Origin: Actinomycetota bacterium
GTDB taxonomy: Bacteria; Actinomycetota; Coriobacteriia; Anaerosomatales; Anaerosomataceae
NCBI GenBank assembly: GCA_009773565.1
Contig: WSXY01000005.1
Coordinates: 62,001 to 126,000, forward strand
Reading direction: 5' to 3'
Length of the DNA stretch: 64,000 nt
Part shown: piece after piece, positions 1 to 64,000 of the stretch
How the letters are laid out: the number at the start of each line of letters is the position of its first letter
Position numbering within the stretch: position 1 is the stretch's first letter
The notes under the pieces: generated by a model
Told to the model about the DNA's origin: nothing
The model's database searches: none
Seen by the model: only the letters and a program-made list of their open reading frames with translations
Made by a program: the position numbers and the translations under genes

Positions 1-15
1 GCAAGGTCGGGCAGC

Positions 16-567
16 GTGGCTGAGGTTCTGCCACAGCAGTTCCTGGTCGACATCAAGTCCATACTCGACGAGTTGGCCGATTCAGTGGTCGTGGATGTCG
101 AGTTTCCGCTCGAGCCGCTTGTCATCGGAACCGAGTCATTCGTTCCGGTCAGCCGCGCGCGAGTCGAAGTGACCGTCACATACACCGGGACCGGACAGGT
201 CGTCGCCCTTGGGCGCGTAGAAGTCGATGTTTCGACGCACTGCTCGCGATGCCTTACCGAGTTCACGATGACCGCAAGCGGCGACGTTGAAGGCTTCTAC
301 GTCAAGCCTGGTCATGATGACGAGATTCCCGAAGAGCAGGAAGTCGAGTTCATCACCGACCGGTCGATCGATATCCTGCCGGCGATCCGCTCGGCGCTCA
401 TACTCGAGCTTCCGTTCGCCCCGCTGCACGACGAGTCGTGCCCCGGAATCTGCCTCACCTGCGGTGCCGATCTTGCTGATGGCGCGTGTGACTGCGAGCC
501 AGTTCGCGCAGATTCACCTTTTGCCGCACTCCAGGGTCTGGTGGCCGAGTCGGACGACACGGCCTGA
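16..567 (+). CDS. yceD: YceD/DUF177 family protein
   Basis: A 183-residue protein of the DUF177 family, small proteins usually encoded just upstream of rpmF and linked to ribosome or 23S rRNA metabolism. A central CSRC pair near residues 76-79 and a Cys-rich C-terminus (CPGICLTCG, then CDC) look like metal-binding knuckles typical of the family. The GTG at 16 is the first start seen, but the frame stays open to the window edge, so the true start could lie upstream. rpmF follows 121 bp later. Confidence 0.85.
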   Translation: MAEVLPQQFLVDIKSILDELADSVVVDVEFPLEPLVIGTESFVPVSRARVEVTVTYTGTGQVVALGRVEVDVSTHCSRCLTEFTMTASGDVEGFYVKPGHDDEIPEEQEVEFITDRSIDILPAIRSALILELPFAPLHDESCPGICLTCGADLADGACDCEPVRADSPFAALQGLVAESDDTA

Positions 568-688
568 GGCTTGCCTCAACGGCGTTCTCGTGTGCTATCA
601 TGTCGCTTTGCGCCTGCCCTCGTTGCATGGCGCTCGAACACGCAAGCATCGCACCCGTTCCCGGGTGCCTGAAGGGAGAGTCACCAGC

Positions 689-865
689 ATGCCAGTCCCG
701 AAGAGGAAGACGGGCCGATCCGTCACCCACTCGCGCCGCTCGTCCCATAAGCTTGAGGCTCCTTCCCGTTCTGTGTGCCCGCAGTGCCATCAGCCAAAGC
801 TGCCGCATAGGGTATGTCCCGATTGTGGGTACTATGACGGTAAGGAAATCGTCGAAACGGACTAA
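689..865 (+). CDS. rpmF: 50S ribosomal protein L32
   Basis: A 58-residue protein beginning MPVPKRKTGRS with the zinc-binding CPQC and CPDC pairs of the zinc-containing form of bL32, a component of the large ribosomal subunit. The ATG at 689 is preceded by a GAAGGGAG ribosome binding site. It is too short to stand out as an ORF because a longer frame start upstream hides it. It sits in the usual yceD-rpmF order and is followed by a hairpin terminator, which separates it from the acetyl-CoA synthetase gene. Confidence 0.95.
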   Translation: MPVPKRKTGRSVTHSRRSSHKLEAPSRSVCPQCHQPKLPHRVCPDCGYYDGKEIVETD

Positions 866-871
866 GAACCC

Positions 872-896
872 GGCGCCCCCTGTGGGCGCCGTTCTT
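872..896 (+). terminator. rho-independent terminator after rpmF
   Basis: A perfect 7-bp stem GGCGCCC (872-878) / GGGCGCC (884-890) with a 5-base loop, followed by GTTCTT. The T-tract is weak, so some read-through into the next gene is likely. Confidence 0.7.
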
Positions 897-918
897 CGTA
901 AGGGGAGGGTGCGCACCA

Positions 919-3012
919 GTGCTCGAGCAGTTCTTCTCTCCTCGTTCTGTTGCAGTGGTCGGCGTGTCCCGAGAAGAGGGCAGGGTCGGCCACTACGTTT
1001 TCGATAACCTGCTCGCTGCAGGATTTGCCGGTTCCGTCTACCCGGTGAACCCCAAAGCGGATGAGGTCCACGGGCATCGCTGCTACGCCTCGGTCAAGGA
1101 TCTTCCGGCTCCCGTCGATCTCGCGGTCGTCGTCGTTCCCGCCAAGTTCGTTTCCGCGGTCATCGAAGAATGCGGCGAGAGCGGCATCCATGCGGTTGTC
1201 GTCATCTCCGCAGGGTTCAAGGAGTCCGGCCCCGCAGGGGCTGTGCTCGAGCGTGAGGTCATCGCTACTGCTGCCAAGCACAAGATCCGCATCCTCGGCC
1301 CGAACTGCCTCGGTCTCATCGCTACCGAGACGCACCTGAATGCCTCTTTCGCGCCCACGATGCCGTCTCCCGGCTCGATCTCGTTCATGTCACAGTCGGG
1401 CGCCCTGGGCACCGCGGTTCTTGACTGGGCGGCAGGGGAGTCCATTGGACTCGCGCACTTCGTCTCACTCGGGAACAAGTCCGATCTCTCCGAGGTCGAC
1501 CTGATCAAGACGTGGGAGGCGGACGCCGGCTGCAAGGTCGTCGCCGCGTATCTCGAGGCAGTGACCGACGGCTGCGCGTTCGTTGAGGCCGCATCGACGC
1601 TCACGCTCAAGAAGCCACTTATCGCACTTAAAGCCGGTGGCTCCGACGCCGGTGCCCGTGCTGTTTCCTCGCATACGGGCAGCCTCGCCGGATCCGAGCA
1701 GGCGTATAGCGCGGCGTTCCGCAAAGCTGGCGTCATCCGCGCCTCCAACATCCAAGAGCTCTTCGACTTCTCGGTGGGATTCTCCCGACAGCCACTACCG
1801 GCGGGACCCGGCCTGGTCATCCTCACGAACGCCGGTGGCCCTGCCATTCTCGCAACCGACGCCTGTGAGCGACTCGGGGTCTCGCTCGCATCACTCGAAA
1901 GCGAGACGATCACCGCCTTGCGCGAGGCCCTGCCACCCGCATGCGCGCTCTACAACCCTGTTGACGTGCTTGGCGACGCCGACCCTGAGCGCTATCGCGT
2001 GGCCGGCGAGATCCTCGTGCAGGACCCAAATGTGCGCGCCATCCTCGTCATACTCACGCCGCAAGCGGGTACTGCTGCCGGCGAGACGGCCCGCGTGGTC
2101 GTTGACCTTGCGAAGAGCTCCGGTATCACGACGTTTGCAAGCTTCATGGGTCGCGCCGGTGTTGCCGACGCAGTGCCCGTCTTCACTTCGGGTGGGATAC
2201 CGCAGTTCGATTTCCCTGAGCGCGCGGTCGCAACGCTTTCCGCGATGCTCTCCCATTCTGAGCGCCTGAATTCGAAAGAGCCTGTGGTACCGACCATCAA
2301 CGGGGACAAGAAGGTCGTCGATGCGGCGATCGACCACGCGCGCGCGGCCGGGCGCACGTTCATAACCGAGGAGTCAGCGTCGCGGATCGCTGCAGCGTAC
2401 GGAATCCCGGTGCCGCCAGGTGGCATCGCAAAGGATCTGGCAGCAGCACGCGTTCTCGCAGCCGAAGTCGGCTATCCAGTCGTCATGAAGATCGCGAGCC
2501 CCGACATCCTGCACAAATCAGACATCGGCGGCATTCGCGTGAATATCTCAGATGAAGTCGAGCTCGCTGAAGCGTACGAGGATATCCTTGCCCGCGTGCG
2601 CGAGCGCATGGAAGACGCGCTCATCTGGGGCGTCTCGATCCAGCAGATGCTGCCCCCGGGTCGCGAGGTCATCATCGGGATCAACCGGGATGCGCAGTTC
2701 GGCCCGCTTCTGATGTTCGGCCTCGGCGGTATCTACGTTGAGGTCATGAAGGATGTCACCTTCCGGCTCTGCCCCGTCACCGTCGAAGAAGCGCGCGACA
2801 TGCTGACCGAGATTCGCGGGTTCGGCCTTCTGCGCGGCGCCCGCGGACAGCGTCCGGCGGATCTTGACGCGGTGATTGACGTCATCGTGAAGGTATCAGC
2901 GCTCGTCATGGACTTCCCACAGATCACGGAGCTCGACATCAACCCGCTCATCGTCGCGGACAAGGGTGCCGGCGCAGTCGCCGCCGACATCCGCATTGGC
3001 ATCGGAGGCTGA
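919..3012 (+). CDS. acdA: Acetate-CoA ligase (ADP-forming), fused alpha-beta subunits
   Basis: A 697-residue single-chain enzyme expected to convert acetyl-CoA (or another acyl-CoA), ADP and phosphate into the acid, CoA and ATP, conserving energy during fermentation. From the N-terminus it shows a CoA-binding Rossmann domain (VAVVGVSREEGRVG near residue 11), a succinyl-CoA-ligase-like domain with the phosphohistidine motif SHTGSLAG (His252), and a C-terminal ATP-grasp domain (MKIASPDILHKSDIGG). The GTG at 919 has an AGGGGAGG site upstream. The next gene starts one base after its stop, so the two are probably coexpressed. Substrate range cannot be read from sequence. Confidence 0.9.
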   Translation: MLEQFFSPRSVAVVGVSREEGRVGHYVFDNLLAAGFAGSVYPVNPKADEVHGHRCYASVKDLPAPVDLAVVVVPAKFVSAVIEECGESGIHAVVVISAGFKESGPAGAVLEREVIATAAKHKIRILGPNCLGLIATETHLNASFAPTMPSPGSISFMSQSGALGTAVLDWAAGESIGLAHFVSLGNKSDLSEVDLIKTWEADAGCKVVAAYLEAVTDGCAFVEAASTLTLKKPLIALKAGGSDAGARAVSSHTGSLAGSEQAYSAAFRKAGVIRASNIQELFDFSVGFSRQPLPAGPGLVILTNAGGPAILATDACERLGVSLASLESETITALREALPPACALYNPVDVLGDADPERYRVAGEILVQDPNVRAILVILTPQAGTAAGETARVVVDLAKSSGITTFASFMGRAGVADAVPVFTSGGIPQFDFPERAVATLSAMLSHSERLNSKEPVVPTINGDKKVVDAAIDHARAAGRTFITEESASRIAAAYGIPVPPGGIAKDLAAARVLAAEVGYPVVMKIASPDILHKSDIGGIRVNISDEVELAEAYEDILARVRERMEDALIWGVSIQQMLPPGREVIIGINRDAQFGPLLMFGLGGIYVEVMKDVTFRLCPVTVEEARDMLTEIRGFGLLRGARGQRPADLDAVIDVIVKVSALVMDFPQITELDINPLIVADKGAGAVAADIRIGIGG

Positions 3013-3013
3013 C

Positions 3014-4081
3014 ATGCGTTCAATCCTCGTTTCGTCCACAACGCCGTACTCGGGCAAGAGCGGTCTTGCGCTTGCGCTCATCAGTACGCTGGCCGCGCGC
3101 GGGCTTGATGTCGGGTACTTCAAACCGTACGGGGCGATGCCGGTCACGGTCGACGGCATCCTCACCGATAAAGACGCGCAGTACATCAACAGCATCCTCG
3201 CCAAACCAGCGCCGCTCGAGGCTGTGTGTCCGGTCGTACGAACACCCTCGTTCGTTGAGCGCACGCTTGCCCATGACGCGAGCGAACTCACCTCGCAGGT
3301 CACGCATGCCTTCACGACGTGCGCAGACGGACGCGACGTCATGGTGATCGAAGGACCAAGCAATCCGTTCCAGGCATCTTCTGTCGGCCTGGCCGTTCCG
3401 GATCTGGCTGAGCTATTGGACGCGCCCATCTTGCTCGTCGATCGTGTCTCGGGAGCGGACCTGCCAGATGCGATCATGTGCGAATCCCGGCGCCTCGGTG
3501 ACCGTATGCGAGGGGTGATCTTCAACTGGGCTAACGAATCCCAGCAGGACTTCGTGACCGGACGCGTCACGCCGTTTCTCCAGTCGCAGGGCGTCACGGT
3601 CTTTGGCTCGCTTCCGCATGACCCCGCGCTTTCCTCGGTCACGGTCCGCGAGATCTGCGAGGCACTCGACGGCGCGGTGCTCTCCGCAGACGACCGGCTC
3701 GACGAACCAGTCGAGACGTTCATGGTTGGCGCCATGGGACAGGACAAGGCGCTGCGATTCTTCCGTCGCAAGGCGCGCAAGGCCGTCATCACTGGTGGTG
3801 ACCGCGCCGACGTGCAACTCGCCGCGCTCGAGACGAACACCCGCTGCATCATCCTGACGGGCAATCTGCCCCCCTCAGCGCACGTTCTCGCACGCGCAGA
3901 GGAGCTTGGCGTGCCGATGCTTCTGGTCGACACTGACACGCTGTCAGCTGTCGAGAAGATGGAGGGCCTCATGGGCCATATCCGTCTCCATGACGCCACG
4001 AAGGCTGCTAGAATACGCGAGATGTTCGAGAGCTCGGTTGATCTTCCCGCGCTCATGAAGTCGTTCGATATCCGTTCGTGA
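3014..4081 (+). CDS. BioD-like/DRTGG-domain protein (phosphotransacetylase-type regulatory region)
   Basis: A 355-residue protein resembling the N-terminal, non-catalytic half of long phosphate acetyltransferases: a P-loop BioD-like domain (SSTTPYSGKSGLALAL at the N-terminus) followed by a DRTGG-type domain (MVGAMGQDKALRFFRRKARKA, then VITGGDRADVQLAAL). No phosphotransacetylase catalytic domain is present. Placed one base after the ADP-forming acetyl-CoA synthetase, it may sense a nucleotide or metabolite for acetate metabolism; that role is inference. The ATG at 3014 is chosen because it follows the upstream stop directly. plsX starts 17 bp after its end. Confidence 0.75.
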   Translation: MRSILVSSTTPYSGKSGLALALISTLAARGLDVGYFKPYGAMPVTVDGILTDKDAQYINSILAKPAPLEAVCPVVRTPSFVERTLAHDASELTSQVTHAFTTCADGRDVMVIEGPSNPFQASSVGLAVPDLAELLDAPILLVDRVSGADLPDAIMCESRRLGDRMRGVIFNWANESQQDFVTGRVTPFLQSQGVTVFGSLPHDPALSSVTVREICEALDGAVLSADDRLDEPVETFMVGAMGQDKALRFFRRKARKAVITGGDRADVQLAALETNTRCIILTGNLPPSAHVLARAEELGVPMLLVDTDTLSAVEKMEGLMGHIRLHDATKAARIREMFESSVDLPALMKSFDIRS

Positions 4082-4098
4082 CACCCGGGGAGTGAGCG

Positions 4099-5106
4099 TT
4101 GACTGAGAGAAACGTGACCATTGTCGTTGACGTCCTCGGCGGGGATTTCGCTCCCGCAGTCGTGCTGGAGGGCATCGACGCCGCTCTCGCCGGAGACAGC
4201 GCTCTTACGCTTCTCATCACGGGTCCGTCTGAGGTCGTCGTTCCCTTTGCTGCGGCGCGCGAGAACGTCCGGGCTGTTGCGACCACCGAGTTCATCGACA
4301 TGGGCGAGCACCCTGCCAACGCCGTCAGAGCCAAGAAGGACTCGTCGATCGTTGTCGGGTGCAGGCTGGTGAAAGAAGGGGAGGCTGAAGGGTTCTTCTC
4401 GGCTGGAAGCACCGGCGCGTGCATGGCGGCAGCCACGCTCGTGATGGGACGTATACCCGGGGTTTCCCGACCGGCCATCGCGACCATCATCCCCGCGGCC
4501 GAGCGCCCCTGCATCCTCCTTGACGTCGGCGCGAATGCTGACTGCAAGCCTGAGAACCTCCTCCAGTTCGGCCTGATGGGTCGGGCCTACGCGCAGGTGA
4601 TCCTCGGCGTCGAGAATCCCTCGGTCGGCCTCCTCAACATCGGCGAGGAGCCCACAAAGGGCTCGATTCTCGCTCAAGAGGCGCACGCGCTCATGGCGGC
4701 TGAGGTTCCCGGATTCGCCGGCAATGTCGAGGGCCGCGCCATTTCGAGCGGCACGGTCGATGTCATCGTCACGGATGGCTTCACCGGCAACGTAGCCTTG
4801 AAGCTGCTTGAAGGAACCGCCAAGAGCCTTCTCGGTCAGATCAAGACCGCGATGACATCAAATACCCTAAGGAGTATTGCCGCCTCAGTTCTCAGGAAGC
4901 CGCTCATGGAGCTCAAGGAGCGCCTTAACCCTGACGTCTACGGAGGCGCACCGCTTCTCGGCGTCCGCGGCGTGTGCATCATCGGGCACGGAAGCAGCAA
5001 CTCGCGCGCGATAGCGGCAGGCATCGCGGTTGCTGCCCGCGCCGCACGCGGAGGGCTGACGGGCACGATCGCCGAAGCTATCGCAGGCCCGACCGAGGCC
5101 GTCTGA
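4099..5106 (+). CDS. plsX: Phosphate acyltransferase PlsX
   Basis: A 335-residue PlsX, which makes acyl-phosphate from acyl-ACP for phospholipid synthesis. The N-terminal VDVLGGDFAP is a variant of the family's VDAMGGDFAP, and the family motifs AGSTGA, LDVGAN, GLLNIGEE and TDGFTGN follow. The start is the TTG at 4099; an in-frame GTG at 4093 meets a stop at once, and GGGGAG lies at a suitable distance upstream. It heads the fatty-acid cluster. Confidence 0.95.
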   Translation: MTERNVTIVVDVLGGDFAPAVVLEGIDAALAGDSALTLLITGPSEVVVPFAAARENVRAVATTEFIDMGEHPANAVRAKKDSSIVVGCRLVKEGEAEGFFSAGSTGACMAAATLVMGRIPGVSRPAIATIIPAAERPCILLDVGANADCKPENLLQFGLMGRAYAQVILGVENPSVGLLNIGEEPTKGSILAQEAHALMAAEVPGFAGNVEGRAISSGTVDVIVTDGFTGNVALKLLEGTAKSLLGQIKTAMTSNTLRSIAASVLRKPLMELKERLNPDVYGGAPLLGVRGVCIIGHGSSNSRAIAAGIAVAARAARGGLTGTIAEAIAGPTEAV

Positions 5107-5199
5107 AGCGGCTACCGTCCCAGCGCCTCAACGTGTAAACTACTCGGACACTCGCGGCAGCCCCCCGGTCGCCGCCCGAGCGAGGAGAGCACCTTCCGA

Positions 5200-6189
5200 A
5201 TGACGCATGCAGCAATTACCGGCGTCGGCGCGTACCTGCCGGAGCGGATTCTCACCAACGACGACCTCGCGACGATGGTCGACACGTCCGACGAGTGGAT
5301 CGCCACGCGTACGGGCATCCGCGAGCGCAGGCTTGCCGCGGACGATCAGGCGACGTCGGATCTTGGCGTCGAAGCCGCCCGTGCGGCACTCGCCGATGCT
5401 CATCTCGCGCCCGAGGATATCGACCTGCTCGTGGTTGGGACCTCAAGCCCGGACATGATCTTCCCGTCGACTGCCTGCCTCATTCAGGCCAAGCTCGGAC
5501 TCTCATGTGCTGCAGTCGACGTCATGGCGGCGTGTACGAGCTTCGTCTACGCGCTGCACTCTGCCACAACAGCCATCGAGTCGGGCCGCGCCACGCGCGT
5601 GCTCGTCGTGGGCGCGGACGCGCTCACGCGTCATGTTGATTTCACCGATCGCGGCATATGCGTTCTCTTCGGCGACGGGGCCGGCGCGTTCGTTCTCGAA
5701 GCGTCGACGGAAGCCGGAGTGCTTGGTATCGACCTCGGCTCCGACGGCAGCAGGCCTGACGTTCTTCAGATCGAGGCGGGTGGCTCGGCGATGCCCGTGA
5801 CCTGCGAGGCGATCGAAGCCAACCTACACCGCGTCCAGATGAACGGGCAGGAGGTCTTCAAGTTCGCAGTGCGAGCGATTCCGGCAACCACTAAGAAGGC
5901 GCTCGCGGCTTCCGAGCTCAGCGTCGAAGACCTCACGTGGCTCATTCCGCACCAGGCGAATCAGCGCATCCTCGACACCGTCGCCGACCGTCTCGAACTC
6001 CCGCATGCGCGCGTCTTCTCGAACATCGCGAAGGTGGGGAACACCTCCTCCGCGTCGATTCCGCTGGCTGTGAACGACCTGTATACTGGCGGCAGCCTGC
6101 ACCAGGGCGACATCCTCGCGCTCGTCGGGTTTGGAGCCGGACTCACCTGGGGCGCCGCTATCGTCCGTTGGACCAAGGAGGACCGCTAG
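5200..6189 (+). CDS. fabH: 3-oxoacyl-ACP synthase III
   Basis: A 329-residue beta-ketoacyl-ACP synthase III that condenses an acyl-CoA primer with malonyl-ACP to start fatty-acid synthesis. The catalytic triad is visible: Cys112 in AACTSF, His251 in PHQAN and Asn281 in GNTSSAS. The ATG at 5200 follows GAGGAGAG. The 93-bp gap after plsX has no clear terminator. The fabK gene begins directly at its stop, implying coupled translation. Confidence 0.96.
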   Translation: MTHAAITGVGAYLPERILTNDDLATMVDTSDEWIATRTGIRERRLAADDQATSDLGVEAARAALADAHLAPEDIDLLVVGTSSPDMIFPSTACLIQAKLGLSCAAVDVMAACTSFVYALHSATTAIESGRATRVLVVGADALTRHVDFTDRGICVLFGDGAGAFVLEASTEAGVLGIDLGSDGSRPDVLQIEAGGSAMPVTCEAIEANLHRVQMNGQEVFKFAVRAIPATTKKALAASELSVEDLTWLIPHQANQRILDTVADRLELPHARVFSNIAKVGNTSSASIPLAVNDLYTGGSLHQGDILALVGFGAGLTWGAAIVRWTKEDR

Positions 6190-7137
6190 ATGGCCCTGCG
6201 AACGCGACTCACGAGCCTGCTCGGTATCGAGCACCCCATCATCCAGGGCGGTATGGCGTGGACTGCAACGGCCGAACTCGTTGCCGCCGTCAGCAATGCG
6301 GGCGGCATCGGCGTCATCGGCGCCGGACATATGCCGACCGACAACCTTCGTGTCCAGATCCGCAATGCGAAACTGCTCACCGATAAGCCCTTCGGTGTGA
6401 ACCTCATGTTGCTGACGCCGCACATCGACGAGATAGTTCAGCTCGTACTTGATGAGCACGTACCCATGGTCACCACGGGCGCAGGCAGCCCCGGAAAGTA
6501 CATGAGCGCCCTTATGGAGGCCGGTATCAAGGTCATCCCGATCGTTCCCTCGGTCGCACTCGCGAAGCGTATGGAGGCGATGGGCGCCGACGCGGTCATC
6601 GGCGAAGGTATGGAGGCCGGCGGCCACATCGGCGACCTCACCACCATGGTGCTTACGCCGCAGCTCGTAGACGCCGTCGAGATCCCTGTGATCGCTGCCG
6701 GTGGCATCGCCGACGGTCGCGGTATGGCGGCGGCATTCGCGCTTGGCGCAGTTGGCGTCCAGGTCGGCACGCGCTTCATGTGTGCCGAGGAATGCACCAT
6801 TCACCCCGACATCAAAGCCGCGGTCCTGAAGGCGAAGGATCGCGATACGGTCGTCACGGGTCGCTCGACCGGTCATCCGGTTCGCGTGCTCAAGAACAAG
6901 CTCGCCCGCGAGATCATGGAACTTGACCGCGAGAACAAGGCCGAGGAGATCGAAGCGCTCGGCGCCGGGAAGCTCGCGCTTGCGATGCGCGATGGCGACA
7001 CCGCGATGGGAAGCCTTATGGCTGGCCAGGTCGCCTCGATGGTATGCCGCATCGAACCCGCCGCCGACATCGTCGCAGAGATGATGCGCGACGCCGAGGC
7101 AGTCATGCGTCGGCTCGGATCGACTCCAGCAGCGTGA
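6190..7137 (+). CDS. fabK: Enoyl-ACP reductase II (FabK-type flavoprotein)
   Basis: A 315-residue TIM-barrel flavoenzyme of the FabK / nitronate monooxygenase superfamily, expected to reduce enoyl-ACP with NAD(P)H and FMN. Typical signatures are HPIIQGGMAW at the N-terminus, EAGGHIGDLTT, IAAGGIADGRG and GVQVGTRFM. Its place between fabH and fabD makes an enoyl-ACP reductase role much likelier than nitronate oxidation, and no FabI is seen in the window. A second FabK-like gene lies at 9204. Confidence 0.92.
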   Translation: MALRTRLTSLLGIEHPIIQGGMAWTATAELVAAVSNAGGIGVIGAGHMPTDNLRVQIRNAKLLTDKPFGVNLMLLTPHIDEIVQLVLDEHVPMVTTGAGSPGKYMSALMEAGIKVIPIVPSVALAKRMEAMGADAVIGEGMEAGGHIGDLTTMVLTPQLVDAVEIPVIAAGGIADGRGMAAAFALGAVGVQVGTRFMCAEECTIHPDIKAAVLKAKDRDTVVTGRSTGHPVRVLKNKLAREIMELDRENKAEEIEALGAGKLALAMRDGDTAMGSLMAGQVASMVCRIEPAADIVAEMMRDAEAVMRRLGSTPAA

Positions 7138-7142
7138 TCGGC

Positions 7143-8057
7143 ATGAGGAAACATGCGATCGTCTTTCCGGGGCAGGGTTCGCAACGTCCCGGCATGCTCG
7201 ATGCGCTTCCCGAACATGACGATCTCGGTCGCTTGCTCGATGCCGCCGAGGCGCTCTCGGGACTGGAACTCCGCCGGATTGCTGCAGAAGGCACCATCGA
7301 GGAGATCAACGACACGCGCGCGGCTCAGCCGCTTCTCTACCTCTCCGACTGGATCTGGGGCTCGACGCTCCTCGACGTAGGGCTTGATCCTGCGGCCGTT
7401 GCGGGCCACAGCCTGGGCGAGTATGCGGCCCTGGCGCTTGCCGGCGTCTTCTCGGTCGAAGCCGGCCTCGAACTGGTGACCGAACGCTCGCAGCTCATGT
7501 CGGAGACCGCACTTGCGACACCGGGCTCGATGGCCGCTGTGCTCGGCATGGATAACGCGATGGTGGCCGACCTTGTCGGTGACATCAGTGGCGTATGGCT
7601 CGCAAATGACAACGCTCCCGGGCAGATCGTGCTCTCGGGCACGCACCAGGGTCTTGTCGCAGCCACCGCAGCACTCACCGCCGCCGGCGCCCGCCGCGTC
7701 GTCCCGCTCGCAGTCGCGGGCCCGTTCCATTCTCCGCTGATGGAGCCTGCTGCAAGTCCGTTCTCACTCGTGCTTGAGCACGCGTTGTTTCTCGATGCGC
7801 GTATTCCTATCATTCAGAATGCCGAGCCGATCGCAGAGCAGTCCGCCACGCTCATCAAGGAGCGGCTCAAGCGTCAGATCACGTCGCCCGTACGCTGGAC
7901 CGATACAATGGGCGCGTTGCGCGAGACAGGCGTCGAAGTCCTTGTCGAGGCCGGTCCCGGTTCTGTCCTGACGGGCCTCGCACGACGCGTGGATGGCCTC
8001 GATGCCATCGCGATCGATGACGGTATCGAGAAGGTCTTGGAGGTGCTGCAGGGATGA
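7143..8057 (+). CDS. fabD: Malonyl-CoA:ACP transacylase
   Basis: A 304-residue FabD that loads malonyl groups onto acyl carrier protein. It has the N-terminal FPGQGSQ motif, the nucleophile elbow GHSLGEY with Ser90, and the catalytic His in GPFHSPLM. The ATG at 7143 is 5 bp after fabK; a longer in-frame reading from 7044 would overlap fabK by about 90 bp and encodes an Arg-rich, unlikely extension. Its end overlaps the fabG start by 4 bp. Confidence 0.95.
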   Translation: MRKHAIVFPGQGSQRPGMLDALPEHDDLGRLLDAAEALSGLELRRIAAEGTIEEINDTRAAQPLLYLSDWIWGSTLLDVGLDPAAVAGHSLGEYAALALAGVFSVEAGLELVTERSQLMSETALATPGSMAAVLGMDNAMVADLVGDISGVWLANDNAPGQIVLSGTHQGLVAATAALTAAGARRVVPLAVAGPFHSPLMEPAASPFSLVLEHALFLDARIPIIQNAEPIAEQSATLIKERLKRQITSPVRWTDTMGALRETGVEVLVEAGPGSVLTGLARRVDGLDAIAIDDGIEKVLEVLQG

Positions 8058-8809
8058 GCGACCTTTCCGGCAAAGTAGCGCTCGTCACGGGCGCAAACCG
8101 CGGTATCGGCGCAGAGATCGCGCTCGGTCTCGCTCGCCGTGGTGCGATCGTCGCGATCAACTATCGTGGCGATGATTCCGGCGCTCGAGCGGTGCTCGCC
8201 ATGCTTGCTGCCGAGGGTGACACGAGCAACCACGCCGCCTTCAAGGGCGATGTTTCCGACTCAGCGTCATGTCAGCAGCTTGTTGACGAAGTCGTTACTC
8301 ATTACGGACGCATCGATGTCGTCGTTAACAACGCCGGCATAACGCGTGACGGGCTCCTCGTTCGGATGTCGGATGACGACTGGAATGCAGTCATCACGAC
8401 CAACCTGAGCGGTGCGTTCTTCATCACCCGCGCTGCGGCCAAGTACATGATGAAGCAGCGCTCTGGCTCGATCGTGAACATATCCTCGGTCGTCGGGCTT
8501 GTCGGTAATGCAGGCCAGGCTAACTACTCGGCCGCTAAGGCCGGGCTTATCGGGCTCACAAAGTCGGTCGCTCGCGAACTCGCGTCTCGCAACGTACGTG
8601 TGAATGCGATCGCACCCGGCTTCATCGAGACCGACATGACCGCCGAACTGCCCGAAGCTGCACGCGCCGCCGCTCTTGGTAGCATAGCGATGAAGCGCTT
8701 CGGGAGCCCCGCCGATGTAGCCGCTGCGGTGGCCTTCCTGGCCTCCGATGACGCGGCGTACGTGACCGGCCAGGTTCTGGCGGTCGACGGGGGCATGACG
8801 TTCGCCTGA
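8054..8809 (+). CDS. fabG: 3-oxoacyl-ACP reductase
   Basis: A 251-residue short-chain dehydrogenase that reduces 3-oxoacyl-ACP with NADPH. It has the TGANRGIG cofactor motif, NNAGIT, and the catalytic Tyr158-x3-Lys162 in NYSAAKAG, ending in the family's VTGQVLAVDGGM. The ATG overlaps the fabD stop as ATGA, so translation is coupled. Confidence 0.96.
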   Translation: MSDLSGKVALVTGANRGIGAEIALGLARRGAIVAINYRGDDSGARAVLAMLAAEGDTSNHAAFKGDVSDSASCQQLVDEVVTHYGRIDVVVNNAGITRDGLLVRMSDDDWNAVITTNLSGAFFITRAAAKYMMKQRSGSIVNISSVVGLVGNAGQANYSAAKAGLIGLTKSVARELASRNVRVNAIAPGFIETDMTAELPEAARAAALGSIAMKRFGSPADVAAAVAFLASDDAAYVTGQVLAVDGGMTFA

Positions 8810-8861
8810 TCGCGGCAACGCGCATTGATACGCCTGTGACAGGGGAGAGGAGGTGGATAGC

Positions 8862-9101
8862 ATGGACAACGAAGAAATCTTGGTGAAGGTCAAAGAGGTC
8901 ATTGTCGACCAGCTCAACGTCGATGAGGATGACGTCGTCGTCGAGGCGTCGTTTATCGACGATCTCGGTGCCGACTCGCTCGACATCGTCGAACTCGTCA
9001 TGGCTCTCGAGGAGTCCTTCGGCATCTCAATCCCCGACGAGGAGGCCGAGGGTATCAAGACGGTCGGTGACGCTGTGAACTACATCGTCGCAAGCGCCTG
9101 A
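8862..9101 (+). CDS. acpP: Acyl carrier protein
   Basis: A 79-residue acidic acyl carrier protein, with the phosphopantetheine attachment Ser39 in [10 protein letters not shown]. The ATG at 8862 is chosen over an in-frame GTG at 8853 because GGAGAGGAGGTG sits at the right distance and MDNEE is a normal start. A strong hairpin follows the gene, which may help raise acpP mRNA level over that of downstream genes. Confidence 0.97.
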
Positions 9102-9132
9102 TACCTACCTTACGTCGTGAGCGTCGTAGTCG

Positions 9133-9159
9133 CCCGACCGGCCCGCGTGGCCGGTCGGG
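9133..9159 (+). promoter_or_regulatory. 11-bp perfect intergenic hairpin after acpP
   Basis: A perfect 11-bp stem CCCGACCGGCC (9133-9143) / GGCCGGTCGGG (9149-9159) with a 5-base loop lies between acpP and the second fabK. No T-tract follows, so it is more likely an mRNA-stabilising or processing element, or a weak attenuator, than an intrinsic terminator. It also argues that the downstream CDS does not start at the GTG at 9117. Confidence 0.55.
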
Positions 9160-9203
9160 ACGACGGCGCTCCTGACCTGAACTCGCGGAGGCTCCACGTG
9201 GAG

Positions 9204-10160
9204 ATGCCCACACTGACAATCGGAACTCGCACGGCCCGGCTGCCCATCGTTCAGGGCGGCATGGCTGTCCGCATCTCGATGGCTCCTCTGGCGACTGCAG
9301 TCGCTCAAGCCGGCGGGGTCGGCCTCATCGCAGGTTCGGGACTCACGGCAGAAGAACTTGCCGCAGAAGTCAGAGCCGCGCGCGAGGCGACCGACGGCGT
9401 TATCGGCGTCAACATCATGGTCGCTATCCGCAAGTTCAAGGAGCTCGTGCACGCGGCGATCTCTGAAGGCGCCGATCTCATCGTCTGCGGGGCCGGGTTC
9501 TCGCGAGACGTCTTCACCTGGTGCCGTGACGCGGGCGTCGAGTGCGTCCCGATCGTCGGCTCTGAGCGCGTCGCCAAGCTCTCGCAGCGCTTCGGTGCCT
9601 CTGCGGTCGTCGTTGAGGGCCACGAAGCCGGCGGGCACCTCGGTACGGACGAGTACATGCTCGATCTGCTGCCGAGGATCGTCGAAGCCGTCGATATCCC
9701 TGTCATCGGCGCCGGTGGCGTCATCACGGGTGCCGACATCAAACGTGCGCTCGACAAGGGTGCCGCCGGCGTCCAGATGGGCTCCCGGTTCGTAGCGACT
9801 GTCGAGTCATCCGCGTGCGATGCGTTCAAACAGATGTACGTCGATTCGACCGATGAGGACATCGTCTTGATCAAGAGCCCTGTCGGGCTCCCGGGTCGCG
9901 CACTCCGGAATCCGCTCACCGACCGGCTCCTGGCTAACGACTACCCGCCGATCGAGCGGTGCGTGGCGTGCCTGAAGGAGTGCGGCAAGGAGTACTGCAT
10001 CGTCGACAAACTGGTTCTCGCCCAGACAGGAGACGTCGAGAAGGGTCTGGTGTTCGCCGGATCAGCCGCGGCTCGCGTACACGATATTCCGACGGTCGAG
10101 GTTCTCATGAAGCGCCTCGTCGCCGAGTGGCAAGCTGCCAGCGAAGGAGGACTCGCATGA
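9204..10160 (+). CDS. Second FabK-like enoyl-ACP reductase / nitronate monooxygenase with Cys cluster
   Basis: A 318-residue FMN TIM-barrel protein of the FabK/2-nitropropane dioxygenase superfamily (LPIVQGGMAVRIS, EGHEAGGHLGTD, IGAGGVITGAD, QMGSRF). Unlike the first copy it carries a C-terminal cysteine cluster, CVACLKECGKEYC, that could hold a metal or Fe-S centre. The start is the ATG at 9204 or the GTG at 9198, both after GGAGG; the longer frame from 9117 would translate through the hairpin. The 3' end overlaps fabF by 4 bp. It may act on a different acyl chain or be a nitronate monooxygenase. Confidence 0.8.
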   Translation: MPTLTIGTRTARLPIVQGGMAVRISMAPLATAVAQAGGVGLIAGSGLTAEELAAEVRAAREATDGVIGVNIMVAIRKFKELVHAAISEGADLIVCGAGFSRDVFTWCRDAGVECVPIVGSERVAKLSQRFGASAVVVEGHEAGGHLGTDEYMLDLLPRIVEAVDIPVIGAGGVITGADIKRALDKGAAGVQMGSRFVATVESSACDAFKQMYVDSTDEDIVLIKSPVGLPGRALRNPLTDRLLANDYPPIERCVACLKECGKEYCIVDKLVLAQTGDVEKGLVFAGSAAARVHDIPTVEVLMKRLVAEWQAASEGGLA

Positions 10161-11386
10161 GAAGAGTCGTCGTCACGGGCGTCGGCGCGGTCTCCGCGCT
10201 CGGCGTTGGAGCCGCGACCAACTTCGACGCGCTTGTAGCGGGTCGCTCGGGCGTCGCGCCGATCACGGCCTTCGACGTCAGCGAGTACTCCACGCAGTTC
10301 GGCGCGTACCTGAACGACTGGGATCCATCACCGTGGCTTGACTCGAAAGAGGCCCGCCGCATGGCACGCTTCCAGCAGTTCGCGGTCGTCGCGGCTGACG
10401 AAGCGCTCAAGGATTCCGGTCTCGTCATCGACGAGTCGAACGCTGAGCGTGTCGGAGTCATCGTCGGCTCCGGTATCGGCGGCCTGGGCACCATGGAGGA
10501 CCAGCACACGATCCTCCTCGAGAAGGGTCCCAGCCGGGTCAGCCCGTTCCTCGTGCCGATGATGATCGTCGACCTTGCGGCGGGGCATATCTCGATCCGC
10601 AGCGGCGCCAAAGGCATCAACTACGCACCCGTCTCGGCGTGCGCCACCGGTAACCACTCACTCGGCGAAGCGGCCGAGGTGATCCGCCGCGGCCAGGCGG
10701 ACGCCGTCATCGCTGGCGGTTTCGATTGCGGCATCACCCCGCTCGGGCTTGCCGGTTTCGCGGCCGCCCGCGCGCTCTCGACCCGCAACGACGATCCCAC
10801 TGCCGCATCGAGGCCGTTTGACGCCGGTCGCGACGGCTTCGTGATCGGTGAGGGCGGCGGCATTCTGGTGCTTGAAGAGCTCGAGTCCGCTCGGGCGCGC
10901 GGTGCGCGGATCTACGCCGAACTCGTCGGCTACGGCGCCACCGCTGACGCGTATCACATGACCGCTCCTGCACCCGATGGCAACGGCGCGCGTCGCGCGA
11001 TGATCCAGGCGCTCGAGCAATCGGGTCTGTCACCCGCTGACATCGGCTACATCAACGCACACGGGACATCCACACAGCTTGGCGATGCTGCCGAGACGGG
11101 CGCGATCAAGGCCGTCTTCGGTGACAACGCACCGCCCGTATCCAGCACCAAGTCCATGACCGGCCACCTGCTCGGCGGGGCCGGGGCGCTTGAAGCCGTC
11201 GTCTGCGTGCTCGCACTGCGAGACGGCATCCTGCCACCCACGATCAACCTCACGGTCCCGGATGCGGCGTGTGACCTCGATTACGTGCCGAACGTCGCCC
11301 GCACGGCAAGCGTGTCAGCCGCACTCAGCAACTCATTCGGTTTCGGCGGTCACAACGCGTGCCTCATCTTCGCGCACGTGTCATGA
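10157..11386 (+). CDS. fabF: 3-oxoacyl-ACP synthase II
   Basis: A 409-residue elongating condensing enzyme of fatty-acid synthesis. The active-site Cys162 sits in VSACATGNH, with the two catalytic His in NAHGTST and GFGGHNA. The ATG overlaps the preceding stop (ATGA), and its own stop overlaps the rnc start in the same way. It closes the fab cluster. Confidence 0.96.
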   Translation: MRRVVVTGVGAVSALGVGAATNFDALVAGRSGVAPITAFDVSEYSTQFGAYLNDWDPSPWLDSKEARRMARFQQFAVVAADEALKDSGLVIDESNAERVGVIVGSGIGGLGTMEDQHTILLEKGPSRVSPFLVPMMIVDLAAGHISIRSGAKGINYAPVSACATGNHSLGEAAEVIRRGQADAVIAGGFDCGITPLGLAGFAAARALSTRNDDPTAASRPFDAGRDGFVIGEGGGILVLEELESARARGARIYAELVGYGATADAYHMTAPAPDGNGARRAMIQALEQSGLSPADIGYINAHGTSTQLGDAAETGAIKAVFGDNAPPVSSTKSMTGHLLGGAGALEAVVCVLALRDGILPPTINLTVPDAACDLDYVPNVARTASVSAALSNSFGFGGHNACLIFAHVS

Positions 11387-12090
11387 CCGACACTGCCGAT
11401 AGGCTTGCCGCCGTCGAGAAGGTCCTCGGCTACACGTTCCGGGACCGTGGGCTGCTCGATACCGCGCTGACGCATCCCTCGCACGCTACCGAGAACGCGG
11501 GCGACAGCTACGAGCGCCTCGAGTTCCTGGGTGACTCTGTCCTCGGATTCGTCGTCGCAGAGGAACTCTTCCGCGCGCATCCGGATTCTCCTGAAGGCGT
11601 GCTCACGAATCGCAAGGCCGGAGTCGTCACCGGCGAGACGCTCTCCGCGGTTGCTGAGGAGCTCGGTCTCGCGGAGTTCATGCGGCTTGGCAAGGGTGAG
11701 GCGCGTAGTGGCGCGCGCGGGCGCGCGTCTCGACTGGAGAACGCCTTCGAGGCGCTTATCGGTGCGGTCTATCTCGACGGAGGCCTGGAATCTGCCCGGG
11801 AGCTCGTTCTACGACTCCTCGCGGATGCGATCGAATCCAGTGAAGGGGCCATCAGAACCGGGGGTTCGAAGTCGCTCCTGCAGGAGCACACGCAAGGGGT
11901 CCTCGGCACGCTACCTGAGTACCGGCTGGTCTCCGAGACGGGCGATCCTCATGACCGGGTGTTCGTAGTGGAAGTCGTCGTCAACGGTGCGGTCTGTGGT
12001 TCCGCCGAGGGTCGCTCCAAGAAGGAAGCCGAGAAGGCGGCCGCGGCAGCGGCGCTGAGCACGCTCGGCGCTCACCAAACGGGGGAGTAG
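11383..12090 (+). CDS. rnc: Ribonuclease III
   Basis: A 235-residue double-strand RNA endonuclease for rRNA and mRNA processing. The signature ERLEFLGDSVLGFV near residue 45 and a second acidic cluster (ENAFEALIGAVYLDGG) form the Mg2+ site; a dsRNA-binding domain (KSLLQEHTQG to EKAAAAAALS) ends the protein. The start overlaps the fabF stop by 4 bp. The rnc-smc-ftsY order is widely conserved. Confidence 0.96.
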   Translation: MTDTADRLAAVEKVLGYTFRDRGLLDTALTHPSHATENAGDSYERLEFLGDSVLGFVVAEELFRAHPDSPEGVLTNRKAGVVTGETLSAVAEELGLAEFMRLGKGEARSGARGRASRLENAFEALIGAVYLDGGLESARELVLRLLADAIESSEGAIRTGGSKSLLQEHTQGVLGTLPEYRLVSETGDPHDRVFVVEVVVNGAVCGSAEGRSKKEAEKAAAAAALSTLGAHQTGE

Positions 12091-12180
12091 CGCGCCTTTC
12101 CTGTGGTAGCATGGTGCGCGTCGCCGAGAGGCGTCTGCACGACTCGCTCGCAGTGGGGAACTCATCCGGAAGGGTCGCCG

Positions 12181-15100
12181 TTGTACCTCAAGTCACTCAC
12201 GCTCAAGGGCTTCAAGTCCTTCGCCGACCGCAGCCGCATGGCACTCGAGCCCGGTGTGACGGTCATCGTCGGCCCGAACGGCTCCGGCAAGTCCAACATC
12301 TCGGACGCGGTCCTCTGGGTTCTTGGCGAGCAGTCCGCGAAGTCGCTGCGCGGCAACTCGATGGAAGACGTCGTCTTTGCCGGGTCGTCGGCGCGGCAGG
12401 CAGTGGGAATCGCCGAGGTCGACCTCGTTCTCGACAACTCTGAAGGCACGCTGCCGCTTGAATTCGACGAAGTCACCATCTCGCGGCGGATGTTCCGCAA
12501 TGGCGAGAGCGAATACTTCATCAACCAGTCGCCGTGCCGACTCATGGACGTGCAGGAGCTGCTGCACGACACGGGTCTTGGCCGCGACACCCACTCGATC
12601 ATCAGCCAGGGCCGTCTCGACGAGGTTCTGAACTCCAAGCCGGAAGACCGCCGGACGCTCATCGACGAAGCCGCCGGTGTCCTCAAGCACAAGAAGCGCA
12701 AGGAGCGCGCGCTGCGCAAGTTGACGTCGATGGACGTCCACGTCGACCGCATCCGCGACATCTTGAGCGAGATCGACCGCCAGTTGCGGCCGCTCGCGCG
12801 TCAGGCGACGAAAGCCTCCGAGTACCGCGATGCGGCCGCGCAACTGCGCGACCTTGAGATCGCTCTCGCCGTGACCGACCTGCGCACGCTGCAGGGGGAG
12901 TGGGACGGCGTCGAGAAGTCCGAGCGCGAGCAAGACGCGGAAGTCGATCTGGCGCGCTATCGCCTCGCCGAGAAGGAGCGCGAGCTCCAGAGCTTCCAGT
13001 CGCTGCTCGAGGAGAAAGGCCTCTTCGTCGGCGACCTCGGCGAGCAGCGCCGGCGACTCCAGTCCTGCCTCGAGCGCCTGAACTCCGGGCTGCTCCTGCT
13101 CGAAGAGAAGGGCAAGAACCTCGTCGAGCGGCTCTCAGAACTCCGTCAGAAGATCCACCAGAACGAATCACGCCTTGGCTCACGCGGAACGGAAGGCGAG
13201 CAGATCGCCGAGGAACGCGCGGTCACCGAGGCGCGCCTCCAGGCGCTCTACTCGCAGCTTGGTGCCCTGCGGCTTGAATCCGAGGCCGCGCGTAAAGGTC
13301 GCATGGCCGCAGAAGATGCGCTTTCGGCATCGCTTGCGGATCAGCGTCGCGCGCGGAAGGAAGCCGACGACGCCCGCGCCGACCTTGCTTCGGTCCAGCA
13401 GGCGCTCTCGGGCTTCTCGCTTGAGTCAGACATGCTCGCCGAGCGCATCGAGGCCGTCAGGACCCAGCGCTCCGCTCTCGCACAGACACTCACGTCCCGG
13501 CGCGACCGGGTTGAAGCGCTCGGCGCCCGTCTCGACCACTCGCGCAAACAGGCGACGCTTGCGGAATCCGACGTTGACCGTCGTGTGCGACTTCTCGAGA
13601 GCCGCAATGCCGATCTTGCAACACGCCGCAGCGAGCTTGCCGATGTACGCGCCGAGATTCGTGCGCTCGAGGAGATCGACCGCGCGTTTGACGCCGCCTC
13701 ACCCGCGCATGCGTGGCTGATCTCGAAGGAGCGCGAACTGCCGGACGTCATCGGCCCCGTGACCGAGCACATCTCGGCGCCGGAAGAATACGAGACGCTC
13801 CTCGAGAATGCACTTGGTGCTGACGTCTTCTGCGTGCTGGTGAAGTCGCGCGATGCGGCTGGGTCTGTTCTCGCACTCCTGCAGGACAACGACGTCGGCG
13901 ATTTCGCGCTCATGCCGCTCGACGGGACAGCTGTCTCGTGTCCGGACGGCCCCGGGACGCCGCTGACCGATCTTGTGAGTTGCGATGAGGGCATCTCGCA
14001 CGCACTCGGGGCACTTATCGGAGACATCCGCGTCGTCGACTCGCTGGAAGACGCGCTTCGTGCGGCTGCAAAGCCCGGCGTGCAGTGCCGGTTTGCGACG
14101 CGCGCGGGCAACATCGTGTGGCCGACCGGTAAAGTTCGAGTCGGGCAGCAGTTGAGCGGCGATGCGAGCGTGCTTGGCCGCAAGCGTCGCATCACCGAGC
14201 TCCGTGACCGCCTCTCGGCAGTCGACGCCGCGCTTGGCGATGCTGAAGCCGGCGTCGCCACCGCGACTGAAGCGCTCGGTGCCGCACAGCAGGATGCGCT
14301 GGCACTTACTCAGACGATCGCCGTCCTCGGCGGAGAAGCTTCATCAGCGCGTGAAGAGGTCGGCCGTCTCGAGCAGTCGGTTACCGAACTCGACACAGAA
14401 TCCTCGCGTATCGACCTCCGCATCCGCCAGATCGAGGAGCGCACAAGTAAGGACCGCCCACAGGAGCGCAAACTCGCAGATGCCATCCAGACCGGCCTTG
14501 CGCGCATCGAGGTTCTCGAAGAGGATGCCGCCCGCCTGCGCGAGGAGCGCGACACGCGCTTCCGAGACGAGACCGCCGTCTCCAACCGCCTTTCCACCTG
14601 CCAGGTCGAGATCGCTGCCGTCTCCGAGCGCGAGGTGCACCTCAAGCGGCGTCACGCGACCGTCAACGCTGACCGTGACGAGCTTGCTGTGCTCGTCGAG
14701 CAGTCAACGCAGACCGCGGCTTCTCTCGAGATCCTGCGCGAGCGTCTCCAGCCGCTGCACGACCTGTACGCGGACTTGCTTGAGCGCGCCGAGCACTGGG
14801 CCGTACGTCTCCGTGACCGTGCCCGCTTCGAGCAGGCCGACTCAGAGTCGCTTCGCACGACGATCCATACCGCCCAGGAGGGTGTCAGAACGGCCCAGGC
14901 GGAGATCGATATCGTCAACGAGGCGATGGCTGACATCAGGATCGCAAAGGCTCAACTTGAGGTCCAGGTTCGCTCTGCCGCTGCACGTATCGTCGACGAG
15001 CTTGGGTTGTCACTTGAGAGCGCACTTGAATTCGAGCCGGTTGCCGATCGCCAGACCACGGTCGATGCAGCGCACCGTCTTCGCAAGAAGATCGCTAACC

Positions 15101-15726
15101 TCGGGCCGGTCAACCCGGTCGCCGTCGAAGAGTACGAGCAGCTTGGCGCGCGACGCGAGTTCCTCCAGCGCCAGCTTGATGACCTCAACGCGAGCCGTTC
15201 GGCGCTCCAGAAGGTCATCACCGCGATCGATCGCAAGATGCGAGACCGCTTCCTCGAGACGTTCGAACTCGTCGACCACCACTTCCAGGAGATCTTCTCG
15301 CTGCTCTTCCCGGGCGGGCAGTCGGCACTCACGTTGACCGACCCCGATGATCCCGAGACCACCGGCGTTGAAGTCGTCGCTCAGCCTCGTGGTAAGCGAC
15401 TCTCGAAGATGACGCTGCTGTCAGGTGGCGAGAAGTCGCTCACCGCACTCGCGCTTCTGTTCGCCGTCTACCGCACGCGGCCGTGTCCGTTCTACATCCT
15501 CGACGAGGTCGAAGCAGCGCTCGACGACACCAACCTGCGCCGCTTCATCGCCTTCGCGGACAGCATGCGAGGCCACACCCAGTTCCTCATCGTCACGCAC
15601 CAGCGTCGAACGATGGAGATGGCCGACGTGCTCTACGGTGTGTCCATGCAGTCTGACGGCGTATCGAAGCTCGTCAGCCAGAAGATCGAGCAGGCGCGTC
15701 GAACGACCGAGGTCGTCCCGTCGTGA
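12181..15726 (+). CDS. smc: Chromosome segregation protein SMC
   Basis: A 1181-residue condensin ATPase. The P-loop GPNGSGKS is at residues 31-38, long coiled coils flank a hinge around residues 520-640, and the ABC signature LSGGEKSLTAL starts near residue 1080, followed by Walker B (FYILDEVEAALDD). The start is the TTG at 12181 (LYLKSLTLKGFKSF), preceded by GGAAGGG; reading from the ATG at 12103 would add a non-homologous tail. The end overlaps ftsY by 4 bp. Confidence 0.97.
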   Translation: MYLKSLTLKGFKSFADRSRMALEPGVTVIVGPNGSGKSNISDAVLWVLGEQSAKSLRGNSMEDVVFAGSSARQAVGIAEVDLVLDNSEGTLPLEFDEVTISRRMFRNGESEYFINQSPCRLMDVQELLHDTGLGRDTHSIISQGRLDEVLNSKPEDRRTLIDEAAGVLKHKKRKERALRKLTSMDVHVDRIRDILSEIDRQLRPLARQATKASEYRDAAAQLRDLEIALAVTDLRTLQGEWDGVEKSEREQDAEVDLARYRLAEKERELQSFQSLLEEKGLFVGDLGEQRRRLQSCLERLNSGLLLLEEKGKNLVERLSELRQKIHQNESRLGSRGTEGEQIAEERAVTEARLQALYSQLGALRLESEAARKGRMAAEDALSASLADQRRARKEADDARADLASVQQALSGFSLESDMLAERIEAVRTQRSALAQTLTSRRDRVEALGARLDHSRKQATLAESDVDRRVRLLESRNADLATRRSELADVRAEIRALEEIDRAFDAASPAHAWLISKERELPDVIGPVTEHISAPEEYETLLENALGADVFCVLVKSRDAAGSVLALLQDNDVGDFALMPLDGTAVSCPDGPGTPLTDLVSCDEGISHALGALIGDIRVVDSLEDALRAAAKPGVQCRFATRAGNIVWPTGKVRVGQQLSGDASVLGRKRRITELRDRLSAVDAALGDAEAGVATATEALGAAQQDALALTQTIAVLGGEASSAREEVGRLEQSVTELDTESSRIDLRIRQIEERTSKDRPQERKLADAIQTGLARIEVLEEDAARLREERDTRFRDETAVSNRLSTCQVEIAAVSEREVHLKRRHATVNADRDELAVLVEQSTQTAASLEILRERLQPLHDLYADLLERAEHWAVRLRDRARFEQADSESLRTTIHTAQEGVRTAQAEIDIVNEAMADIRIAKAQLEVQVRSAAARIVDELGLSLESALEFEPVADRQTTVDAAHRLRKKIANLGPVNPVAVEEYEQLGARREFLQRQLDDLNASRSALQKVITAIDRKMRDRFLETFELVDHHFQEIFSLLFPGGQSALTLTDPDDPETTGVEVVAQPRGKRLSKMTLLSGGEKSLTALALLFAVYRTRPCPFYILDEVEAALDDTNLRRFIAFADSMRGHTQFLIVTHQRRTMEMADVLYGVSMQSDGVSKLVSQKIEQARRTTEVVPS

Positions 15727-16640
15727 GCGCCGCCTGGTTCGACCGGCTCTCAGCCGGACTCTCGCGCACACGCGAACAGCTCTCGGGGCAGCTCAACGTC
15801 TTGCTGCGCCGCGGACCGGATCTGGATGACGAGTTCTGGAACGACCTCGAGGAAGCGCTGATCTCCGCCGATATGGGCGCGCCTGCGGTCGGCGAGATGG
15901 TCGCCCGGCTGCGTGACGCGGCAACGCGCCAGGCGCTGCCGGACGCAGAAGCGGTTCTCCAGCATCTGGCCGAGGAGATCGCCCGCGAAGTCACCCTTCC
16001 TGAGGCAGTCGACTTCCTCGACGAACGTCCCGTCACGATTCTCGTCATCGGCATCAACGGCACCGGCAAGACAACGACTGTCGGGAAGCTTGCAAAGGCA
16101 GCCGCCGAGGAGGGTCGCTCGGTCCTGATCGGTTCTGCGGATACCTACCGTGCAGCCGCAGTCGAGCAGCTCCATGTATGGGCAGACCGCGCGTCGGTTC
16201 CGATCGTTGAACGCGAGCGCGGCACTGACCCCGCGTCAGTGGCCTTTGAGTCCGTCCGTGCTGCACACGCGAGCGGGGCTGACCTCCTGCTCATCGACAC
16301 TGCCGGCCGTCTCCACACATCGAAGGACCTCATGGCCGAGCTCACCAAGGTCAAGCGGATCGTTGAGCGAGAAAGCAAAGCCCCCGTCCGTACACTACTC
16401 GTCATGGACGCGACGACCGGGCAAAACGGCCTCACACAGGCACGCGAGTTCCGTGACGCCGTGGGCGTCGATGGCATCGTCATCACGAAGCTCGACGGTA
16501 CTGCGAAAGGCGGCATCGCCGTCGCCGTATCCCGGGACCTCGGGGTGCCGATCCTGCGGATTGGCGTGGGGGAGTCTGCAGACGACCTCCGTCCCTTCAA
16601 CGCGGCCGAGTTCGCCTCGGCGCTCGTCGGGCTGAGCTGA
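15723..16640 (+). CDS. ftsY: Signal recognition particle receptor FtsY
   Basis: A 305-residue SRP-receptor GTPase that brings ribosome-SRP complexes to the membrane. NG-domain motifs are GINGTGKTTT, DTYRAAAVEQL, DTAGRLHTSKDLM and TKLDGTAKGG. It lacks the long acidic N-terminal A domain of enterobacterial FtsY, as usual in Gram-positive-type bacteria. The GTG start overlaps the smc stop as GTGA. A signal peptidase and the partner GTPase Ffh follow. Confidence 0.96.
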   Translation: MSAAWFDRLSAGLSRTREQLSGQLNVLLRRGPDLDDEFWNDLEEALISADMGAPAVGEMVARLRDAATRQALPDAEAVLQHLAEEIAREVTLPEAVDFLDERPVTILVIGINGTGKTTTVGKLAKAAAEEGRSVLIGSADTYRAAAVEQLHVWADRASVPIVERERGTDPASVAFESVRAAHASGADLLLIDTAGRLHTSKDLMAELTKVKRIVERESKAPVRTLLVMDATTGQNGLTQAREFRDAVGVDGIVITKLDGTAKGGIAVAVSRDLGVPILRIGVGESADDLRPFNAAEFASALVGLS

Positions 16641-16645
16641 ACACC

Positions 16646-17194
16646 ATGGCGATGCCACGCTTCATCCCGACACTCCCATCAGACCGGAAGCACCTGCCGC
16701 TCGTGGTAGGGCTCATCGTGATGCTCACGGCCCTCGTGGGCGTGCTATACATCACGCATGACTTCGCCAAAGTTGACGGCGATTCGATGAACCCGACGCT
16801 GCTCAGTGGTGATCGGATGTTGATCACCAAGGGGTATCCGTCACCAACGCGCGGCGACATCATCTCGTTCAGAGCGACTATCAGCGGAAAGCCGGACACG
16901 CTCATCAAGCGCGTTGTAGCTATTGCTGGCGACACGGTCGAAGTTTACGGAGACCGGGTGTTCGTGAACGGCGTGGAGCCGTCGATCGACAATGTGGTGC
17001 TCATCGGCCAGGAGCAGTTCCATCTCGGACCCTTCACCATCCCTCCCGGACAGGTGTACGCGATGGGCGACAATCGCCCTATATCTCTCGATAGTCGATT
17101 CATCGGCGGGATACCGCTCAAGAACATCCGCGGCAAGATCGTCTGGATCTTCTCGCCGATCACTCGCTTCCGTCACATTGACTCGAAGGGCTGA
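16646..17194 (+). CDS. lepB: Signal peptidase I (first copy)
   Basis: A 182-residue type I signal peptidase with one N-terminal membrane helix (about residues 18-38) and an extracytoplasmic serine-lysine dyad: Ser47 in GDSMNPT and Lys88 in LIKRVVAIAGD. The MGDNR box and ISLDSRFIG complete the family signature. It starts 5 bp after ftsY, between the two SRP genes. A paralogue lies at 21490. Confidence 0.93.
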   Translation: MAMPRFIPTLPSDRKHLPLVVGLIVMLTALVGVLYITHDFAKVDGDSMNPTLLSGDRMLITKGYPSPTRGDIISFRATISGKPDTLIKRVVAIAGDTVEVYGDRVFVNGVEPSIDNVVLIGQEQFHLGPFTIPPGQVYAMGDNRPISLDSRFIGGIPLKNIRGKIVWIFSPITRFRHIDSKG

Positions 17195-17239
17195 CGCTCG
17201 TAGCCTGGGAACTCACCGAAACCGCGACCGAGGATGGTC

Positions 17240-18589
17240 ATGTTCCAGAATCTCAGTGATCGGCTCCAGGCAGTCTTCTCGCGCCTCACTGGCCGTGGAA
17301 AGCTCTCCGAGTCCGACGTCGACGAGGCGATGCGCGAAGTTCGACTCGCGCTGCTGGAAGCGGACGTCAACTTCAAGGTCGTCAAAGAGTTCGTTGCGCG
17401 CGTCCGCGAGCGGGCGATCGGTATCGATGTCATGCAGAGCCTCACGCCGGGCCAGATGGTCGTCAAGATCGTGCTGGAGGAGCTCACCGCGCTCATGGGC
17501 GGCAACGAGGTCCGTCTCGCGCTTTCGGGCCGCATGCCCAACATCATCATGCTCGTCGGCCTGCAGGGCTCGGGAAAGACCACGGCCACTGCAAAGCTTG
17601 CGAACGTCTTGCGCAAGCAGGGCAAGCGGCCGCTGTTGGTCGCCTGCGACGTCTACCGCCCGGCCGCCATCGACCAGCTCGAGGCGCTCGGTAAAGAACT
17701 CGACATCCCGGTCTACCGTGGCGAGGGGACCGACGCGGTCGCCATCGCCAAGGCCGGCGTTAAGGACGCCATCGACCGTCTGCGGGACGTCGTCATCATC
17801 GACACTGCGGGCCGCCTGCACGTCGATGAAGAGATGATGGACGAGGCCGCGCGCATCAAGGCAGCGGTACGTCCCGAACAAGTGCTCATGGTGATCGACG
17901 CGATGACCGGTCAGGACGCCGTCAATGCCGCGACCGCGTTCTCCGAGCGAGTCGATTTCGACGGCGTGATCATCTCCAAGATGGACGGCGACGCCCGTGG
18001 TGGCGCCGCACTCTCCGTTCGCGCGGTCACCGGGAAGCCGGTTCTTTTCGCCAGCATGGGGGAGAAGCTCGACGCGCTCGAGCCGTTCCGACCCGATGGC
18101 ATGGCCCGGCGAATTCTCGGCATGGGCGATGTGGTTTCGCTCATCGAGAAGGCGCAGGACGCCTTTGACGAAAGCACGTCCGTTGAGGCCGAGGAACGCA
18201 TGCGCGCGGGCACGCTCACCCTCGACGACTTCCTCGGGCAGCTCCGCCAGATTAAGAAGATGGGCTCGATCAAGGACATCATGGCGATGCTCCCCGGTGC
18301 CAACAAGCTTCCGAAAGACGCCCAGATCGATGAAGGTGCACTCGTGCGCACGGAAGCCATCATCCAGTCGATGACCATGCGCGAACGCGTCAAGCCCTCC
18401 GTCATCAACGGATCGCGGCGCGAGCGTATCGCCACGGGCGCCGGCGTGACCGTGTACGACGTGAACCAGATGCTCAAGCAGTTCGCCCAGGCGCAGAAGA
18501 TGGTCAAGCAGCTTCAGTCGTCCCAGGGCAAGCGCAAGGGCAAGAACCGCGGGTTCCCGGGAATGCCCGGGATGGGTTCGCCGTTCTAG
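17240..18589 (+). CDS. ffh: Signal recognition particle protein Ffh
   Basis: A 449-residue SRP54 GTPase with N, G and M domains. The P-loop GLQGSGKTT starts at residue 107, and DTAGRLHVDEEMMDEA and SKMDGDARGG follow. The C-terminal M domain is Met-rich (MGSIKDIMAMLPGANK, QSMTMRERV) and ends in a basic Gly-rich tail. The ATG at 17240 is preferred to the one at 17234, which sits too close to the GAGG site. The 3' end overlaps the opposing rhomboid-like gene by 4 bp. Confidence 0.96.
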   Translation: MFQNLSDRLQAVFSRLTGRGKLSESDVDEAMREVRLALLEADVNFKVVKEFVARVRERAIGIDVMQSLTPGQMVVKIVLEELTALMGGNEVRLALSGRMPNIIMLVGLQGSGKTTATAKLANVLRKQGKRPLLVACDVYRPAAIDQLEALGKELDIPVYRGEGTDAVAIAKAGVKDAIDRLRDVVIIDTAGRLHVDEEMMDEAARIKAAVRPEQVLMVIDAMTGQDAVNAATAFSERVDFDGVIISKMDGDARGGAALSVRAVTGKPVLFASMGEKLDALEPFRPDGMARRILGMGDVVSLIEKAQDAFDESTSVEAEERMRAGTLTLDDFLGQLRQIKKMGSIKDIMAMLPGANKLPKDAQIDEGALVRTEAIIQSMTMRERVKPSVINGSRRERIATGAGVTVYDVNQMLKQFAQAQKMVKQLQSSQGKRKGKNRGFPGMPGMGSPF

Positions 18590-19299
18590 CCCGGTTCCGA
18601 CGAGCGCCTTCGACCGATGATCGATGAGAGCGCGCCGAGGGGCAGCGCGATCATATGTGCGATGTTCGCAGACAGCTCACGCACCTCCTCGACAAGCGCT
18701 CCGAGCGGGATTATGAGGGCTAGCACCAGAGCGCTGAACGTTGCGCCCAGAAGCGCAAGCCGCACGCGCTTTGTCACTGGTAACGACACGAGTACGAGAC
18801 CGAGACACCCGAAGTATCCTGCGGAGGGTCCGACGTCGCGCGCTGCCACAAGTGCGGTTCCGAGCGGGTCGCCCGAGAGGTGCAACGGTAAGGCGACGAG
18901 AAACGACTCGATCAGTAGCGTCGCTAGGTGCACGCCCCAGAACGTCAGCGCGGTCCGCAAAGAGCCCCGGAGCCACTCCGCGCTGCCGACGAAGGCCAGA
19001 ACCGCCAGAAGCGCGAGATGGAAGACCGCGCCGCCATCGGTCACCACAGCCGATGTCAGGGCGCGCCAGATCTCGAGTTGCCAGAGATCCCGGGGGGCAA
19101 CGCCCAAGCTTTCGAGGGCGCCCGTTGTTATGGTCGCGAAACGAGTACCTGTCATCCATGCAGCAACACGCAGAGCGGTGAGCATGCTGATGGTGAATCT
19201 GAATCTCCACAGCATACCGAGCGCTCGGCGAAGCAAGCTGGGTTTGGTCACTTCATGTGCCGTGCCGGATGACACCGCCACGAGCTTCTCCTCATCCAT
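18586..19299 (-). CDS. Rhomboid-like multi-pass membrane protein
   Basis: A 237-residue membrane protein with about six hydrophobic segments, and the only minus-strand gene I support in the window. GPSAGYFG resembles the rhomboid serine motif GxSG, and the His in NIAHMIALPLGAL resembles the catalytic His helix; the segment before them (WQLEIWRALTSAVV) matches the rhomboid W-R pattern. It may be an intramembrane protease or an inactive relative. It converges on ffh with a 4-bp overlap and diverges from rpsP, so its promoter lies in 19300-19430. Confidence 0.6.
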   Translation of the reverse strand: MDEEKLVAVSSGTAHEVTKPSLLRRALGMLWRFRFTISMLTALRVAAWMTGTRFATITTGALESLGVAPRDLWQLEIWRALTSAVVTDGGAVFHLALLAVLAFVGSAEWLRGSLRTALTFWGVHLATLLIESFLVALPLHLSGDPLGTALVAARDVGPSAGYFGCLGLVLVSLPVTKRVRLALLGATFSALVLALIIPLGALVEEVRELSANIAHMIALPLGALSSIIGRRRSSEPG

Positions 19300-19445
19300 T
19301 CGACAGGGAACACCTGGCGTCTGATGCTACTCCTACGCACCTGTTTCATGCCCCGTTTTGACCGCCCTTGACTCATGACCTATCATTGGCACTTGCTCTT
19401 GCTCGAACGTGGCGGCATATGCCGCCCTACACGGAGGTGAACCTG

Positions 19446-19967
19446 TTGGCACTTAAGATTCGTCTGGCACGCGCTGGCGCCAAGAAAGCGCCGTTCTACC
19501 GCGTCGTTGCCGCTGATGCCCGCGCACCGCGCGATGGCCGTTTCATTGAAATTCTCGGGCGCTACAACCCGCGTACTCAGCCTTCGACGGTCGAGATCGA
19601 CCTTCCCAAGATCGAGGCCTGGATCGCAAAGGGTGCGCAGCCGACCGAGGCTGTCACCAAGCTGATCGCCATCGCTAAGGGCGAGAAGACCGCGCCTGTC
19701 GGCGGTACGAAGATCTCCAAGAAGGCTGCCGCAAAGGCCGCCGCTGAAGTCGAGGCCAAGGCCAAGGCTGCCGCAGCACCCGCACCGGAGCCTGTTGTTG
19801 AGGAAGCCGCTGCTGAAGAGGTCGTCGAAGAGACGGTCGTCGAGGAAGCTGCTCCCGAAGCTGTCGAAGAGGCTGCTGTCGAGGAAGCCGCTCCCGAGGC
19901 TGTCGAAGAGACTGTCGTCGAAGAGGCCGCTCCTGCCGAAGCCGAAGCTCCTGCCGAGGCTGAGTAG
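19446..19967 (+). CDS. rpsP: 30S ribosomal protein S16 with acidic repeat tail
   Basis: A 173-residue protein whose first ~85 residues are a normal bS16 ([35 protein letters not shown]). The rest is an Ala/Glu/Val-rich low-complexity tail roughly doubling the usual length, built partly of 13-residue repeats ([10 protein letters not shown] units, 39-bp DNA period, about 19840-19950). The start is the TTG at 19446, with GGAGGTGA 5 bases upstream. It heads the rpsP-khpA-rimM-trmD block. Confidence 0.95.
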
Positions 19968-19970
19968 CAC

Positions 19971-20219
19971 ATGACTGGCAACGCCAACCTTGACGAACTT
20001 GTACATCTTCTCGTGACGTCCCTGGTCGACTACCCGGATGACGTCAAGATCGAGTCGAAAGTGAACGAGGACGGCACATTGTTCGAGGTCGCCGTGAATA
20101 GCGAAGATGTCGGCAAGATCATCGGTCGGCAGGGTCGCGTCATCAAGGCCATCCGGACGCTCGTTCGCGCAGCCGCTTCTGTGAATGGAAGCGACGCGAT
20201 GGTGGAGGTACTCGGCTAA
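19971..20219 (+). CDS. khpA: KH-domain RNA-binding protein KhpA
   Basis: An 82-residue protein that is essentially a single KH domain with the GxxG-type loop in GKIIGRQGRVIKAIRTL. This family binds RNA and is nearly always encoded between rpsP and rimM, as here. Spacing is 3 bp after rpsP. Confidence 0.92.
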   Translation: MTGNANLDELVHLLVTSLVDYPDDVKIESKVNEDGTLFEVAVNSEDVGKIIGRQGRVIKAIRTLVRAAASVNGSDAMVEVLG

Positions 20220-20223
20220 AGCC

Positions 20224-20736
20224 ATGGACGCGCCGTTTGTTCCAGTTGCGCGCGTGGTCAAGTCACACGGACTGCACGGGGAGGTCGCGGTGAAACCACT
20301 CGTCGACCTCCCTTCTCATTCCCTGGAGGGATTGACGGTCTACGTGGTTCCGCCAATCGCGACGCTGCGAGAAACGACGGTCGTGGGAGTTCGCCCGGGT
20401 CCGAAAGGCCCGCTCTTCGAACTCGACGGGGTCGCGGACATCGCCACTGCCCGATCGGTGTGCGGTACGACGCTGATCGCCCGCCGCGGGGATCTCCCGG
20501 TGGGATTCGAGGATATCGAGCCCGATGCTATCGGCCTTGAAGTCATCGATGAGAACCGCGGGACGATCGGAATCGTTGGCGACGTGATCGTCACGGGCGC
20601 AAACGACGTGTGGGTCGTGGAAGGTGCCTTCGGACAGGTACTCATCCCGGTGATCGACGACGTCATCATCTCGATCGACGAAGACGAGCGCATCGCACGC
20701 ATTGCGCTCTTGCCCGGCCTCATCGACGGAGACTGA
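20224..20736 (+). CDS. rimM: Ribosome maturation factor RimM
   Basis: A 170-residue RimM that aids 30S head assembly and 16S rRNA maturation. The N-terminal domain has the family motif VVKSHGLHGEVAVKPL, and the C-terminal PRC-barrel half ends IPVIDDVIISID. The ATG at 20224 is used because the in-frame extension from 20185 would overlap khpA. Confidence 0.93.
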   Translation: MDAPFVPVARVVKSHGLHGEVAVKPLVDLPSHSLEGLTVYVVPPIATLRETTVVGVRPGPKGPLFELDGVADIATARSVCGTTLIARRGDLPVGFEDIEPDAIGLEVIDENRGTIGIVGDVIVTGANDVWVVEGAFGQVLIPVIDDVIISIDEDERIARIALLPGLIDGD

Positions 20737-20737
20737 C

Positions 20738-21487
20738 ATGCTTCGTATCGATATCATCTCGATCTTTCCTGAGGTCTTCGAGCCGGTACTCGGCTCGTCG
20801 ATGCTCGGCATCGCCCGCGACAAGGGCGCCGTTGAGTTCGCGGTTCACGATCTGCGCGACTGGACGTCGGACAAGCACCGCACCACCGACGACGCTCCTT
20901 TCGGTGGCGGACACGGCATGGTCATGAAGCCGGAACCGTTCTTCGCTGCTGTTGCGGCCGTCAAGGCCCTCGACGCGCGCCCCGCCACTGTCGTTCTCAT
21001 GTGCCCTCAGGGTCGCACGCTCGATCAGGGGCTTGCAGAGGAACTTGCGAGAAGTGAGCGCCTCATCGTCCTGTGTGGTCGCTATGAGGGAGTCGATGAG
21101 CGCGTCCGCTCCATCGTCGATCTGGAGTTGTCGGTCGGTGACTACGTTCTGACCGGCGGCGAACTGCCTGCAATGGTGCTCGTTGACTCCATCACGCGCC
21201 TCCAGGCAGGCGTCCTCGCATCCGCGGATGCCACCGAGGAGGAGTCGTTCTCGTGGGGACTTCTCGAGTATCCTCAGTACACGCGTCCGGCGACGTTTGA
21301 GGACATGAGCGTTCCTGACGTGCTTCTCAGCGGCGACCATGCACGGGTCGACACGTGGCGGCGCATGGAAGCCATTCGACGCACTGCTGAGAGACGACCT
21401 GATCTCCTGAGTTCGGCACAGCTAACACCAGAAGAGCGCACATTCGCCGAGAAGCTTGTCGGCGATTCAGCCCGGAAAGGGGACTGA
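20738..21487 (+). CDS. trmD: tRNA (guanine-37-N1)-methyltransferase
   Basis: A 249-residue SPOUT methyltransferase that makes m1G37 in tRNA to prevent frameshifting. Signatures are RIDIISIFPEVF, DAPFGGGHGMVMKP and the knot region LCGRYEGVDERV followed by SVGDYVLTGGELPAM. It starts 1 bp after the rimM stop. Confidence 0.96.
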   Translation: MLRIDIISIFPEVFEPVLGSSMLGIARDKGAVEFAVHDLRDWTSDKHRTTDDAPFGGGHGMVMKPEPFFAAVAAVKALDARPATVVLMCPQGRTLDQGLAEELARSERLIVLCGRYEGVDERVRSIVDLELSVGDYVLTGGELPAMVLVDSITRLQAGVLASADATEEESFSWGLLEYPQYTRPATFEDMSVPDVLLSGDHARVDTWRRMEAIRRTAERRPDLLSSAQLTPEERTFAEKLVGDSARKGD

Positions 21488-21489
21488 CT

Positions 21490-22113
21490 GTGACTGTCGA
21501 GAATGATTCGTACGAGCGCGGCGAGATCGAATCGGAGGGCATCGCCTACGGTGCGCCGATCGAGGATGTCGTAGCCGTATCCTCCGACAAGCCACCGTCG
21601 TTCCTGCGCTGGCTCGGCGAGCTTGTACTCATGGTCGTCCTGGCGTTCGCGCTGGCGAGCGGCATCCGCACCTTCGTCATCCAGCCGTACGTCATCCCCA
21701 CCGGCTCCATGATTCCGACGATCGAGATCGGCGAGCGTGTTCTCGCCAACAAGTTCATCTACCGCTTCTCCACACCGAAGCCGGGCGACATTGTCGTCTT
21801 TGACGACCCCACGGGCTCCGTACCCACGCTTATCAAGCGCGTCATCGCGGTGGGCGGTCAAACCCTGGACATCCGCGACGGAGCGGTCTGGGTCGACGGA
21901 AAGAAGCTGAACGAGCCGTACACCTACGGCAAGCTGACCGAGCCGGGCGACGTCGCGATGCCGATCACGATTCCCGCCGGGCAGGTCTTCCTCATGGGAG
22001 ACAACCGTCCGAACAGTCACGATGCCCGCTATTTTGGTCCGCAACCGGTCTCGATCATCCGCGGTCAGGCGTTCCTCAGGTACTGGCCGCTCAAGCGAAT
22101 AGCGAAACTCTGA
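21490..22113 (+). CDS. lepB: Signal peptidase I (second copy)
   Basis: A 207-residue type I signal peptidase with a cytoplasmic acidic N-terminus, one membrane helix near residues 40-60, and the Ser73 (PTGSMIPT) / Lys116 (LIKRVIAVGG) dyad. The MGDNRPNSHDARYFG box is closer to consensus than in the copy at 16646. GTG start 2 bp after trmD. Two paralogues with distinct sequences suggest a division of substrates. Confidence 0.94.
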   Translation: MTVENDSYERGEIESEGIAYGAPIEDVVAVSSDKPPSFLRWLGELVLMVVLAFALASGIRTFVIQPYVIPTGSMIPTIEIGERVLANKFIYRFSTPKPGDIVVFDDPTGSVPTLIKRVIAVGGQTLDIRDGAVWVDGKKLNEPYTYGKLTEPGDVAMPITIPAGQVFLMGDNRPNSHDARYFGPQPVSIIRGQAFLRYWPLKRIAKL

Positions 22114-22120
22114 TACACGA

Positions 22121-22149
22121 TTGCACGGGTCGATACCCTGGTCTATACT
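22121..22149 (+). promoter_or_regulatory. Sigma-A-type promoter for rplS
   Basis: TTGCAC (22121-22126) and TATACT (22144-22149) are separated by exactly 17 bp, a near-consensus housekeeping promoter. It gives a leader of about 50 bases before the rplS start at 22206 and lets L19 be expressed independently of the upstream block. Confidence 0.8.
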
Positions 22150-22205
22150 ATGCACTCGTGTCTCACGACCACCCCTCCAACGCATGAGATAGGGACGAAT
22201 CCATA

Positions 22206-22550
22206 ATGAATAGAATCCGCGCCATCGAGCAGCAGCAGATCCGTGAAGACCTGCCCGTGTTCTCGGTCGGCGACACCGTCAAGGTCAACTACAAGGTCGT
22301 GGAAGGCACCCGCGAGCGCGTGCAGCCGTTCCAGGGCATCATCATCCGCCGCCATGGCGCCGGCGCTCGCGAGACGTTCACCGTCCGCAAGCTGTCCTTT
22401 GCAGTCGGCGTAGAGCGCACGTTCCCCGTGCACTCGCCCAAGATCGTCACCATCGAAGTCCTCACCCGCGGTAAGGTTCGCCGCTCCAAGCTCTACTACC
22501 TCCGCGACCGGGTTGGCAAGGCCGCCCGCGTCAAGGAGCTGCGCTCCTAG
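22206..22550 (+). CDS. rplS: 50S ribosomal protein L19
   Basis: A 114-residue bL19 with the family core [28 protein letters not shown] and [16 protein letters not shown]. It has its own promoter (22121-22149) and is closed by a strong terminator, so it forms a single-gene transcription unit within the cluster. Confidence 0.97.
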
Positions 22551-22575
22551 CGCATCGCTATCCATGAGTATCTGT

Positions 22576-22610
22576 CGGGCCCGGAGCATTCTTCCGGGCC
22601 CGCTGCTTTT
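22576..22610 (+). terminator. rho-independent terminator after rplS
   Basis: Stem CGGGCCCGG (22576-22584) / CCGGGCCCG (22594-22602) with a 9-base loop, followed by CTGCTTTT. A convincing intrinsic terminator. Confidence 0.85.
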
Positions 22611-22651
22611 CCGCTAGGGTAGAGCCACCGAACCACTTTCGAGGAGCGCAC

Positions 22652-23428
22652 GTGCCCGAGCACACAGTCGCCGACATCCGGTCGATGTTCTCAAGGACCG
22701 ACGTCGACGAACTCCCTCAGCTCATCGGCCGCTTTGCCACTGACGCGCGCCCGGGCGTACAAGACGCGTGCGACGCGGCACGCAAGCGCGTGGGCAGGCG
22801 TGACGCGGAACTGTCGCGGCTAGAATCGCTCACCGCGGTACAGGCCGATCTTCATGCGAGAGGAGTCGCAGTTGTCGCCGGCGTTGATGAGGTTGGCAGG
22901 GGAGCGCTGGCCGGGCCGGTCAGTGCAGCTGCGGTCGTACTTCCGGTATCGGTGCGCATCATCGGTCTGAACGACTCTAAGAAGCTCACGCCCGAGCAGC
23001 GCGAGCAACTCTCGGCAGAAATCATGCAGACCGCGCTCGCCGTCTCGATCGCTCACGTCAGCCCCGAGATCATCGACCGGGACGGCATAGCCGCCGCCAA
23101 CACCCATGCGATGCGCAAGGCTCTTCTCGGCCTGTCGCTGGCGCCCGGACACGTGCTTATCGACGGCTTGCACGTCGAGCTCGGCTTTCCCACGACGGCA
23201 ATCGTTCGCGGCGATCGCTTTGTCGCAGCAATCGCAGCGGCCTCGATTGTCGCCAAAGTCGCCCGGGATGCTCTCATGCGCGAGAACGACGCGCTGTTCC
23301 CCGCGTACGGCTTCGCCCAGAACAAGGGCTACGGGACTCTCGAGCACATAGAAATCATCGAGCGGTGCGGACCCTGCCCGCTCCACCGGATGAGCTTCTC
23401 GCCCTGCTCGCAACAACACCTGTTCTGA
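22652..23428 (+). CDS. rnhB: Ribonuclease HII
   Basis: A 258-residue RNase HII that cuts RNA in RNA-DNA hybrids. The catalytic core starts at GVDEVGRGALAGPV and includes NDSKKLTPEQRE and the later acidic DGLH segment; an N-terminal extension of about 65 residues resembles that of Bacillus RnhB. GTG start at 22652 after GAGGAG. Confidence 0.94.
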   Translation: MPEHTVADIRSMFSRTDVDELPQLIGRFATDARPGVQDACDAARKRVGRRDAELSRLESLTAVQADLHARGVAVVAGVDEVGRGALAGPVSAAAVVLPVSVRIIGLNDSKKLTPEQREQLSAEIMQTALAVSIAHVSPEIIDRDGIAAANTHAMRKALLGLSLAPGHVLIDGLHVELGFPTTAIVRGDRFVAAIAAASIVAKVARDALMRENDALFPAYGFAQNKGYGTLEHIEIIERCGPCPLHRMSFSPCSQQHLF

Positions 23429-23497
23429 TTCTGTTTCGTCCGGGTTTAGGGACTGTTCAGGACCGACCTCCATGCTGGCTTCAAGGGGGTGGTCTGT

Positions 23498-23863
23498 ATG
23501 GACAGACTGGAAACAGGCAGGCGTGGGGAAGACGCGGCTGCGGCATATCTCGAGAGAGTCGGCATGACGCTTGTTGAGCGCAACTGGCGATGCCCGGCGG
23601 GCGAGGTGGACATCGTCTGCATCGACGGAACGACGCTCGTTTTGGTCGAGGTCAAGACACGCACGACGATCGCGAAGGGGACGCCGGAAGAGGCGGTGAC
23701 CCCGACAAAGCAGCGACGAATCATCCGGCTCGCCAAGACGTACATCGCGAAGGCGAAGGTCGAGCCGTGCTCGGTACGCTTCGATGTCGTCACCATCATC
23801 GTTCTCGGCGAGGATCGCGCGCTGCTTCGACACCATCGCGCGGCGTTCGAAGTCGAGGAGTAG
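23498..23863 (+). CDS. yraN: YraN family nuclease-fold protein
   Basis: A 121-residue UPF0102 protein with the PD-(D/E)xK-like core: GRRGEDAAAAYLE, CPAGEVDIVCIDG and LVEVKTR. Function is poorly defined; it is often found between rnhB and comM as here. The ATG at 23498 has AAGGGGG upstream. Confidence 0.9.
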   Translation: MDRLETGRRGEDAAAAYLERVGMTLVERNWRCPAGEVDIVCIDGTTLVLVEVKTRTTIAKGTPEEAVTPTKQRRIIRLAKTYIAKAKVEPCSVRFDVVTIIVLGEDRALLRHHRAAFEVEE

Positions 23864-23866
23864 GTC

Positions 23867-25345
23867 GTGCAGGCGACCGTTCTCACGGCGACGCTCAGTG
23901 GTGTAGAAGCGCTGCCTGTCGAAGTGCAGGCCGATGTGACGTCGGGGCTCCCGTCGTTCATCATCGTCGGCCTGCCCGATGCCGCCGTGCAAGAAGCACG
24001 CGACCGCGTTCGAAGTGCGATCAAAGCGTCGGGATTCGATTTCCCCAACGCGCGCGTGGTCGTCAATCTCGCACCGGCGCCGCTTCGCAAACACGGCACG
24101 GGCTTCGACCTGCCGATCGCGCTCGCGATACTCACCGCGACGCGACAGATTCACGTCAACGCTACAGCCGGGGCGAGTGCCGTCGGCGAGCTTGCGCTCG
24201 ACGGGAGCGTTCGGTCGGTCTCGGGCATGCTTGCGTTCGTGATTGCGGCGGCGGATGCGGATGTGGAGATCATCGGCCCGTCTGCGGCGCTCCGAACCGC
24301 CCACGTGGTTGACGGGGTCAGGTCACGGCGTCTCGATTCGCTCGCCCAGCTCAGAACCGGGCCGCTGCCGGAGGGGACGTGCGTGCCAATCCGGCAGACC
24401 GAGCATCCTCAGCCGGACCTGGCGGAAGTCGCGGGACATAACGCCGCGAAACGGGCGCTTGAGATCGCTGCGGCCGGAGGTCACAACCTCGTCATGATCG
24501 GACCTCCAGGATCGGGCAAGACGCTCCTTGCGCGAAGACTACCGGGAATCCTGCCGCCGCTGTCTCCACTGGAGCGAATGCAGACGGCGCTGGTGCACTC
24601 AGTTGGCGGGCTCGATGAGGCTCCGACGCTTGCCGGTGTCCGGCCGTTTCGGGCGCCGCACCATACCTGCTCGATAGCGGGGCTGGCCGGTGGCGGCAGT
24701 CCGCCTCGTCCGGGCGAGATGAGCCTGGCGCACAACGGCGTGCTCTTTCTCGACGAGCTGCCCGAGTTTGGGCCTGCAGCGCTTCAGACGCTGCGTCAGC
24801 CTCTTGAGGACGGGTTCCTGACGCTCGTGCGAGCCGAAGGTCGCGTCCGCTATCCGGCCGACTTCACGCTCATCGGCGCGATGAATCCGTGCCCCTGCGG
24901 ATACCTTGGAGACCCGGAACGACACTGTTCGTGCTCACCATGGGCGATCAACCGCTACGATGCGCGCGTCGGCGGTCCGCTCATGGACCGGATGGACCTC
25001 GTCATCCGAATGGACCGGATCGATCCCGACCTGCTGATTGCAGCGTCACCTTCCGAGCCGTCAGCGCCGGTTCGACAGCGTGTGCTCGAAACGCGGGCAT
25101 TCGCGGCTGAGCGGGGAGACCTTGCGTCGAAACTTTCAGGGACAGCGCTCCTCGCCGCATGCGCGCTTGACGGGCAGACGTCGCGCCTCTTCACGGAGAT
25201 CGCCCGCACCAAGCATTTCTCCGGGCGCGCGGTCACGCGCGTGCTGCGCGTCGCGCGCACAATCGCCGATATCGAGCGATCCCGGCGAGTCATGACGTCC
25301 CACATCTCCGAAGCAGTCAGCTACCGGGACAGGAGCGGAGAATGA
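23867..25345 (+). CDS. comM: ComM/YifB family Mg-chelatase-like ATPase
   Basis: A 492-residue AAA+ helicase-like protein that in competent bacteria promotes branch migration during natural transformation. An N-terminal Lon-substrate-like domain (DVTSGLPSFIIVGLPDAAV) is followed by the P-loop MIGPPGSGKTLLARR and Mg-chelatase motifs (RPFRAPHHTCS, LFLDELPEF, GAMNPCPCGY). Its neighbour dprA (4-bp overlap) also belongs to DNA uptake. GTG start at 23867. Confidence 0.95.
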   Translation: MQATVLTATLSGVEALPVEVQADVTSGLPSFIIVGLPDAAVQEARDRVRSAIKASGFDFPNARVVVNLAPAPLRKHGTGFDLPIALAILTATRQIHVNATAGASAVGELALDGSVRSVSGMLAFVIAAADADVEIIGPSAALRTAHVVDGVRSRRLDSLAQLRTGPLPEGTCVPIRQTEHPQPDLAEVAGHNAAKRALEIAAAGGHNLVMIGPPGSGKTLLARRLPGILPPLSPLERMQTALVHSVGGLDEAPTLAGVRPFRAPHHTCSIAGLAGGGSPPRPGEMSLAHNGVLFLDELPEFGPAALQTLRQPLEDGFLTLVRAEGRVRYPADFTLIGAMNPCPCGYLGDPERHCSCSPWAINRYDARVGGPLMDRMDLVIRMDRIDPDLLIAASPSEPSAPVRQRVLETRAFAAERGDLASKLSGTALLAACALDGQTSRLFTEIARTKHFSGRAVTRVLRVARTIADIERSRRVMTSHISEAVSYRDRSGE

Positions 25346-26232
25346 GCGAACCTTACCGCCGCTCGGAGATCAGACTCGGGGATCCCGCGTATCCGGGCTG
25401 CCTGCTCGACCTCTCGGATCCGCCGAAGGTCCTGTATGTCGCGGGCGACCCCGCGAACCTCCGGCCAGGACTCGCCGTCATCGGTGCCCGGCGTGCGACG
25501 CTCTACGGACTTGGATGTGCATCCAGGTTTGCGGGTTGGGCCGCCGCCGCAGGTGCAACGATCATCTCCGGCGCGGCGATCGGCTGCGACCAGGCGGCTC
25601 ATCGCGCCGCCCGGGCAGTCCCCGCACCGACGGTCGCTGTTCTCGGCTGTGGGGCGGATGTGGACTACCCGAACAACGCCGTCTCGCTCCTGGCCGAGCT
25701 ACGCGAGAACTGCACGGTCGTATCCGAGCTGCCGTGGGGCTCACATCCTGCACGGTGGGCGTTCGTGAGGCGGAACCGCATCATCGCCGCGCTCTCAGCT
25801 GCCGTTCTCGTTGTCGAGGCCGGCCTCCCGAGTGGCACATTCTCGACAGCAGACCATGCGCTCGCAATTGGCCGAGATGTGCTCGCCATCCCCGGGTCGA
25901 TCAACGCGCCGGAGTGTCGCGGCCCGAACCGGCTCATCCAGGCCGGGGCAACGATCATCACCGACGCCACCGATCTTGCCGACGCGCTTGAGGCCGCCGG
26001 ACTTCTCGTCGACAGAAGCACTCCCGAGGCCGTGAACCACAAGGCGCATCTCTCGGAGATCGAGCGGGCGGTTCGAAGTGACCCGATGCGACCGGACGAT
26101 CTGGCGCGAGCGCTCACACAAGACGTCGTAAAGGTTCTGCGCATCCTTGGCGAGCTGGAACTCACCAACAGGGTGATACGCCTCCGTGACGGACGCTACG
26201 GCGTCCCACAGCCCACTGCGAGGCGCCAGTGA
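25342..26232 (+). CDS. dprA: DNA processing protein DprA
   Basis: A 296-residue DprA/Smf that loads RecA on incoming single-stranded DNA. The Rossmann core shows VIGARRATLYG, SGAAIGCDQAAH, VLGCGADVDYP and VVEAGLPSGTFSTADHAL. The C-terminal ~65 residues fit a winged-helix domain (MRPDDLARALTQDVVKVLRIL). The N-terminal SAM domain is absent or minimal. Start overlaps comM as ATGA. Confidence 0.94.
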   Translation: MSEPYRRSEIRLGDPAYPGCLLDLSDPPKVLYVAGDPANLRPGLAVIGARRATLYGLGCASRFAGWAAAAGATIISGAAIGCDQAAHRAARAVPAPTVAVLGCGADVDYPNNAVSLLAELRENCTVVSELPWGSHPARWAFVRRNRIIAALSAAVLVVEAGLPSGTFSTADHALAIGRDVLAIPGSINAPECRGPNRLIQAGATIITDATDLADALEAAGLLVDRSTPEAVNHKAHLSEIERAVRSDPMRPDDLARALTQDVVKVLRILGELELTNRVIRLRDGRYGVPQPTARRQ

Positions 26233-26270
26233 CGTAGAATGTCCCGAGAACCCCCACGTCAGGAGTGTGC

Positions 26271-27638
26271 GTGTCGCATATCGACAATCCCGTCACGGTC
26301 ATCGGCGCAGGTCTCGCCGGCTCCGAAGCCGCGTGGCAGCTTGCGGCGCGCGGTATACCCGTGCGGCTCTTTGAGATGCGTCCGGAAACCCCGTCACCCG
26401 CACACCATACCGGCGGCTTCGCCGAGCTGGTCTGCTCCAACTCGCTCAAGAGCAACGACCCCGAGACGGCGCCGGGACTCCTCAAGCAGGAGCTGGCTGC
26501 GCTTGGGAGCTTCGTCCTGGCATGCGCCCGCGCAACCGCGGTGCCTGCCGGCGGGGCGCTCGCCGTCGACCGGGGCGCGTTCAGCGACACCATCACCCGC
26601 GAACTTCTCGCCAACCCGCTTATCGAGGTCGTGCGGGCGGAGGTCGACTCGATTCCCGCCGAGGGCGACGTCGTTGTCGCCACGGGGCCGCTCACGAGCG
26701 CCGCGTTCGAGCCTGCGCTCTCATCGCTTGTCGGCACCGACCGCCTCGCATTCTTCGATGCGGCCGCACCCATAATCGAAGCGGATTCTGTCGACCGCGC
26801 GATCGCATTCAGTCAGTCGCGCTACGACAAGGGCGAGGGTGCGGACTATCTCAACTGCCCGATGAACCGTGAACAGTACGAGCGGTTCATCGAAGCGCTC
26901 GTCGGTGCGCAACGTGTCGTGCTCAAGGAGTTCGAGTCCGCCGATCTGTTCCAGGCGTGTCAGCCCATCGAGGAGATTGCCCGAAGGGGAGGCGACGCCC
27001 TGCGCTTCGGCCCGTTCAAGCCGGTGGGGCTGACGGACCCGTCCACGGGCGAGCGTCCGTGGGCTGTGCTCCAGCTCCGTTCCGAGAACCGCGCCGCAAC
27101 CGCCTACAACCTCGTCGGCTGCCAGACCAATCTCACCTTCACCGAGCAGAAGCGCGTCTTCGGGCTCATTCCCGGCCTCGCCGACGCAACGTTCGCCCGC
27201 TTCGGTGTGATGCATCGCAACACCTTCGTCGATGCGCCACGTTTGCTCACGAACGGACTCGCGCTTCACGTGAACCCGCGCATCCGGCTTGCAGGTCAGA
27301 TAGCCGGCACCGAGGGTTACATGGAAGCCGCAGCCGCCGGCCTCATCGCAGCGCTCGACATCATCGCGGTGCGTTCGGGCGGCGTTAGTCCCGTGCTGCC
27401 GACGGAGACCGCGCTCGGGGGCCTCATCGCCTACGCGACTGATCCCGAGACGGTTCGCTACCAGCCGATGCACGTCAACTTCGGACTGCTTCCGCCATCG
27501 GAGGTCCACACTCGAGGCAAACGCGCGCGTCGAGCCGCTATCGCCGAGCGTGCGTCTCGCGCCCTCGACACCTTCGCGCACGAGCACCGCGAGCTCCTCG
27601 CGCCTGCGCACGACCGTCTTGCCGGGTTCACGCAGTGA
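26271..27638 (+). CDS. trmFO: Methylenetetrahydrofolate-tRNA-(uracil-54) methyltransferase TrmFO
   Basis: A 455-residue FAD enzyme that makes m5U54 in tRNA using methylenetetrahydrofolate. It opens with the dinucleotide-binding VIGAGLAGSEAAWQLA and contains HTGGFAELVCSNSLKS, CPMNREQYERF and VGCQTNLTF. The GTG at 26271 fits the AGGAG at 26261-26265 better than the GTG at 26265. Its end overlaps xerC by 4 bp, a common gene order. Confidence 0.95.
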   Translation: MSHIDNPVTVIGAGLAGSEAAWQLAARGIPVRLFEMRPETPSPAHHTGGFAELVCSNSLKSNDPETAPGLLKQELAALGSFVLACARATAVPAGGALAVDRGAFSDTITRELLANPLIEVVRAEVDSIPAEGDVVVATGPLTSAAFEPALSSLVGTDRLAFFDAAAPIIEADSVDRAIAFSQSRYDKGEGADYLNCPMNREQYERFIEALVGAQRVVLKEFESADLFQACQPIEEIARRGGDALRFGPFKPVGLTDPSTGERPWAVLQLRSENRAATAYNLVGCQTNLTFTEQKRVFGLIPGLADATFARFGVMHRNTFVDAPRLLTNGLALHVNPRIRLAGQIAGTEGYMEAAAAGLIAALDIIAVRSGGVSPVLPTETALGGLIAYATDPETVRYQPMHVNFGLLPPSEVHTRGKRARRAAIAERASRALDTFAHEHRELLAPAHDRLAGFTQ

Positions 27639-28534
27639 GCACGCCGACTGCCGACGAGCTCGTCCACCGCTACCTTGAGCACCTCGCCGTGGAGCGCAAC
27701 GCCTCGCCGCGAACCGTCGCCGCATACTCCTCGGACCTCGCGCAGTTCTGCGGCTGGCTCGAGCGCGCGAAACTTGACATCATCACGCTCCGCTACCGTG
27801 ACCTGCGGGGGTACCTTGCAGAGCTGGATCGCGCCCGGTATTCGCGCCGCACGATCGCCCGGAAGCTCTCGGCGCTTCGGTCGCTCTACGCGTATCTCGC
27901 CGAGGCGGGAATCGTCGCCGGAAGTCCCGCCGACGTTGTCGCCACTCCCAAATTGCCGTCGAAGCTTCCGGTCATCGCTGGAGCGGACGCGGTGACCGCG
28001 CTCATCGAGGTATCCGATCCGACGACGACGCTCGGCCTCAGAGACCGTGCGATTCTCGAGCTTCTCTACGCGACCGGCATGCGTGTCTCGGAGCTGTCCG
28101 GACTCAATCTTGCCGATGTCGACTTCGCCCGGGCGCAGGTCAAAGTCCTCGGCAAGGGCTCCAAGGAGCGCATCATCCCGATTCACCGGCTCGCCACGAC
28201 GCGTCTCGAGGAGTACCTCCGTGTAGCGCGGCCAAAGCTTGGTAAGGGAGCGAACTCCGAGGCATTCTTCCTCAATCGGCTCGGCGAGCGGTTGTCGACC
28301 GGGGGAGTGCGTCGGCTCATGAAGCGGCGTCTCGCAGAGTCGTCAGGACCGTCCGCGCTGAGCCCCCACGCGCTCCGACACACCTTCGCCACACACCTTC
28401 TCGAGGAGGGCGCGGACCTCCGAACCGTGCAGGAACTACTCGGACACGTTGCTCTGTCAACGACCCAGATTTATACTCACCTCAGCGCACGGCGTCTGAG
28501 AGACGTCCATAAGACCGCGCATCCGCGAGGATGA
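27635..28534 (+). CDS. xerC: Tyrosine recombinase XerC
   Basis: A 299-residue chromosome-dimer-resolving recombinase. It has a SAM-like N-terminal core-binding domain and the catalytic set: Arg in ATGMRVSEL, Lys in GKGSKERIIP, His-x2-Arg in SPHALRHTFATHLL, His in LLGHVALSTTQ and Tyr in IYTHLS. The GTGA overlap with trmFO and lack of an insertion between the second and third catalytic patches mark it as housekeeping XerC rather than an integron integrase. Confidence 0.94.
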   Translation: MSTPTADELVHRYLEHLAVERNASPRTVAAYSSDLAQFCGWLERAKLDIITLRYRDLRGYLAELDRARYSRRTIARKLSALRSLYAYLAEAGIVAGSPADVVATPKLPSKLPVIAGADAVTALIEVSDPTTTLGLRDRAILELLYATGMRVSELSGLNLADVDFARAQVKVLGKGSKERIIPIHRLATTRLEEYLRVARPKLGKGANSEAFFLNRLGERLSTGGVRRLMKRRLAESSGPSALSPHALRHTFATHLLEEGADLRTVQELLGHVALSTTQIYTHLSARRLRDVHKTAHPRG

Positions 28535-28553
28535 CTCAGAGGGGCATTACTGG

Positions 28554-29345
28554 ATGAAGTCAAATGCGGGGTCTGACGTCACAATATTTTGGACCGCCTA
28601 CAAGGACACCGGCGACTCTGTAGCCAGGGAAAAGCTCATCCTCAATTACTCGCCGCTGGTGAAGTATGTGGCCGGTCGACTCTCCTCAAATCTCCCGCAG
28701 AATGTCGATACCGCCGACCTCATCTCGTACGGGGTGTTCGGCCTGATCGACGCTATCGAGAAGTTCAACCCGGAGCGCGGGATCAAGTTCGAGACGTACG
28801 CTATCGCCCGCATCAAGGGTGCGATCATCGATGAGCTCCGCGCGATGGACTGGGTTCCCCGTTCGGTCAGGGCCCGCGCGCGTGAGATCGAGACGGCGTA
28901 CATCGCCCTCGAGAACAAGCTCAAGCGGGTGCCGTCCGACGCGGAAGTCGCGGAGGAGATGAACCTCCCGCTCTCAGACCTCCACGACATCTTCACCAAG
29001 CTGTCGTACACGTCCGTGGTTTCATTCGAGGAGCTGTGGTCCGGCGGCGCCGACCGCGACGACAAGAACAGCCCTGTCGCAAGTATCAAGGACGACACGG
29101 CCGAGGATCCGGTGCAGGTCTTCGAGAGCGCCGAGGTCAAAGACATCCTCGCAGGCGCCATCGAGCGACTCCCCGAGCGCGAGAAGGTCGTCATCGCGCT
29201 CTACTACTACGAAGGCCTGACGCTCAAGGAGATCGGCGCCGTTCTCGGCGTCACCGAGTCACGCGTCAGCCAGCTCCACACAAAAGCGGTGCTGCGATTG
29301 CGCGCTCGCCTGCACGCATCGCAGGGCTACGCGTCCGCGATCTAG
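28554..29345 (+). CDS. RNA polymerase sigma-28 family factor (WhiG/FliA/SigD type)
   Basis: A 263-residue sigma factor with regions 2 (LILNYSPLVKYVAGRL, TADLISYGVFGLIDAIEKFNPERGIKFETYA), 3 and 4 (LPEREKVVIALYYYEGLTLKEIGAVLGVTESRVSQLHTKA). These match the FliA/WhiG group, which controls motility or development. No flagellar gene or anti-sigma factor is nearby. The RR gene begins 14 bp after its stop, so the two may be cotranscribed. Confidence 0.9.
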   Translation: MKSNAGSDVTIFWTAYKDTGDSVAREKLILNYSPLVKYVAGRLSSNLPQNVDTADLISYGVFGLIDAIEKFNPERGIKFETYAIARIKGAIIDELRAMDWVPRSVRARAREIETAYIALENKLKRVPSDAEVAEEMNLPLSDLHDIFTKLSYTSVVSFEELWSGGADRDDKNSPVASIKDDTAEDPVQVFESAEVKDILAGAIERLPEREKVVIALYYYEGLTLKEIGAVLGVTESRVSQLHTKAVLRLRARLHASQGYASAI

Positions 29346-29359
29346 AAGGGAGTCACCCG

Positions 29360-29950
29360 GTGGCATCCGAACGAATTCTGGTCGTCGAAGACACCGAGTT
29401 GCTCAGGCGCATCTATCACGACAAGCTCGTGCAGGAGGGCTACCAGGTTCTCACCGCCGGAGACGGACTAGAAGCGCTGGCCGTCCTGCGCGCCCACCCC
29501 ATGGACCTCGTCCTGCTCGACCTGATCATGCCGCGCATGGGCGGCCTCGATGTCCTCGAGAACATGAAGGCCGACCCGAGGACCTCCTCGATCCCCGTCG
29601 TCATCCTCACCAACCTCGGCGAGGAGAGCGCTATCGGGCGGGCGGTCGAGCTTGGCGCCGCCGACTACCTCATCAAGAACTCCGCAAAACCCGCGGATGT
29701 CGCCGAGAAGATCCGCCTCGTTCTGGACAGTCTCGGCATCGGTGTCGTCTGTGGGACGACGTTCAACCTCGTCATCAAGGACCGGGAGGGCGACGCGGAG
29801 TGCTTCATCGCGGACGCTAAGCTGCCGCGCCGTTTCTGGTGCCCCGCGTGCGAAGTCGAGCTGAATGTGGAGATGGTCCCCAATGCCAGTCGGCCCGGTT
29901 GGTACGACGCGCATGTCATCTGCCCCAAATGCGGACGTGACTTCGCCTAA
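29360..29950 (+). CDS. Response regulator with C-terminal zinc ribbon
   Basis: A 196-residue protein: an N-terminal receiver domain (ILVVEDTELLRRIY, phospho-acceptor Asp in VLLDLIMPRMGG, conserved Lys in YLIKNSAKP) followed not by a usual output domain but by about 75 residues carrying CPAC and CPKC pairs, a probable zinc ribbon. The GTG at 29360 follows AAGGGAG. No histidine kinase lies in the window. It could signal by protein-protein contact rather than DNA binding. Confidence 0.85.
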   Translation: MASERILVVEDTELLRRIYHDKLVQEGYQVLTAGDGLEALAVLRAHPMDLVLLDLIMPRMGGLDVLENMKADPRTSSIPVVILTNLGEESAIGRAVELGAADYLIKNSAKPADVAEKIRLVLDSLGIGVVCGTTFNLVIKDREGDAECFIADAKLPRRFWCPACEVELNVEMVPNASRPGWYDAHVICPKCGRDFA

Positions 29951-29968
29951 ACTGAGCACGCAACGTGC

Positions 29969-29997
29969 TTGGAACGCGCTCCCGTCTGTGGTACATT
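29969..29997 (+). promoter_or_regulatory. Sigma-A-type promoter for rpsB-tsf
   Basis: TTGGAA (29969-29974) and TACATT (29992-29997) with a 17-bp spacer. It leaves a leader of about 120 bases before rpsB, long enough for translational autoregulation. Confidence 0.65.
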
Positions 29998-30031
29998 ATC
30001 TCGGCTCGTAATCTTGCACGCCTGTGGACTC

Positions 30032-30076
30032 ATGCGCTGGTGCCGTGTCAGGACCATTCCTGAGACGAAAGCGCAT
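30032..30076 (+). promoter_or_regulatory. Structured leader upstream of rpsB
   Basis: Nested inverted repeats: ATGCGCT (30032-30038) with AGCGCAT (30070-30076), and GTCAGGA (30047-30053) with TCCTGA (30058-30063). The position in the rpsB leader suggests an autogenous S2 control structure, but I cannot match it to a defined leader class. Confidence 0.4.
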
Positions 30077-30123
30077 AGGGGATGAAGCAGGCGGACGAAA
30101 CAACCGATGTAGGAGGTACTACC

Positions 30124-30990
30124 ATGGCCGCTGTCTCTATGAAAGCGCTGCTCGAAGCTGGTGTGCACTTCGGCCACCAGACCCGCCGCTGGAACCCGAA
30201 GATGAAGCCGTACATCTTCACCGAGCGTAACGGCATCTACATCCTCGACCTCCAGCGCAGCCTGCGCGAGATCGACGCGACGTACCGTTTCGTTCGCGAC
30301 CTCACTGCCCGCGGTGGTTCGGTGCTGTTCATCGGCACTAAGAAGCAGGCTCAGGAGCCCGTTTCCGCCGAGGCAACCCGTTCCTCGATGCCGTTCGTCA
30401 ACCAGCGCTGGCTTGGTGGCATGCTCACGAACTTCGTGACCATCCGCAAGCGTATCGCCCGCATGGTCGAGCTTGAGACCATGGAGACGAACGGCGTTAT
30501 GGCGAGCCTTCCCAAGAAGGAAGCCTTGAAGAAGCGCGGCGAGCTCGAGAAGCTTCAGAAGAACCTCAACGGCATTCGGGACATGCATGCGCTGCCCGAC
30601 GCCGTCTTCATCATCGACACCAAGAAGGAAGCGATCGCGATCGCCGAGGCACGCCGCCTCCATATCCCGATCATCGGCCTCGTGGACACGAACGCCGATC
30701 CCGATGAAGTCGACTTCGTGATCCCTGGCAACGACGACGCCATCCGTGCCGTCGGTCTCATCTGCCGCGTGATCGCTGACGCCGCCGTTGACGGTCGCGG
30801 AGCAGCCGGGCTCACCCCCGAGGCTCCCGTCGCCGACGCCGCTGCAGCCAATGCGGTCGAAGCCGTCGAAGCACCTGTGGCCGCCGCAGAACCTGCAGCC
30901 GCTGTTGAGGCTGAAGTCGTCGCAGAGCCCGCCGTCGAGGCGGAAGTTGTTGCCGAGGAGACCGCACCCGAGGCCGCCGACGCCGAGTAG
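30124..30990 (+). CDS. rpsB: 30S ribosomal protein S2 with acidic tail
   Basis: A 288-residue uS2. The core ([27 protein letters not shown] to the [17 protein letters not shown] region) is standard; from about residue 235 it carries an Ala/Val/Glu-rich tail much like the tail of S16 in this genome. The ATG at 30124 follows AGGAGGT. Confidence 0.96.
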
Positions 30991-30998
30991 TTACTTAC

Positions 30999-31024
30999 CG
31001 GGCCCGCAGAGGCGCCCGTTCTTT
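30999..31024 (+). terminator. Hairpin attenuator between rpsB and tsf
   Basis: CGGGC (30999-31003) pairs with GCCCG (31014-31018) and is followed by TTCTTT. The stem is short, so it probably lowers but does not stop transcription into tsf. Confidence 0.5.
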
Positions 31025-31037
31025 CAAGGAGGACGAT

Positions 31038-31940
31038 ATGGAAGTCACCGCAAAGATGGTGAAAGACCTGCGCGAGATCACCGGCGCCGGGATGATGGAT
31101 TGCAAGAAGGCACTCACCGAGGCGAACGGCGACATCGACGCTGCTGTCGACGTCTTGCGCACCCGCGGCCTCGCCGCGCTTGCCAAGAAGGCCGGCCGCG
31201 CCACTAACGAGGGCATGGTCGACGCCTTTGTGAGCGCTGACGCGCAGGTTTCCGCCATCGTCGAGATCAACTGCGAGACGGACTTCGTCGGCAAGAACGC
31301 CGACTTCCAGGCGTTTGTCGCATCTATCGCCGCGCACGTCGCAACTGCGAAGCCTGCCGACGTTGCAGAGCTCATGGCCCAGACGTTCACCGGCCGCGAC
31401 ATCACGACCGAGGGTGTCCTCGGCGAGGTTGTCAGCAAGCTCGGCGAGAACATGAACATCACGCGTTTCGTGCGTCGTGAGCTCAGTGGCACCGGTGCTC
31501 TCGGAAGCTACATCCACATGGGCGGCAAGATCGGCGTCGTCGTGGAAGTCGCGTTCGCCAATGCGGCCTCCGCTGCTAACCCGGCCGTCACCGCGCTCAT
31601 CCGTGACCTCGCGATGCAGGTTGCGGCCGCAGCGCCCATCTCGTCCAACCGCGACGAGGTGCCCGCTGACATCGTCGAGCACGAGCTCTCCATCTACCGC
31701 GCCCAGGCCGCCGAGTCCGGCAAGCCCGAGCAGATCCAGCAGAAGATGGCCGAGGGTCGTATCCAGAAGTTCTTCAAGGAGGTCTGCCTTACCGAGCAGG
31801 TCTTCGTCAAGGATCCCGACATCTCCGTCAGCCAGCTTGTTGCACGCGTGTCGAAGGAAGTCGGCGACGAGATCTCCGTGGTCGGGTTCGACCGGTTCGC
31901 TCTCGGCGAGACCGGGGAGCCGGCACCTGCCGGCTGCTAG
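31038..31940 (+). CDS. tsf: Elongation factor Ts
   Basis: A 300-residue nucleotide-exchange factor for EF-Tu. It has the N-terminal UBA-like motif LREITGAGMMDCKKAL and the EF-Tu contact motif ETDFVGKN. The ATG at 31038 follows AAGGAGG. A strong terminator comes after it. Confidence 0.96.
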   Translation: MEVTAKMVKDLREITGAGMMDCKKALTEANGDIDAAVDVLRTRGLAALAKKAGRATNEGMVDAFVSADAQVSAIVEINCETDFVGKNADFQAFVASIAAHVATAKPADVAELMAQTFTGRDITTEGVLGEVVSKLGENMNITRFVRRELSGTGALGSYIHMGGKIGVVVEVAFANAASAANPAVTALIRDLAMQVAAAAPISSNRDEVPADIVEHELSIYRAQAAESGKPEQIQQKMAEGRIQKFFKEVCLTEQVFVKDPDISVSQLVARVSKEVGDEISVVGFDRFALGETGEPAPAGC

Positions 31941-31956
31941 TACAGCCTGAACTCAA

Positions 31957-31990
31957 CGGGGCGGCGCGCAAGTGCCGCCCCGTTAGATTA
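31957..31990 (+). terminator. rho-independent terminator after tsf
   Basis: CGGGGCGGC (31957-31965) pairs with GCCGCCCCG (31974-31982), 8-base loop, followed by TTAGATTA. The stem is very stable; the tail is only moderately T-rich. Confidence 0.75.
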
Positions 31991-32049
31991 GAATCTCCTA
32001 GATGGTGCGCATCGCTTCGCGCTGTCTACCGCCGCCGAGAGGGAGGGCC

Positions 32050-32771
<722 letters not shown>

Positions 32772-32772
<1 letters not shown>

Positions 32773-33329
32773 TGAGCGCGAAGAACCTGGCTGAAGCCGT
32801 CGATCACATGGATAAGGCCCTCGGTGCGCTGTCGCACGAGTTCGCCAGCGTCCGCACCGGTCGTGCGTCGGGCTCCCTGCTCGAGAAGATCGTCGTTGAG
32901 TACTACGGGTCGCCGACGCCGCTTCTGCAGGTCGCCTCGGTGAGCGTTCCCGAGCCGCAGATGCTCGTCATCAGCCCGTACGACAAGACCGCCATCGGTC
33001 CCATCGAGAAGGCGATTCTCGCGTCCGACCTGGGACTTAACCCCGCAAACGACGGTCAGGTCATCCGCCTGCCGTTCCCGCCGCTCAACGAGGAGCGTCG
33101 CAAGGATCTCGTCAAGTTGTGCCGTCACTACGCCGAAGAGTCGCGCGTTGCCGTCCGCAACATCCGTCGCGACGTGAACGACCATCTCAAGCGCGAAGAG
33201 AAGGCCGCCGAGATCTCCCAGGACGACCTTCGCCGTCTCGAGACCGAGGTCCAGAAGACGACCGACGCGCACATCAAGAGCATCGACGAGATGCTCAAGC
33301 GCAAAGAGCTGGAGATCATGGAGGTCTAG
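32772..33329 (+). CDS. frr: Ribosome recycling factor
   Basis: A 185-residue RRF that splits post-termination ribosomes with EF-G. Signatures are RTGRASGSLLEKIVVEYYGSPTPL and the helical ERRKDLVKL-CRHYAEESRVAVRNIRRD region. TGATG overlap with pyrH. Confidence 0.96.
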
Positions 33330-33334
33330 CCTCG

Positions 33335-34111
33335 ATGTCGACCGACCCGTCTAAACTCGCGGAGTTCTTCCGCGCGAAACGCGACCGTGAACTTCTCGGG
33401 CAGCTTGCTATCGAAGCTGTTCCCGGGCACGTCGCTATCATCATGGACGGCAACGGCCGCTGGGCGTCCAAGCGCGGGCTGCCGCGTATCGCCGGTCACA
33501 ACGCCGGCGTGAAGGCCATCCGCGAGACGATCGCCGCCGCCATCGAACTTGACGTCCGCGTCCTCACGCTCTACTCGTTTAGCAGCGAGAACTGGAACCG
33601 TCCCGCCGACGAGGTGACCGGTCTCATGCGGCTCTTCGTCGAGGTGCTCGAGCGCGAGACGGACACCCTCGATAAGCTCGGCGTCAAAGTCGTCATCATC
33701 GGCAGCCCTGAGGGCGTCCCCGAGGCCACCATGGCCGCTTTCAGACGCTGCGAGGAGCGCACGGCGAGCAACACCACACTCACGCTGGCCATCGCGCTCA
33801 ACTACGGTGGTCGCGCCGAGATCGCGCACGCAGCGCGCGCGCTCGCCCGGGACGTTGCTGCCGGACGCATGTCGGCCGACGACGTTGACGAAGCCGCGAT
33901 CACGAGCAGGCTCTTCACGACCGGCATACCCGATCCTGACCTTGTCATCCGCACGAGCGGGGAGATGCGTATCTCCAACTTCTTGCTCTGGCAGATCGCC
34001 TACAGCGAGCTCTGGATCACGTCCGTGCTCTGGCCGGACTTCTCGCGCCATGACCTGCTGCGCGCCGTCATCGAGTATCAGCGCCGCGACCGACGCTACG
34101 GAGGCCGCTAG
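33335..34111 (+). CDS. uppS: Undecaprenyl diphosphate synthase (isoprenyl transferase)
   Basis: A 258-residue cis-prenyltransferase that makes the C55 carrier lipid for cell-wall synthesis. Motifs are IIMDGNGRWASKRGLPRIAGH, LYSFSSENWNRP, NYGGRAEI, and RTSGEMRISNFLLWQ with the following SELW. The ATG at 33335 is 5 bp after frr. Confidence 0.95.
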   Translation: MSTDPSKLAEFFRAKRDRELLGQLAIEAVPGHVAIIMDGNGRWASKRGLPRIAGHNAGVKAIRETIAAAIELDVRVLTLYSFSSENWNRPADEVTGLMRLFVEVLERETDTLDKLGVKVVIIGSPEGVPEATMAAFRRCEERTASNTTLTLAIALNYGGRAEIAHAARALARDVAAGRMSADDVDEAAITSRLFTTGIPDPDLVIRTSGEMRISNFLLWQIAYSELWITSVLWPDFSRHDLLRAVIEYQRRDRRYGGR

Positions 34112-34113
34112 AA

Positions 34114-34944
34114 ATGGCTGAAGAGATCAAGAAGTCCCGCTCGCTCCGCGATTTCGGCGTGCGGGCGATCTCTGCCGGCGCCATCGGCGTCGCGTTCATC
34201 GGCAGCATCTTCTGGGGCGGCCCCTTCGGGCTGGCCGTCGTCGTGGCAGTCGTCGGAGTGCTCGCCGCGCTTGAGTTCTACGCGATCCTGAGGCGCGAGC
34301 GTCGGCTCCCGAACGAGCTCTTCGGCCTCGCCGCTGTCGCTGCCATGCCGTTTGCGGCCGCACTTCTCGGCACGCGCGGGCTGACCGCTACCGTGAGCGC
34401 GCTCGTCATCGGCTCGCTCGCGTGGCACATCATCTTCCGCCAGGTTCGCTCGACCGACACCGCGGTGACCGTTTACGGCGCGGTGTACGTCGGCTTCACG
34501 CTGGCGCACCTCGTGCTCATCCGCGAGCTCGACGCGGGCGCAGAGCTGGCGCTCGCCACCGTCGCGAGCGTCTGGGTGAACGACACCTTCGCGTACCTCG
34601 TCGGCACGTCGATCGGCCGGCATCCGATGGCGCCGCACATCTCGCCCAAGAAGTCGTGGGAGGGGTTCATCGCCGGCACCATCTTCACGACCGGCGTGTG
34701 GGTCGCCGTCGGTTATCTCGCCGACACCGGACTGTCCCTCGGCTGGCTCGTGCTGGTCGGCCTCGCGGCGTCTGTCGCGGCGGTCGTCGGCGATCTGGCC
34801 GAGTCACGCCTCAAGCGTGAGGCGTCCGTGAAGGACTCTGGCACGCTGCTGCCCGGCCACGGCGGCTTCCTCGACCGCTTCGACTCCATGATCCTCGTCT
34901 CCATCGTCACCTATTACATGCTTGTCTTCGCGGGTGCCAAGTGA
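34114..34944 (+). CDS. cdsA: Phosphatidate cytidylyltransferase
   Basis: A 276-residue multi-pass membrane enzyme that makes CDP-diacylglycerol. The C-terminal signature, SxxKR-x-xxxKDSGTLLPGHGGFLDRFDS (about residues 228-258), is intact, and VWVNDTFAYLVGTSIGRH precedes it. Starts 2 bp after uppS and overlaps dxr by 4 bp. Confidence 0.94.
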   Translation: MAEEIKKSRSLRDFGVRAISAGAIGVAFIGSIFWGGPFGLAVVVAVVGVLAALEFYAILRRERRLPNELFGLAAVAAMPFAAALLGTRGLTATVSALVIGSLAWHIIFRQVRSTDTAVTVYGAVYVGFTLAHLVLIRELDAGAELALATVASVWVNDTFAYLVGTSIGRHPMAPHISPKKSWEGFIAGTIFTTGVWVAVGYLADTGLSLGWLVLVGLAASVAAVVGDLAESRLKREASVKDSGTLLPGHGGFLDRFDSMILVSIVTYYMLVFAGAK

Positions 34945-36086
34945 GCGCCCCGCTGCGCATAGCTGTCCTGGGCTCGACCGGCTCGATCGGGCGACAGGCG
35001 CTCGACGTCGCCGCCCGTTTCCCGGAGCGCGTCCGCGTCGTCGCGCTGGCCGCACACGAGAACGTCGCGCTCCTGGCCGATCAGGCGCGCGCGTTTGACG
35101 TGCGCGCGCTCGCGATCGGGAATCCCGCGCTGGCCGAGAAGCTCGGCGCGCTCGTGCCCGACGCTCACGTGGGTGCCGGCCCCGATGCGGTTGCCGCACT
35201 TGCAGGCGCTGACGGCGTCGACCTCGTCCTGAACGCGCTCGTGGGCTCTGCGGGCCTGCGCACGTCGATCGCCACCCTCACGGCAGGGAAGGTGCTCGCG
35301 CTCGCCAACAAGGAGTCGCTCGTTGTTGGCGGTTCGCTCGTGACGTCGCTCGTCACCCGCCCGGAGATGCTCATCCCCGTCGACAGCGAGCACTCGGCGA
35401 TCTTCCAGTGCCTCGTCGGCGAGAACGCCCGTGAGGTCTCGCGCATCTGGCTGACTGCGTCCGGCGGCCCGTTCCGCGGTCGCGACGCAGCCACCCTTGG
35501 CGCTGTCACCTGCGAGGAAGCCCTCGCGCACCCGCGGTGGACGATGGGCCCCAAGATCACGATCGACTCGGCAACGCTCATGAACAAGGGCCTGGAAGCG
35601 ATCGAGGCATACCACCTCTTCGGCATCGGCCTGGACCGCATCCGCATCGTCGTGCACCCGCAGTCGTGCGTGCACTCGATGGTGGAGTTCGTCGACGGCT
35701 CGGTCAAAGCGCACCTCGGCGCCACCGACATGCGCATCCCCATCCAGTACGCGCTCAGCCACCCCGAGCGCTGGGACGCGCCGCTCGCGCCGGTCGATTT
35801 CGCCACCATCGGCAGCCTCGATTTCGAGGAGCCCGACTACGCGGCCTTCCCGTGCCTGGACCTCGCGCTTGCCGCAGGTCGCGCAGGCGGCACGATGCCC
35901 GCTGCGATGAACGCCGCCAACGAGGTTGCCGTCGCGGCATTTCTCGCCGGTCGGGCAGGGTTTATGGATATACCCCGGGTGGTATCTGCCGTTATGGAGG
36001 CCCACACTCGCGAGAACCTTGAGTCGGTCGAGCACGTCGAAGCTATCGACCGAACATCACGGATACTCGCCGGGCAGCTCCTCTAG
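34941..36086 (+). CDS. dxr: 1-deoxy-D-xylulose 5-phosphate reductoisomerase
   Basis: A 381-residue second enzyme of the methylerythritol phosphate isoprenoid pathway. NADPH motif GSTGSIGRQAL, metal and substrate motifs ANKESLV, DSEHSAIFQ, SGGPFRG and the LMNKGLEAIEAYHLFG segment are present. GTG start in a GTGA overlap with cdsA. ispG, from the same pathway, lies two genes on. Confidence 0.96.
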   Translation: MSAPLRIAVLGSTGSIGRQALDVAARFPERVRVVALAAHENVALLADQARAFDVRALAIGNPALAEKLGALVPDAHVGAGPDAVAALAGADGVDLVLNALVGSAGLRTSIATLTAGKVLALANKESLVVGGSLVTSLVTRPEMLIPVDSEHSAIFQCLVGENAREVSRIWLTASGGPFRGRDAATLGAVTCEEALAHPRWTMGPKITIDSATLMNKGLEAIEAYHLFGIGLDRIRIVVHPQSCVHSMVEFVDGSVKAHLGATDMRIPIQYALSHPERWDAPLAPVDFATIGSLDFEEPDYAAFPCLDLALAAGRAGGTMPAAMNAANEVAVAAFLAGRAGFMDIPRVVSAVMEAHTRENLESVEHVEAIDRTSRILAGQLL

Positions 36087-36156
36087 GGTTCTGCTGGCGC
36101 GCGGTTTGCTCAAATGCCTCTGATTGTTCGAACCTCTGGAAGGAATGCGTGACTCG

Positions 36157-37410
36157 ATGGCAGGATTCCTCGGCTCGCTTGGTGTGGTCTTCTGGGGCGT
36201 CATCACGTTCTCGATCCTTGTCGTCTTGCACGAGGGCGGTCACTTTCTCGCCGCGCGCGCATTTGGCGTGAAGGTCCACGAATTCATGCTCGGGCTTCCT
36301 GGCCCGGCGCTCAGGATCGAGACCAAGAACATGACGTGGGGCGTCACGGCCATTCCGCTTGGCGGCTACGTCCGCATCGCCGGCATGGAGCCGGGTGCCG
36401 AAGACGAACTCCTCGGGCCCGCACTCAAGGCCGTCGCAGCCAGCGAGAAGATGGAGGCCGGCGAGCTTGCCGTGCTGCTCGGCGTACCGCGCAAGCGTGC
36501 GACCGCCATTCTCACGACGCTTGAGGACTGGGCGGCGATCGTGCCGCTCGACGAGATGCACTATGCGGCCGCCGAGAACGTCGATCGCACTGCCGACGAG
36601 GTCCCGATGCTCGACCGCGCGCGCTCGATCACGTATCGCGGGCTCAAGACGTGGAAGCGCATCGTCGTGCTCTGCGCGGGCGTGACCGTCAACATCGTCA
36701 CCGCTATTCTCACCTTCACCATCGTGCTGTCGGTCTGGGGCATTCCAGGGCCGGACCTCGCACTCGGCTCGGTCGTGCCCGCGTCCGCCGCCGCTACCGC
36801 CGGCCTCACCGTCGGCGACCGGATCACCGCGGTCAACGGCACCACCGTCGAGTCCTGGGAGGCGTTCCTCGCGATCATGGGGAAGACGTCGCCCAAGCAG
36901 GCGGTCACCATCGCATACGAGCGTGGCGGCACCAAATCCGTCGCCACGGTCACGCTTGGCGAGCAGGACGGCCGCGGCTTCCTCGGCGTGGGTGCCGGCA
37001 CCAAATACACCAAATATCCGGTGCTAGAGGCGCTGGGGCAGAGCTTCCAGTGGACCGGCATGGTCTTTGTGGCGGTCGTCAACTTCTTCAACCCGTCGAC
37101 GTTTGGCGAGTCGATCAAGGGCGCGCGCGGCGTCGTGGGCATCGCCGTGATGGCGTCAGACGCGGCCAAGTCGGGTCCGCTCGACTACGCGTGGCTTATC
37201 GCGCTGCTGTCGCTGTCGCTTGGCGCCATGAACATCTTGCCGATACCGCCGCTTGACGGCGGCAAGATCGCCGTCGAGATCGTCGAGCGCATCGCGGGTC
37301 GTCCGCTGGGGCGTCGCCTTTCGATCGCCATGAGCGCGGCCGGAGCGATCCTGCTCTTCTCGCTCATCGGCTACCTCCTGTACGCTGATGTCGTCCGCAT
37401 CGTGAGCTAG
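36157..37410 (+). CDS. rseP: RseP-family site-2 metalloprotease with winged-helix-like insert
   Basis: A 417-residue intramembrane protease. The zinc motif VLHEGGHFLAA is in the first membrane helix, a PDZ domain (VVPASAAATAGLTVGDRITAVNG) is central, and NILPIPPLDGG is in the last segments. Between the first helix and the PDZ domain, about residues 95-170, lies an extra stretch (AGELAVLLGVPRKRATAILTTLEDWAAIVPLD) that reads like a helix-turn-helix. The start is ATG 36157 or ATG 36145; GGAAGG lies at 36138-36143. Confidence 0.88.
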   Translation: MAGFLGSLGVVFWGVITFSILVVLHEGGHFLAARAFGVKVHEFMLGLPGPALRIETKNMTWGVTAIPLGGYVRIAGMEPGAEDELLGPALKAVAASEKMEAGELAVLLGVPRKRATAILTTLEDWAAIVPLDEMHYAAAENVDRTADEVPMLDRARSITYRGLKTWKRIVVLCAGVTVNIVTAILTFTIVLSVWGIPGPDLALGSVVPASAAATAGLTVGDRITAVNGTTVESWEAFLAIMGKTSPKQAVTIAYERGGTKSVATVTLGEQDGRGFLGVGAGTKYTKYPVLEALGQSFQWTGMVFVAVVNFFNPSTFGESIKGARGVVGIAVMASDAAKSGPLDYAWLIALLSLSLGAMNILPIPPLDGGKIAVEIVERIAGRPLGRRLSIAMSAAGAILLFSLIGYLLYADVVRIVS

Positions 37411-37432
37411 TCCGTCTGAGGGGGAGCGAGCT

Positions 37433-38512
<1,080 letters not shown>

Positions 38513-38588
38513 CGCGCTTCGTGGCACGCACCCTGTCGTACTGCTATCCTGAACGCGACGTATGTACCGCTTTCGGGGAGGACACATC

Positions 38589-38978
38589 ATGGGTGACATC
38601 GTTCGCATTGCGCTCGTCGGCGGAGGCCGCACCGGCATGCCGCTGCTCGAGGATTTCCTGAAGAGGCCGTACGTCCAGGTCATCGGCGTTGCCGATCGTG
38701 ACCCGGAGAGCCCCGGCGCCAAGCTTGCACGCGAGAATGACATCTTCTTCACCGTGCATCCCGACGTGCTTGCTGCCAAGGCGTCCGAGATCGACGTCAT
38801 CATCGAGGTTTCCGGCGATCCGTCTGTGAAGCCGGCGCTGAAGGACGCGTTCATGGCCCAGGGCAACCGCCACACGATCATCTTGCAGGACGTCGTGGCG
38901 CGCCTGTTCATCAGCATCATCCAGAACAGCAACGAGCTCATCGAGACACTGCACCCGGGCGACGAAGGCATCGGGTAA
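38589..38978 (+). CDS. Rossmann-fold nucleotide-binding protein of unknown function
   Basis: A 129-residue single-domain protein with a dinucleotide-binding start, IALVGGGRTGMPLLEDFL, and an acidic residue after the second strand (GVADRDPES), as in NAD-binding Gfo/Idh-type N-terminal domains. No catalytic domain follows. The ATG at 38589 has GGGGAGGA upstream. It is isolated between ispG and proS and closed by a terminator. It may be a redox or metabolite sensor, but no function can be assigned. Confidence 0.7.
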   Translation: MGDIVRIALVGGGRTGMPLLEDFLKRPYVQVIGVADRDPESPGAKLARENDIFFTVHPDVLAAKASEIDVIIEVSGDPSVKPALKDAFMAQGNRHTIILQDVVARLFISIIQNSNELIETLHPGDEGIG

Positions 38979-39002
38979 GTCCGGCACCACTGACCGCACA
39001 CG

Positions 39003-39037
39003 CGGGCGCCGGATACGTCTGGCGCCCGTTCGCTTTC
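39003..39037 (+). terminator. rho-independent terminator before proS
   Basis: CGGGCGCC (39003-39010) pairs with GGCGCCCG (39021-39028), followed by TTCGCTTTC. Confidence 0.7.
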
Positions 39038-39054
39038 ACCGCTAAGGAGTCTCC

Positions 39055-40773
39055 ATGTCAGTCACACTCAAGATGTCCGAGGTCTACGTTCCCACGCTCA
39101 AAGAAGTCCCCGCCGATGCCGAGATCATCAGCCATCAGCTGCTTCTGCGCGCCGGGATGATCCGTAAGGCCGCCGCGGGCATCTACTCGTTCTTGCCGCT
39201 TGGGTACCGCAGCGTCCGCAAGATCGAGCAGATCGTGCGCGAGGAGATGGACGGGATCGGGAGCCAGGAAGTGCTGCTCCCGATCGTGCAGCCCGCCGAG
39301 CTGTGGCGCGAGTCCGGCCGCTGGGAACTCTACGGCCCCGAGCTTGCCCGCCTGACCGACCGTGCCGGTCGCGAGTTCTGCCTCGGACCCACGCACGAGG
39401 AGATCATCACCGCGCTCGTGCGCAACGAGGTGCGCTCGTACCGTGAGCTGCCGCTGTCGCTCTACCAGATCAACATGAAGTTCCGCGACGAGATGCGCCC
39501 CCGCTTCGGGCTGCTGCGCGGCCGCGAATTCATCATGAAAGACGCGTACTCCTTCCACGACACGCAGGAGTCGCTCCAGGAGCACTATGACGCGCAGGCG
39601 GGCGCGTACGGGCGCATCTGCGAGCGCCTGAGCCTGGATTACCGCCCCGTGCAGGCCGACTCCGGCCAGATCGGCGGCAAGGTCACGACCGAGTTCATGG
39701 CGCTTGCCGAATCTGGCGAAGCCGAGCTTGTCTACTGCGACTGCGGATGGGCCGCCAACGTTGAGGCCGCTGACACCGTCGTGCCGAGGAACCGCGCCGT
39801 GACCGAGCCCGTGCCGATGGAGAAGGTGCCGACGCCGGACCTCCACACGATCGCCGAACTTGCGGCCGCGTTCAAGATCGCCGAGCACGACACCGTCAAG
39901 ACGATGGCCGGCAAGACCGCCGATGGCCGCCTCGTGTTCTTCTGTGTGCCCGGCGATCGCGAACTCAACCCCGTGAAGGCCGAGTGGGCCGTTCCCGGTG
40001 TGGAGCTGCTCGACGAGGACGACTTCAAGAAGTACGGCATCCCCAAGGGCTCGCTTGGCCCCGTGAACCCGCCCGTGGGCGCGCTCGTGGTCGCAGACGC
40101 GTCGCTCAAGGGCGACGTCGCCTGGGGCATCGGCGCGAACGACGACGGCTTCCACTTCTTTGGCGCCATGCCCGGCCGGGACTTCGAGGTCGAGCTGTGG
40201 GCAGACCTCGTGCTCGCACAGCCCGGCGACGGGTGCCCCGAGTGCGGTGGCACGCTCAAGGGCGCGCGCGGCATCGAGGTCAGCCAGGTCTTCCAGCTGG
40301 GCACGCGCTACTCCGAGACGATGGGCGCAACCTTCACCGCCGAGGACGGCAGCGAGCAGCACTTCCTCATGGGCTGCTACGGCGTGGGCGTAACGCGGTC
40401 GCTGGCGGCCGTCATCGAACAGCACAACGACGAGAACGGCATCGTGTGGCCGGTCGCGATCGCCCCGCTTGAGGTGGCCGTCGTGCCGCTCAACGTGGAC
40501 GAGGACGTCGTATGGCCCGTTGCCGAGGCAATCTGGCGCGAACTTGCCAAGGCCGGCGTCGAGGTCATTATCGACGACCGCGACGAGAGGGCTGGGGTCA
40601 AGTTCAACGACGCTGACCTAATCGGCTGGCCGTACCAGGTGGTCGTGGGCAAGAAGGGCGTGGCCGCCGGTGTGGTCGAGGTGAAGACCAGGGCGACAGG
40701 CGAGCGCGTCGAGGTCGCAATCGATGATGCGGCGCGGGTGGTCGCGGAGATGGTGCGGGTCGCGAAGGGGTAG
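39055..40773 (+). CDS. proS: Prolyl-tRNA synthetase (bacterial type)
   Basis: A 572-residue class II aminoacyl-tRNA synthetase. It has the bacterial-type arrangement: catalytic core (RAGMIRKAAAGIYSFLPLG, LGPTHEEIIT, QINMKFRDEMRPRFGLLRGREFIMKD split by function), an editing-type insertion around residues 230-390, and a C-terminal anticodon-binding domain (IIDDRDERAGVKFNDADLIGWP). ATG 39055 after AAGGAG. It is the last clearly core gene before the accessory array. Confidence 0.96.
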   Translation: MSVTLKMSEVYVPTLKEVPADAEIISHQLLLRAGMIRKAAAGIYSFLPLGYRSVRKIEQIVREEMDGIGSQEVLLPIVQPAELWRESGRWELYGPELARLTDRAGREFCLGPTHEEIITALVRNEVRSYRELPLSLYQINMKFRDEMRPRFGLLRGREFIMKDAYSFHDTQESLQEHYDAQAGAYGRICERLSLDYRPVQADSGQIGGKVTTEFMALAESGEAELVYCDCGWAANVEAADTVVPRNRAVTEPVPMEKVPTPDLHTIAELAAAFKIAEHDTVKTMAGKTADGRLVFFCVPGDRELNPVKAEWAVPGVELLDEDDFKKYGIPKGSLGPVNPPVGALVVADASLKGDVAWGIGANDDGFHFFGAMPGRDFEVELWADLVLAQPGDGCPECGGTLKGARGIEVSQVFQLGTRYSETMGATFTAEDGSEQHFLMGCYGVGVTRSLAAVIEQHNDENGIVWPVAIAPLEVAVVPLNVDEDVVWPVAEAIWRELAKAGVEVIIDDRDERAGVKFNDADLIGWPYQVVVGKKGVAAGVVEVKTRATGERVEVAIDDAARVVAEMVRVAKG

Positions 40774-40865
40774 GGTGCGGGGCAGCCGCGACCTAGGGGC
40801 TTACGCGGAATGCGTATCCCACGCGCCGATGTCAGTCTGGTGAGCTACACTGGTGGATGATTGTG

Positions 40866-40949
40866 GGGCAGTGAGCTGCCGCGAATGAATGTGTTCGCGT
40901 GCAACGCTACACATGTTACGCGCGCAGGCCGCTCACTCAAGGGTTAGGT
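40866..40949 (+). repeat. attC-like recombination site 1 (left edge of cassette array)
   Basis: The right arm ends in GTTAGGT (40943-40949), a full match to the GTTRRRY core, preceded by CTCACTCAAGG, close to the L-R arm of classical aadA attC sites. The left arm GTGAGCTGCCGC (from about 40871) pairs with GGCCGCTCAC on the right with mismatches. The outer left box is degenerate. First repeat after proS. Confidence 0.5.
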
Positions 40950-40976
40950 GCACCGCAAGGGCGCTGGAGGACGGGT

Positions 40977-41393
40977 ATGGGCTACTGGATGACTGCCCGA
41001 AAGGGCGACGCAGGTATTCACGTCTCTGACTGCCACGGCGGGTTTAGCAACAACCTGAATGTACAGAACTCTCGAGTCTTCTCGGAAGGTCCGGACATCG
41101 AGATCGTGATGGATCTCAACGGCAATCTGAGGAGTCGTTCGAAGCAGGACAACTCATACCTGGACGCACGGGACTTGGCCAGCGGCGGCATTGATGAACT
41201 CACGCTGGTGCAAATCAGCGATGACCGGTTCATTGACGTGCTCTCTACGCGCCTCCAGGGGTTCCGTGATAGGCCGCGTGCTTGGTACCTCACGCTTGAG
41301 TTGCAGGGCGACCACACGTTTCAGGTCGAACCCGAGTTCAAGACGATGCATCGGCTTCGCATACTGAACCTTCATGTAGTCGGCCCAGCCTGA
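40977..41393 (+). CDS. Hypothetical cassette protein
   Basis: A 138-residue soluble protein that I do not recognise (MGYWMTARKGDAGIHVSDCH at the N-terminus). The ATG at 40977 follows GGAGGA; an upstream GTG at 40899 would run through the attC-like repeat and is rejected. It is the first gene of the accessory array, with 50 bp between its stop and the next repeat. It has no signal peptide or membrane segment. Confidence 0.65.
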   Translation: MGYWMTARKGDAGIHVSDCHGGFSNNLNVQNSRVFSEGPDIEIVMDLNGNLRSRSKQDNSYLDARDLASGGIDELTLVQISDDRFIDVLSTRLQGFRDRPRAWYLTLELQGDHTFQVEPEFKTMHRLRILNLHVVGPA

Positions 41394-41442
41394 TCTTGGG
41401 ACAGGCGATTGCCGTCTTGCGGCCCCTTGCGGAGTGGCGGGC

Positions 41443-41528
41443 ACCTAACAAGCACATCCAGCTGACGCGCACGAGGTAGACTGACATGGACGGCATCGGC
41501 GCGCAGCTGATGCGCAAATGCGTTCGAC
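41443..41528 (+). repeat. attC-like recombination site 2
   Basis: 86 bp from ACCTAAC (41443-41449, RYYYAAC) to GTTCGAC (41522-41528). The inner arms CAGCTGACGCGC and GCGCGCAGCTG pair almost fully, with one unpaired T, as attC stems do. The 3' arm shares GCGCAA...GCGTT with sites at 45577 and 46283. Confidence 0.65.
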
Positions 41529-41559
41529 GCAGCACGATGGTTATTTGTGGAGGGGAAAC

Positions 41560-42987
41560 GTGAGCGATATTGTTCCTGCGGGGCCATCGGCCATGGACCT
41601 CGCGGCAGAGTCGACTGTGTTTCAACAGTACCTCGCCGCCTACGGGTTGCCGGTCGACAACGTTATTGCGACAACGGAACAGAGAGCGATCGTTGCCTCA
41701 AACCTGCCGTCGTTCCTCGATTCTCTATCGCCGGAAGAGAGGGGAAACGCCCGCTATCTCTCTAAGTTCGTCGGGGCGTCAGCGATCGGTCTCTTCGATG
41801 CGGCTCTGAACTACATCTGGAACGAAGTTGTTCTGAGTCTCCGTCAGAAGGCGTCCGTATACGGAATCGAGCTCTTCTATGACGCGGCGGTTGGCGGCAA
41901 GAACCGTGAGTTCTACAAGGACGAAGAGGACCTTGACGGGCTGAAAGACAGTGTCTTGCTCGACACCTGTCGCAAACTCGAATTGATCTCCGACATCGTC
42001 TACCGGAAACTCGACCACATTCTCACGATGCGAAACGAAGTGGCCGCGAGTCATCCCAACGTCGAAAGCATTGGCGGCTTCGAACTACTGGGATGGCTTC
42101 AGACGTGTGTGTCGGACGTGCTCCAAGACCGGATGTCGGACTCCGCCATCCGCATCAAGGCGCTCGTGGACAACATCAAGGCGCGCACTGATGTTCTGGA
42201 CCAGACCACTGCTGATCGGTTCGGCGAAGAACTCCCGAACTTAGCTTCATCCCACGTACAGAATCTGCTCGTGGCCATGTTTGGAATGTTCTGCTCGCCG
42301 GAATCAAACCAGATACTCAGGGCCAACATCGCCAAGATTGCGCCACTAGTTTGGGGCTGTGCGGACGATGACGTGAAGTATCGCATCGGGACAATTGTGG
42401 ACGGCTATCGCACGAACTTGCAGCAGGAGAAGCTCGCCAAAGGCGTCGAGTTCCTTGATTTGGTCGATGGCAAGAAGTACGAATCGTTGCCAGCCAAGAT
42501 CGTCGCACTTGAGAACCTCGCATCACAACTCGATGACGCTCATGACGGCCGGGACAATTTCTACAACGAGCCACCGATCATGCGACAGATTCTCGGCTAC
42601 ATGAACGACTCAACAGACATCCCGCGCGAGGTGCTTCCTCGGCTAACTCGCGTCGTGGTTCGATGTCGCCTTGGTCGCGGCTTGATGTACCGCGAGGGAG
42701 TCAGTCCGGCGGGCCGTTTGCTCTACGACCAGTTCCTTGGGATGCTCGACGATGCGGGAATCCTTGAATGCATCAAGGCGCTCTTCCGTCCGGACATCAA
42801 CTCGAAACTGAGCAATTCCATTTGTCGTCAGCATCTCGGATCGATTCTCACAATCTTGCGGGGAATCGCAATCTCAGAGCGGCTCAAGGAGATGCTCGAC
42901 TATCTCCTCGCTGACTTGGTCAAGGCCGGCAAAGCGAATCTCTACAAGGACTTCAAGGATCTATCAGTCCCACTGGTCACGTGGTAG
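41560..42987 (+). CDS. Large helical protein with HEPN-type Rx6H motif
   Basis: A 475-residue soluble, mainly helical protein. A central helix-rich region contains MRNEVAASHPN, which fits the R-N-x(5)-H form of the HEPN ribonuclease motif found in many anti-phage and toxin proteins. I do not recognise the rest. The GTG at 41560 follows GGAGGGG; the ATG at 41518 lies inside the repeat. The stop is 3 bp before the next attC-like box. A defensive RNase or abortive-infection role is inference. Confidence 0.6.
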   Translation: MSDIVPAGPSAMDLAAESTVFQQYLAAYGLPVDNVIATTEQRAIVASNLPSFLDSLSPEERGNARYLSKFVGASAIGLFDAALNYIWNEVVLSLRQKASVYGIELFYDAAVGGKNREFYKDEEDLDGLKDSVLLDTCRKLELISDIVYRKLDHILTMRNEVAASHPNVESIGGFELLGWLQTCVSDVLQDRMSDSAIRIKALVDNIKARTDVLDQTTADRFGEELPNLASSHVQNLLVAMFGMFCSPESNQILRANIAKIAPLVWGCADDDVKYRIGTIVDGYRTNLQQEKLAKGVEFLDLVDGKKYESLPAKIVALENLASQLDDAHDGRDNFYNEPPIMRQILGYMNDSTDIPREVLPRLTRVVVRCRLGRGLMYREGVSPAGRLLYDQFLGMLDDAGILECIKALFRPDINSKLSNSICRQHLGSILTILRGIAISERLKEMLDYLLADLVKAGKANLYKDFKDLSVPLVTW

Positions 42988-42990
42988 CAC

Positions 42991-43052
42991 GTCGAACAAA
43001 CGGATCAACCTGACTCGCTTCGCTCGCAGGTTATCCGTATAACACGTTGGAT
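42991..43052 (+). repeat. attC-like recombination site 3
   Basis: 62 bp from GTCGAAC (42991-42997) to GTTGGAT (43046-43052, GTTRRRY). ACGGAT and AACCTG on the left pair perfectly with CAGGTT and ATCCGT on the right, leaving one unpaired C on the left strand: the unpaired-base architecture of attC. It is almost identical over about 40 bases to the site at 48561. Confidence 0.85.
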
Positions 43053-43066
43053 GGAATCACGACATC

Positions 43067-43921
43067 ATGGGTCATCACACCGTCCCCCAGGAGTATCTTC
43101 GCGGCTTCGCGAGCCCCGCTCGCGAAGAGTACGTGTGGCTGCACGCGCGAGGAGACTCTGAACCGCGACACGTACCGATTGCCAAGGCCCTGCAGTCGCG
43201 TGGATTCTACCGCCCAGAGACTGAAGTCTCGCTTGCTCGTGATGTCGAGAAGCCGGCGAACGCCGTACTACGAAAGCTAGCCGCAGGAGATTCGATCACG
43301 GATGAAGAGAGGGCGCACTTCACCTACTACCTTGCGGTCATGCACGAGCGAGTACCTGCGGCGCGTCGCAAGATTGATGAGCTTGCCCCGGAAGTACTGG
43401 ACCGTGCCATCGAGAACACCCGCACCAAACTCCACGAGGTGGCTGACGACTCTGACATTGCGTCGGGGCGACTCGCAACTCGCCTGAGCGAATTGGACGA
43501 ACTGCACGTGAGGTATCGGGAGAAGATCCCGAAAGTAGTACTTGAAGATGCATACGAGCCATGGCCTGGCGAGCCAGTGCTCAACGCAATCTATTCGATG
43601 AACTGGCACATCCTCCGCACTGACGGTCCACAGTGCTTCGTAACCTGCGACAACCCCTTTTTCTACTTCGCTGAGCGAGGCATCGGCAATGCGCACTCCG
43701 AGGTCACGTTCCCGTTGACGACGAATGCAACCTTGAACTGCTCATGGCGACCATCGGCTGACAGGCTGGTCTTCAAGGATGTGACGCAGCGAATCGTGAA
43801 GAACATCAACCGTAGGTTGGCCAGCCACGCCGACACGGTGGTCATCTATCACGAACCTGCCCCTTGGATTCTGAGGCTGCTTTCCGCGGGCAGTGTTGCG
43901 CTCGAATCATTCACCCGGTAA
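43067..43921 (+). CDS. DUF4238 domain-containing protein
   Basis: A 284-residue protein matching the DUF4238 pattern: HHTVPQEYLRGFA at the N-terminus and FVTCDNPFFYF near residue 190, a signature recurrent in these proteins. The family is widespread on mobile elements and of unknown biochemistry. The ATG at 43067 is used. It is the single gene of its cassette, between repeats at 42991 and 43925. Confidence 0.75.
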   Translation: MGHHTVPQEYLRGFASPAREEYVWLHARGDSEPRHVPIAKALQSRGFYRPETEVSLARDVEKPANAVLRKLAAGDSITDEERAHFTYYLAVMHERVPAARRKIDELAPEVLDRAIENTRTKLHEVADDSDIASGRLATRLSELDELHVRYREKIPKVVLEDAYEPWPGEPVLNAIYSMNWHILRTDGPQCFVTCDNPFFYFAERGIGNAHSEVTFPLTTNATLNCSWRPSADRLVFKDVTQRIVKNINRRLASHADTVVIYHEPAPWILRLLSAGSVALESFTR

Positions 43922-43924
43922 TCC

Positions 43925-43997
43925 ATCTAACCCGCGGCTCTACACCGACGCGAACATGGTTGCCGCATAATGGGAGTGCATGCGCGCGGGTGAAGCG
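43925..43997 (+). repeat. attC-like recombination site 4 (degenerate)
   Basis: Begins with ATCTAAC (43925-43931, RYYYAAC) 3 bp after a stop codon. TAACCCGCG pairs with CGCGGGTGA (ending about 43993), giving GTGAAGC as the 3' core in place of GTTRRRY. Outer boxes are clear, inner arms weaker. Confidence 0.5.
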
Positions 43998-44029
43998 CAA
44001 GCACGTAGGCCTACTGGTGGGGGCGTCTC

Positions 44030-44773
44030 TTGACTTCAAGCGCGGGCAGCCGCCCGCTGGGTGACCATAAACGAGTCGGCAAGCGCTTCATCCCACCGAT
44101 GCTTGACGCAATGGGCGGACTGCTGAATGAGACGCCCTGGCGCCAGACTCTGCCAGAGCTAGTCTGGCTTGCGTGCCTACATTCGGGGTACGGAAACGCG
44201 CGTGGAACTGCATTGGCCGTCGTCCTCGCACGCGCAGTGGACGAGGCTCACCCTGAGCCACCCGAGCTTTTCGGGCCCGTTTCGAAGTTCTTGTCCCTAA
44301 GTCCGGAGGAGCAGGCGAGAATCCTTCTCATACTCGAGTCGAATGGCGACCTCGACGACCTGCGCAAAGGGCTTCGAAGCTTGAATGTCCTGTATCCGCG
44401 TTCGCCACTCCAATTCATCACTAACGACTGGGAGCACGCATCTGACCCCTTGAGACATGACGTGGAAGACTTCAAGGAGGTGCTCATGGACCTCTTTGAC
44501 AAGACCAGTCGGCAGGCAATTATAATGCAAGGCACCCTGATCTACGTGGCATTCGAACTCGATCGCCTACGAGTTGCGCCCGGTATCGGCTTGGCCCAGT
44601 TGCCTGAACTGGAGAACTACCCTGACACAGCCGAATCGCGGCTCGTTGCGGCCTCAGTAAGGTCGGCGGTTCCATTGCTCGTTCGACCGCCGGAAGAGGC
44701 ATACGAGACGGCTTGGTCCGCGTACTTCTGGAATCGAGGTCTTGAGATTGAACCGTGCAGGGCACAGCTATGA
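44030..44773 (+). CDS. Hypothetical protein, first gene of a two-gene cassette
   Basis: A 247-residue soluble protein beginning with a TTG at 44030 after GGTGGGGG. The early motif LGDHKRVGKRFIPPM is distinctive and recurs, to my memory, in proteins encoded next to DUF5677-like genes. No catalytic motif is evident. Its stop overlaps the next start as ATGA, so the pair is translated together within one cassette. Confidence 0.6.
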   Translation: MTSSAGSRPLGDHKRVGKRFIPPMLDAMGGLLNETPWRQTLPELVWLACLHSGYGNARGTALAVVLARAVDEAHPEPPELFGPVSKFLSLSPEEQARILLILESNGDLDDLRKGLRSLNVLYPRSPLQFITNDWEHASDPLRHDVEDFKEVLMDLFDKTSRQAIIMQGTLIYVAFELDRLRVAPGIGLAQLPELENYPDTAESRLVAASVRSAVPLLVRPPEEAYETAWSAYFWNRGLEIEPCRAQL

Positions 44774-45582
44774 ATGACAAGCGGCACCCCAACTTCGATG
44801 TCCTGTTCGCTGCGCTCGCGGAGTTCGACAGTAATGCTAGGACAGACGTCTCCTGCCGTTGGGACGAGCTCGGTGTAGACATCACTGAGAGTGAAACCAA
44901 GGAGGTGCTGGGCAGCCTGTTGTCCCGTCAGGCCAAACTGGCCATCGACTTGGTCCAGCAGCCCGGACTGTGGACCGCGCATTCCGCGCCCCTCTTCCTA
45001 CGAGCCATGGCTGATGTGCACATCACGCTGGCTTGGATTCTTGAACATCCCAAGGTGCGAAGTCGTCAGTTCATTCACTATGGGTTGGGTCAGGCCAAGC
45101 TCGACATCGAGAAGCGCAAGACGCGACTTGCGGCATCTGAACACACTGAGGCTGACGAGGAGTCGTTCGTCGAATTCCTTGAGTCATGGGTTGACTCCCA
45201 GCGCTATGCCTTCCTCACTGAAGTGAATGTGGGAAGCTGGTCTGGCGCGTCGACGCGTCAGATGGCGCATGATGCCGGACTGCACGACTACTACGACTAC
45301 GTGTACGTGCCATTCAGCGCGTGCGTTCACTCGACATGGCAGCACGTCGAGCGACTGAACACCGCGATGTGCGATAACCCCCTGCATCGATTCCACCGGG
45401 TTCCGTCCATCGTAGATGGCGGTAGGGACCCGCACTACTCGCTCCTAGCTGCACAGTACCTAGACGAGACTCTGACTATGGTCGACGAGGCGTTTGATCT
45501 GCACCCCTCTTGCTCGACTGCCTACCCTGGGCTGATTGAGGCGATCGCGGAGTACTTCAGCATCCCTGAGGACGAGGTCTAA
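44770..45582 (+). CDS. DUF5677-like protein
   Basis: A 270-residue helical protein resembling DUF5677: a helix bundle (AMADVHITLAWILEHPKVRSRQF) followed by WSGASTRQMAHDAGLHDYYDYVYVPFSACVHSTW, where the YxxxS-x-xVHxxW stretch is the family hallmark. Function unknown. The ATG overlaps the preceding stop, and its own TAA is inside the RYYYAAC box of the next repeat, the classic placement in integron cassettes. Confidence 0.65.
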   Translation: MNDKRHPNFDVLFAALAEFDSNARTDVSCRWDELGVDITESETKEVLGSLLSRQAKLAIDLVQQPGLWTAHSAPLFLRAMADVHITLAWILEHPKVRSRQFIHYGLGQAKLDIEKRKTRLAASEHTEADEESFVEFLESWVDSQRYAFLTEVNVGSWSGASTRQMAHDAGLHDYYDYVYVPFSACVHSTWQHVERLNTAMCDNPLHRFHRVPSIVDGGRDPHYSLLAAQYLDETLTMVDEAFDLHPSCSTAYPGLIEAIAEYFSIPEDEV

Positions 45583-45662
45583 CAAGCGCTTACGGCAGAA
45601 CGCCGCGCGCGTGTAGGCTGAAGAGAGGCGCTCGGCGTATGCTGAGCGCAACAACGTTATGC
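45577..45662 (+). repeat. attC-like recombination site 5
   Basis: 86 bp from GTCTAAC (45577-45583, exact RYYYAAC, containing the upstream stop codon) to GTTATGC (45656-45662). TAACAAGCGC at the left and GAGCGCAACAACGTT at the right are the outer arms, and GCGCTTACGGCAG...ACGCC pairs with GGCGTATGCTGAGCGC. TAACAAGCG / GTTATGC is strikingly like Vibrio-type repeats. Confidence 0.75.
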
Positions 45663-45691
45663 ACAACAGTTCGCACCGGGGGGTGGGGATC

Positions 45692-45919
45692 ATGCAGCGT
45701 TACACGAACATCGGCGGCGACTCGAGTGTTGCGGGTTACGAGTGTGCACCTGAATCCATCACTGTTCAGTTCACCGATGGCTGGAAGTACCTCTACACGT
45801 ACGCTAGCTGTGGGACGGTCAACTGTGAGCAAATGAAGAGTCTCGCAGCCTCGGGCGACGGCCTCAACTCGTTCATCATGCGAAACGTGCGAACAGGCTA
45901 CGCGCGGAAATGGCGCTAG
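45692..45919 (+). CDS. Small KTSC-like domain protein
   Basis: A 75-residue protein resembling the KTSC domain (a small beta-rich fold): VAGYECAPESITVQFTDG, YLYTYASCG and AASGDGLNSFI. The same domain occurs in the lipoprotein at 55804, in the same array. The ATG at 45692 follows GGGGTGGGGA. Role unknown; KTSC domains are often found beside nucleases or on mobile elements. Confidence 0.6.
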   Translation: MQRYTNIGGDSSVAGYECAPESITVQFTDGWKYLYTYASCGTVNCEQMKSLAASGDGLNSFIMRNVRTGYARKWR

Positions 45920-45931
45920 CTCGAGGCACAG

Positions 45932-45994
45932 CACGAACCTGCGCTGTGGTGTGATCAGTGATTGTCACACCTCCAGCGCACAATGCCGTCGGAC
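45932..45994 (+). repeat. attC-like recombination site 6
   Basis: TGCGCTG-t-GGTGTGA (45940-45954) pairs with TCACACC-tc-CAGCGCA (45965-45980): 14 paired bases with offset unpaired bases. Flanking boxes CACGAAC and GTCGGAC are only partial matches to the R boxes. It lies between two short genes. Confidence 0.45.
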
Positions 45995-46046
45995 GCGAGC
46001 GCGCGATGGCGAGCCAGACATGCGTCCGGGCGGGAGGTGATGTGCG

Positions 46047-46187
46047 ATGGCCACAATGGGTGAGAAACCTGGCAAGGGCACGTACAAGTGCACCAAGTGC
46101 GGGCAGCTCGTGGTGCTCGATGACTCCACGGACACGCTGCCGCCCTGCCCATCTTGCAACGGCACCAACTTCGTTAGAGTCGGCTAG
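46047..46187 (+). CDS. 46-residue zinc-ribbon protein
   Basis: A very small rubredoxin-like zinc ribbon with YKCTKCGQ and PCPSCNGTNF knuckles. The ATG at 46047 has an ideal GGGAGGTGA site upstream. The family of stand-alone ~45-residue zinc ribbons is common but uncharacterised. As the only gene of its cassette it shows that the array carries minimal cargo. Confidence 0.75.
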   Translation: MATMGEKPGKGTYKCTKCGQLVVLDDSTDTLPPCPSCNGTNFVRVG

Positions 46188-46200
46188 ATAGGCGCGCCAC

Positions 46201-46261
46201 CGCCACGTCGGCACCACTTGGAGTGAGTGTGCCGCCGAGGCGGACTGGCGTGTTGTTGAGT
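46201..46261 (+). repeat. attC-like recombination site 7 (partial)
   Basis: CGGCAC-c-ACT (46209-46218) pairs with AGTGTGCCG (46226-46234), leaving one unpaired C; CGCC (46201-46204) pairs with GGCG (46247-46250), and GTTGAGT (46255-46261) is an exact GTTRRRY. The left outer box is not recognisable. The next repeat begins only 22 bp later, so there may be a remnant cassette without a gene. Confidence 0.4.
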
Positions 46262-46282
46262 CCGATTCAGCTGCGTAGGTAT

Positions 46283-46368
46283 GCCTAACCCGCGCTTCCA
46301 CTCGACTCGCGCCAGGCGTCGCGAAATGGGAGCGCAAGCTCGCGAGTCAAGCGCAAGATGCGTTGTGC
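46283..46368 (+). repeat. attC-like recombination site 8
   Basis: 86 bp from GCCTAAC (46283-46289, exact RYYYAAC) to GTTGTGC (46362-46368). GCGCTT and GACTCGCG on the left pair with CGCGAGTCAAGCGC on the right. It overlaps the 5' end of the open frame of the following ATPase, showing that the long start at 46281 is false. Confidence 0.65.
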
Positions 46369-46397
46369 AGAGAGTACATTTGACTGGGGGCGGGGAT

Positions 46398-48566
46398 ATG
46401 GGGGGAGTCAGCGTTGACTTCAAGTATTGCTACGGGATAGGCGCTCTCAAACATGAGTTTGGATGTGCGGATGGACGCGTCTACCTGATCTATGCGCCCA
46501 ATGGCTCCATGAAGACGTCCTTTGCAAAGGCCTTCTTCGACAAGTCGAATGGCGACGAACCGAGCGACGTTGTTCGTCCAGAGCTTCCCGCGCAGTGCGA
46601 TATCACGGATTGCGAAGGCGTCCCGATTCCACCGGATCGCATCATGGTGGTGGAACCCTACCAGGAGAGTTACACGGCAAAGCGAATGTCCACGCTCATG
46701 GTGGACAAGAAGCTTCAGACGCGCTACCAGGAACTGGTCGAGTCCATCAATACCAAGCGCGATGCAGTAGTGAAAGCACTTGGGCAGAAAGGAGGGTACT
46801 CGCGAAACCCCGAAGACCCGCTACTCAAAGCATTTGATTTGGGCGCGGACGGGATCTACGAGGTACTGGTCCAACTACACTCGGCGATCGAAGACACTCC
46901 GGACCCCGGACTATCGCACATTGAGCACCGGCAGTTGTTCGATCCCAAAGTTGTTCAGTTCCTTGCCACGCCGGCGGCCCGACAGCACCTAGCGGAGTAC
47001 GTGGAGCGATACGACGAGCTGTTGGACCGATCGTCGTACTTTCGCCGTGGGGGCTTCGACAACTTCGGGGCTGTCAGCGTGGTCGGAGCGCTCGTGAAGC
47101 ATGGCTTCTTCGAGGCAAAGCATAGCGTCTCCCTTGTAGACCGCGATTCGAAGCCAACCGACCCGATCTCCAACAAGAGCGAATACGATGCGCTCATAGA
47201 ACGGGAAAAGTCTGCGATTCTGAGCGACCCCGAACTTTCAAAACGCTTTCACGCTCTCGACGACGCCTTCAATAAGAACGACCAGCTTCGAGGTCTTCGC
47301 AGCTATCTCGAAGCTCATCCCGAGGTGATATCGCAACTACAGGATCTGCCCGCCCTTGGGAGGAAGCTGTGGCTTTCGTACGCCTTCGCCGAAACCGAAG
47401 CAGTTGCGGAGTTCGCGAACACGTACACAAAAGCCCGCGCTCGGATTCTTGAGATTACGGAGGAGGCCAGTCGACAGCGCACCGAGTGGGAGCAAGCTGT
47501 CGAGGTATTCCATAACAGGTTCGAGGTACCATTCCGACTCAAGGTACAGAATCAGCAGGACGTGATTCTGAGGAATGAACTCCCGACCCTCGTCTTCCAT
47601 TGGAAATGCGAAGGGGAGCCCGAAATCACTCGGGGTGCACTCCTGACCGTGTTGAGCCAAGGCGAGAAGCGCGCGCTCTATCTTCTCAATGTCATCTTCG
47701 AGCTTGAAGCCCGGAAGAAGGATCCCGACGACACGGTTCTTGTAATCGACGACATTGCCGACTCATTCGATTACATCAACAAATACGCGATAGTGGAATA
47801 TCTCAACGATTTGCTGCAGTCGAACCGTTTCACGATGTTCATCCTCACACACAACTTCGACTTCTTTCGAACGGTCTGGAGTCGACTGGACGTTCATCGC
47901 CGGAACTGCCTAATGGCAGATAGCGATGATGCCGGCGCTTTTGAGCTTCTAGACGCCTCCTACCTCTACCAGCCCTTCAAGCGCTGGCGGAGCGGACTGG
48001 GCACGAATACGAGAATGCTCGTGGCTAGCATCCCGCTGATGCGCAATCTGATCGAATATGCTCGCGGCACGGATGACGAAAGGTACATCTTCCTGACCAA
48101 GCTCCTGCACGTGAAGCCTGAGACGGACAGCATTACCATGGACGCTCTCGCCGACGTCATCTCCGAGACTCTCGGAGTAGCAGCTCCTCGCGGGCAGGGG
48201 AAGGTCGTCGATGCGATTGCGGCTGCGGCACAGTCATGTATGAGCAACAGCAGCACGCCGCTGGATCTTGAGTCCAAGATTGTGTTGTCCATCGCAATCC
48301 GGCTTGTTGCAGAGAGGCTCATGCTTGCGGGGATACCTCCCCACAAAGCCGCCACGGCCATCGGGCCGAAGCAGACAAGGAACCTCTTCAAGTTGTACTT
48401 GGATGAGCAACCTGCTGAGCTAGGGCGCATTGCCCTGTTTGAGCGAGTGATGCTGATGACTCCGGAGTCAATTCACCTCAACTCATTCATGTACGAGCCG
48501 ATTCTGGACATGTCGGACCATCATCTGAGGACCTTGTATTCTGAGCTTGCACAGGTTCCTGCATAA
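46398..48566 (+). CDS. AAA_13-like ABC-type ATPase
   Basis: A 722-residue ATPase of the SMC/RecF-like AAA_13 kind seen in PrrC/RloC-type and other defence proteins. The P-loop is atypical, APNGSMKT at residues 33-40, with Ala33 and Met38 where Gly is usual; the signature LSQGEKRA starts at residue 419 and Walker B LVIDDIADSFDY has Asp451-Asp452. A helical insertion (about residues 90-370) separates the halves; the C-terminal ~200 residues are not recognised. ATG at 46398 after GGGGCGGGG. The TAA lies in the next attC-like box. Confidence 0.7.
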   Translation: MGGVSVDFKYCYGIGALKHEFGCADGRVYLIYAPNGSMKTSFAKAFFDKSNGDEPSDVVRPELPAQCDITDCEGVPIPPDRIMVVEPYQESYTAKRMSTLMVDKKLQTRYQELVESINTKRDAVVKALGQKGGYSRNPEDPLLKAFDLGADGIYEVLVQLHSAIEDTPDPGLSHIEHRQLFDPKVVQFLATPAARQHLAEYVERYDELLDRSSYFRRGGFDNFGAVSVVGALVKHGFFEAKHSVSLVDRDSKPTDPISNKSEYDALIEREKSAILSDPELSKRFHALDDAFNKNDQLRGLRSYLEAHPEVISQLQDLPALGRKLWLSYAFAETEAVAEFANTYTKARARILEITEEASRQRTEWEQAVEVFHNRFEVPFRLKVQNQQDVILRNELPTLVFHWKCEGEPEITRGALLTVLSQGEKRALYLLNVIFELEARKKDPDDTVLVIDDIADSFDYINKYAIVEYLNDLLQSNRFTMFILTHNFDFFRTVWSRLDVHRRNCLMADSDDAGAFELLDASYLYQPFKRWRSGLGTNTRMLVASIPLMRNLIEYARGTDDERYIFLTKLLHVKPETDSITMDALADVISETLGVAAPRGQGKVVDAIAAAAQSCMSNSSTPLDLESKIVLSIAIRLVAERLMLAGIPPHKAATAIGPKQTRNLFKLYLDEQPAELGRIALFERVMLMTPESIHLNSFMYEPILDMSDHHLRTLYSELAQVPA

Positions 48567-48621
48567 CCCGCAGATCAACCTGACTCGCTTCACTCGCAGG
48601 TCATCCGCTAGAACGCTGGAG
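48561..48621 (+). repeat. attC-like recombination site 9
   Basis: 61 bp from GCATAAC (48561-48567, with the ATPase stop codon inside) to GCTGGAG (48615-48621). The central segment GATCAACCTGACTCGCTT and the following CGCAGGT-ATCCG match site 3 (42991-43052) nearly base for base. Confidence 0.8.
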
Positions 48622-48629
48622 GAGAACCA

Positions 48630-49793
48630 TTGGGGGATAGAACACACGTTGATGAGGTGTTTGGCGTCGCTCGCCAGCTGGCGCTGGCCAGCGGCCCGCT
48701 GGTTCGCAACTTCTCGTACATGCGCGCCACCTTGGCCACGGATGCGATCCGCGATTCACTTGCGAGAACAGCCAAGCTCAATACCTCGCTCCTAGCATCG
48801 ACTCAGCAGATTCGAACCGCGCAGATGGCGCTTTCAATCGACAATGGTCAGCTTGCGAGCATCATGGATGCGAATAGTCACCTGCAAGACGTAGTTGGCA
48901 AGATGGGCATCTTGAAGTTGGCACTACCGGTCAGCCTCGCTGCCCAAATTGGCAGTGGCAGAGCAATGGAACTCGCTGGCCTGTCAGGCTCGATCGCTGG
49001 CTCCTATCTCCAGTTGAACGCCTCAACCGGTCTTGCAGCGTCGATGGTAGCTCAGCTGAAGTTGACCGCGCTGCGCACAGTCCCGCTCGGCGGCCTTATC
49101 CAGTCGGACTCAACCTTCCGCCGCTCGACATCGGCACACCTCGGGCGTGTGACTCGGGCGTACGAATCGTTGATGGGCGCGGCTCTAGTCGATCGCTCGC
49201 TCGCCGACTATATCCCAGCGGTCACCTCCTACCCGCCCGTTGACTACTATCGGCACGTTGAGGCCATACAGTCCATCACCCTACCAATTGACGGCGAGCA
49301 GTACTCGAGCGAGTCGATACTCGACTCCCTCGATCTTGGAGCACCCACCGTTGATGATGTGTTGCTCGCACTTGATCCCGCGCTACATCCCCTTCTGATT
49401 GGAGCTCGACAGGCGCTTCAAGACGACAACCCAGAACGCCCTCGGTACATCACGACGTCTCTAAGGGAAGTCATGACGCAAGTTCTTCGCCGACTCGCAC
49501 CCGATACGGACGTGAAGAACTGGTCCACCTCCTCAAGCGACTACCACGACGGTCGCCCGACTAGACGCGCGCGGCTCATGTACATCTGTAGACGAATAAA
49601 CAGTGGGCCCTTCATGGAATTCGTGGACGCGGATGTCTCCGCCGCACTTGCTTTGGTCAAGTCCTTGAATGCGGGAACGCACACCATCACGTCGGAGCTG
49701 ACCGGGGTGCAATTGGAGGCGATGATCTCCCGCGTAGAGTCCCTGCTCCTGTTCCTGTTGCGACTCAGCGAGGCCGAGTGGGCGTCCAGCTAG
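48630..49793 (+). CDS. Helical protein with C-terminal domain resembling predicted pPIWI-associated nuclease
   Basis: A 387-residue protein starting at TTG 48630 after GGAGGAG. The first ~240 residues are Ala/Ser/Leu-rich helices of no known family. The C-terminal part (LLIGARQALQDDNPERPRYITTSLRE, then RRARLMYICRRI and LEAMISRVESLLLFLL) resembles a domain noted as a predicted nuclease next to pPIWI genes, or a HEPN-like bundle. I recall this only by pattern, so the assignment is weak. It is a single-gene cassette after the AAA ATPase. Confidence 0.5.
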   Translation: MGDRTHVDEVFGVARQLALASGPLVRNFSYMRATLATDAIRDSLARTAKLNTSLLASTQQIRTAQMALSIDNGQLASIMDANSHLQDVVGKMGILKLALPVSLAAQIGSGRAMELAGLSGSIAGSYLQLNASTGLAASMVAQLKLTALRTVPLGGLIQSDSTFRRSTSAHLGRVTRAYESLMGAALVDRSLADYIPAVTSYPPVDYYRHVEAIQSITLPIDGEQYSSESILDSLDLGAPTVDDVLLALDPALHPLLIGARQALQDDNPERPRYITTSLREVMTQVLRRLAPDTDVKNWSTSSSDYHDGRPTRRARLMYICRRINSGPFMEFVDADVSAALALVKSLNAGTHTITSELTGVQLEAMISRVESLLLFLLRLSEAEWASS

Positions 49794-49798
49794 CCCGG

Positions 49799-49866
49799 TG
49801 TCAACCATACAGCGCAGCGTAATGTACACTCGGGCGGGGCGCGCGAGTAGACGTTCCAGGTTGCGA
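49799..49866 (+). repeat. attC-like recombination site 10
   Basis: GGTGTCAACC (49797-49806) pairs with GGTTGCGACC (49859-49868), AAcGT-type pairs and ACTCG/CGAGT lie inside. TGTCAAC and GTTGCGA are approximate R boxes. It begins 5 bp after a stop codon. Confidence 0.55.
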
Positions 49867-49914
49867 CCAAGTCTGTTCGGCGGAATGCAGGTGTTCTAAA
49901 GGGGGAGGCACGTG

Positions 49915-50610
49915 GTGAACCTCGTGGTCGATTGTCCGGTCTGTGAAGCCAAGTCGAGGGGCGATGTGCTTGCAAGCCACATCGGCTGGGACGACGTATT
50001 CGACCGATACGAGAACGTGTCTCTTGTGAAGTGCCCGGCTTGCAGCGCAGCAGTGCTCGTAGCGCAGGCTGATCGAAATCCTCCTGATGCACCAGGGTAT
50101 GACTGGGGAACCCCATGGCGAGTCTGGCCGCGCGCGCTCAAGACGCTCTCACAGGACATCCCTGAAGATGTTCGCAAGAACATCGATGAGGCCCAGAAGT
50201 GCTTTCGCGCCGGAGCCTACAACGCCTGCGCAGTAATGTGCGGTCGGGCTCTTGAAGCCGTGGCACACGCCTTTGGAACCAAGAAGAAGGTCCTCGCTGG
50301 CGGTCTCCAGGACTTGCGTGACGCTGGTGTCATCGATCACCGGTTGTACGAGTGGGGGGACGCCCTCCGTAGCGAACGCAATGTTGCGGCTCATGCCTCA
50401 GGCGGTGACATCACGAAGACTGATGCGAGCGACCTGATTGAGTTCACAAATGCGATTTGTGAATACGTGTTCGTACTGACAGCCCGGTTCGAGAAGTTCA
50501 TGGAGCGCAAGAAGTCGCCGGAGACGTCGGCAAGAGCTATGGCGGCGCCGAGAGGCAAGCCCGTCGAGGTATGTCCCGCTGACCTTGACGGCGAAGAAAT
50601 CCCCTTCTAA
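49915..50610 (+). CDS. DUF4145 (HEPN) domain protein with N-terminal zinc ribbon
   Basis: A 231-residue protein: an N-terminal zinc ribbon (DCPVCEAKS, KCPACSAAV) and a C-terminal DUF4145 domain with ALEAVAHAFG, and the HEPN signature RNVAAH (Rx4H). DUF4145 proteins are frequent companions of restriction systems and may be RNases. Start is GTG 49915 (7 bases after GGGGGAGG) rather than GTG 49912. Followed by the restriction-modification genes. Confidence 0.75.
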   Translation: MNLVVDCPVCEAKSRGDVLASHIGWDDVFDRYENVSLVKCPACSAAVLVAQADRNPPDAPGYDWGTPWRVWPRALKTLSQDIPEDVRKNIDEAQKCFRAGAYNACAVMCGRALEAVAHAFGTKKKVLAGGLQDLRDAGVIDHRLYEWGDALRSERNVAAHASGGDITKTDASDLIEFTNAICEYVFVLTARFEKFMERKKSPETSARAMAAPRGKPVEVCPADLDGEEIPF

Positions 50611-50626
50611 GCCGATAATCGACGCT

Positions 50627-50643
50627 GTACGCGGAATTCCGCG
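50627..50643 (+). repeat. Perfect palindrome downstream of the DUF4145 gene
   Basis: GCGGAATTCCGC, extended by C-G pairs on each side, forms a perfect palindrome around 50630-50643. It lies where an attC-like site would be expected, but I cannot see R boxes. It could be a decayed site or a transcription end. Confidence 0.3.
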
Positions 50644-50698
50644 GACTCACTCAGCTCATGTACGAAGACTCCACCCGCAGCATCTTTGTGAAGCTACT

Positions 50699-50727
50699 TC
50701 TCAAGCGAACACGTGTTCGCATACAAT
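50699..50727 (+). promoter_or_regulatory. Promoter with LexA (SOS) box in its spacer
   Basis: GCGAACACGTGTTCGC (50705-50720) is a perfect 16-bp palindrome and an exact match to the Gram-positive LexA operator CGAACRNRYGTTYG. It is followed at once by TACAAT (50722-50727), a good -10 element, so the operator fills the 17-bp spacer after a weak -35 (TCTCAA, 50699-50704). It points at the methyltransferase gene starting at 50826. Confidence 0.7.
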
Positions 50728-50825
50728 ATGTAGTAAGTGGCGGCCATACCTGGCAGCAGCGGCACAGCACTCCTGCTAGTATCAGTTCATGCGTGTCAGC
50801 AGCTTTCGATGAAGGGATACGCCTC

Positions 50826-51779
50826 TTGAAGTTTGAGTCCATAGAGATTTGTTCGGGCGCTGGCGGACAAGCGCTGGGTCTTGAGTTGGCCGGTTTCGCT
50901 CATTCGGCGCTCGTAGAGATCGAGCCCGTCGCCTGTGAGACTCTGCGGCTGAATCGTCCTACTTGGAACGTGGTTGAAGGCGACCTGCGAGCGTTCAATG
51001 CCACATCATTCAAGGGAATTGGCTTGCTGGCTGGCGGCGTTCCTTGTCCGCCGTTCTCTAGGGCTGGCAAGCAGCTAGGCGCTGACGATGACCGGGACAT
51101 GTTTCCCGAGGCCATAAGGCTGGTTGACGAGTGCCGTCCGCAGGCCGTGATGCTTGAAAACGTTAGAGGACTACTTGACGCCGTCTTTGACGACTATCGC
51201 AACAAGGTTGAGAAGCAGCTCAAGGCCCTCGGCTACGTGCCGGGATGGCGCCTGCTCAGTGCATCCGACTTTGGAGTATCCCAGCTGCGCCCTCGGGTAG
51301 TCTTCGTGGGGCTACGCAAGGATGTGGCGGATCAGTTCGAGTGGCCAACTCCCTACGCCACCCGCCCCTCTACCGTCGGCACGCTACTACATGACCTGAT
51401 GGGGGAGAATGGTTGGCGTGGAGTAGACCAGTGGCGCGACCGCGCAGACGCCATTGCGCCTACGCTTGTCGGGGGCTCGAAGCGACATGGCGGACCAGAT
51501 CTCGGCCCGACCCGAGCCCGACGCGCCTGGGAGTCTCTCGGTGTTGACGGCCGCGGCCTGTGGGATGCAGCTCCAGATCCGGATTTCGTTGGAATGCCGC
51601 GGCTCACCACGCGTATGACTGCACGCGTCCAGGGCTTCCCTGACGATTGGCGGTTCGCTGGACGGAAGACGGCCACCTATCGCCAGATCGGCAATGCATT
51701 CCCGCCGCCGGTCGCTGAGGCGGTTGCCCGCCAAATCATCGCTGCACTGTCCGCCAGGCGCAGCTTCCGAGTAGCCTGA
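50826..51779 (+). CDS. DNA (cytosine-5-)-methyltransferase of a type II R-M system
   Basis: A 317-residue C5 methyltransferase. Motif I is FESIEICSGAGGQALGLELA, catalytic Cys74 is in VPCPPFSRAG, motif VI is ENVRG (Glu111), motif VIII QLRPRVVFVG, and motifs IX-X RVQGFPDDW and QIGNAFPPPVAEAVARQI. Start is the TTG at 50826 with GAAGGG upstream; the ORF opens earlier but that part is non-homologous and holds the LexA-box promoter. It overlaps the nuclease gene by 1 bp. Target inferred from the partner: GCCGGC. Confidence 0.9.
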   Translation: MKFESIEICSGAGGQALGLELAGFAHSALVEIEPVACETLRLNRPTWNVVEGDLRAFNATSFKGIGLLAGGVPCPPFSRAGKQLGADDDRDMFPEAIRLVDECRPQAVMLENVRGLLDAVFDDYRNKVEKQLKALGYVPGWRLLSASDFGVSQLRPRVVFVGLRKDVADQFEWPTPYATRPSTVGTLLHDLMGENGWRGVDQWRDRADAIAPTLVGGSKRHGGPDLGPTRARRAWESLGVDGRGLWDAAPDPDFVGMPRLTTRMTARVQGFPDDWRFAGRKTATYRQIGNAFPPPVAEAVARQIIAALSARRSFRVA

Positions 51780-52642
51780 TGTACGGCCCCGTCCAGTTTG
51801 CCGAAGCACGAAAGGCCTTCCACGACGCACTTCTACGAACATGCCTTACCATCGATTCGCAGGGGCGCCCTAGCAACAGCGACAGTTCGAATCAGACCAG
51901 CATCAAACTGGCAAAGGGAATTGCCGACCTCTTGAAGGCCGAGACTGTGGGCGAGCGAGCTGCGGGTCAGACTTCCGGCAACCAGTTCGAGGCCGTATGC
52001 GCTGAGTATGTCCGGCTAACGTTTCTGAAGCTCGGACACTTGCGACCTGGCAAGTGGGATGTACAGCACGTCAGAGGTCACAACCGTCTGGAGATCGCTC
52101 GCTACGAGCAGTACTCCCATCTCGTCGCACTCGATAAGGCGGCGCGCAATGACCCTGAGTTGGCTGCGGCGCTCGGAAGCGACTACACCATCACTCCAGA
52201 CGTCGTAATCGTTCGCCAGACCGAAGACGACGCCGCTATCAACGCCACGGAGCAGCTCGTTGATGACCGAGTGGCGACGCTCGCAAGCCTGCGGAGCCGG
52301 GACGGAGGACTGCCTCTGCTGCACGCAAGCATCTCCTGCAAGTGGACGATTCGGAGCGATCGCGCGCAGAACGCACGGTCCGAAGCGCTGAACCTCGTTC
52401 GCAATCGCAAGGGCCGTCTTCCGCACGTCGTCGTCGTGACGGCTGAGCCCACCCCAAGCCGACTTGCATCCATTGCCCTGGGTACCGGAGATGTCGACTG
52501 CGTCTACCACTACGCGCTGTACGAGCTGCAGGAGACTATTGAGGCACTCGGAATGGACGATGCCGCAGATACACTTGCCGTGATGGTCAACGGCGACCGG
52601 CTCAAGGACATTTCCGATTTGCCGCTCGATCTGGCTGTATAA
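51779..52642 (+). CDS. NgoMIV-family type II restriction endonuclease
   Basis: A 287-residue endonuclease matching the NgoMIV/Cfr10I group. The permuted active site is visible: Asp141 in ITPDVVIV, Ser186 and Lys188 in SISCKW, and Glu202 in SEALNLVRNRKGRLPHVVVV, one residue off the positions I recall for NgoMIV. By family it would cut G^CCGGC. Start ATG overlaps the methyltransferase TGA, so enzyme and protector are translationally linked. The window contains GCCGGC sites (for example near 1522 and 22876), consistent with an active methylase. Confidence 0.85.
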   Translation: MYGPVQFAEARKAFHDALLRTCLTIDSQGRPSNSDSSNQTSIKLAKGIADLLKAETVGERAAGQTSGNQFEAVCAEYVRLTFLKLGHLRPGKWDVQHVRGHNRLEIARYEQYSHLVALDKAARNDPELAAALGSDYTITPDVVIVRQTEDDAAINATEQLVDDRVATLASLRSRDGGLPLLHASISCKWTIRSDRAQNARSEALNLVRNRKGRLPHVVVVTAEPTPSRLASIALGTGDVDCVYHYALYELQETIEALGMDDAADTLAVMVNGDRLKDISDLPLDLAV

Positions 52643-52656
52643 GCGCTTTCTCAGGC

Positions 52657-52682
52657 CATCGCAAGGGCCTGCTTTGGGTACT
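52657..52682 (+). terminator. Hairpin after restriction endonuclease gene
   Basis: CAGGCC pairs with GGCCTG across a 7-8 base loop, followed by CTTTGGG. A weak intrinsic terminator, or the inner stem of a decayed attC-like site, since GTATAAG at the stop codon is close to RYYYAAC. Confidence 0.4.
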
Positions 52683-52814
52683 TGTTCCGCCGTCATACTC
52701 ATCACACAGTAAGTCGTGACATTATCGAAGCCATGATGATCGTGCAGTTTCGAACCTTACCCCCGAGGCATTCCTCGGACGCGCGGATCTCCAAGAGTTG
52801 CCTTACAATGGTGG

Positions 52815-52846
52815 AATATCCTGGATAGACGGACAGGATTCCAGTC
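52815..52846 (+). repeat. Bulged hairpin before the pentapeptide gene
   Basis: TGGAAT-at-CCTG (52815-52826) pairs with CAGGATTCCA (52837-52846) with two unpaired bases on one side, as in attC stems. R boxes are not recognisable. The rest of the 52643-52888 gap holds a small CCGAGG/CCTCGG hairpin at 52763-52778 and nothing else I can identify. Confidence 0.35.
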
Positions 52847-52888
52847 GCTGGCAGAGGCCGCTCAGAATGAGGTTCGGCATAAACGACA

Positions 52889-54379
52889 GTGAACCAGAAG
52901 GGGATACCGTTGGGGCAGTGTGATTCACCCACTTTCGCCGGGACTGGGCCGCTTTGCGGCCGACCAACGCTACCGGACAGCCCCAAATGCATCCTCCACG
53001 ACCGGAGGGAATACAAGCCGCTCGAGGAGTTTGTGGACGCGTTTAGGGAGCGCACCTCCGACTTCATGGACTTGAGCTACATGACCCTTCCACGTGGGTT
53101 CAAATTCTACTCTGGATCGCCCTATATGGAGACCATAACTTGTCGAGAGACAGTCTTCTGCGAGGCTATGGCATTCGAGGGTGTCACCGTTTCGGGTTTG
53201 GCCTATTTCCGCGATGCCAGTTTCCTTGGAGGTGTGAGTTTCAAGGGAACCCGTTTCAACAGCCGCCTCAATTTCCAGGGTGTCACCGTCGACGGCGACG
53301 CTAACTTTCGCGGCATGACCTGCAGGGGAGACATCGCCTACTTCGAAGGCACTGAGTTCACCAGCCAAGGTGCTTCGGTTGACTTCTCCAACTCACGCTT
53401 TGGCGGCGATGCGATATTCAAGTTCCTAAACTGTCGAGGTTGGATGACGTTTACCAGAGCGGAGTTCTCTGGATACACGAACTTCTGGGGTTCGGATATT
53501 GACAGCATCCGCATGGATCATGCCGTGTTCGAGGGCCTTACGAGGCTTGAAGCGCTATCGACGAGCAACTTCGACTTAACGTCCTGCGTGTTCAAGAACC
53601 TCACCGAACTTGAAATCCAGTTCCAGCCGCAGACGGACCCAACCTTCGCCAACGAGCCTGTGCTGGTTCTGCGCAACGTGATTCCCGGTGACTACCTCAG
53701 AGTCGCTAACACTGACTTGTCAAAGGCAAGCTTCCTCGGAACGGATCTCTCCAATTGCACGTTCACCGACGTCACTTGGCCCCGCATCGGCAAGCGTCAG
53801 GCAGCGGCTGATGAGATTCAGCTGTTAGGTGGGTCCCAGTGGTACGATCTCACACCGGATTCAGTCGCTGAGGTGTACCGGGGTTTGCGCCGAAACCTCG
53901 AATCGAGGCTCGCATATCACCAAGCGAGCGACTTCTATGTCGGCGAGATGGAGATGAGGCTACGATCTGCTACGACCGACAGGAGACTCAGAGAGCTGAT
54001 TCCTCTCAAGCTGTACAAGGCAATGTCCGGATATGGCGAGAACTGGCTTCGTCCGCTGTTCGTTCTCGCCCTATGGTCGATGTTCTTCGCGCTTCTGCTC
54101 CTGCTTGGCGGAGTCGTTATCGGATCGCCCGCCACAGGGTATCGAACGATGCAGTATGGGCTCCAGGGCTACTTTCGGCCAGCGCAGCTTCTGGCCGACT
54201 ACCTATGGGCCATGGCATACGCTTTCTCCATTGCGATCCTCCGACCGGGTCAGGACGTCGCGCTTACCAGCAATTGGCTGCGCATGGTTCAGGTGTTTTC
54301 TTACGTGCTTGGTCCGTCTTGCATCACCCTGGCTCTGCTCGCTATAAGGCGTTCATTCAGACGCGGCGCAGCTGGTTAG
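52889..54379 (+). CDS. Pentapeptide-repeat protein with C-terminal membrane segments
   Basis: A 496-residue protein. A short Cys/His knuckle (CDSPTFAGTGPLCG, CILHD) starts it; residues about 85-240 contain pentapeptide-type A(D/N)LXX repeats (FRDASFLGGVSFKGTRFNSRLNFQG), a right-handed beta-helix; a helical linker YRGLRRNLESRLAYHQASDF leads to two or three C-terminal membrane helices. This layout is typical of membrane pentapeptide proteins of unknown function, some linked to defence. GTG 52889 has no strong ribosome site, so the true start is uncertain. Confidence 0.7.
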   Translation: MNQKGIPLGQCDSPTFAGTGPLCGRPTLPDSPKCILHDRREYKPLEEFVDAFRERTSDFMDLSYMTLPRGFKFYSGSPYMETITCRETVFCEAMAFEGVTVSGLAYFRDASFLGGVSFKGTRFNSRLNFQGVTVDGDANFRGMTCRGDIAYFEGTEFTSQGASVDFSNSRFGGDAIFKFLNCRGWMTFTRAEFSGYTNFWGSDIDSIRMDHAVFEGLTRLEALSTSNFDLTSCVFKNLTELEIQFQPQTDPTFANEPVLVLRNVIPGDYLRVANTDLSKASFLGTDLSNCTFTDVTWPRIGKRQAAADEIQLLGGSQWYDLTPDSVAEVYRGLRRNLESRLAYHQASDFYVGEMEMRLRSATTDRRLRELIPLKLYKAMSGYGENWLRPLFVLALWSMFFALLLLLGGVVIGSPATGYRTMQYGLQGYFRPAQLLADYLWAMAYAFSIAILRPGQDVALTSNWLRMVQVFSYVLGPSCITLALLAIRRSFRRGAAG

Positions 54380-54389
54380 ACTGCATTCT

Positions 54390-54477
54390 GTCCAACCATC
54401 GATCCAGATGATACGCAACTGTGTTGGCTGGCGAAGAGAGGGCTTCGGTGCGAAGCTAAAGCGTTGAACCGTTGGAC
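54390..54477 (+). repeat. attC-like recombination site 11
   Basis: 88 bp from GTCCAAC (54390-54396) to GTTGGAC (54471-54477): the two R boxes are exact reverse complements and both fit consensus. An inner GGCTTCG/CGAAGC hairpin lies within. It begins 10 bp after a stop codon. Confidence 0.6.
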
Positions 54478-54545
54478 GGGCATTCGATATCAGTCGGTTG
54501 ATCAAGTATTGCAGTAAGGAATACTGGGCGTTCATTGGGGGACCT

Positions 54546-54623
54546 ATGTTCTGTGAACGTTGTGGTGCCGAGGTTGGCGCGCCTTGCCCACCTCCACAAA
54601 TACGGCACGCCCAGCGATGTTGA
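54546..54623 (+). CDS. 25-residue zinc-ribbon fragment
   Basis: ATG 54546 after GGGGGA opens MFCERCGAEVGAPCPP, the usual start of zinc-ribbon proteins, but a TGA ends it after 25 codons. No second CxxC pair follows in any frame, so it is either a microprotein or the broken remnant of a longer gene. A longer frame from 54535 to 54753 uses a TTG and has no recognisable content. Confidence 0.35.
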   Translation: MFCERCGAEVGAPCPPPQIRHAQRC

Positions 54624-54868
54624 GCGAGCCGGCGATGCCAATGGAGCCAAGGACACCCTCCCAAGTCAGGCCCTCAAGCCTCGTAATCCCGGACTTCCGT
54701 CTGTTGAGACACAGGTGATAGTAGAGTCATCGTTGCCCCCATCTTCCTCATGAAAGCACTTCAAGAGGGGTAGGCAGTGTCTGCGCCACGTGGTCCCCTA
54801 TGAATGAAACGCGGCAGCCCAATCGGAGGACGTTCGACTGAATGCGCTATTTCAAAGGAGTGGGCCTG
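54624..54868. other. Gene-poor stretch of the array
   Basis: No convincing gene. GTTCGAC at 54833-54839 repeats the 3' core of site 2 and could be the end of another attC-like site whose left half I cannot define. The downstream gene begins 29 bp later. Confidence 0.4.
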
Positions 54869-55612
54869 ATGCTTGTCGAGAACCGAATCGGTCAGTACGA
54901 GTTTGAGATTTGTGCTGTCTTGTCTAGCCTGGCGTACCACATCCATCCCGCCATTGTGCTGGCAATCCAGGAACGCAACTCAGATGAGGCGGACTACTTC
55001 AAGGATCTCTTCAGTGGTCGCATCAACATCGAGAACTATCTCTTCGAAGGGTCTGCTTGTGTGTTCCCGGGTGTCCGTAGGTACATCAGCGGCAGGGGGA
55101 CCAAACGGTGCTTCAATCCTGAACTTCACGCAATCATCGACGACAACGAGTTTCCTCGACACATCTGGTGCTACCTCGATAGTGGCAGGGGCTACAGCGG
55201 GCCACTCTGGAGGGACTCCGGGCTCGGCGAGTTCGAGCTAGCTCACGTATTCACGCATAAGGAATCGGAAGTCAGATTCGAGACTCAGTTCTTCTCGAAC
55301 GTCGATGTGAACTTGCTGCCCCACGGTGACTTCACGTGCGCGTGCAACGTTGTACTACTTCCGAAGGGTACGGTTCGTCCCACGGACAACTCCGCTGCAA
55401 TCAAGGCAGCATTCTACCAGCGCTACATCGATCTATACGGTGAGGCACCACTTAACGGGCGCGTTGGATTCCGCAGTGAACTCGTCCCTACATGGTACGA
55501 ATCGCTCGTGTGGATCGACCCACCACTACCAGCAGACTGGAGCAGGAAGATCGAGGCCCTATTGCGTTATCGAACGAAGCGAATCACGCAGCTGATGATG
55601 TCGATTGGATAG
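54869..55612 (+). CDS. Hypothetical cassette protein
   Basis: A 247-residue soluble protein not recognised. The N-terminal part is hydrophobic-helical (CAVLSSLAYHIHPAIVLAIQ) without a signal peptide; the middle holds Cys residues in FTCACNVVLLP. The ATG at 54869 follows AAAGGAG with 7-base spacing; the ATG at 54842 lacks a site. It is a lone gene in its cassette. Confidence 0.55.
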   Translation: MLVENRIGQYEFEICAVLSSLAYHIHPAIVLAIQERNSDEADYFKDLFSGRINIENYLFEGSACVFPGVRRYISGRGTKRCFNPELHAIIDDNEFPRHIWCYLDSGRGYSGPLWRDSGLGEFELAHVFTHKESEVRFETQFFSNVDVNLLPHGDFTCACNVVLLPKGTVRPTDNSAAIKAAFYQRYIDLYGEAPLNGRVGFRSELVPTWYESLVWIDPPLPADWSRKIEALLRYRTKRITQLMMSIG

Positions 55613-55803
55613 GCGTTCTAAGTTGCGTCGTTTCGAATCCACAAGTAGGCGGTTGACCTAAGTCCAGTGGAGTAACCCTTGTACGGTAGACTCGGGCAGG
55701 GAGATCGAGCGGGGCGCAGCAGCTTACGCCCGAGAGCATTAAGGTAGTCCGGAACGCGCAAGGCGGCGTCCCGTACCCAAATCGATGCCGAGGATGTGCA
55801 TCT
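55613..55803. other. Intergenic stretch with inverted repeat
   Basis: CTCGGGC (about 55691-55697) and GCCCGAG (about 55729-55735) form a 7-bp stem with a long loop; GTTCTAAG at 55615 approximates the left R box. Possibly a decayed attC-like site; no gene or clear promoter seen. Confidence 0.3.
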
Positions 55804-56586
55804 TTGCGAAGAGTCCACCTCATGTTAGTCGCCGTGCTACTCGTCGCAGTGAGTGGTTGTGGCCCTGCAGAGTCGACGCCCGCCAACATCAAGCCCCCAC
55901 CGCCGCCCGTGCAAAATGGGATCTCTCCTGCCGTCCCGTTAACCACAGAGGCGGCGAGCGATTCAGGTGGGTGGGTTGAGTATGCGAACACGGACGATGA
56001 TTCAGATGTGACCGCGTACCGCTGCGGCCCTGGGTACATCGAGGTTCGTTTCAGCGACGACACAGAGTACCTCTATACGAACGAGAGCGCGGGGCTGGAT
56101 AACGTATCCAACATGCAGTGGTTGGCATCTGAGGGTGATGGGCTCAACGCGTACATCAACGATTACTGCTACTACGGCTATGTTGGCGCAGGTCCAGCAC
56201 CTGCACCTGCGACCGTACCACGGTATGTACCACCGACGCCCCAGCCTTGCTCTCTTTGCGGGGGTCAAGGTCATGACAGCTGCACGACATGCGAAGGCCG
56301 CGGTGAGAACACCTGTGAGTGGTGCACCGGTGTGGGAGGCAGTGTCTGCAGCATATGCCGTGGGAAGGGGAGGCTCGCCTGCTCCTCGTGCGGAGGAGTC
56401 GGTTACAGTTCCGGCAGTCAGTGTTATCGCTGCTACGGGGTAGGAAGCGAATCCTGCTACGGATGCGGAGGAGCTGGGGGCGATCAATGCTCCGCCTGTA
56501 GGGGGAGCGACATCGAAACCTGTTGGGCCTGCTCAGGCAGTGGAGAGAAGAAGTGTCTTCTATGCGGCGGCGCCGGAACGTTCTGA
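55804..56586 (+). CDS. Lipoprotein with KTSC-like domain and DnaJ-type cysteine repeats
   Basis: A 260-residue predicted lipoprotein: signal segment LMLVAVLLVAVSGC with lipobox Cys20, a Pro-rich linker, a KTSC-like domain (VTAYRCGPGYIEVRFSDD, LASEGDGLNAYI) homologous to the protein at 45692, then about ten CxxC units of the CxxCxGxG kind known from DnaJ zinc fingers. The TTG at 55804 gives a basic n-region; ATG 55822 is an alternative. Zinc-type cysteine repeats outside the membrane are unusual. Confidence 0.7.
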   Translation: MRRVHLMLVAVLLVAVSGCGPAESTPANIKPPPPPVQNGISPAVPLTTEAASDSGGWVEYANTDDDSDVTAYRCGPGYIEVRFSDDTEYLYTNESAGLDNVSNMQWLASEGDGLNAYINDYCYYGYVGAGPAPAPATVPRYVPPTPQPCSLCGGQGHDSCTTCEGRGENTCEWCTGVGGSVCSICRGKGRLACSSCGGVGYSSGSQCYRCYGVGSESCYGCGGAGGDQCSACRGSDIETCWACSGSGEKKCLLCGGAGTF

Positions 56587-56645
56587 GCGGCACACACTGA
56601 CGGTTGAGCCATACTCGCGCTAGCGGTCATTTGCTTGGTCTTGCA

Positions 56646-56652
56646 GTTCGAC
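56646..56652 (+). repeat. Possible attC-like 3' core
   Basis: GTTCGAC here repeats the 3' core of site 2 and stands 14 bp before the next start. The left half (56587-56640) shows only a weak stem. Confidence 0.3.
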
Positions 56653-56665
56653 CCAAGGGGGACAC

Positions 56666-57385
56666 ATGGGCGTCCGATACTGGCTTGCCACCTACGATTC
56701 AAACGCATGGTGCACCTTCATGGAGCTTGAGCATTCAGCTATCGGTGCAAAGCGGCCGAGACCCTTCAGCCAGGGAGACATCTTCCTCACATACGTACGC
56801 GGCGAGGGTGGTATGCCGGGCCAATGGACGTCCGCACAGCAAGCCGTGGGAGAGATGTTCTTCGACGACCAGGCCATCTATCGCGATGGCGTCTGGCCCT
56901 ACCGGTGGCCCGTAGAACCAGCTACGCCGCGATTCGAGTTCGGGTGCGGCCTCGTCGCGCGGGACTTGATTGGTGATATGCACCTCTTTGATGGACTGAG
57001 CGGTCGGACTTGGGGATCTGCGCTTCGCTGCGATGGTCGAGAGATTCCACATGAAGACGGCGAGTACTTGATGGGACTTCTCCGCTCCCTCGCGGGCGAC
57101 TCCGTTCCCGCACTGGTGCGCAGGCCCTCATACATTGCAGAACCCAAGCCCAACGACGGTCACACAACTCGCCGTGCCGTATCCGTCTCGATGCGCTATG
57201 ACATCTTGAAGCGCGACAGCTTCCGTTGCGTGAGGTGCGGCCGCTCACCCGCTAACGAGGCTGGTATCCAGCTGCAGGTCGATCACATCGTTCCATGGGC
57301 GAACGGTGGCGAGACGCGGCTGGATAATCTCCAGGTACTCTGCGCAGAATGCAGCGCCGGCAAGTCGAATCGGCATAGTGAGTAG
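56666..57385 (+). CDS. EVE/PUA-like plus HNH endonuclease fusion
   Basis: A 239-residue protein. The first ~150 residues resemble an EVE (PUA-like) domain, which reads modified bases: RYWLATYDSNAW, GDIFLTYV, GEMFFDDQAIYRDGVWPYRWPVEP. The C-terminus is an HNH nuclease: YDILKRDSFRCVRCG, VDHIVPWANGGETRLDNLQVLCAECSAGKS. This combination is known from modification-dependent (type IV) restriction enzymes. ATG 56666 follows AGGGGGA. No partner gene in the cassette. Confidence 0.75.
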   Translation: MGVRYWLATYDSNAWCTFMELEHSAIGAKRPRPFSQGDIFLTYVRGEGGMPGQWTSAQQAVGEMFFDDQAIYRDGVWPYRWPVEPATPRFEFGCGLVARDLIGDMHLFDGLSGRTWGSALRCDGREIPHEDGEYLMGLLRSLAGDSVPALVRRPSYIAEPKPNDGHTTRRAVSVSMRYDILKRDSFRCVRCGRSPANEAGIQLQVDHIVPWANGGETRLDNLQVLCAECSAGKSNRHSE

Positions 57386-57583
57386 CTACCCCTTGTATTT
57401 AGGCAAACTAGCAACGAGCGCAGCGACTCGTCCTCGGGCTCGGCGACATGTCCCACAAGTGGACTGTCAATGACCGATCACCCCGACAACCGGCTCGATC
57501 CCGTCATCCAGGGTCACGTGTCAGACCCGCGTACTAGGCTTGCCGTAGGAGAGTATCCGACACAAGCGAACACTGGAGGCGAC
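57386..57583. other. Intergenic stretch with bulged hairpin
   Basis: GACA-t-GTCC (57445-57453) pairs with GGAC-TGTC (57461-57468) with one unpaired T. No R boxes or promoter recognised. Confidence 0.3.
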
Positions 57584-57823
57584 ATGGATCACCAGCGTTG
57601 TGAGGACTGCATGTGTTGGTGTAAGACTCCTAGCGAAGAGAAGTCCGGATGTCATCTGTTTCCCCCGTTTCGCCCGAGGTACGTCGGTCCGCGACTCGGA
57701 CCGTTGGCTGCGAACAAGACCGCGGCCGATTTGACGTGGGTCGCCTGGGTACCGTCGTCGCCGCCCGACGGCTGGTGTCGGCATTGGGAACCACGGCCAC
57801 GCACAGACGTTGGTGTGCAGTGA
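57584..57823 (+). CDS. Small Cys-rich protein
   Basis: A 79-residue protein with CEDCMCWCKT near the N-terminus, a later CHLFPPFRPR and a C-terminal CRHWEP; these Cys/His residues could bind a metal. The ATG at 57584 has GGAGG upstream, better than the in-frame ATG at 57470. Family not recognised. Confidence 0.5.
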   Translation: MDHQRCEDCMCWCKTPSEEKSGCHLFPPFRPRYVGPRLGPLAANKTAADLTWVAWVPSSPPDGWCRHWEPRPRTDVGVQ

Positions 57824-57872
57824 TGCACGGCCTTTCAACGGCCGCTTCGTCGAACGATATAGGGGGTAGTAG

Positions 57873-58820
57873 ATGAACGGTCCCACGCACCTAGGCATAG
57901 GCGTCGCAGCTGTCGGAATCGTGGTTTGGGGCGCTGACGCGGTCGGCGCACCTCTCAGCCTGGCGACTGCAGCGAGCGGAGCGGCTGTAGCCGCGCTCGG
58001 GTCCCTGGCACCTGACATTGACCACCGAGACGCCACAATCGGCAGCAAGCTCCCATTCATGTGCCTGACTGCGGGTCTGGCGCTCCTCGGCATACCTGCC
58101 GCATTCAGATTGGCCTCCGCACGAGGAGGATCGCAGGCCGGCTTATGGGCTGGAGTCCTACCGTCGCTCGCGTCGTGGCCCAGGTGGGGCGGCATCCTCG
58201 TTGCGATTGGCATTGCCCTACTTCTGTTGTCCCTGGCTGCGACGAATGCCTGGGCGCACCGCGGTCCCACCCATTCCCTCGTGGCGGCGAGTGGCATGAC
58301 ACTCGTTGCCCTCACGGCCTGCGCCGCCTTCGGAGTGACGTTGTTGTATGGCCTGCTCTTCGGGCTCGGATGGTTCATTCACCTCATGGCTGATTCGCTC
58401 TCGACAAAGGGTCTACCATCGCTCCTGTGGCCCATTCGGGAATCTGAACCTACCGGTGGCGGGAGGTGGGTGGGGCTTCTGATCCTGCCAATTGCCTTGC
58501 TGGGACTCGCCGGCTGGTCCTCAAGCATGCAGAGTCTGCTCTCCGAGCGCTCACCAGCTGAATCGCTCGCAATCGTCACACCTGGCGTCCCGCCCGCAAC
58601 TTCGGATGTGGCGCTGGCTCGTCAGCGCCTCACGGAAGCCGACCCTAAGACTGGGGCCGCGCTCACCAACCCCGATACACCGATCATCGCGCGGGATGGC
58701 GCCAACACCTCGTACACCTGGGAGTACTTGCGGCAGACTGCGCCCAACCAGGTTGTTGTTAAGAAGATCACGATCACGCTCGACGGCTCCGGACAGATCG
58801 TCGGCGCGAGTAAACCGTAG
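57873..58820 (+). CDS. YdjM-type metal-dependent membrane hydrolase
   Basis: A 315-residue protein with four to five membrane segments and the YdjM family metal motif set: HLGIGV, LAPDIDHRDA, AHRGPTHS and HLMADSLSTKG. The C-terminal ~90 residues form a soluble extracytoplasmic domain (TADVALARQRL to GQIVGAS). The family is LexA-regulated in E. coli; no LexA box is evident here. ATG 57873 after AGGGGG. Confidence 0.8.
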   Translation: MNGPTHLGIGVAAVGIVVWGADAVGAPLSLATAASGAAVAALGSLAPDIDHRDATIGSKLPFMCLTAGLALLGIPAAFRLASARGGSQAGLWAGVLPSLASWPRWGGILVAIGIALLLLSLAATNAWAHRGPTHSLVAASGMTLVALTACAAFGVTLLYGLLFGLGWFIHLMADSLSTKGLPSLLWPIRESEPTGGGRWVGLLILPIALLGLAGWSSSMQSLLSERSPAESLAIVTPGVPPATSDVALARQRLTEADPKTGAALTNPDTPIIARDGANTSYTWEYLRQTAPNQVVVKKITITLDGSGQIVGASKP

Positions 58821-58877
58821 ACTCATCAGCACAATCCTTGCGACACGTAAGAAGCGAATCCTGCAGGCCGCGACCGA

Positions 58878-58905
58878 TTGCGATGATCAACCAAATCGGT
58901 ATACT
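58878..58905 (+). promoter_or_regulatory. Promoter of the MazEF operon
   Basis: TTGCGA (58878-58883) and TATACT (58900-58905) with a 16-bp spacer. GTATAC and a nearby GTAGATAC half-repeat overlap the -10, a plausible operator for autorepression by the antitoxin. Confidence 0.65.
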
Positions 58906-58937
58906 CATTGTAGATACACCGCGCAGGGGAGGCAGCT

Positions 58938-59180
58938 ATGAAGACGAAGGTCCAGAAATGGGGCAACAGCCTCGCCGTCAGGATTCCCAAGACGTTCGCG
59001 GAAGAGGTCGGCCTCAAGGACGACTCTTCTATCGAGATGCGTCTCGTGAAGGGCGGTCTACTCCTGGAGCCCACATCAGAATGGACGCCGAGCCTCGATG
59101 AAATGCTCGCGACCGTCACCGATTCCAACCTGCACGACGAGGTAGAAACAGGCCCGGCTCAGGGTTCGGAGGCGTGGTAG
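58938..59180 (+). CDS. mazE: MazE-type AbrB-fold antitoxin
   Basis: An 80-residue antitoxin with the swapped-hairpin DNA-binding domain of the AbrB/MazE class (VQKWGNSLAVRIPKTFAEEVGL, EMRLVKGGLLLEP) and a short acidic tail that would neutralise the toxin. ATG 58938 after GGGGAGG, own promoter upstream. It ends 2 bp before the toxin start. Confidence 0.92.
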   Translation: MKTKVQKWGNSLAVRIPKTFAEEVGLKDDSSIEMRLVKGGLLLEPTSEWTPSLDEMLATVTDSNLHDEVETGPAQGSEAW

Positions 59181-59182
59181 CC

Positions 59183-59518
59183 ATGACGTGGGCACCTGAA
59201 CGCGGCGACGTGGTCTGGATCACGATGAACCCGAGCGTCGGACACGAGCAGCTTGGTCGCAGGCCCGCCCTCGTCCTCTCGCCGGGCTCCTACAACCGCA
59301 AGGTGGGCCTCGCGATACTGTGCCCGATCACCAGCCAGGTGAAGGGCCACCCGTTTGAGGTCGCAGTCCCGGATGGACTTCTCTTACAGGGCGTCATCCT
59401 GTCGGACCAAGCGAAGAGCCTCGACTGGAGGTCCCGTGGCGCCGAGTTGGCGTGCACGCTTCCGCCGGCGAGCGTCACGGAGGTCCTGCAGAAGCTGGGC
59501 AGGCTGGTCGCACCGTAG
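59183..59518 (+). CDS. mazF: MazF-type mRNA interferase toxin
   Basis: A 111-residue MazF/PemK toxin that cleaves RNA. Motifs: PERGDVVWITMNPSVGHEQLGRRPALVLS, CPITSQVKGHPFEV, ILSDQAKSLDWRSR. ATG 59183 is preferred; the GTG at 59174 would overlap mazE. Confidence 0.93.
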   Translation: MTWAPERGDVVWITMNPSVGHEQLGRRPALVLSPGSYNRKVGLAILCPITSQVKGHPFEVAVPDGLLLQGVILSDQAKSLDWRSRGAELACTLPPASVTEVLQKLGRLVAP

Positions 59519-59574
59519 GACCAGGATTCCTCGAGTAGTTGAAGCGTCAGGGCAGATTTGGGAGGGACAGGAAC

Positions 59575-60075
59575 ATGGCGAAAGTGCTTGTGGCCCACGC
59601 AAGCAAGTACGGCTCAACGGGCGAAGTGGCGGAGGCTATTGCGACGCGGCTTCGCGAGCGCGGACTTGATGCTGTCGCTCAGCCGGTCGATTCGGTCACG
59701 GATCTCCAGGGGTACTCGGCAGTGGTGCTCGGTGTCGCGTTGTACTTCTTCATGTGGCATGGATCGGCCCATACGTTCCTGAAGCGTCACCGTCGCGCGC
59801 TCGAACAGATGCCGGTCGCCGTGTATGGCATGGGTCCTATCGAGGACGCGCCCGAGCATTACACGGGTGCACGTGAGCATCTCGACAAGGGCCTCGCCAA
59901 ACACGAGTGGCTCGCGCCCGTCTCCGTAGCGGTCTTTGGAGGACGCCTGACTCCGGAACGCCTGCGCTTCCCGGACAACAACGCCGCGATCCGCCGGATG
60001 GGCCAGATCGACCTGCGCGACTGGGATGCTATCGCGAGATGGACCGACGACCTCGCCGAGAAGCTCGGTAGCTAG
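59575..60075 (+). CDS. Flavodoxin-domain protein (HemG-like)
   Basis: A 166-residue single-domain flavodoxin-like protein. FMN loop AHASKYGSTGEVAEAIA starts it; VVLGVALYFFMWHGSAHTFLKRH and FGGRLTPERLRFPDNN fit the protoporphyrinogen-oxidase-like flavodoxin family. ATG 59575 after GGAGGGA. Paired 14 bp later with the hydrolase. Confidence 0.8.
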   Translation: MAKVLVAHASKYGSTGEVAEAIATRLRERGLDAVAQPVDSVTDLQGYSAVVLGVALYFFMWHGSAHTFLKRHRRALEQMPVAVYGMGPIEDAPEHYTGAREHLDKGLAKHEWLAPVSVAVFGGRLTPERLRFPDNNAAIRRMGQIDLRDWDAIARWTDDLAEKLGS

Positions 60076-60089
60076 GGAGAGCAGGCATC

Positions 60090-61082
60090 GTGTCTGGAAC
60101 CTCAACTAAGAAGACAATCCTGCTCGTTGTGGCCGCCGTGCTGGTCGCGCTGCTCGTGGTGCCCCTCATCTGGCCGGTGCCACCGCTGGGGAATACGGTC
60201 ACCGCGGCGTCTCTCGCAGACAGCGACTCTCGTTTCATCGATATCGACGGCCTCAACGTTCACTACAAGGTGTGGGGGCTGCCCTCCTCGGCCGCAACCA
60301 GCGGTGTCGACACGGCGATCGTCTTGCTTCACGGCTTTGGCGCCTCCACGTTCTCGTGGCATGAGGTGGCCGAGCCCCTGTCCGGCCGGATGCCGGTCGT
60401 CGCGTTCGATCGCCCGGCCTTCGGACTGACCGACCGTCCGCTCAAGTGGACCGGGGCGGACCCGTACGCGCCCGAGACCCAGGCCGACCTCACCGTGAAA
60501 CTCATGGACCAACTCGGCATACGGCGCGCGGTGCTCATCGGGCACTCGGCAGGGGGGACCGTGGCGGCGCTGGTCGCAGAGCGCTACCCGGAGCGTGTCG
60601 CGGCCATCGTTCTCGAGGATCCCGCGATCTTCGCCGGCGGACCACCCGCATTCCTCACCCCGCTCTTCCGCACGCCGCAGTTCAGGCGCCTCGGCCCGCT
60701 CTTCGCCCGCAGTCTCGGCGGGAAGGCGGGTACCGACTTCATCAAGACCGCGTGGCACGACCCTTCAAGGATCACCGAGGAGACCTTCGCCGGATACCGC
60801 GCGCCCCTGCGAGTGAAGGACTGGGACACCGCCCTGTGGCTGCTGACGATCGCGCCGCGGCCCGCGAACGTATCCGAGCTCACGAGCGTCATCAAGGCGC
60901 CTGCGCTCTTCATCACCGGCGATGACGACCGCGTCGTCCCACCCGAGGACACCCGACGCGCCGCGGCGCTCATCAAGGGCGCGGAGGTAGTGACCGTCGC
61001 GCAGTGCGGTCACCTTCCGCATGAGGAGCAGCCGGCCGCCTTCCTCGACGCGGTCGACGCGTTCCTAGACGGGGCGCTGTAG
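60090..61082 (+). CDS. Membrane-anchored alpha/beta hydrolase
   Basis: A 330-residue protein with one N-terminal membrane helix (residues ~10-28) and an alpha/beta-hydrolase domain: oxyanion HGFGASTFSW, nucleophile elbow GHSAGGTV, acid in ITGDDDRVVPP, and His in QCGHLPHEEQP. It is likely anchored outside the membrane. GTG 60090. Substrate unknown. Confidence 0.85.
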   Translation: MSGTSTKKTILLVVAAVLVALLVVPLIWPVPPLGNTVTAASLADSDSRFIDIDGLNVHYKVWGLPSSAATSGVDTAIVLLHGFGASTFSWHEVAEPLSGRMPVVAFDRPAFGLTDRPLKWTGADPYAPETQADLTVKLMDQLGIRRAVLIGHSAGGTVAALVAERYPERVAAIVLEDPAIFAGGPPAFLTPLFRTPQFRRLGPLFARSLGGKAGTDFIKTAWHDPSRITEETFAGYRAPLRVKDWDTALWLLTIAPRPANVSELTSVIKAPALFITGDDDRVVPPEDTRRAAALIKGAEVVTVAQCGHLPHEEQPAAFLDAVDAFLDGAL

Positions 61083-61271
61083 GACGCTCGGACGGCACCC
61101 TCCCAAAGTCGCATTCGGTCATGTCAGCAATCGCATTGCTATAGCGAGCGATGCTGATGCGCTGCGTGTCAGACCGGGCTGATAGTCTCACTTCATCAGG
61201 GAATCGCTGGACAGATGTCAAGTTCTTTGTTTACATAGTCAGTACCCGCGGTAGAAACAGATTGGACGGCC

Positions 61272-61658
61272 GTGGAGGCTCAGAGGGTAGGTGATCGAAC
61301 ATGGATGCTCGTTTCCAGTTCCGGTCAGTGCCAACCGAAGAAGTACCTCAAGAAGAACCGCGAGACCGCGCCGGCTGTGCTGGCACGTCTTCACGACGTC
61401 GACCAGAACGGTCCGCCTCCGAATCAAGAGCTCTTCCGTTGGCTGGACGCGCACCGCTACAAAGGCCTCCGGTTGTGCGAGTACAAGGTTCACCATCCGC
61501 GGACCTGCAGGGCGTACGCAATCAGGACCGACCGTGGATACGTTGTAGTCAGAATCGATGACAAGACCCTCAAAAATCAGCAGTTCAACGACACGATGAA
61601 GTTGATCAAGGCCGCAATCGATGAGTTCTTTGAGGATGGCGAAAAGTATGTCGACTAG
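61272..61658 (+). CDS. HigB-like/RelE-type toxin candidate
   Basis: A 128-residue basic protein directly upstream of and overlapping a helix-turn-helix gene, the HigB-HigA order. A beta-rich C-terminal half (GLRLCEYKVHHPRTCRAYAIRTDRGYVVVRI) fits a RelE-like fold, but key residues are not certain. GTG 61272 is the start used. A promoter-like TTTACA at about 61231 precedes it. Confidence 0.55.
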   Translation: MEAQRVGDRTWMLVSSSGQCQPKKYLKKNRETAPAVLARLHDVDQNGPPPNQELFRWLDAHRYKGLRLCEYKVHHPRTCRAYAIRTDRGYVVVRIDDKTLKNQQFNDTMKLIKAAIDEFFEDGEKYVD

Positions 61659-62037
61659 CTTGCTTGATGACCTGAACGACCTCATCTCGGATGAGAGCGC
61701 ACGGGTTGAATACAAGCACGAACTCGCACTCAGTGCGTTCACGAATGACGTCGCTCGCCTGATGGACGAACAGAAGATTTCGCAATCTGAGCTTGCCCGG
61801 CGTCTTGGAGTTTCTCGCGCGCGGGTCTCACAACTCATGCGCCACAAGTCCAGTCCGACGCTTCGTACGATGGTCGCGGTGGGGAACGCCCTTGGCTGTG
61901 ACGTGACGCCAGGTGTAGCACCGTGTGGATTTCGACCAGCTCGACTCTTCGTAGCCGCCGGCGGCAAGACGGTGACTGGCTCGGACAAGGAATCCTCAGT
62001 TGAGCAATCCGACGCTCGTGCTGTGTCGACCAACTAG
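61648..62037 (+). CDS. XRE-family antitoxin (HigA-like)
   Basis: A 129-residue protein with a Cro/CI helix-turn-helix: LMDEQKISQSELARRLGVSRARVSQLM. ATG 61648 or 61636 overlap the toxin gene. Likely antitoxin and autorepressor of the pair. Confidence 0.75.
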   Translation: MSTSLLDDLNDLISDESARVEYKHELALSAFTNDVARLMDEQKISQSELARRLGVSRARVSQLMRHKSSPTLRTMVAVGNALGCDVTPGVAPCGFRPARLFVAAGGKTVTGSDKESSVEQSDARAVSTN

Positions 62038-62158
62038 CGACACCTTCACGCTCTTCGCGATTCCCTTCACAGCTGTGACCTCCCGACGCCTGGCACACGC
62101 AGCGGGGACGACGGCAGACATTGATATGATGGGAGCGCTCGACGTCGTGCTCAAAGGC

Positions 62159-62231
62159 CTCGAACCGCGTCAGGCGGGGTAGAGTAACCTTGACGGTATC
62201 AGCGCGCAGTTGTCGCGCGCGTGCGTTCGAT
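62159..62231 (+). repeat. attC-like recombination site 12
   Basis: CTCGAAC (62159-62165) to GTTCGAT (62225-62231). The right part matches site 2 over about 50 bases (shared CGCGCAG and TGCGTTCGA), showing that the array or a decayed piece of it reaches at least here. Confidence 0.5.
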
Positions 62232-62245
62232 AGCTTGGGGGAGAG

Positions 62246-62647
62246 ATGATCCGTCTCGGGAACGGTCTTCGACGCTCGGAAGCACCAGCCGCTCTTGTGT
62301 TCCTCGCGCTGGTGATCGTTGCGGCCTGCCTACTCGTGGGGTGCTCTAAGGCAGAAACGGTGCCCCCGCGCTCAGCAATCGGGTCGGTTCCCACCGAATC
62401 TGAGATTCTCGCAGCGGCGGCCAAGCTCTCAGACGTGCCCTCCGCCAAAGTCTCCAACCCGGAGACCATCGCTTGTCCCAAGGCGGCTGATCAAGGCTGG
62501 AATGCGTATGAGGTGCAAATGACCGGCGGAGATGGGTCGCGGCTGTTCATCAGGTACCAGGCCGGTGAATGGACGCGCCTGAACGCTACGGCACCTTGTT
62601 TGGCTTGCCACCCTGACAACAACGCGTCTTCACAACCATCCAACTAG
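62246..62647 (+). CDS. Small lipoprotein
   Basis: A 133-residue predicted lipoprotein: hydrophobic signal and lipobox LLVGC at Cys34. The C-terminal half contains GSRLFIRYQAGEW and a CLAC pair. ATG 62246 after GGGGGAGAG. Stop codon follows ATCCAAC, an RYYYAAC box. Confidence 0.6.
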   Translation: MIRLGNGLRRSEAPAALVFLALVIVAACLLVGCSKAETVPPRSAIGSVPTESEILAAAAKLSDVPSAKVSNPETIACPKAADQGWNAYEVQMTGGDGSRLFIRYQAGEWTRLNATAPCLACHPDNNASSQPSN

Positions 62648-62723
62648 GGTCTGCGCGACGCGCCCTGCTAGATGCACGTGAACCGCTGTTGCCGAACCGC
62701 GCGCGAGGGGGCACACTCTACAC

Positions 62724-62954
62724 ATGAGCGACGCAGTCTATAACTTCAATCGTCTGACGGTCTCCGAGCGCATACAGCTCGTTGAGGATCTTTGGGACAG
62801 TATCGCCGCAAGTGCGGCCGACATCCCACTTACGGCGGCTGAGATCCAAGAGCTTGACCGCAGACTCGATGACCTTGAGGCGAATCCGAGTGCCGGCATT
62901 CCCTGGGATGAGGTTCGCGCCCGGGTTGAAGACCGTCTGCGGCTCTGCTCCTAA
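62724..62954 (+). CDS. Addiction-module antitoxin (PF09720-like)
   Basis: A 76-residue protein of the unstable antitoxin family: LTVSERIQLVEDLWDSIA and a C-terminal PWDEVRARVE. Its TAA overlaps the toxin ATG as TAATG. Confidence 0.85.
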   Translation: MSDAVYNFNRLTVSERIQLVEDLWDSIAASAADIPLTAAEIQELDRRLDDLEANPSAGIPWDEVRARVEDRLRLCS

Positions 62955-63259
62955 TGCACGACTTGATCGTTCGCCCGGACGCGGAAGCCGACATCACTGA
63001 CGCTGCGCTTTGGTACGAGGGGCAGTCGCAGGGTCTCGGATCCGATTTTCTGCGCTCGGTCGATGCCTGCCTCGCTGACGTCGCCAGGGCGCCACAACGG
63101 TTCCCGGTTATTCATCGTGAGCTGCATCGAGCGTTGCTCCGACGATTCCCATACGGTCTGTTCTTCGTTGCGGCGAATGGCTCCATCACTGTTGTCGCTT
63201 GCCTGCACGCTCGCAGGAATCCGCAACAATGGAGCCAGCGCCTGCGACGCGGACGCTAG
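62954..63259 (+). CDS. parE: ParE/RelE-type toxin
   Basis: A 101-residue ParE-superfamily toxin: VRPDAEADITDAALWYE at the start and FPYGLFFVAANGSITVVACLHARRNPQQW at the end, both hallmark segments. Third toxin-antitoxin module in about 4.5 kb. Confidence 0.88.
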   Translation: MHDLIVRPDAEADITDAALWYEGQSQGLGSDFLRSVDACLADVARAPQRFPVIHRELHRALLRRFPYGLFFVAANGSITVVACLHARRNPQQWSQRLRRGR

Positions 63260-63313
63260 CCAGCGCATCCGGCAGGCGTGCACGAGGTAGGTCCGCTTTA
63301 GGGGGAGGCACAC

Positions 63314-63493
63314 ATGCCGATAGTCGGAGACCCACAGGGGACCCAGGCACGTGCAACGGCCTCTGAGCCCGTCCACCCGAAGAGCGCCCAAGACGAGACA
63401 CCCGCCGGCTATGGCTGGAAGCAACTCCTTGCGGTAGGCCTCGTGGTCGGCGTGCCGATTCTGCTGTATCTCATCGTGACCTGGATTCGCTAG
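63314..63493 (+). CDS. Small single-pass membrane protein
   Basis: A 59-residue protein with a polar N-terminus and one C-terminal helix (LLAVGLVVGVPILLYLIVTWI). ATG 63314 follows GGGGGAGG. Function unknown. Confidence 0.6.
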   Translation: MPIVGDPQGTQARATASEPVHPKSAQDETPAGYGWKQLLAVGLVVGVPILLYLIVTWIR

Positions 63494-63522
63494 CGACTGA
63501 CTTGCCACCAAAGGGGCCCCGC

Positions 63523-63744
63523 ATGCCAGACACACACGACACTCCCTCTGACCTTCCGGAGGGTCTCGCAAGCCCTGCTCGGCGGGCGCTCTCGCGTGCG
63601 GGCTACACGCATCTCGAGCAGCTGACCGCTATCCGGGAGTCTGACCTCACCCGCTTGCACGGGATGGGCGCAAAGGCGATCGGGATGCTCAAGGTGGCGC
63701 TCGCCGCCCGGGCTCAGGGCTTCCTCGAGGACCCGAAGCGGTAG
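63523..63744 (+). CDS. Helix-hairpin-helix DNA-binding protein
   Basis: A 73-residue protein with an HhH/RNA-polymerase-alpha-CTD-like fold: PARRALSRAGYTHLEQLTAIRESDLTRLHGMGAKAIGMLK. ATG 63523 after AAAGGGG. Such proteins are widespread and uncharacterised. Confidence 0.75.
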   Translation: MPDTHDTPSDLPEGLASPARRALSRAGYTHLEQLTAIRESDLTRLHGMGAKAIGMLKVALAARAQGFLEDPKR

Positions 63745-63798
63745 AATACTTCCAGTACGTTCCATGCTGGACCGACCATTACTCGCCGGGGGATTCTG

Positions 63799-64000
63799 AT
63801 GACACTTAATGACGGCCCGCTCGTCCACATCCAGAACTTCCGGATGGACTTCGGCGAGAACACCGTCGTCCGGGACCTGTCGTTCGACATCAATCGGGGC
63901 GAGACCTTCGGGTTCCTCGGCTCCAATGGCTCGGGCAAGACCACGACGATCCGGGCACTCCTCGGCATATACCAGGCGACAGCAGGCACCCTGCACATCA
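63799..64000 (+). CDS. ABC transporter ATP-binding protein (partial)
   Basis: The first 67 residues of an ABC ATPase, cut by the window edge. Walker A GSNGSGKTT is present (FLGSNGSGKTTTIRALLGIYQATAG), typical of drug or multidrug exporters of the CcmA/DrrA kind. ATG 63799. Partner permease would lie beyond the window. Confidence 0.85.
   Translation, partial: MTLNDGPLVHIQNFRMDFGENTVVRDLSFDINRGETFGFLGSNGSGKTTTIRALLGIYQATAGTLHI

Follow-up and report, generated by a model that had tools for sequence, protein, structure and literature searches.

Relation to described integron systems

Sedentary chromosomal integrons with a reverse-oriented intI have been noted for Spirochaetota (PMC9668308), and the CALIN definition applied here to the array in the window, which is the whole analysed stretch of 64,000 nucleotides, is taken from the same source. 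As portrayed there, these integrons share with the present genome a TIGR02249 integrase, an attI-like site past the 3′ end of intI, and attC arrays read in the intI direction, whereas here the host belongs to Actinomycetota and several arrays are situated away from intI. In the case of Xanthomonas, the account in PMC12444791 places CALINs at fixed chromosomal positions off intI, with intI kept or lost, as in the locus described below; the phylum is a different one, and here an empty site, a full replacement of the cargo, and a head-to-tail fall in score were measured. The large sedentary integron of Vibrio cholerae, as treated in PMC11023631, likewise contains toxin–antitoxin genes in its cargo, but it is one very large array, whereas the arrays here are several, shorter, and located on eight contigs, as the draft shows them. 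Cassette insertion at attG sites (Loot et al. 2024, as cited in PMC12444791 and PMC11023631) is similar in that cassettes enter a G|TT site that is neither attI nor attC, with the integrase acting from elsewhere. Compared with attG insertion, one proS-side head is common to three genomes here (the present genome, G015, and G008), and a resemblance to attI is seen at some of the other heads.

According to PMC9024848, integrons are extremely rare in Actinobacteria; the large genome set of that source contained no complete one, and the occurrences may be recent acquisitions. A row of captured genes, each closed by an integron recombination hairpin, together with a matching integrase elsewhere in the genome, matters because Actinomycetota are said to have almost no integrons. 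The cluster of attC sites described here is of a known kind, in a host lineage for which no report of integrons was found in the literature. At a probability of roughly 0.8, we read the region as an array of cassettes that is secondary to a chromosomal, sedentary integron, with IntI acting from another contig.

Locus and attC sites in the window

The array is located between proS on one side and rimP-nusA-infB on the other, and the insertion, from approximately 40.9 to 71.5 kb in the window frame, exceeds the extent first reported. Its left side is as follows.

39055–40773, + strand: proS, core gene, left flank (Pfam; kept in 26 of 27 genomes searched)
40943–40949, + strand: left boundary, G|TT box of cassette 1, exact complement of the attC 1 left box

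The contig of the window (C17) as a mere leftward continuation of the array on contig C3 was rejected, because the array, with its first box, directly follows proS and core genes. A Xer-like recombinase, a weaker match of the IntI search, lies on C17 at 27.8–28.5 kb of the window, 13 kb from the array.

Two covariance models were applied. Model R1, whose training set consisted solely of attC sites next to an integrase in other genomes, detects seven attC sites between 41443 and 54477 in a single orientation; model R2, built from 150 sites outside the window, recovers the identical seven and nothing further below E 0.1 across the 64 kb. A pattern-based attC detector, which picked gene-internal places too, served solely as a seed for the training set.

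41443–41528, + strand: attC 1, 86 bp (R1 76.6 bits, R2 81.1 bits)
42991–43052, + strand: attC 2, 62 bp (R1 38.1 bits, R2 43.5)
43925–44011, + strand: attC 3, altered right box (R1 34.1 bits)
45577–45662, + strand: attC 4, 86 bp (R1 31.6 bits; stop codon of the upstream ORF within the left box)
46283–46368, + strand: attC 5, 86 bp (R1 31.2 bits)
48561–48621, + strand: attC 6, 61 bp (R1 21.7 bits, R2 25.5)
54390–54477, + strand: attC 7 (R1 21.6 bits, R2 21.1)
55684–55717, + strand: attC fragment (44.1 bits; best of 20 shuffles 32.2)
62159–62231, + strand: marginal attC remnant (9.7 bits, E 0.88)
63262–63290, + strand: attC fragment directly 3′ of the ParE-like gene (50.1 bits; best of 20 shuffles 32.2)

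A conserved paired stem, extrahelical bases, and complementary outer boxes are seen in the training set, and by covariance score all seven window sites conform to this stem and box architecture, the weaker ones with several non-standard pairs. The recombinogenic strand of attC 1 is expected to be the bottom strand. Six of the sites are spaced 0.6–2.2 kb apart and the seventh is 5.8 kb from its neighbor. The scores drop strictly with distance from proS (p 0.0003). Rfam, searched at E up to 5, returned three matches, all far below their gathering scores and none of them an attC. The window attC sites were missed by a generic search for inverted repeats, probably because of their bulged stems. 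Bottom-strand folding of each site, proposed in the earlier note, yielded z-scores of −1.8 to +0.2 for the seven and does not discriminate.

The earlier note had reported at least a dozen imperfect inverted repeats after proS with attC architecture. The architecture is borne out by the covariance search with our own models, and attC sites do follow proS; the count is not, since there are seven sites plus two significant fragments and one marginal remnant beyond, and no intact attC in 54.5–62.2 kb is supported by the covariance models run on the window. The reported repeat length of 60–88 bp agrees with the 61–88 bp spanned by the seven sites, exactly three repeats of 86 bp are found as claimed, and an exact RYYYAAC left box is present in five of the seven (41443, 43925, 45577, 46283, 54390). 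The exact GTTRRRY right box holds for two sites (43052, 54477) but not for the other five, and at five sites, but not at the remaining two, the upstream stop codon either overlaps the attC or lies no more than 11 bp before it.

Cassette cargo

The following cargo genes are located in the window.

40977–41393, + strand: cassette 1 ORF, no Pfam match
41518–42987, + strand: cassette 2 ORF, listed from the first possible start, no Pfam or PADLOC match
43067–43921, + strand: cassette 3, DUF4238, own genome only among 61 at E 1e-20
44030–45582, + strand: cassette 4, two overlapping ORFs with weak matches to the initial and final portions of the DitA model
45659–46188, + strand: cassette 5, small ORFs, no Pfam match
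46398–48566, + strand: cassette 6, AAA ATPase, candidate defence protein PDC-S46 (PADLOC candidate model, 3.3e-236)
48630–54379, + strand: pPIWI-associating nuclease domain protein, DUF4145, C5 methyltransferase, NgoMIV-type restriction enzyme, pentapeptide-repeat protein
58938–59518, + strand: MazE/MazF-like pair, in the insertion tail
62724–63259, + strand: antitoxin and ParE-like pair

The true start of the cassette 2 ORF probably lies after attC 1. The cassette 6 protein occurs in the own genome only among 61 at E 1e-30, and neither this protein nor that of cassette 3 was found in the 60 relatives. The C5 methyltransferase and the NgoMIV-type enzyme form a restriction–modification pair. 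All array genes listed read on the + strand, as had been stated. The description of the cargo as largely defensive fits this pair, PDC-S46, the weak DitA matches, the pPIWI-associating nuclease domain, and the toxin–antitoxin pairs, but not the other genes, which have no clear defence role.

Comparison with relatives

Of the 12 relatives compared, 10 have no array beside proS and show an empty site instead. The earlier note had suggested comparing gene content; the two relatives with arrays at the same place carry wholly different genes there, with none of the 27 window array genes found (a count that leaves out the protein at 63807–63998). Relatives sharing the whole region in fixed order were not seen. 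Furthermore, attC sites are present in all seven same-family genomes and in none of three other class members used as controls. Arrays off intI, where one and the same spot is empty in some genomes and filled with other cargo in others, offer a natural experiment on cassettes reaching secondary sites in trans.

The integrase and the attI-like site on another contig

In the IntI search of the own genome, a full integrase was found on C3 only. Its TIGR02249 score is 481 bits against a cut-off of 265, and it aligns with the solved integrase 2A3V over residues 14–322 with the expected residues present. Behind intI, a putative attI-like site, composed of a predicted box and conserved upstream sequence, appears at 11 of 12 intI loci, including that of the own genome. 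It is followed on C3 by two attC sites and another that the end of the contig truncates; in relative G009, up to 22 attC sites lie beside intI among the matches listed. Judged from sequence, C3 would carry an integron with integrase gene, attI-like site, and an attC array behind it, all outside the window. The term integrase-less CALIN is accordingly apt locally, where no integrase is adjacent, but not for the genome, which has IntI, an attI-like site, and matching attC sites on C3. The attC cluster behind proS is probably served in trans by this integron of the same genome. That IntI is located on another contig runs counter to this reading.

The assembly is a draft and intI is 2.4 kb from the end of C3, which would suit a contaminating contig in a genome with arrays and no integrase of its own. 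We regard such contamination as extremely unlikely, given an estimated contamination of 0.51%, the same nearest genome for IntI and proS with distances that correlate over 13 genomes, and the occurrence of the attC type beside intI on C1, C12, and C17 as well. The rarity of integrons in Actinomycetota, asserted in the earlier note, agrees with PMC9024848 as far as that source extends, but does not describe this order, where the integrase is present in 40 of 61 genomes of the family and order. This frequency and the divergence in step with proS make an old, vertically kept Actinomycetota integron directly testable.

Box matching and score decay

Large sedentary integrons are known for sharing one attC type per genome. 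Approximately 45 attC sites are spread over eight contigs of this genome, and attC 1 shares 87–93% identity with nine sites of high score, selected from C3, C1, C12, and C24. Across neighboring cassettes, the boxes are exactly complementary in 20 of 33 pairs, compared with a permuted mean of 3.8 and a maximum of 11 (5000 permutations), which is the pattern predicted by site-specific capture. This test omits weak, cut-off, or opposite-strand matches and every pair separated by more than 4 kb, the final pair in the window among them; for relatives it uses 80 sites selected from a larger number found.

These results already speak against terminators, palindromic elements, or other inverted repeats in a defence island that moves by some different route, at least for 40.9–54.5 kb. 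Such an origin would accommodate the defence and toxin–antitoxin genes, the distal 17 kb devoid of intact attC, and the ordinary folding of single sites, but it is at odds with the covariance matches combined with box complementarity, with the presence of both IntI and an attI-like site in this genome, and with the lack of attC matches in the three control genomes; we consider it very improbable.

Away from intI, attC scores fall in 22 of 26 clusters (16 were analysed first, then 26), and of four arrays beside intI one, in G011, rises. For relatives, this test covers the matches listed, from which weak sites are missing. The falling scores may reflect age.

A fossil array, in which cassettes entered at proS long ago through a former proS-side or visiting integrase and now only decay, would explain why most window sites are weak and the tail consists of fragments; in addition, 6 and 36 attC matches persist in two genomes of the family that have no IntI above the cut-off. 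Nevertheless, attC 1 nearly equals the sites beside IntI and is of the same type, no intI trace above chance occurs upstream of eight heads (best E 0.55), and the cargo at the same locus is replaced entirely between the own genome and two relatives. We judge this explanation unlikely.

Several features of the window run counter to the preferred reading of a secondary array served by IntI: six of the seven sites score far below the fresh attC type, four of five neighboring pairs are not exact, a 5.8 kb gap precedes attC 7, and approximately 17 kb of the distal insertion contain attC fragments only. The unremarkable single-site folding and a head unlike attI also count against it.

Array heads and proposed mode of insertion

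Under the secondary-array reading, IntI from C3 would most likely bind the folded attC hairpins of circular cassettes, which would be inserted into a receptor site approximately 170 bp 3′ of proS, at its G|TT. With each later insertion at this head, older cassettes would move toward rimP-nusA-infB, and the attC sites of the displaced cassettes would decay. On this reading, IntI would be an active enzyme and would have acted at the proS locus.

A window head that copies attI failed with both matrices tried: no resemblance to the lineage attI was found, and among background sites 53% (of 167) and 42% (of 962) do as well as this head. Heads carrying a decayed intI were likewise not supported by the search upstream of eight heads.

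Tentatively, and with more doubt than confidence, one integrase of this order could serve a number of fixed entry points at dispersed chromosomal positions, with heads that tend to resemble attI and arrays that grow from the head, each behaving like an integron without its own integrase. The window head fits neither matrix. Among 18 heads examined, an exact box was located within 2.6 kb in 10 and in none of the other 8; two with a box at approximately 2.6 kb were dropped as likely chance, leaving 8 of 18 placed. The two matrices disagree for single heads; the first puts seven of the eight placed heads in the top 3% of background sites, and the second puts five of the eight in the top 1%.

The attC array after proS

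The window spans bases 62001–126000 of contig C17 (141320 bases) in a draft genome of 2.27 Mb and 25 contigs. Since an Rfam search of the window yields no attC match, a covariance model (R1) was built from 38 aligned attC candidates adjoining integrase genes of other genomes, with none from this genome. Covariation supports a shared attC structure in this training set: 133 cells are changed on both sides versus 43 in shuffles, 93.8% of cells are paired, and the pairing collapses when partners are slid by 1–3 columns. R1 detects seven attC sites in the window, all in a single orientation, and a second model, built on 150 sites of which none is in the window, recovers the same seven, with no other match below E 0.1. 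With filters off, the next best R1 match within 39–64 kb has E 0.16, and at E up to 10 R1 has no match over the window's first 41 kb, nor over four other stretches, which come from C17 and from C3, another contig of this genome.

attC sites and related matches in the window

41443–41528, attC 1, R1 76.6 bits
42991–43052, attC 2, R1 38.1 bits
43925–44011, attC 3, R1 34.1 bits
45577–45662, attC 4, R1 31.6 bits
46283–46368, attC 5, R1 31.2 bits
48561–48621, attC 6, R1 21.7 bits
54390–54477, attC 7, R1 21.6 bits
55684–55717, attC fragment, 44.1 bits (20 shuffles reach at most 32.2)
62159–62231, marginal attC match, 9.7 bits
63262–63290, attC fragment, 50.1 bits (20 shuffles reach at most 32.2)

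The window array is a real cluster of attC sites, and the covariance search proposed in the earlier note, here with our own models, bears out an array after proS. That note had placed it at 40866–62231; the seven sites occupy 41443–54477, and beyond lie only the two fragments, which are significant as such, and the marginal match. Its count of at least a dozen repeats is too high, because both models yield only seven. Single-site folding energies of the window attC are not unusual.

Box complementarity between neighbouring cassettes

Cassettes would enter as circles cut at G|TT, so that the right box of one attC would belong to the following cassette and should be complementary to the left box of that cassette's own attC. 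Exact complementarity is found in 20 of 33 neighbouring pairs in this genome (permuted mean 3.8, maximum 11; 5000 permutations) versus 3/33 for boxes within a single site, and in relatives in 51 of 65 pairs (permuted mean 7.7, maximum 18) versus 15/65. The window has two exact matches, those of cassette 1 (box at 40943) and cassette 2, and four later neighbouring pairs match at 6, 4, 6 and 6 of 7 positions. The exact box of the first cassette therefore sets the left boundary of the array at 40943; the equivalent box lies 123 bp and 128 bp after proS in the relatives G015 and G008, respectively.

Integron integrase and its attI-like site

Contig C3 encodes, from 99389, a 324-residue protein scoring 481 bits with TIGR02249 (cut-off 265). 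It aligns over residues 14–322 with the solved integron integrase 2A3V, with matched Arg, Lys, His, Arg, His and Tyr positions, which we take to be the catalytic residues. Downstream of this intI lie two attC sites (82.5 and 78.1 bits, R1) and a third cut by the contig end, and an attI-like site sits between intI and the first attC. Immediately upstream of intI are genes for an HTH protein and for a nucleotidyltransferase of the AbiEii type (type IV toxin–antitoxin; L001:300–1350), and a Phd/YefM antitoxin gene (L001:2456–2776) immediately follows intI, upstream of the attI-like site. In 11 of 12 integrase loci, the seven-base box that the first attC's left box predicts is found after intI, with related sequence preceding it; in a second scan, 18 of 33 loci (some representing the same genome twice) contain a site outscoring all 962 background sites.

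Genome-wide, at E up to 1, R1 gives at least 43 matches on C1 (several places), C12, C16, C17, C3, C24, C20 and C7; together with the local searches, 45 sites entered the analysis. Fresh attC sites share one type across different contigs: attC 1 shows 87–93% identity to nine high-scoring sites, which were selected from C3, C1, C12 and C24. The genome's own integron probably serves the window array in trans.

Distribution of integrons in the phylum

Within the family and order (Anaerosomatales, presumably OPB41), TIGR02249 matches above cut-off occur in 40 of 61 genomes, this one included. They occur in 46 of 246 genomes drawn from the class, all in the same order among the matches listed, and in 16 of 396 drawn from the phylum. 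Thirteen of these 16 belong to other classes (G251, G255, G269, G273, G279, G380, G399, G421, G459, G480, G507, G525 and G529), and further integron lineages therefore exist in the phylum. Integrons are common in this order. For the 13 genomes in which both genes could be compared, IntI distances are correlated with proS distances (Mantel r 0.83, p 0.0001), as would be expected under long vertical descent. attC matches are present in seven of seven same-family genomes; three further members of the class yield none. Two of the seven, G012 and G013 (98–99% complete), have 6 and 36 attC matches and no integrase above cut-off, possibly through loss of intI.

Named relatives are mainly Coriobacteriia and Actinobacteria MAGs, and 20 of 80 named integrase loci bear Actinobacteria, Actinomycetota, Actinomycetes or Coriobacteria names. 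Thirteen of these 20 have attC matches, and several others end shortly after intI. All 56 matches, part of which belonged to the R1 training set, lie downstream of intI, 55 in the same direction; PMC9668308 notes such a reverse layout in Spirochaetota.

Passages of earlier papers describe integrons as notably absent from Actinobacteria (PMC2426708) or "extremely rare" there, with no complete integron, one In0 and a few CALINs (PMC9024848); others mention mobile integrons in Actinobacteria (PMC3108266) or name Actinobacteriota among integron-bearing phyla without detail (PMC8618304). The word "integron" is absent from the paper on the first cultured OPB41 (PMC9686372), and the literature searched, which excluded most subscription journals and all preprints, contains no report of integrons in Coriobacteriia. 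Passages of PMC12444791 and PMC11023631 describe Xanthomonas CALINs at conserved loci and Vibrio toxin–antitoxin cassettes, and cite Loot et al. 2024 on attG. The present array is a known kind of system in a new setting.

Cargo turnover at the proS locus

The comparison of gene content with relatives, also suggested earlier, reveals an empty site in 10 of 12, where the leader of the next core genes lies within 420 bp of proS. In this genome these genes (rimP, nusA, infB and rbfA by Pfam) start at 71.5 kb in the window frame; about 31 kb is therefore inserted. Among 20 proS neighbourhoods searched, only G015 (about 17 kb inserted, attC from 0.7 kb after proS) and G008 (contig ending within the array) have arrays at proS. 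In G035, which belongs to a different family of the order, a single attC lies 1.0 kb past proS, where the contig ends (L145:3011–3094); insertion at the proS site may have occurred on more than one occasion. G003 and G013 carry attC no closer than about 15 kb beyond proS, and the stretches searched for the remaining 15 contain none. The proS genes of G015 and G008 are 81–82% identical to that of this genome, and none of 27 array-region proteins matches their DNA. Across 24 loci, only an array-region flavodoxin matches (31% identity, G002). An ORF of the G015 proS array (L131:9338–9988) has a 59% identical homologue at window 21598–22110, outside any array.

The cargo includes a DUF4238 protein and, with PADLOC applied to 10 array-region proteins, an AAA ATPase matching candidate defence model PDC-S46 (3.3e-236), both found only in this genome among 61, and two DitA pieces (2e-10 and 6e-11). 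The latter, two overlapping ORFs at 44030–45582, correspond to the beginning and the end of a single PADLOC model and represent one protein in split or frameshifted form. A pPIWI-associating nuclease domain, DUF4145, pentapeptide repeats, HNH, a cytosine methyltransferase paired with an NgoMIV-type enzyme, MazEF and a ParE-like pair are also present; several array ORFs have no match in the cargo searches.

Proposed direction of array growth

The seven window attC scores drop in strict order with distance from proS (permutation p 0.0003). Away from intI, scores fall in 22 of 26 clusters (144 sites in all), stay flat in 2 and rise in 2 (pooled p 0.00025, the test floor, and the same without the window); four arrays adjoining intI fall when pooled (p 0.005), with one rising. 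Because scores fall away from the head, the proS-side end here, new cassettes are suggested to enter there; the lower scores of the approximately 60 bp sites may have causes other than age. Eight of 18 array heads examined can be placed by an exact box. A first attI matrix ranks seven of these eight within the top 3% of 167 background sites, with the window head outside, and a second ranks five within the top 1% of 962, where the window head is again ordinary; given this outcome, attI-like array heads are a lead and not a result.

Co-directional orientation with replication limits folding of the recombinogenic strand. In G002 (one contig), attC clusters lie at 1.729 and 0.384 Mb and dnaA at 1.466 Mb; with dnaA taken as the origin and the terminus placed opposite it, both clusters would run in the direction of replication.

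Follow-up and report, generated by a model that had tools for sequence, protein, structure and literature searches.

Look-alike attC sites in an integrase-less cassette array after proS, and the putative attI-like leader that heads it

Two look-alike sites, C and G, bracket 5.5 kb of the window (the whole 64,000-nucleotide stretch analysed here). Very probably, both are ordinary members of a ~60-nt attC type in a CALIN (cluster of attC sites lacking an integron integrase; IntegronFinder, PMC9024848) which follows proS and is headed by an attI-like leader, the block between them being four cassettes and no mobile unit. The C/G pair itself is ordinary; interest attaches to the array with its head.

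The cassette array between proS and rimP

In the host genome 30.7 kb separates proS from rimP, and the C-to-G block is part of that insert. In array-free relatives rimP comes directly after proS, followed by genes read as nusA and infB; the gap is empty in G017, G016, G015, G009, and G013. It is filled in G018 (16.9 kb, an attC array), and in G019 an array reaches the contig end. The proS arrays of the host, G018, and G019 have a common place and different genes. No integron integrase was found in the window, where the tyrosine recombinase reaches no more than 69 bits versus a TIGR02249 cutoff of 265; the proS array, with no such integrase nearby, is in this respect a CALIN. Its features are as follows (R1, covariance model built on the short, ~60-nt attC type; R2, further attC covariance model).

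39502-40773, +, 3' part of proS (proline--tRNA ligase; NCBIfam PRK09194/TIGR00409), left neighbour of the insert
40799-40949, +, attI-like leader, 25 nt past the proS stop; counterparts in G018 (L114:1985) and G019 (L115:2113)
41443-41528, +, attC B, resident 86-nt type; R2 99.9 bits; 93% to an integrase-linked site
41518-42987, +, 489-aa ORF (ORF list) of the cassette ending in site C; no Pfam or PADLOC match
42991-43052, +, attC C; R1 80.8 bits; fold z -1.62; R' GTTGGAT intact
43067-43921, +, DUF4238 gene (PF14022, 98 bits)
43925-44011, +, attC D; R1 20.7 bits; R' GTAGGCC, GTT lost; 86-88% matches in G016 and G145
44030-44773 and 44755-45582, +, two overlapping genes, the second DUF5677; each weakly matches half of DitA
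45577-45662, +, attC E; R2 53.4 bits
45659-46187, +, 86-aa ORF and 46-aa zinc-ribbon gene (ORF and profile matches)
46283-46368, +, attC F; R1 38.0 bits
46398-48566, +, AAA ATPase gene, defence candidate PDC-S46 (PADLOC PDLC05023, 785 bits)
48561-48621, +, attC G; R1 70.3 bits; fold z 0.17; R' GCTGGAG, GTT lost
50829-52642, +, to the right of the block, genes for a C5 methyltransferase and a type II restriction enzyme (PADLOC)
54390-54477, +, attC H; R2 36.6 bits; R boxes intact, GTCCAAC / GTTGGAC
62159-62231 and 63254-63325, +, two degenerate attC-like sites; R2 25.8 and 29.5 bits

Sites C and G do bracket six genes, as the original prediction had it. These are distributed over four cassettes split by attCs D, E, and F, in the order C, DUF4238 gene, D, the two overlapping genes, E, the 86-aa and zinc-ribbon genes, F, PDC-S46 ATPase gene, G. 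The remark that other sites differ strongly from this pair was also correct, since B, D, E, F, and H are 86 to 88 nt long and, by the R1 and R2 models, of other sequence types. The six sites B to G are spaced 0.6 to 2.2 kb apart and H lies 5.8 kb beyond; because of its presence at 54390-54477, the idea that the array ends on the right at site G, in a junction with a secondary insertion site, was rejected. With the PDC-S46 ATPase and the restriction-modification pair, the proS array carries defence-type genes. A MazE/MazF-like toxin-antitoxin pair was recognised by eye at window positions 58939-59519, inside the post-proS insert.

Likeness of sites C and G

The coordinates originally given for the two look-alike sites were exact. 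Site C runs from R'' GTCGAAC, starting at 42991, to R' GTTGGAT, stopping at 43052, and site G from R'' GCATAAC, starting at 48561, to GCTGGAG in the R' position, stopping at 48621. Their ungapped match, GATCAACCTGACTCGCTTC(G/A)CTCGCAGGT(T/C)ATCCG, comprises 33 of 35 central bases, and identity is 45/61 over the full site and 12/26 outside the 35-nt core. The likeness therefore spans the central arms and loop, less than the whole site, and the recombination boxes differ. A 26-nt C/G core, allowing up to 3 mismatches, has two matches in the window (none in 100 shuffles) and two in the entire 2.27-Mb genome, i.e., C and G alone.

Compared with the consensus boxes R'' RYYYAAC and R' GTTRRRY, site C agrees in 6/7 and 7/7 positions and has the boxes of an attC. 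Site G, in contrast, reads GCT at the GTT triplet that is kept in 29 of 31 sites of the short type, and it folds no better than its own shuffles. By descent, site G is of the short attC type (R1 70.3 bits), but it may have lost its function and is probably now inactive or nearly so; lacking the GTT and folding weakly, it would make a poor excision partner. The two sites also look like different subtypes, C having AACAAACGG.. and G AACCCGCRG...

The attC-like label has been borne out. Across 31 short-type sites 97.8% of the L-arm cells are paired and 9 of 12 arm pairs are doubly changed; the covariation score is 0.375, as compared with 0.133 for shuffles and no more than 0.078 when the partners are slid. 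C and G hence belong to a genuine attC type with strong compensatory changes, with the single-strand arms and bulged base of the attC hairpin. A search of Rfam reported no attC family, only two chance matches. In the usual picture of attC sites the apical part is variable; the short type, with its near-invariant apex GACTCGCTTCGCTCGC and arms that vary in pairs, is the opposite. It is because the type retains this apex and similar arms, not because of copying, that C and G resemble each other.

Among the matches listed, 37 sites score at least 60 bits with R1; they are spread over 17 of the 27 family genomes, at 1 to 6 copies per carrying genome (six in G020), and are intermixed with other attC types. 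Within the 31 short-type sites, which come from related genomes, the C-G full-site identity of 75.4% ranks 234th of 465 pairs (median, 76.3%). The nearest relatives of C are sites in G022 and G020 and those of G sites in G019, G018, and G005, all in other genera. As C and G are no more alike than a random pair, their likeness reflects type membership and says little about a donor or a unit, which leaves the original suggestion that the two cassettes came from the same source array weak, the more so for sites apparently of different subtypes. Against 298 genomes of the class, a collection holding one genome of the host genus, the 8.3-kb region gave matches nearly confined to attCs C, D, E, F, and G, with hardly any to the genes, and in none of these genomes were the same cassettes found together.

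An exact 28-mer scan matched eight loci in metagenome-assembled genomes labelled Fermentibacteria, Chloroflexi, Nitrospirae, Thermoleophilia, and "Aeromicrobium." A cross-phylum spread of the C/G core was rejected: three of the genomes, with four of the eight loci between them, belong to the host's own family, with identical coordinates in G027/G022, G029/G020, and G033/G005. The Chloroflexi, Nitrospirae, and Fermentibacteria matches are single short-type sites on contigs of 3 to 24 kb that may be misbinned. The Thermoleophilia match is solid (a 4.6-Mb contig with several attCs), and since it alone is so, wide exchange is not claimed. The integron integrase gene of the Thermoleophilia genome (G032:C1:3325015-3325845) is interrupted by two stop codons.

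A single intact integrase and scattered resident arrays

The only match above the TIGR02249 cutoff in the host genome is on contig C3 (99419-100360; 481 bits). This gene encodes a full-length IntI with no stops, which aligns end to end with structure 2a3v and has the catalytic R, HxxR, H, and Y positions conserved. Resident-type attCs come after it on C3, and in the genome as a whole the resident 86-nt attC has 26 matches on seven contigs (C3, C24, C20, C1, C12, C16, and C17), so that the arrays are dispersed and are the probable cause of the breaks in the assembly. Integron integrases were found in 22 of 27 species of the host's family and in 16 of 396 sampled genomes of the phylum. The prevalence in this one actinobacterial family contrasts with IntegronFinder 2.0, by which no complete integrons were reported in Actinobacteria (PMC9024848). 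In several relatives (L092, L101, and L094) a BrnT/BrnA-like toxin-antitoxin pair, recognised by eye, lies between intI and the array, and on the host's C3 there is a different toxin-antitoxin-like pair in that place.

The GTT triplet is kept in 6/9 sites of the proS array versus 12/12 on contigs C3, C24, and C20, a small sample that takes C24 and C20 to be linked to C3. Decay of the R' boxes as proof of a dead array is unsupported, as full GTTRRRY matches are rare also on the integrase-linked contigs (2/8).

Leaders at the heads of arrays

Leaders in the family consist of a motif, GCTTACACAGACTGC, and a GTTAG-type insertion point ~100 to 160 nt further on, with the elements CAGACTGC / GCAGTCTG. 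In several genomes of the family the motif was found past the stop of intI; it was also found at the heads of integrase-less arrays, 14 of which, in 12 genomes and including that of the window, carry a leader. Among 18 listed motif matches less than 5 kb from an attC, in related and hence not independent genomes, the attC is downstream on the same strand in 17, upstream in none, and on the other strand in one. Matches in coding sequence without an attC (L168, L171, L174 to L177, L179, and L180) were left out. About half of the leaders have the inverted partner GCAGTCTG (0 to 1 mismatch) 18 to 19 nt before the insertion point, versus 3% of random 60-mers with a match anywhere. Most heads begin 12 to 36 nt past a stop codon, i.e., that of proS (three genomes, at 18 to 25 nt), aspartate kinase (three), UvrC, a DinG/YoaA-type helicase, or an ABC transporter.

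The window leader has a degenerate 5' motif, GCTTACGCGGAATGC, and at its 3' end GCAGGCCG..GGGTTAGGT with a G|TT insertion point. It is the most degenerate of all, with 3 mismatches, at which level matches arise by chance, and it is assigned because of its position and its G018 and G019 counterparts. Leaders beside intI adjoin that gene and end at G|TT. The proS leader, which ends at G|TT without an adjacent intI, is a putative attI.

Array pieces on contigs C12 and C16 have no recognisable leader. For two leader-like elements, L178 (G000:C2:15335) and L170 (G019:C2:271254), no downstream attC was found; these are perhaps emptied heads. In three genomes of one genus, a leader and array stand 18 to 19 nt after aspartate kinase, ~15 kb past proS (L120:15862, L122:15415, and L129, minus strand, 2300). 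In G018 an integrase-less leader comes after a DinG/YoaA-type helicase gene (L165:344), and a similar gene end lies upstream of the host's own C3 intI (L001:1-220), so that one orthologous locus may hold an integrase in one genome and lack it in another.

Origin of the block and its array

In our proposed explanation, the short attC type would circulate through this family of Actinomycetota, and the chromosome's single IntI, encoded on another contig, would add cassettes in trans, both at the attI-like heads and from one attC to the next, and would now and then excise them. Each incoming cassette would bring its own attC, which would make the 5.5-kb block four successive cassettes. This supposes that IntI acts on the proS array.

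attC recombination is governed by the folded structure and not by the sequence identity of the pair, IntI recombining the bottom strand. That C and G bound a unit whose four cassettes enter or leave jointly by C × G recombination is very unlikely: the 35-nt core is otherwise absent from the genome, which has an intact IntI, but sequence likeness is not what the integrase requires, three attCs lie inside the block and more outside, site G is without the GTT, and the block genes occur together in no other genome searched. Excision of the block as one unit, as originally envisaged, is possible in principle because the genome has an intact IntI, albeit on another contig; with D, E, and F inside, further sites outside, and the GTT of G lost, such an event, possible on paper, would be among the least likely of those available. 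It is also quite improbable that the cassettes ending in C and G stem from one donor array with the short type as its resident attC, the rest coming from elsewhere. The difference between the C/G type and the resident 86-nt attC and the six short-type sites of G020 would fit such a donor, but C and G resemble each other no more than random pairs do, their nearest relatives are in different genomes, and the type, among the matches listed, is present in 17/27 family genomes in 1 to 6 copies mixed with other types.

As to the head of the array, we tentatively suggest, with confidence a little short of even, a family-wide dispersed integron in which one chromosomal integrase has several attI-like landing sites just past the stops of housekeeping genes (proS, aspartate kinase, uvrC, and the DinG-type helicase gene), each heading an integrase-less array. 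An integrase-less array is ordinarily taken for a broken integron, and the proS array could be the dead remnant of an integron that was once complete, with the integrase lost and the leader as its leftover attI. This is a real possibility, if a doubtful one. The leader resembles the attI region beside intI, several R' boxes in the array are decayed, and the DinG-type helicase gene occurs both before the integrase-less G018 leader and, as a similar gene end, upstream of the host's intI; however, the leader stands 18 to 25 nt past the proS stop in three genomes with no intI trace between, and integrase-less heads occupy many loci of one family beside a single intact intI. That the motif is instead a promoter or other regulatory element common to array heads seems rather unlikely. 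Terminator- and promoter-like sequence was seen by eye in some leaders (L164 and L173), but the leader stops at the G|TT insertion point, stands past intI stops, and has its inverted partner 18 to 19 nt before that point. If the dispersed, leader-headed reading is true, the integrase-less arrays would be extra landing places still open to the integrase in trans. No description of an orphan or multiple attI, or of one integrase serving several attI-like sites, was found in the open-access papers searched.

Comparison with known systems

In the sedentary chromosomal integron of Vibrio a genome-typical attC (VCR) is repeated many times. The host genome likewise repeats a resident attC (26 matches), but with its arrays dispersed across several contigs and a second, short attC type among them. 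The proS array is like other CALINs, which according to PMC12444791 and PMC9668308 can be mobilised in trans, in having several attCs, one cassette orientation, and no integrase nearby; it differs in its host, a member of the Actinomycetota, and in being headed by an attI-like leader in common with the integrase locus. The CALINs of Xanthomonas, as presented in part of PMC12444791, are located at the conserved loci lamG, secF, and recD, with intI elsewhere, at ilvD. Here too integrase-less arrays are found at equal chromosomal places in several species; attI-like heads are not described in that part of the source, whereas in the present family most heads lie 12 to 36 nt past a stop codon. Finally, as in integrons with an inverted integrase, which are mentioned in PMC8352920, the host intI is transcribed towards the array with attI past its stop codon; the host's family differs in that similar heads also stand at other loci, on additional arrays without an integrase.
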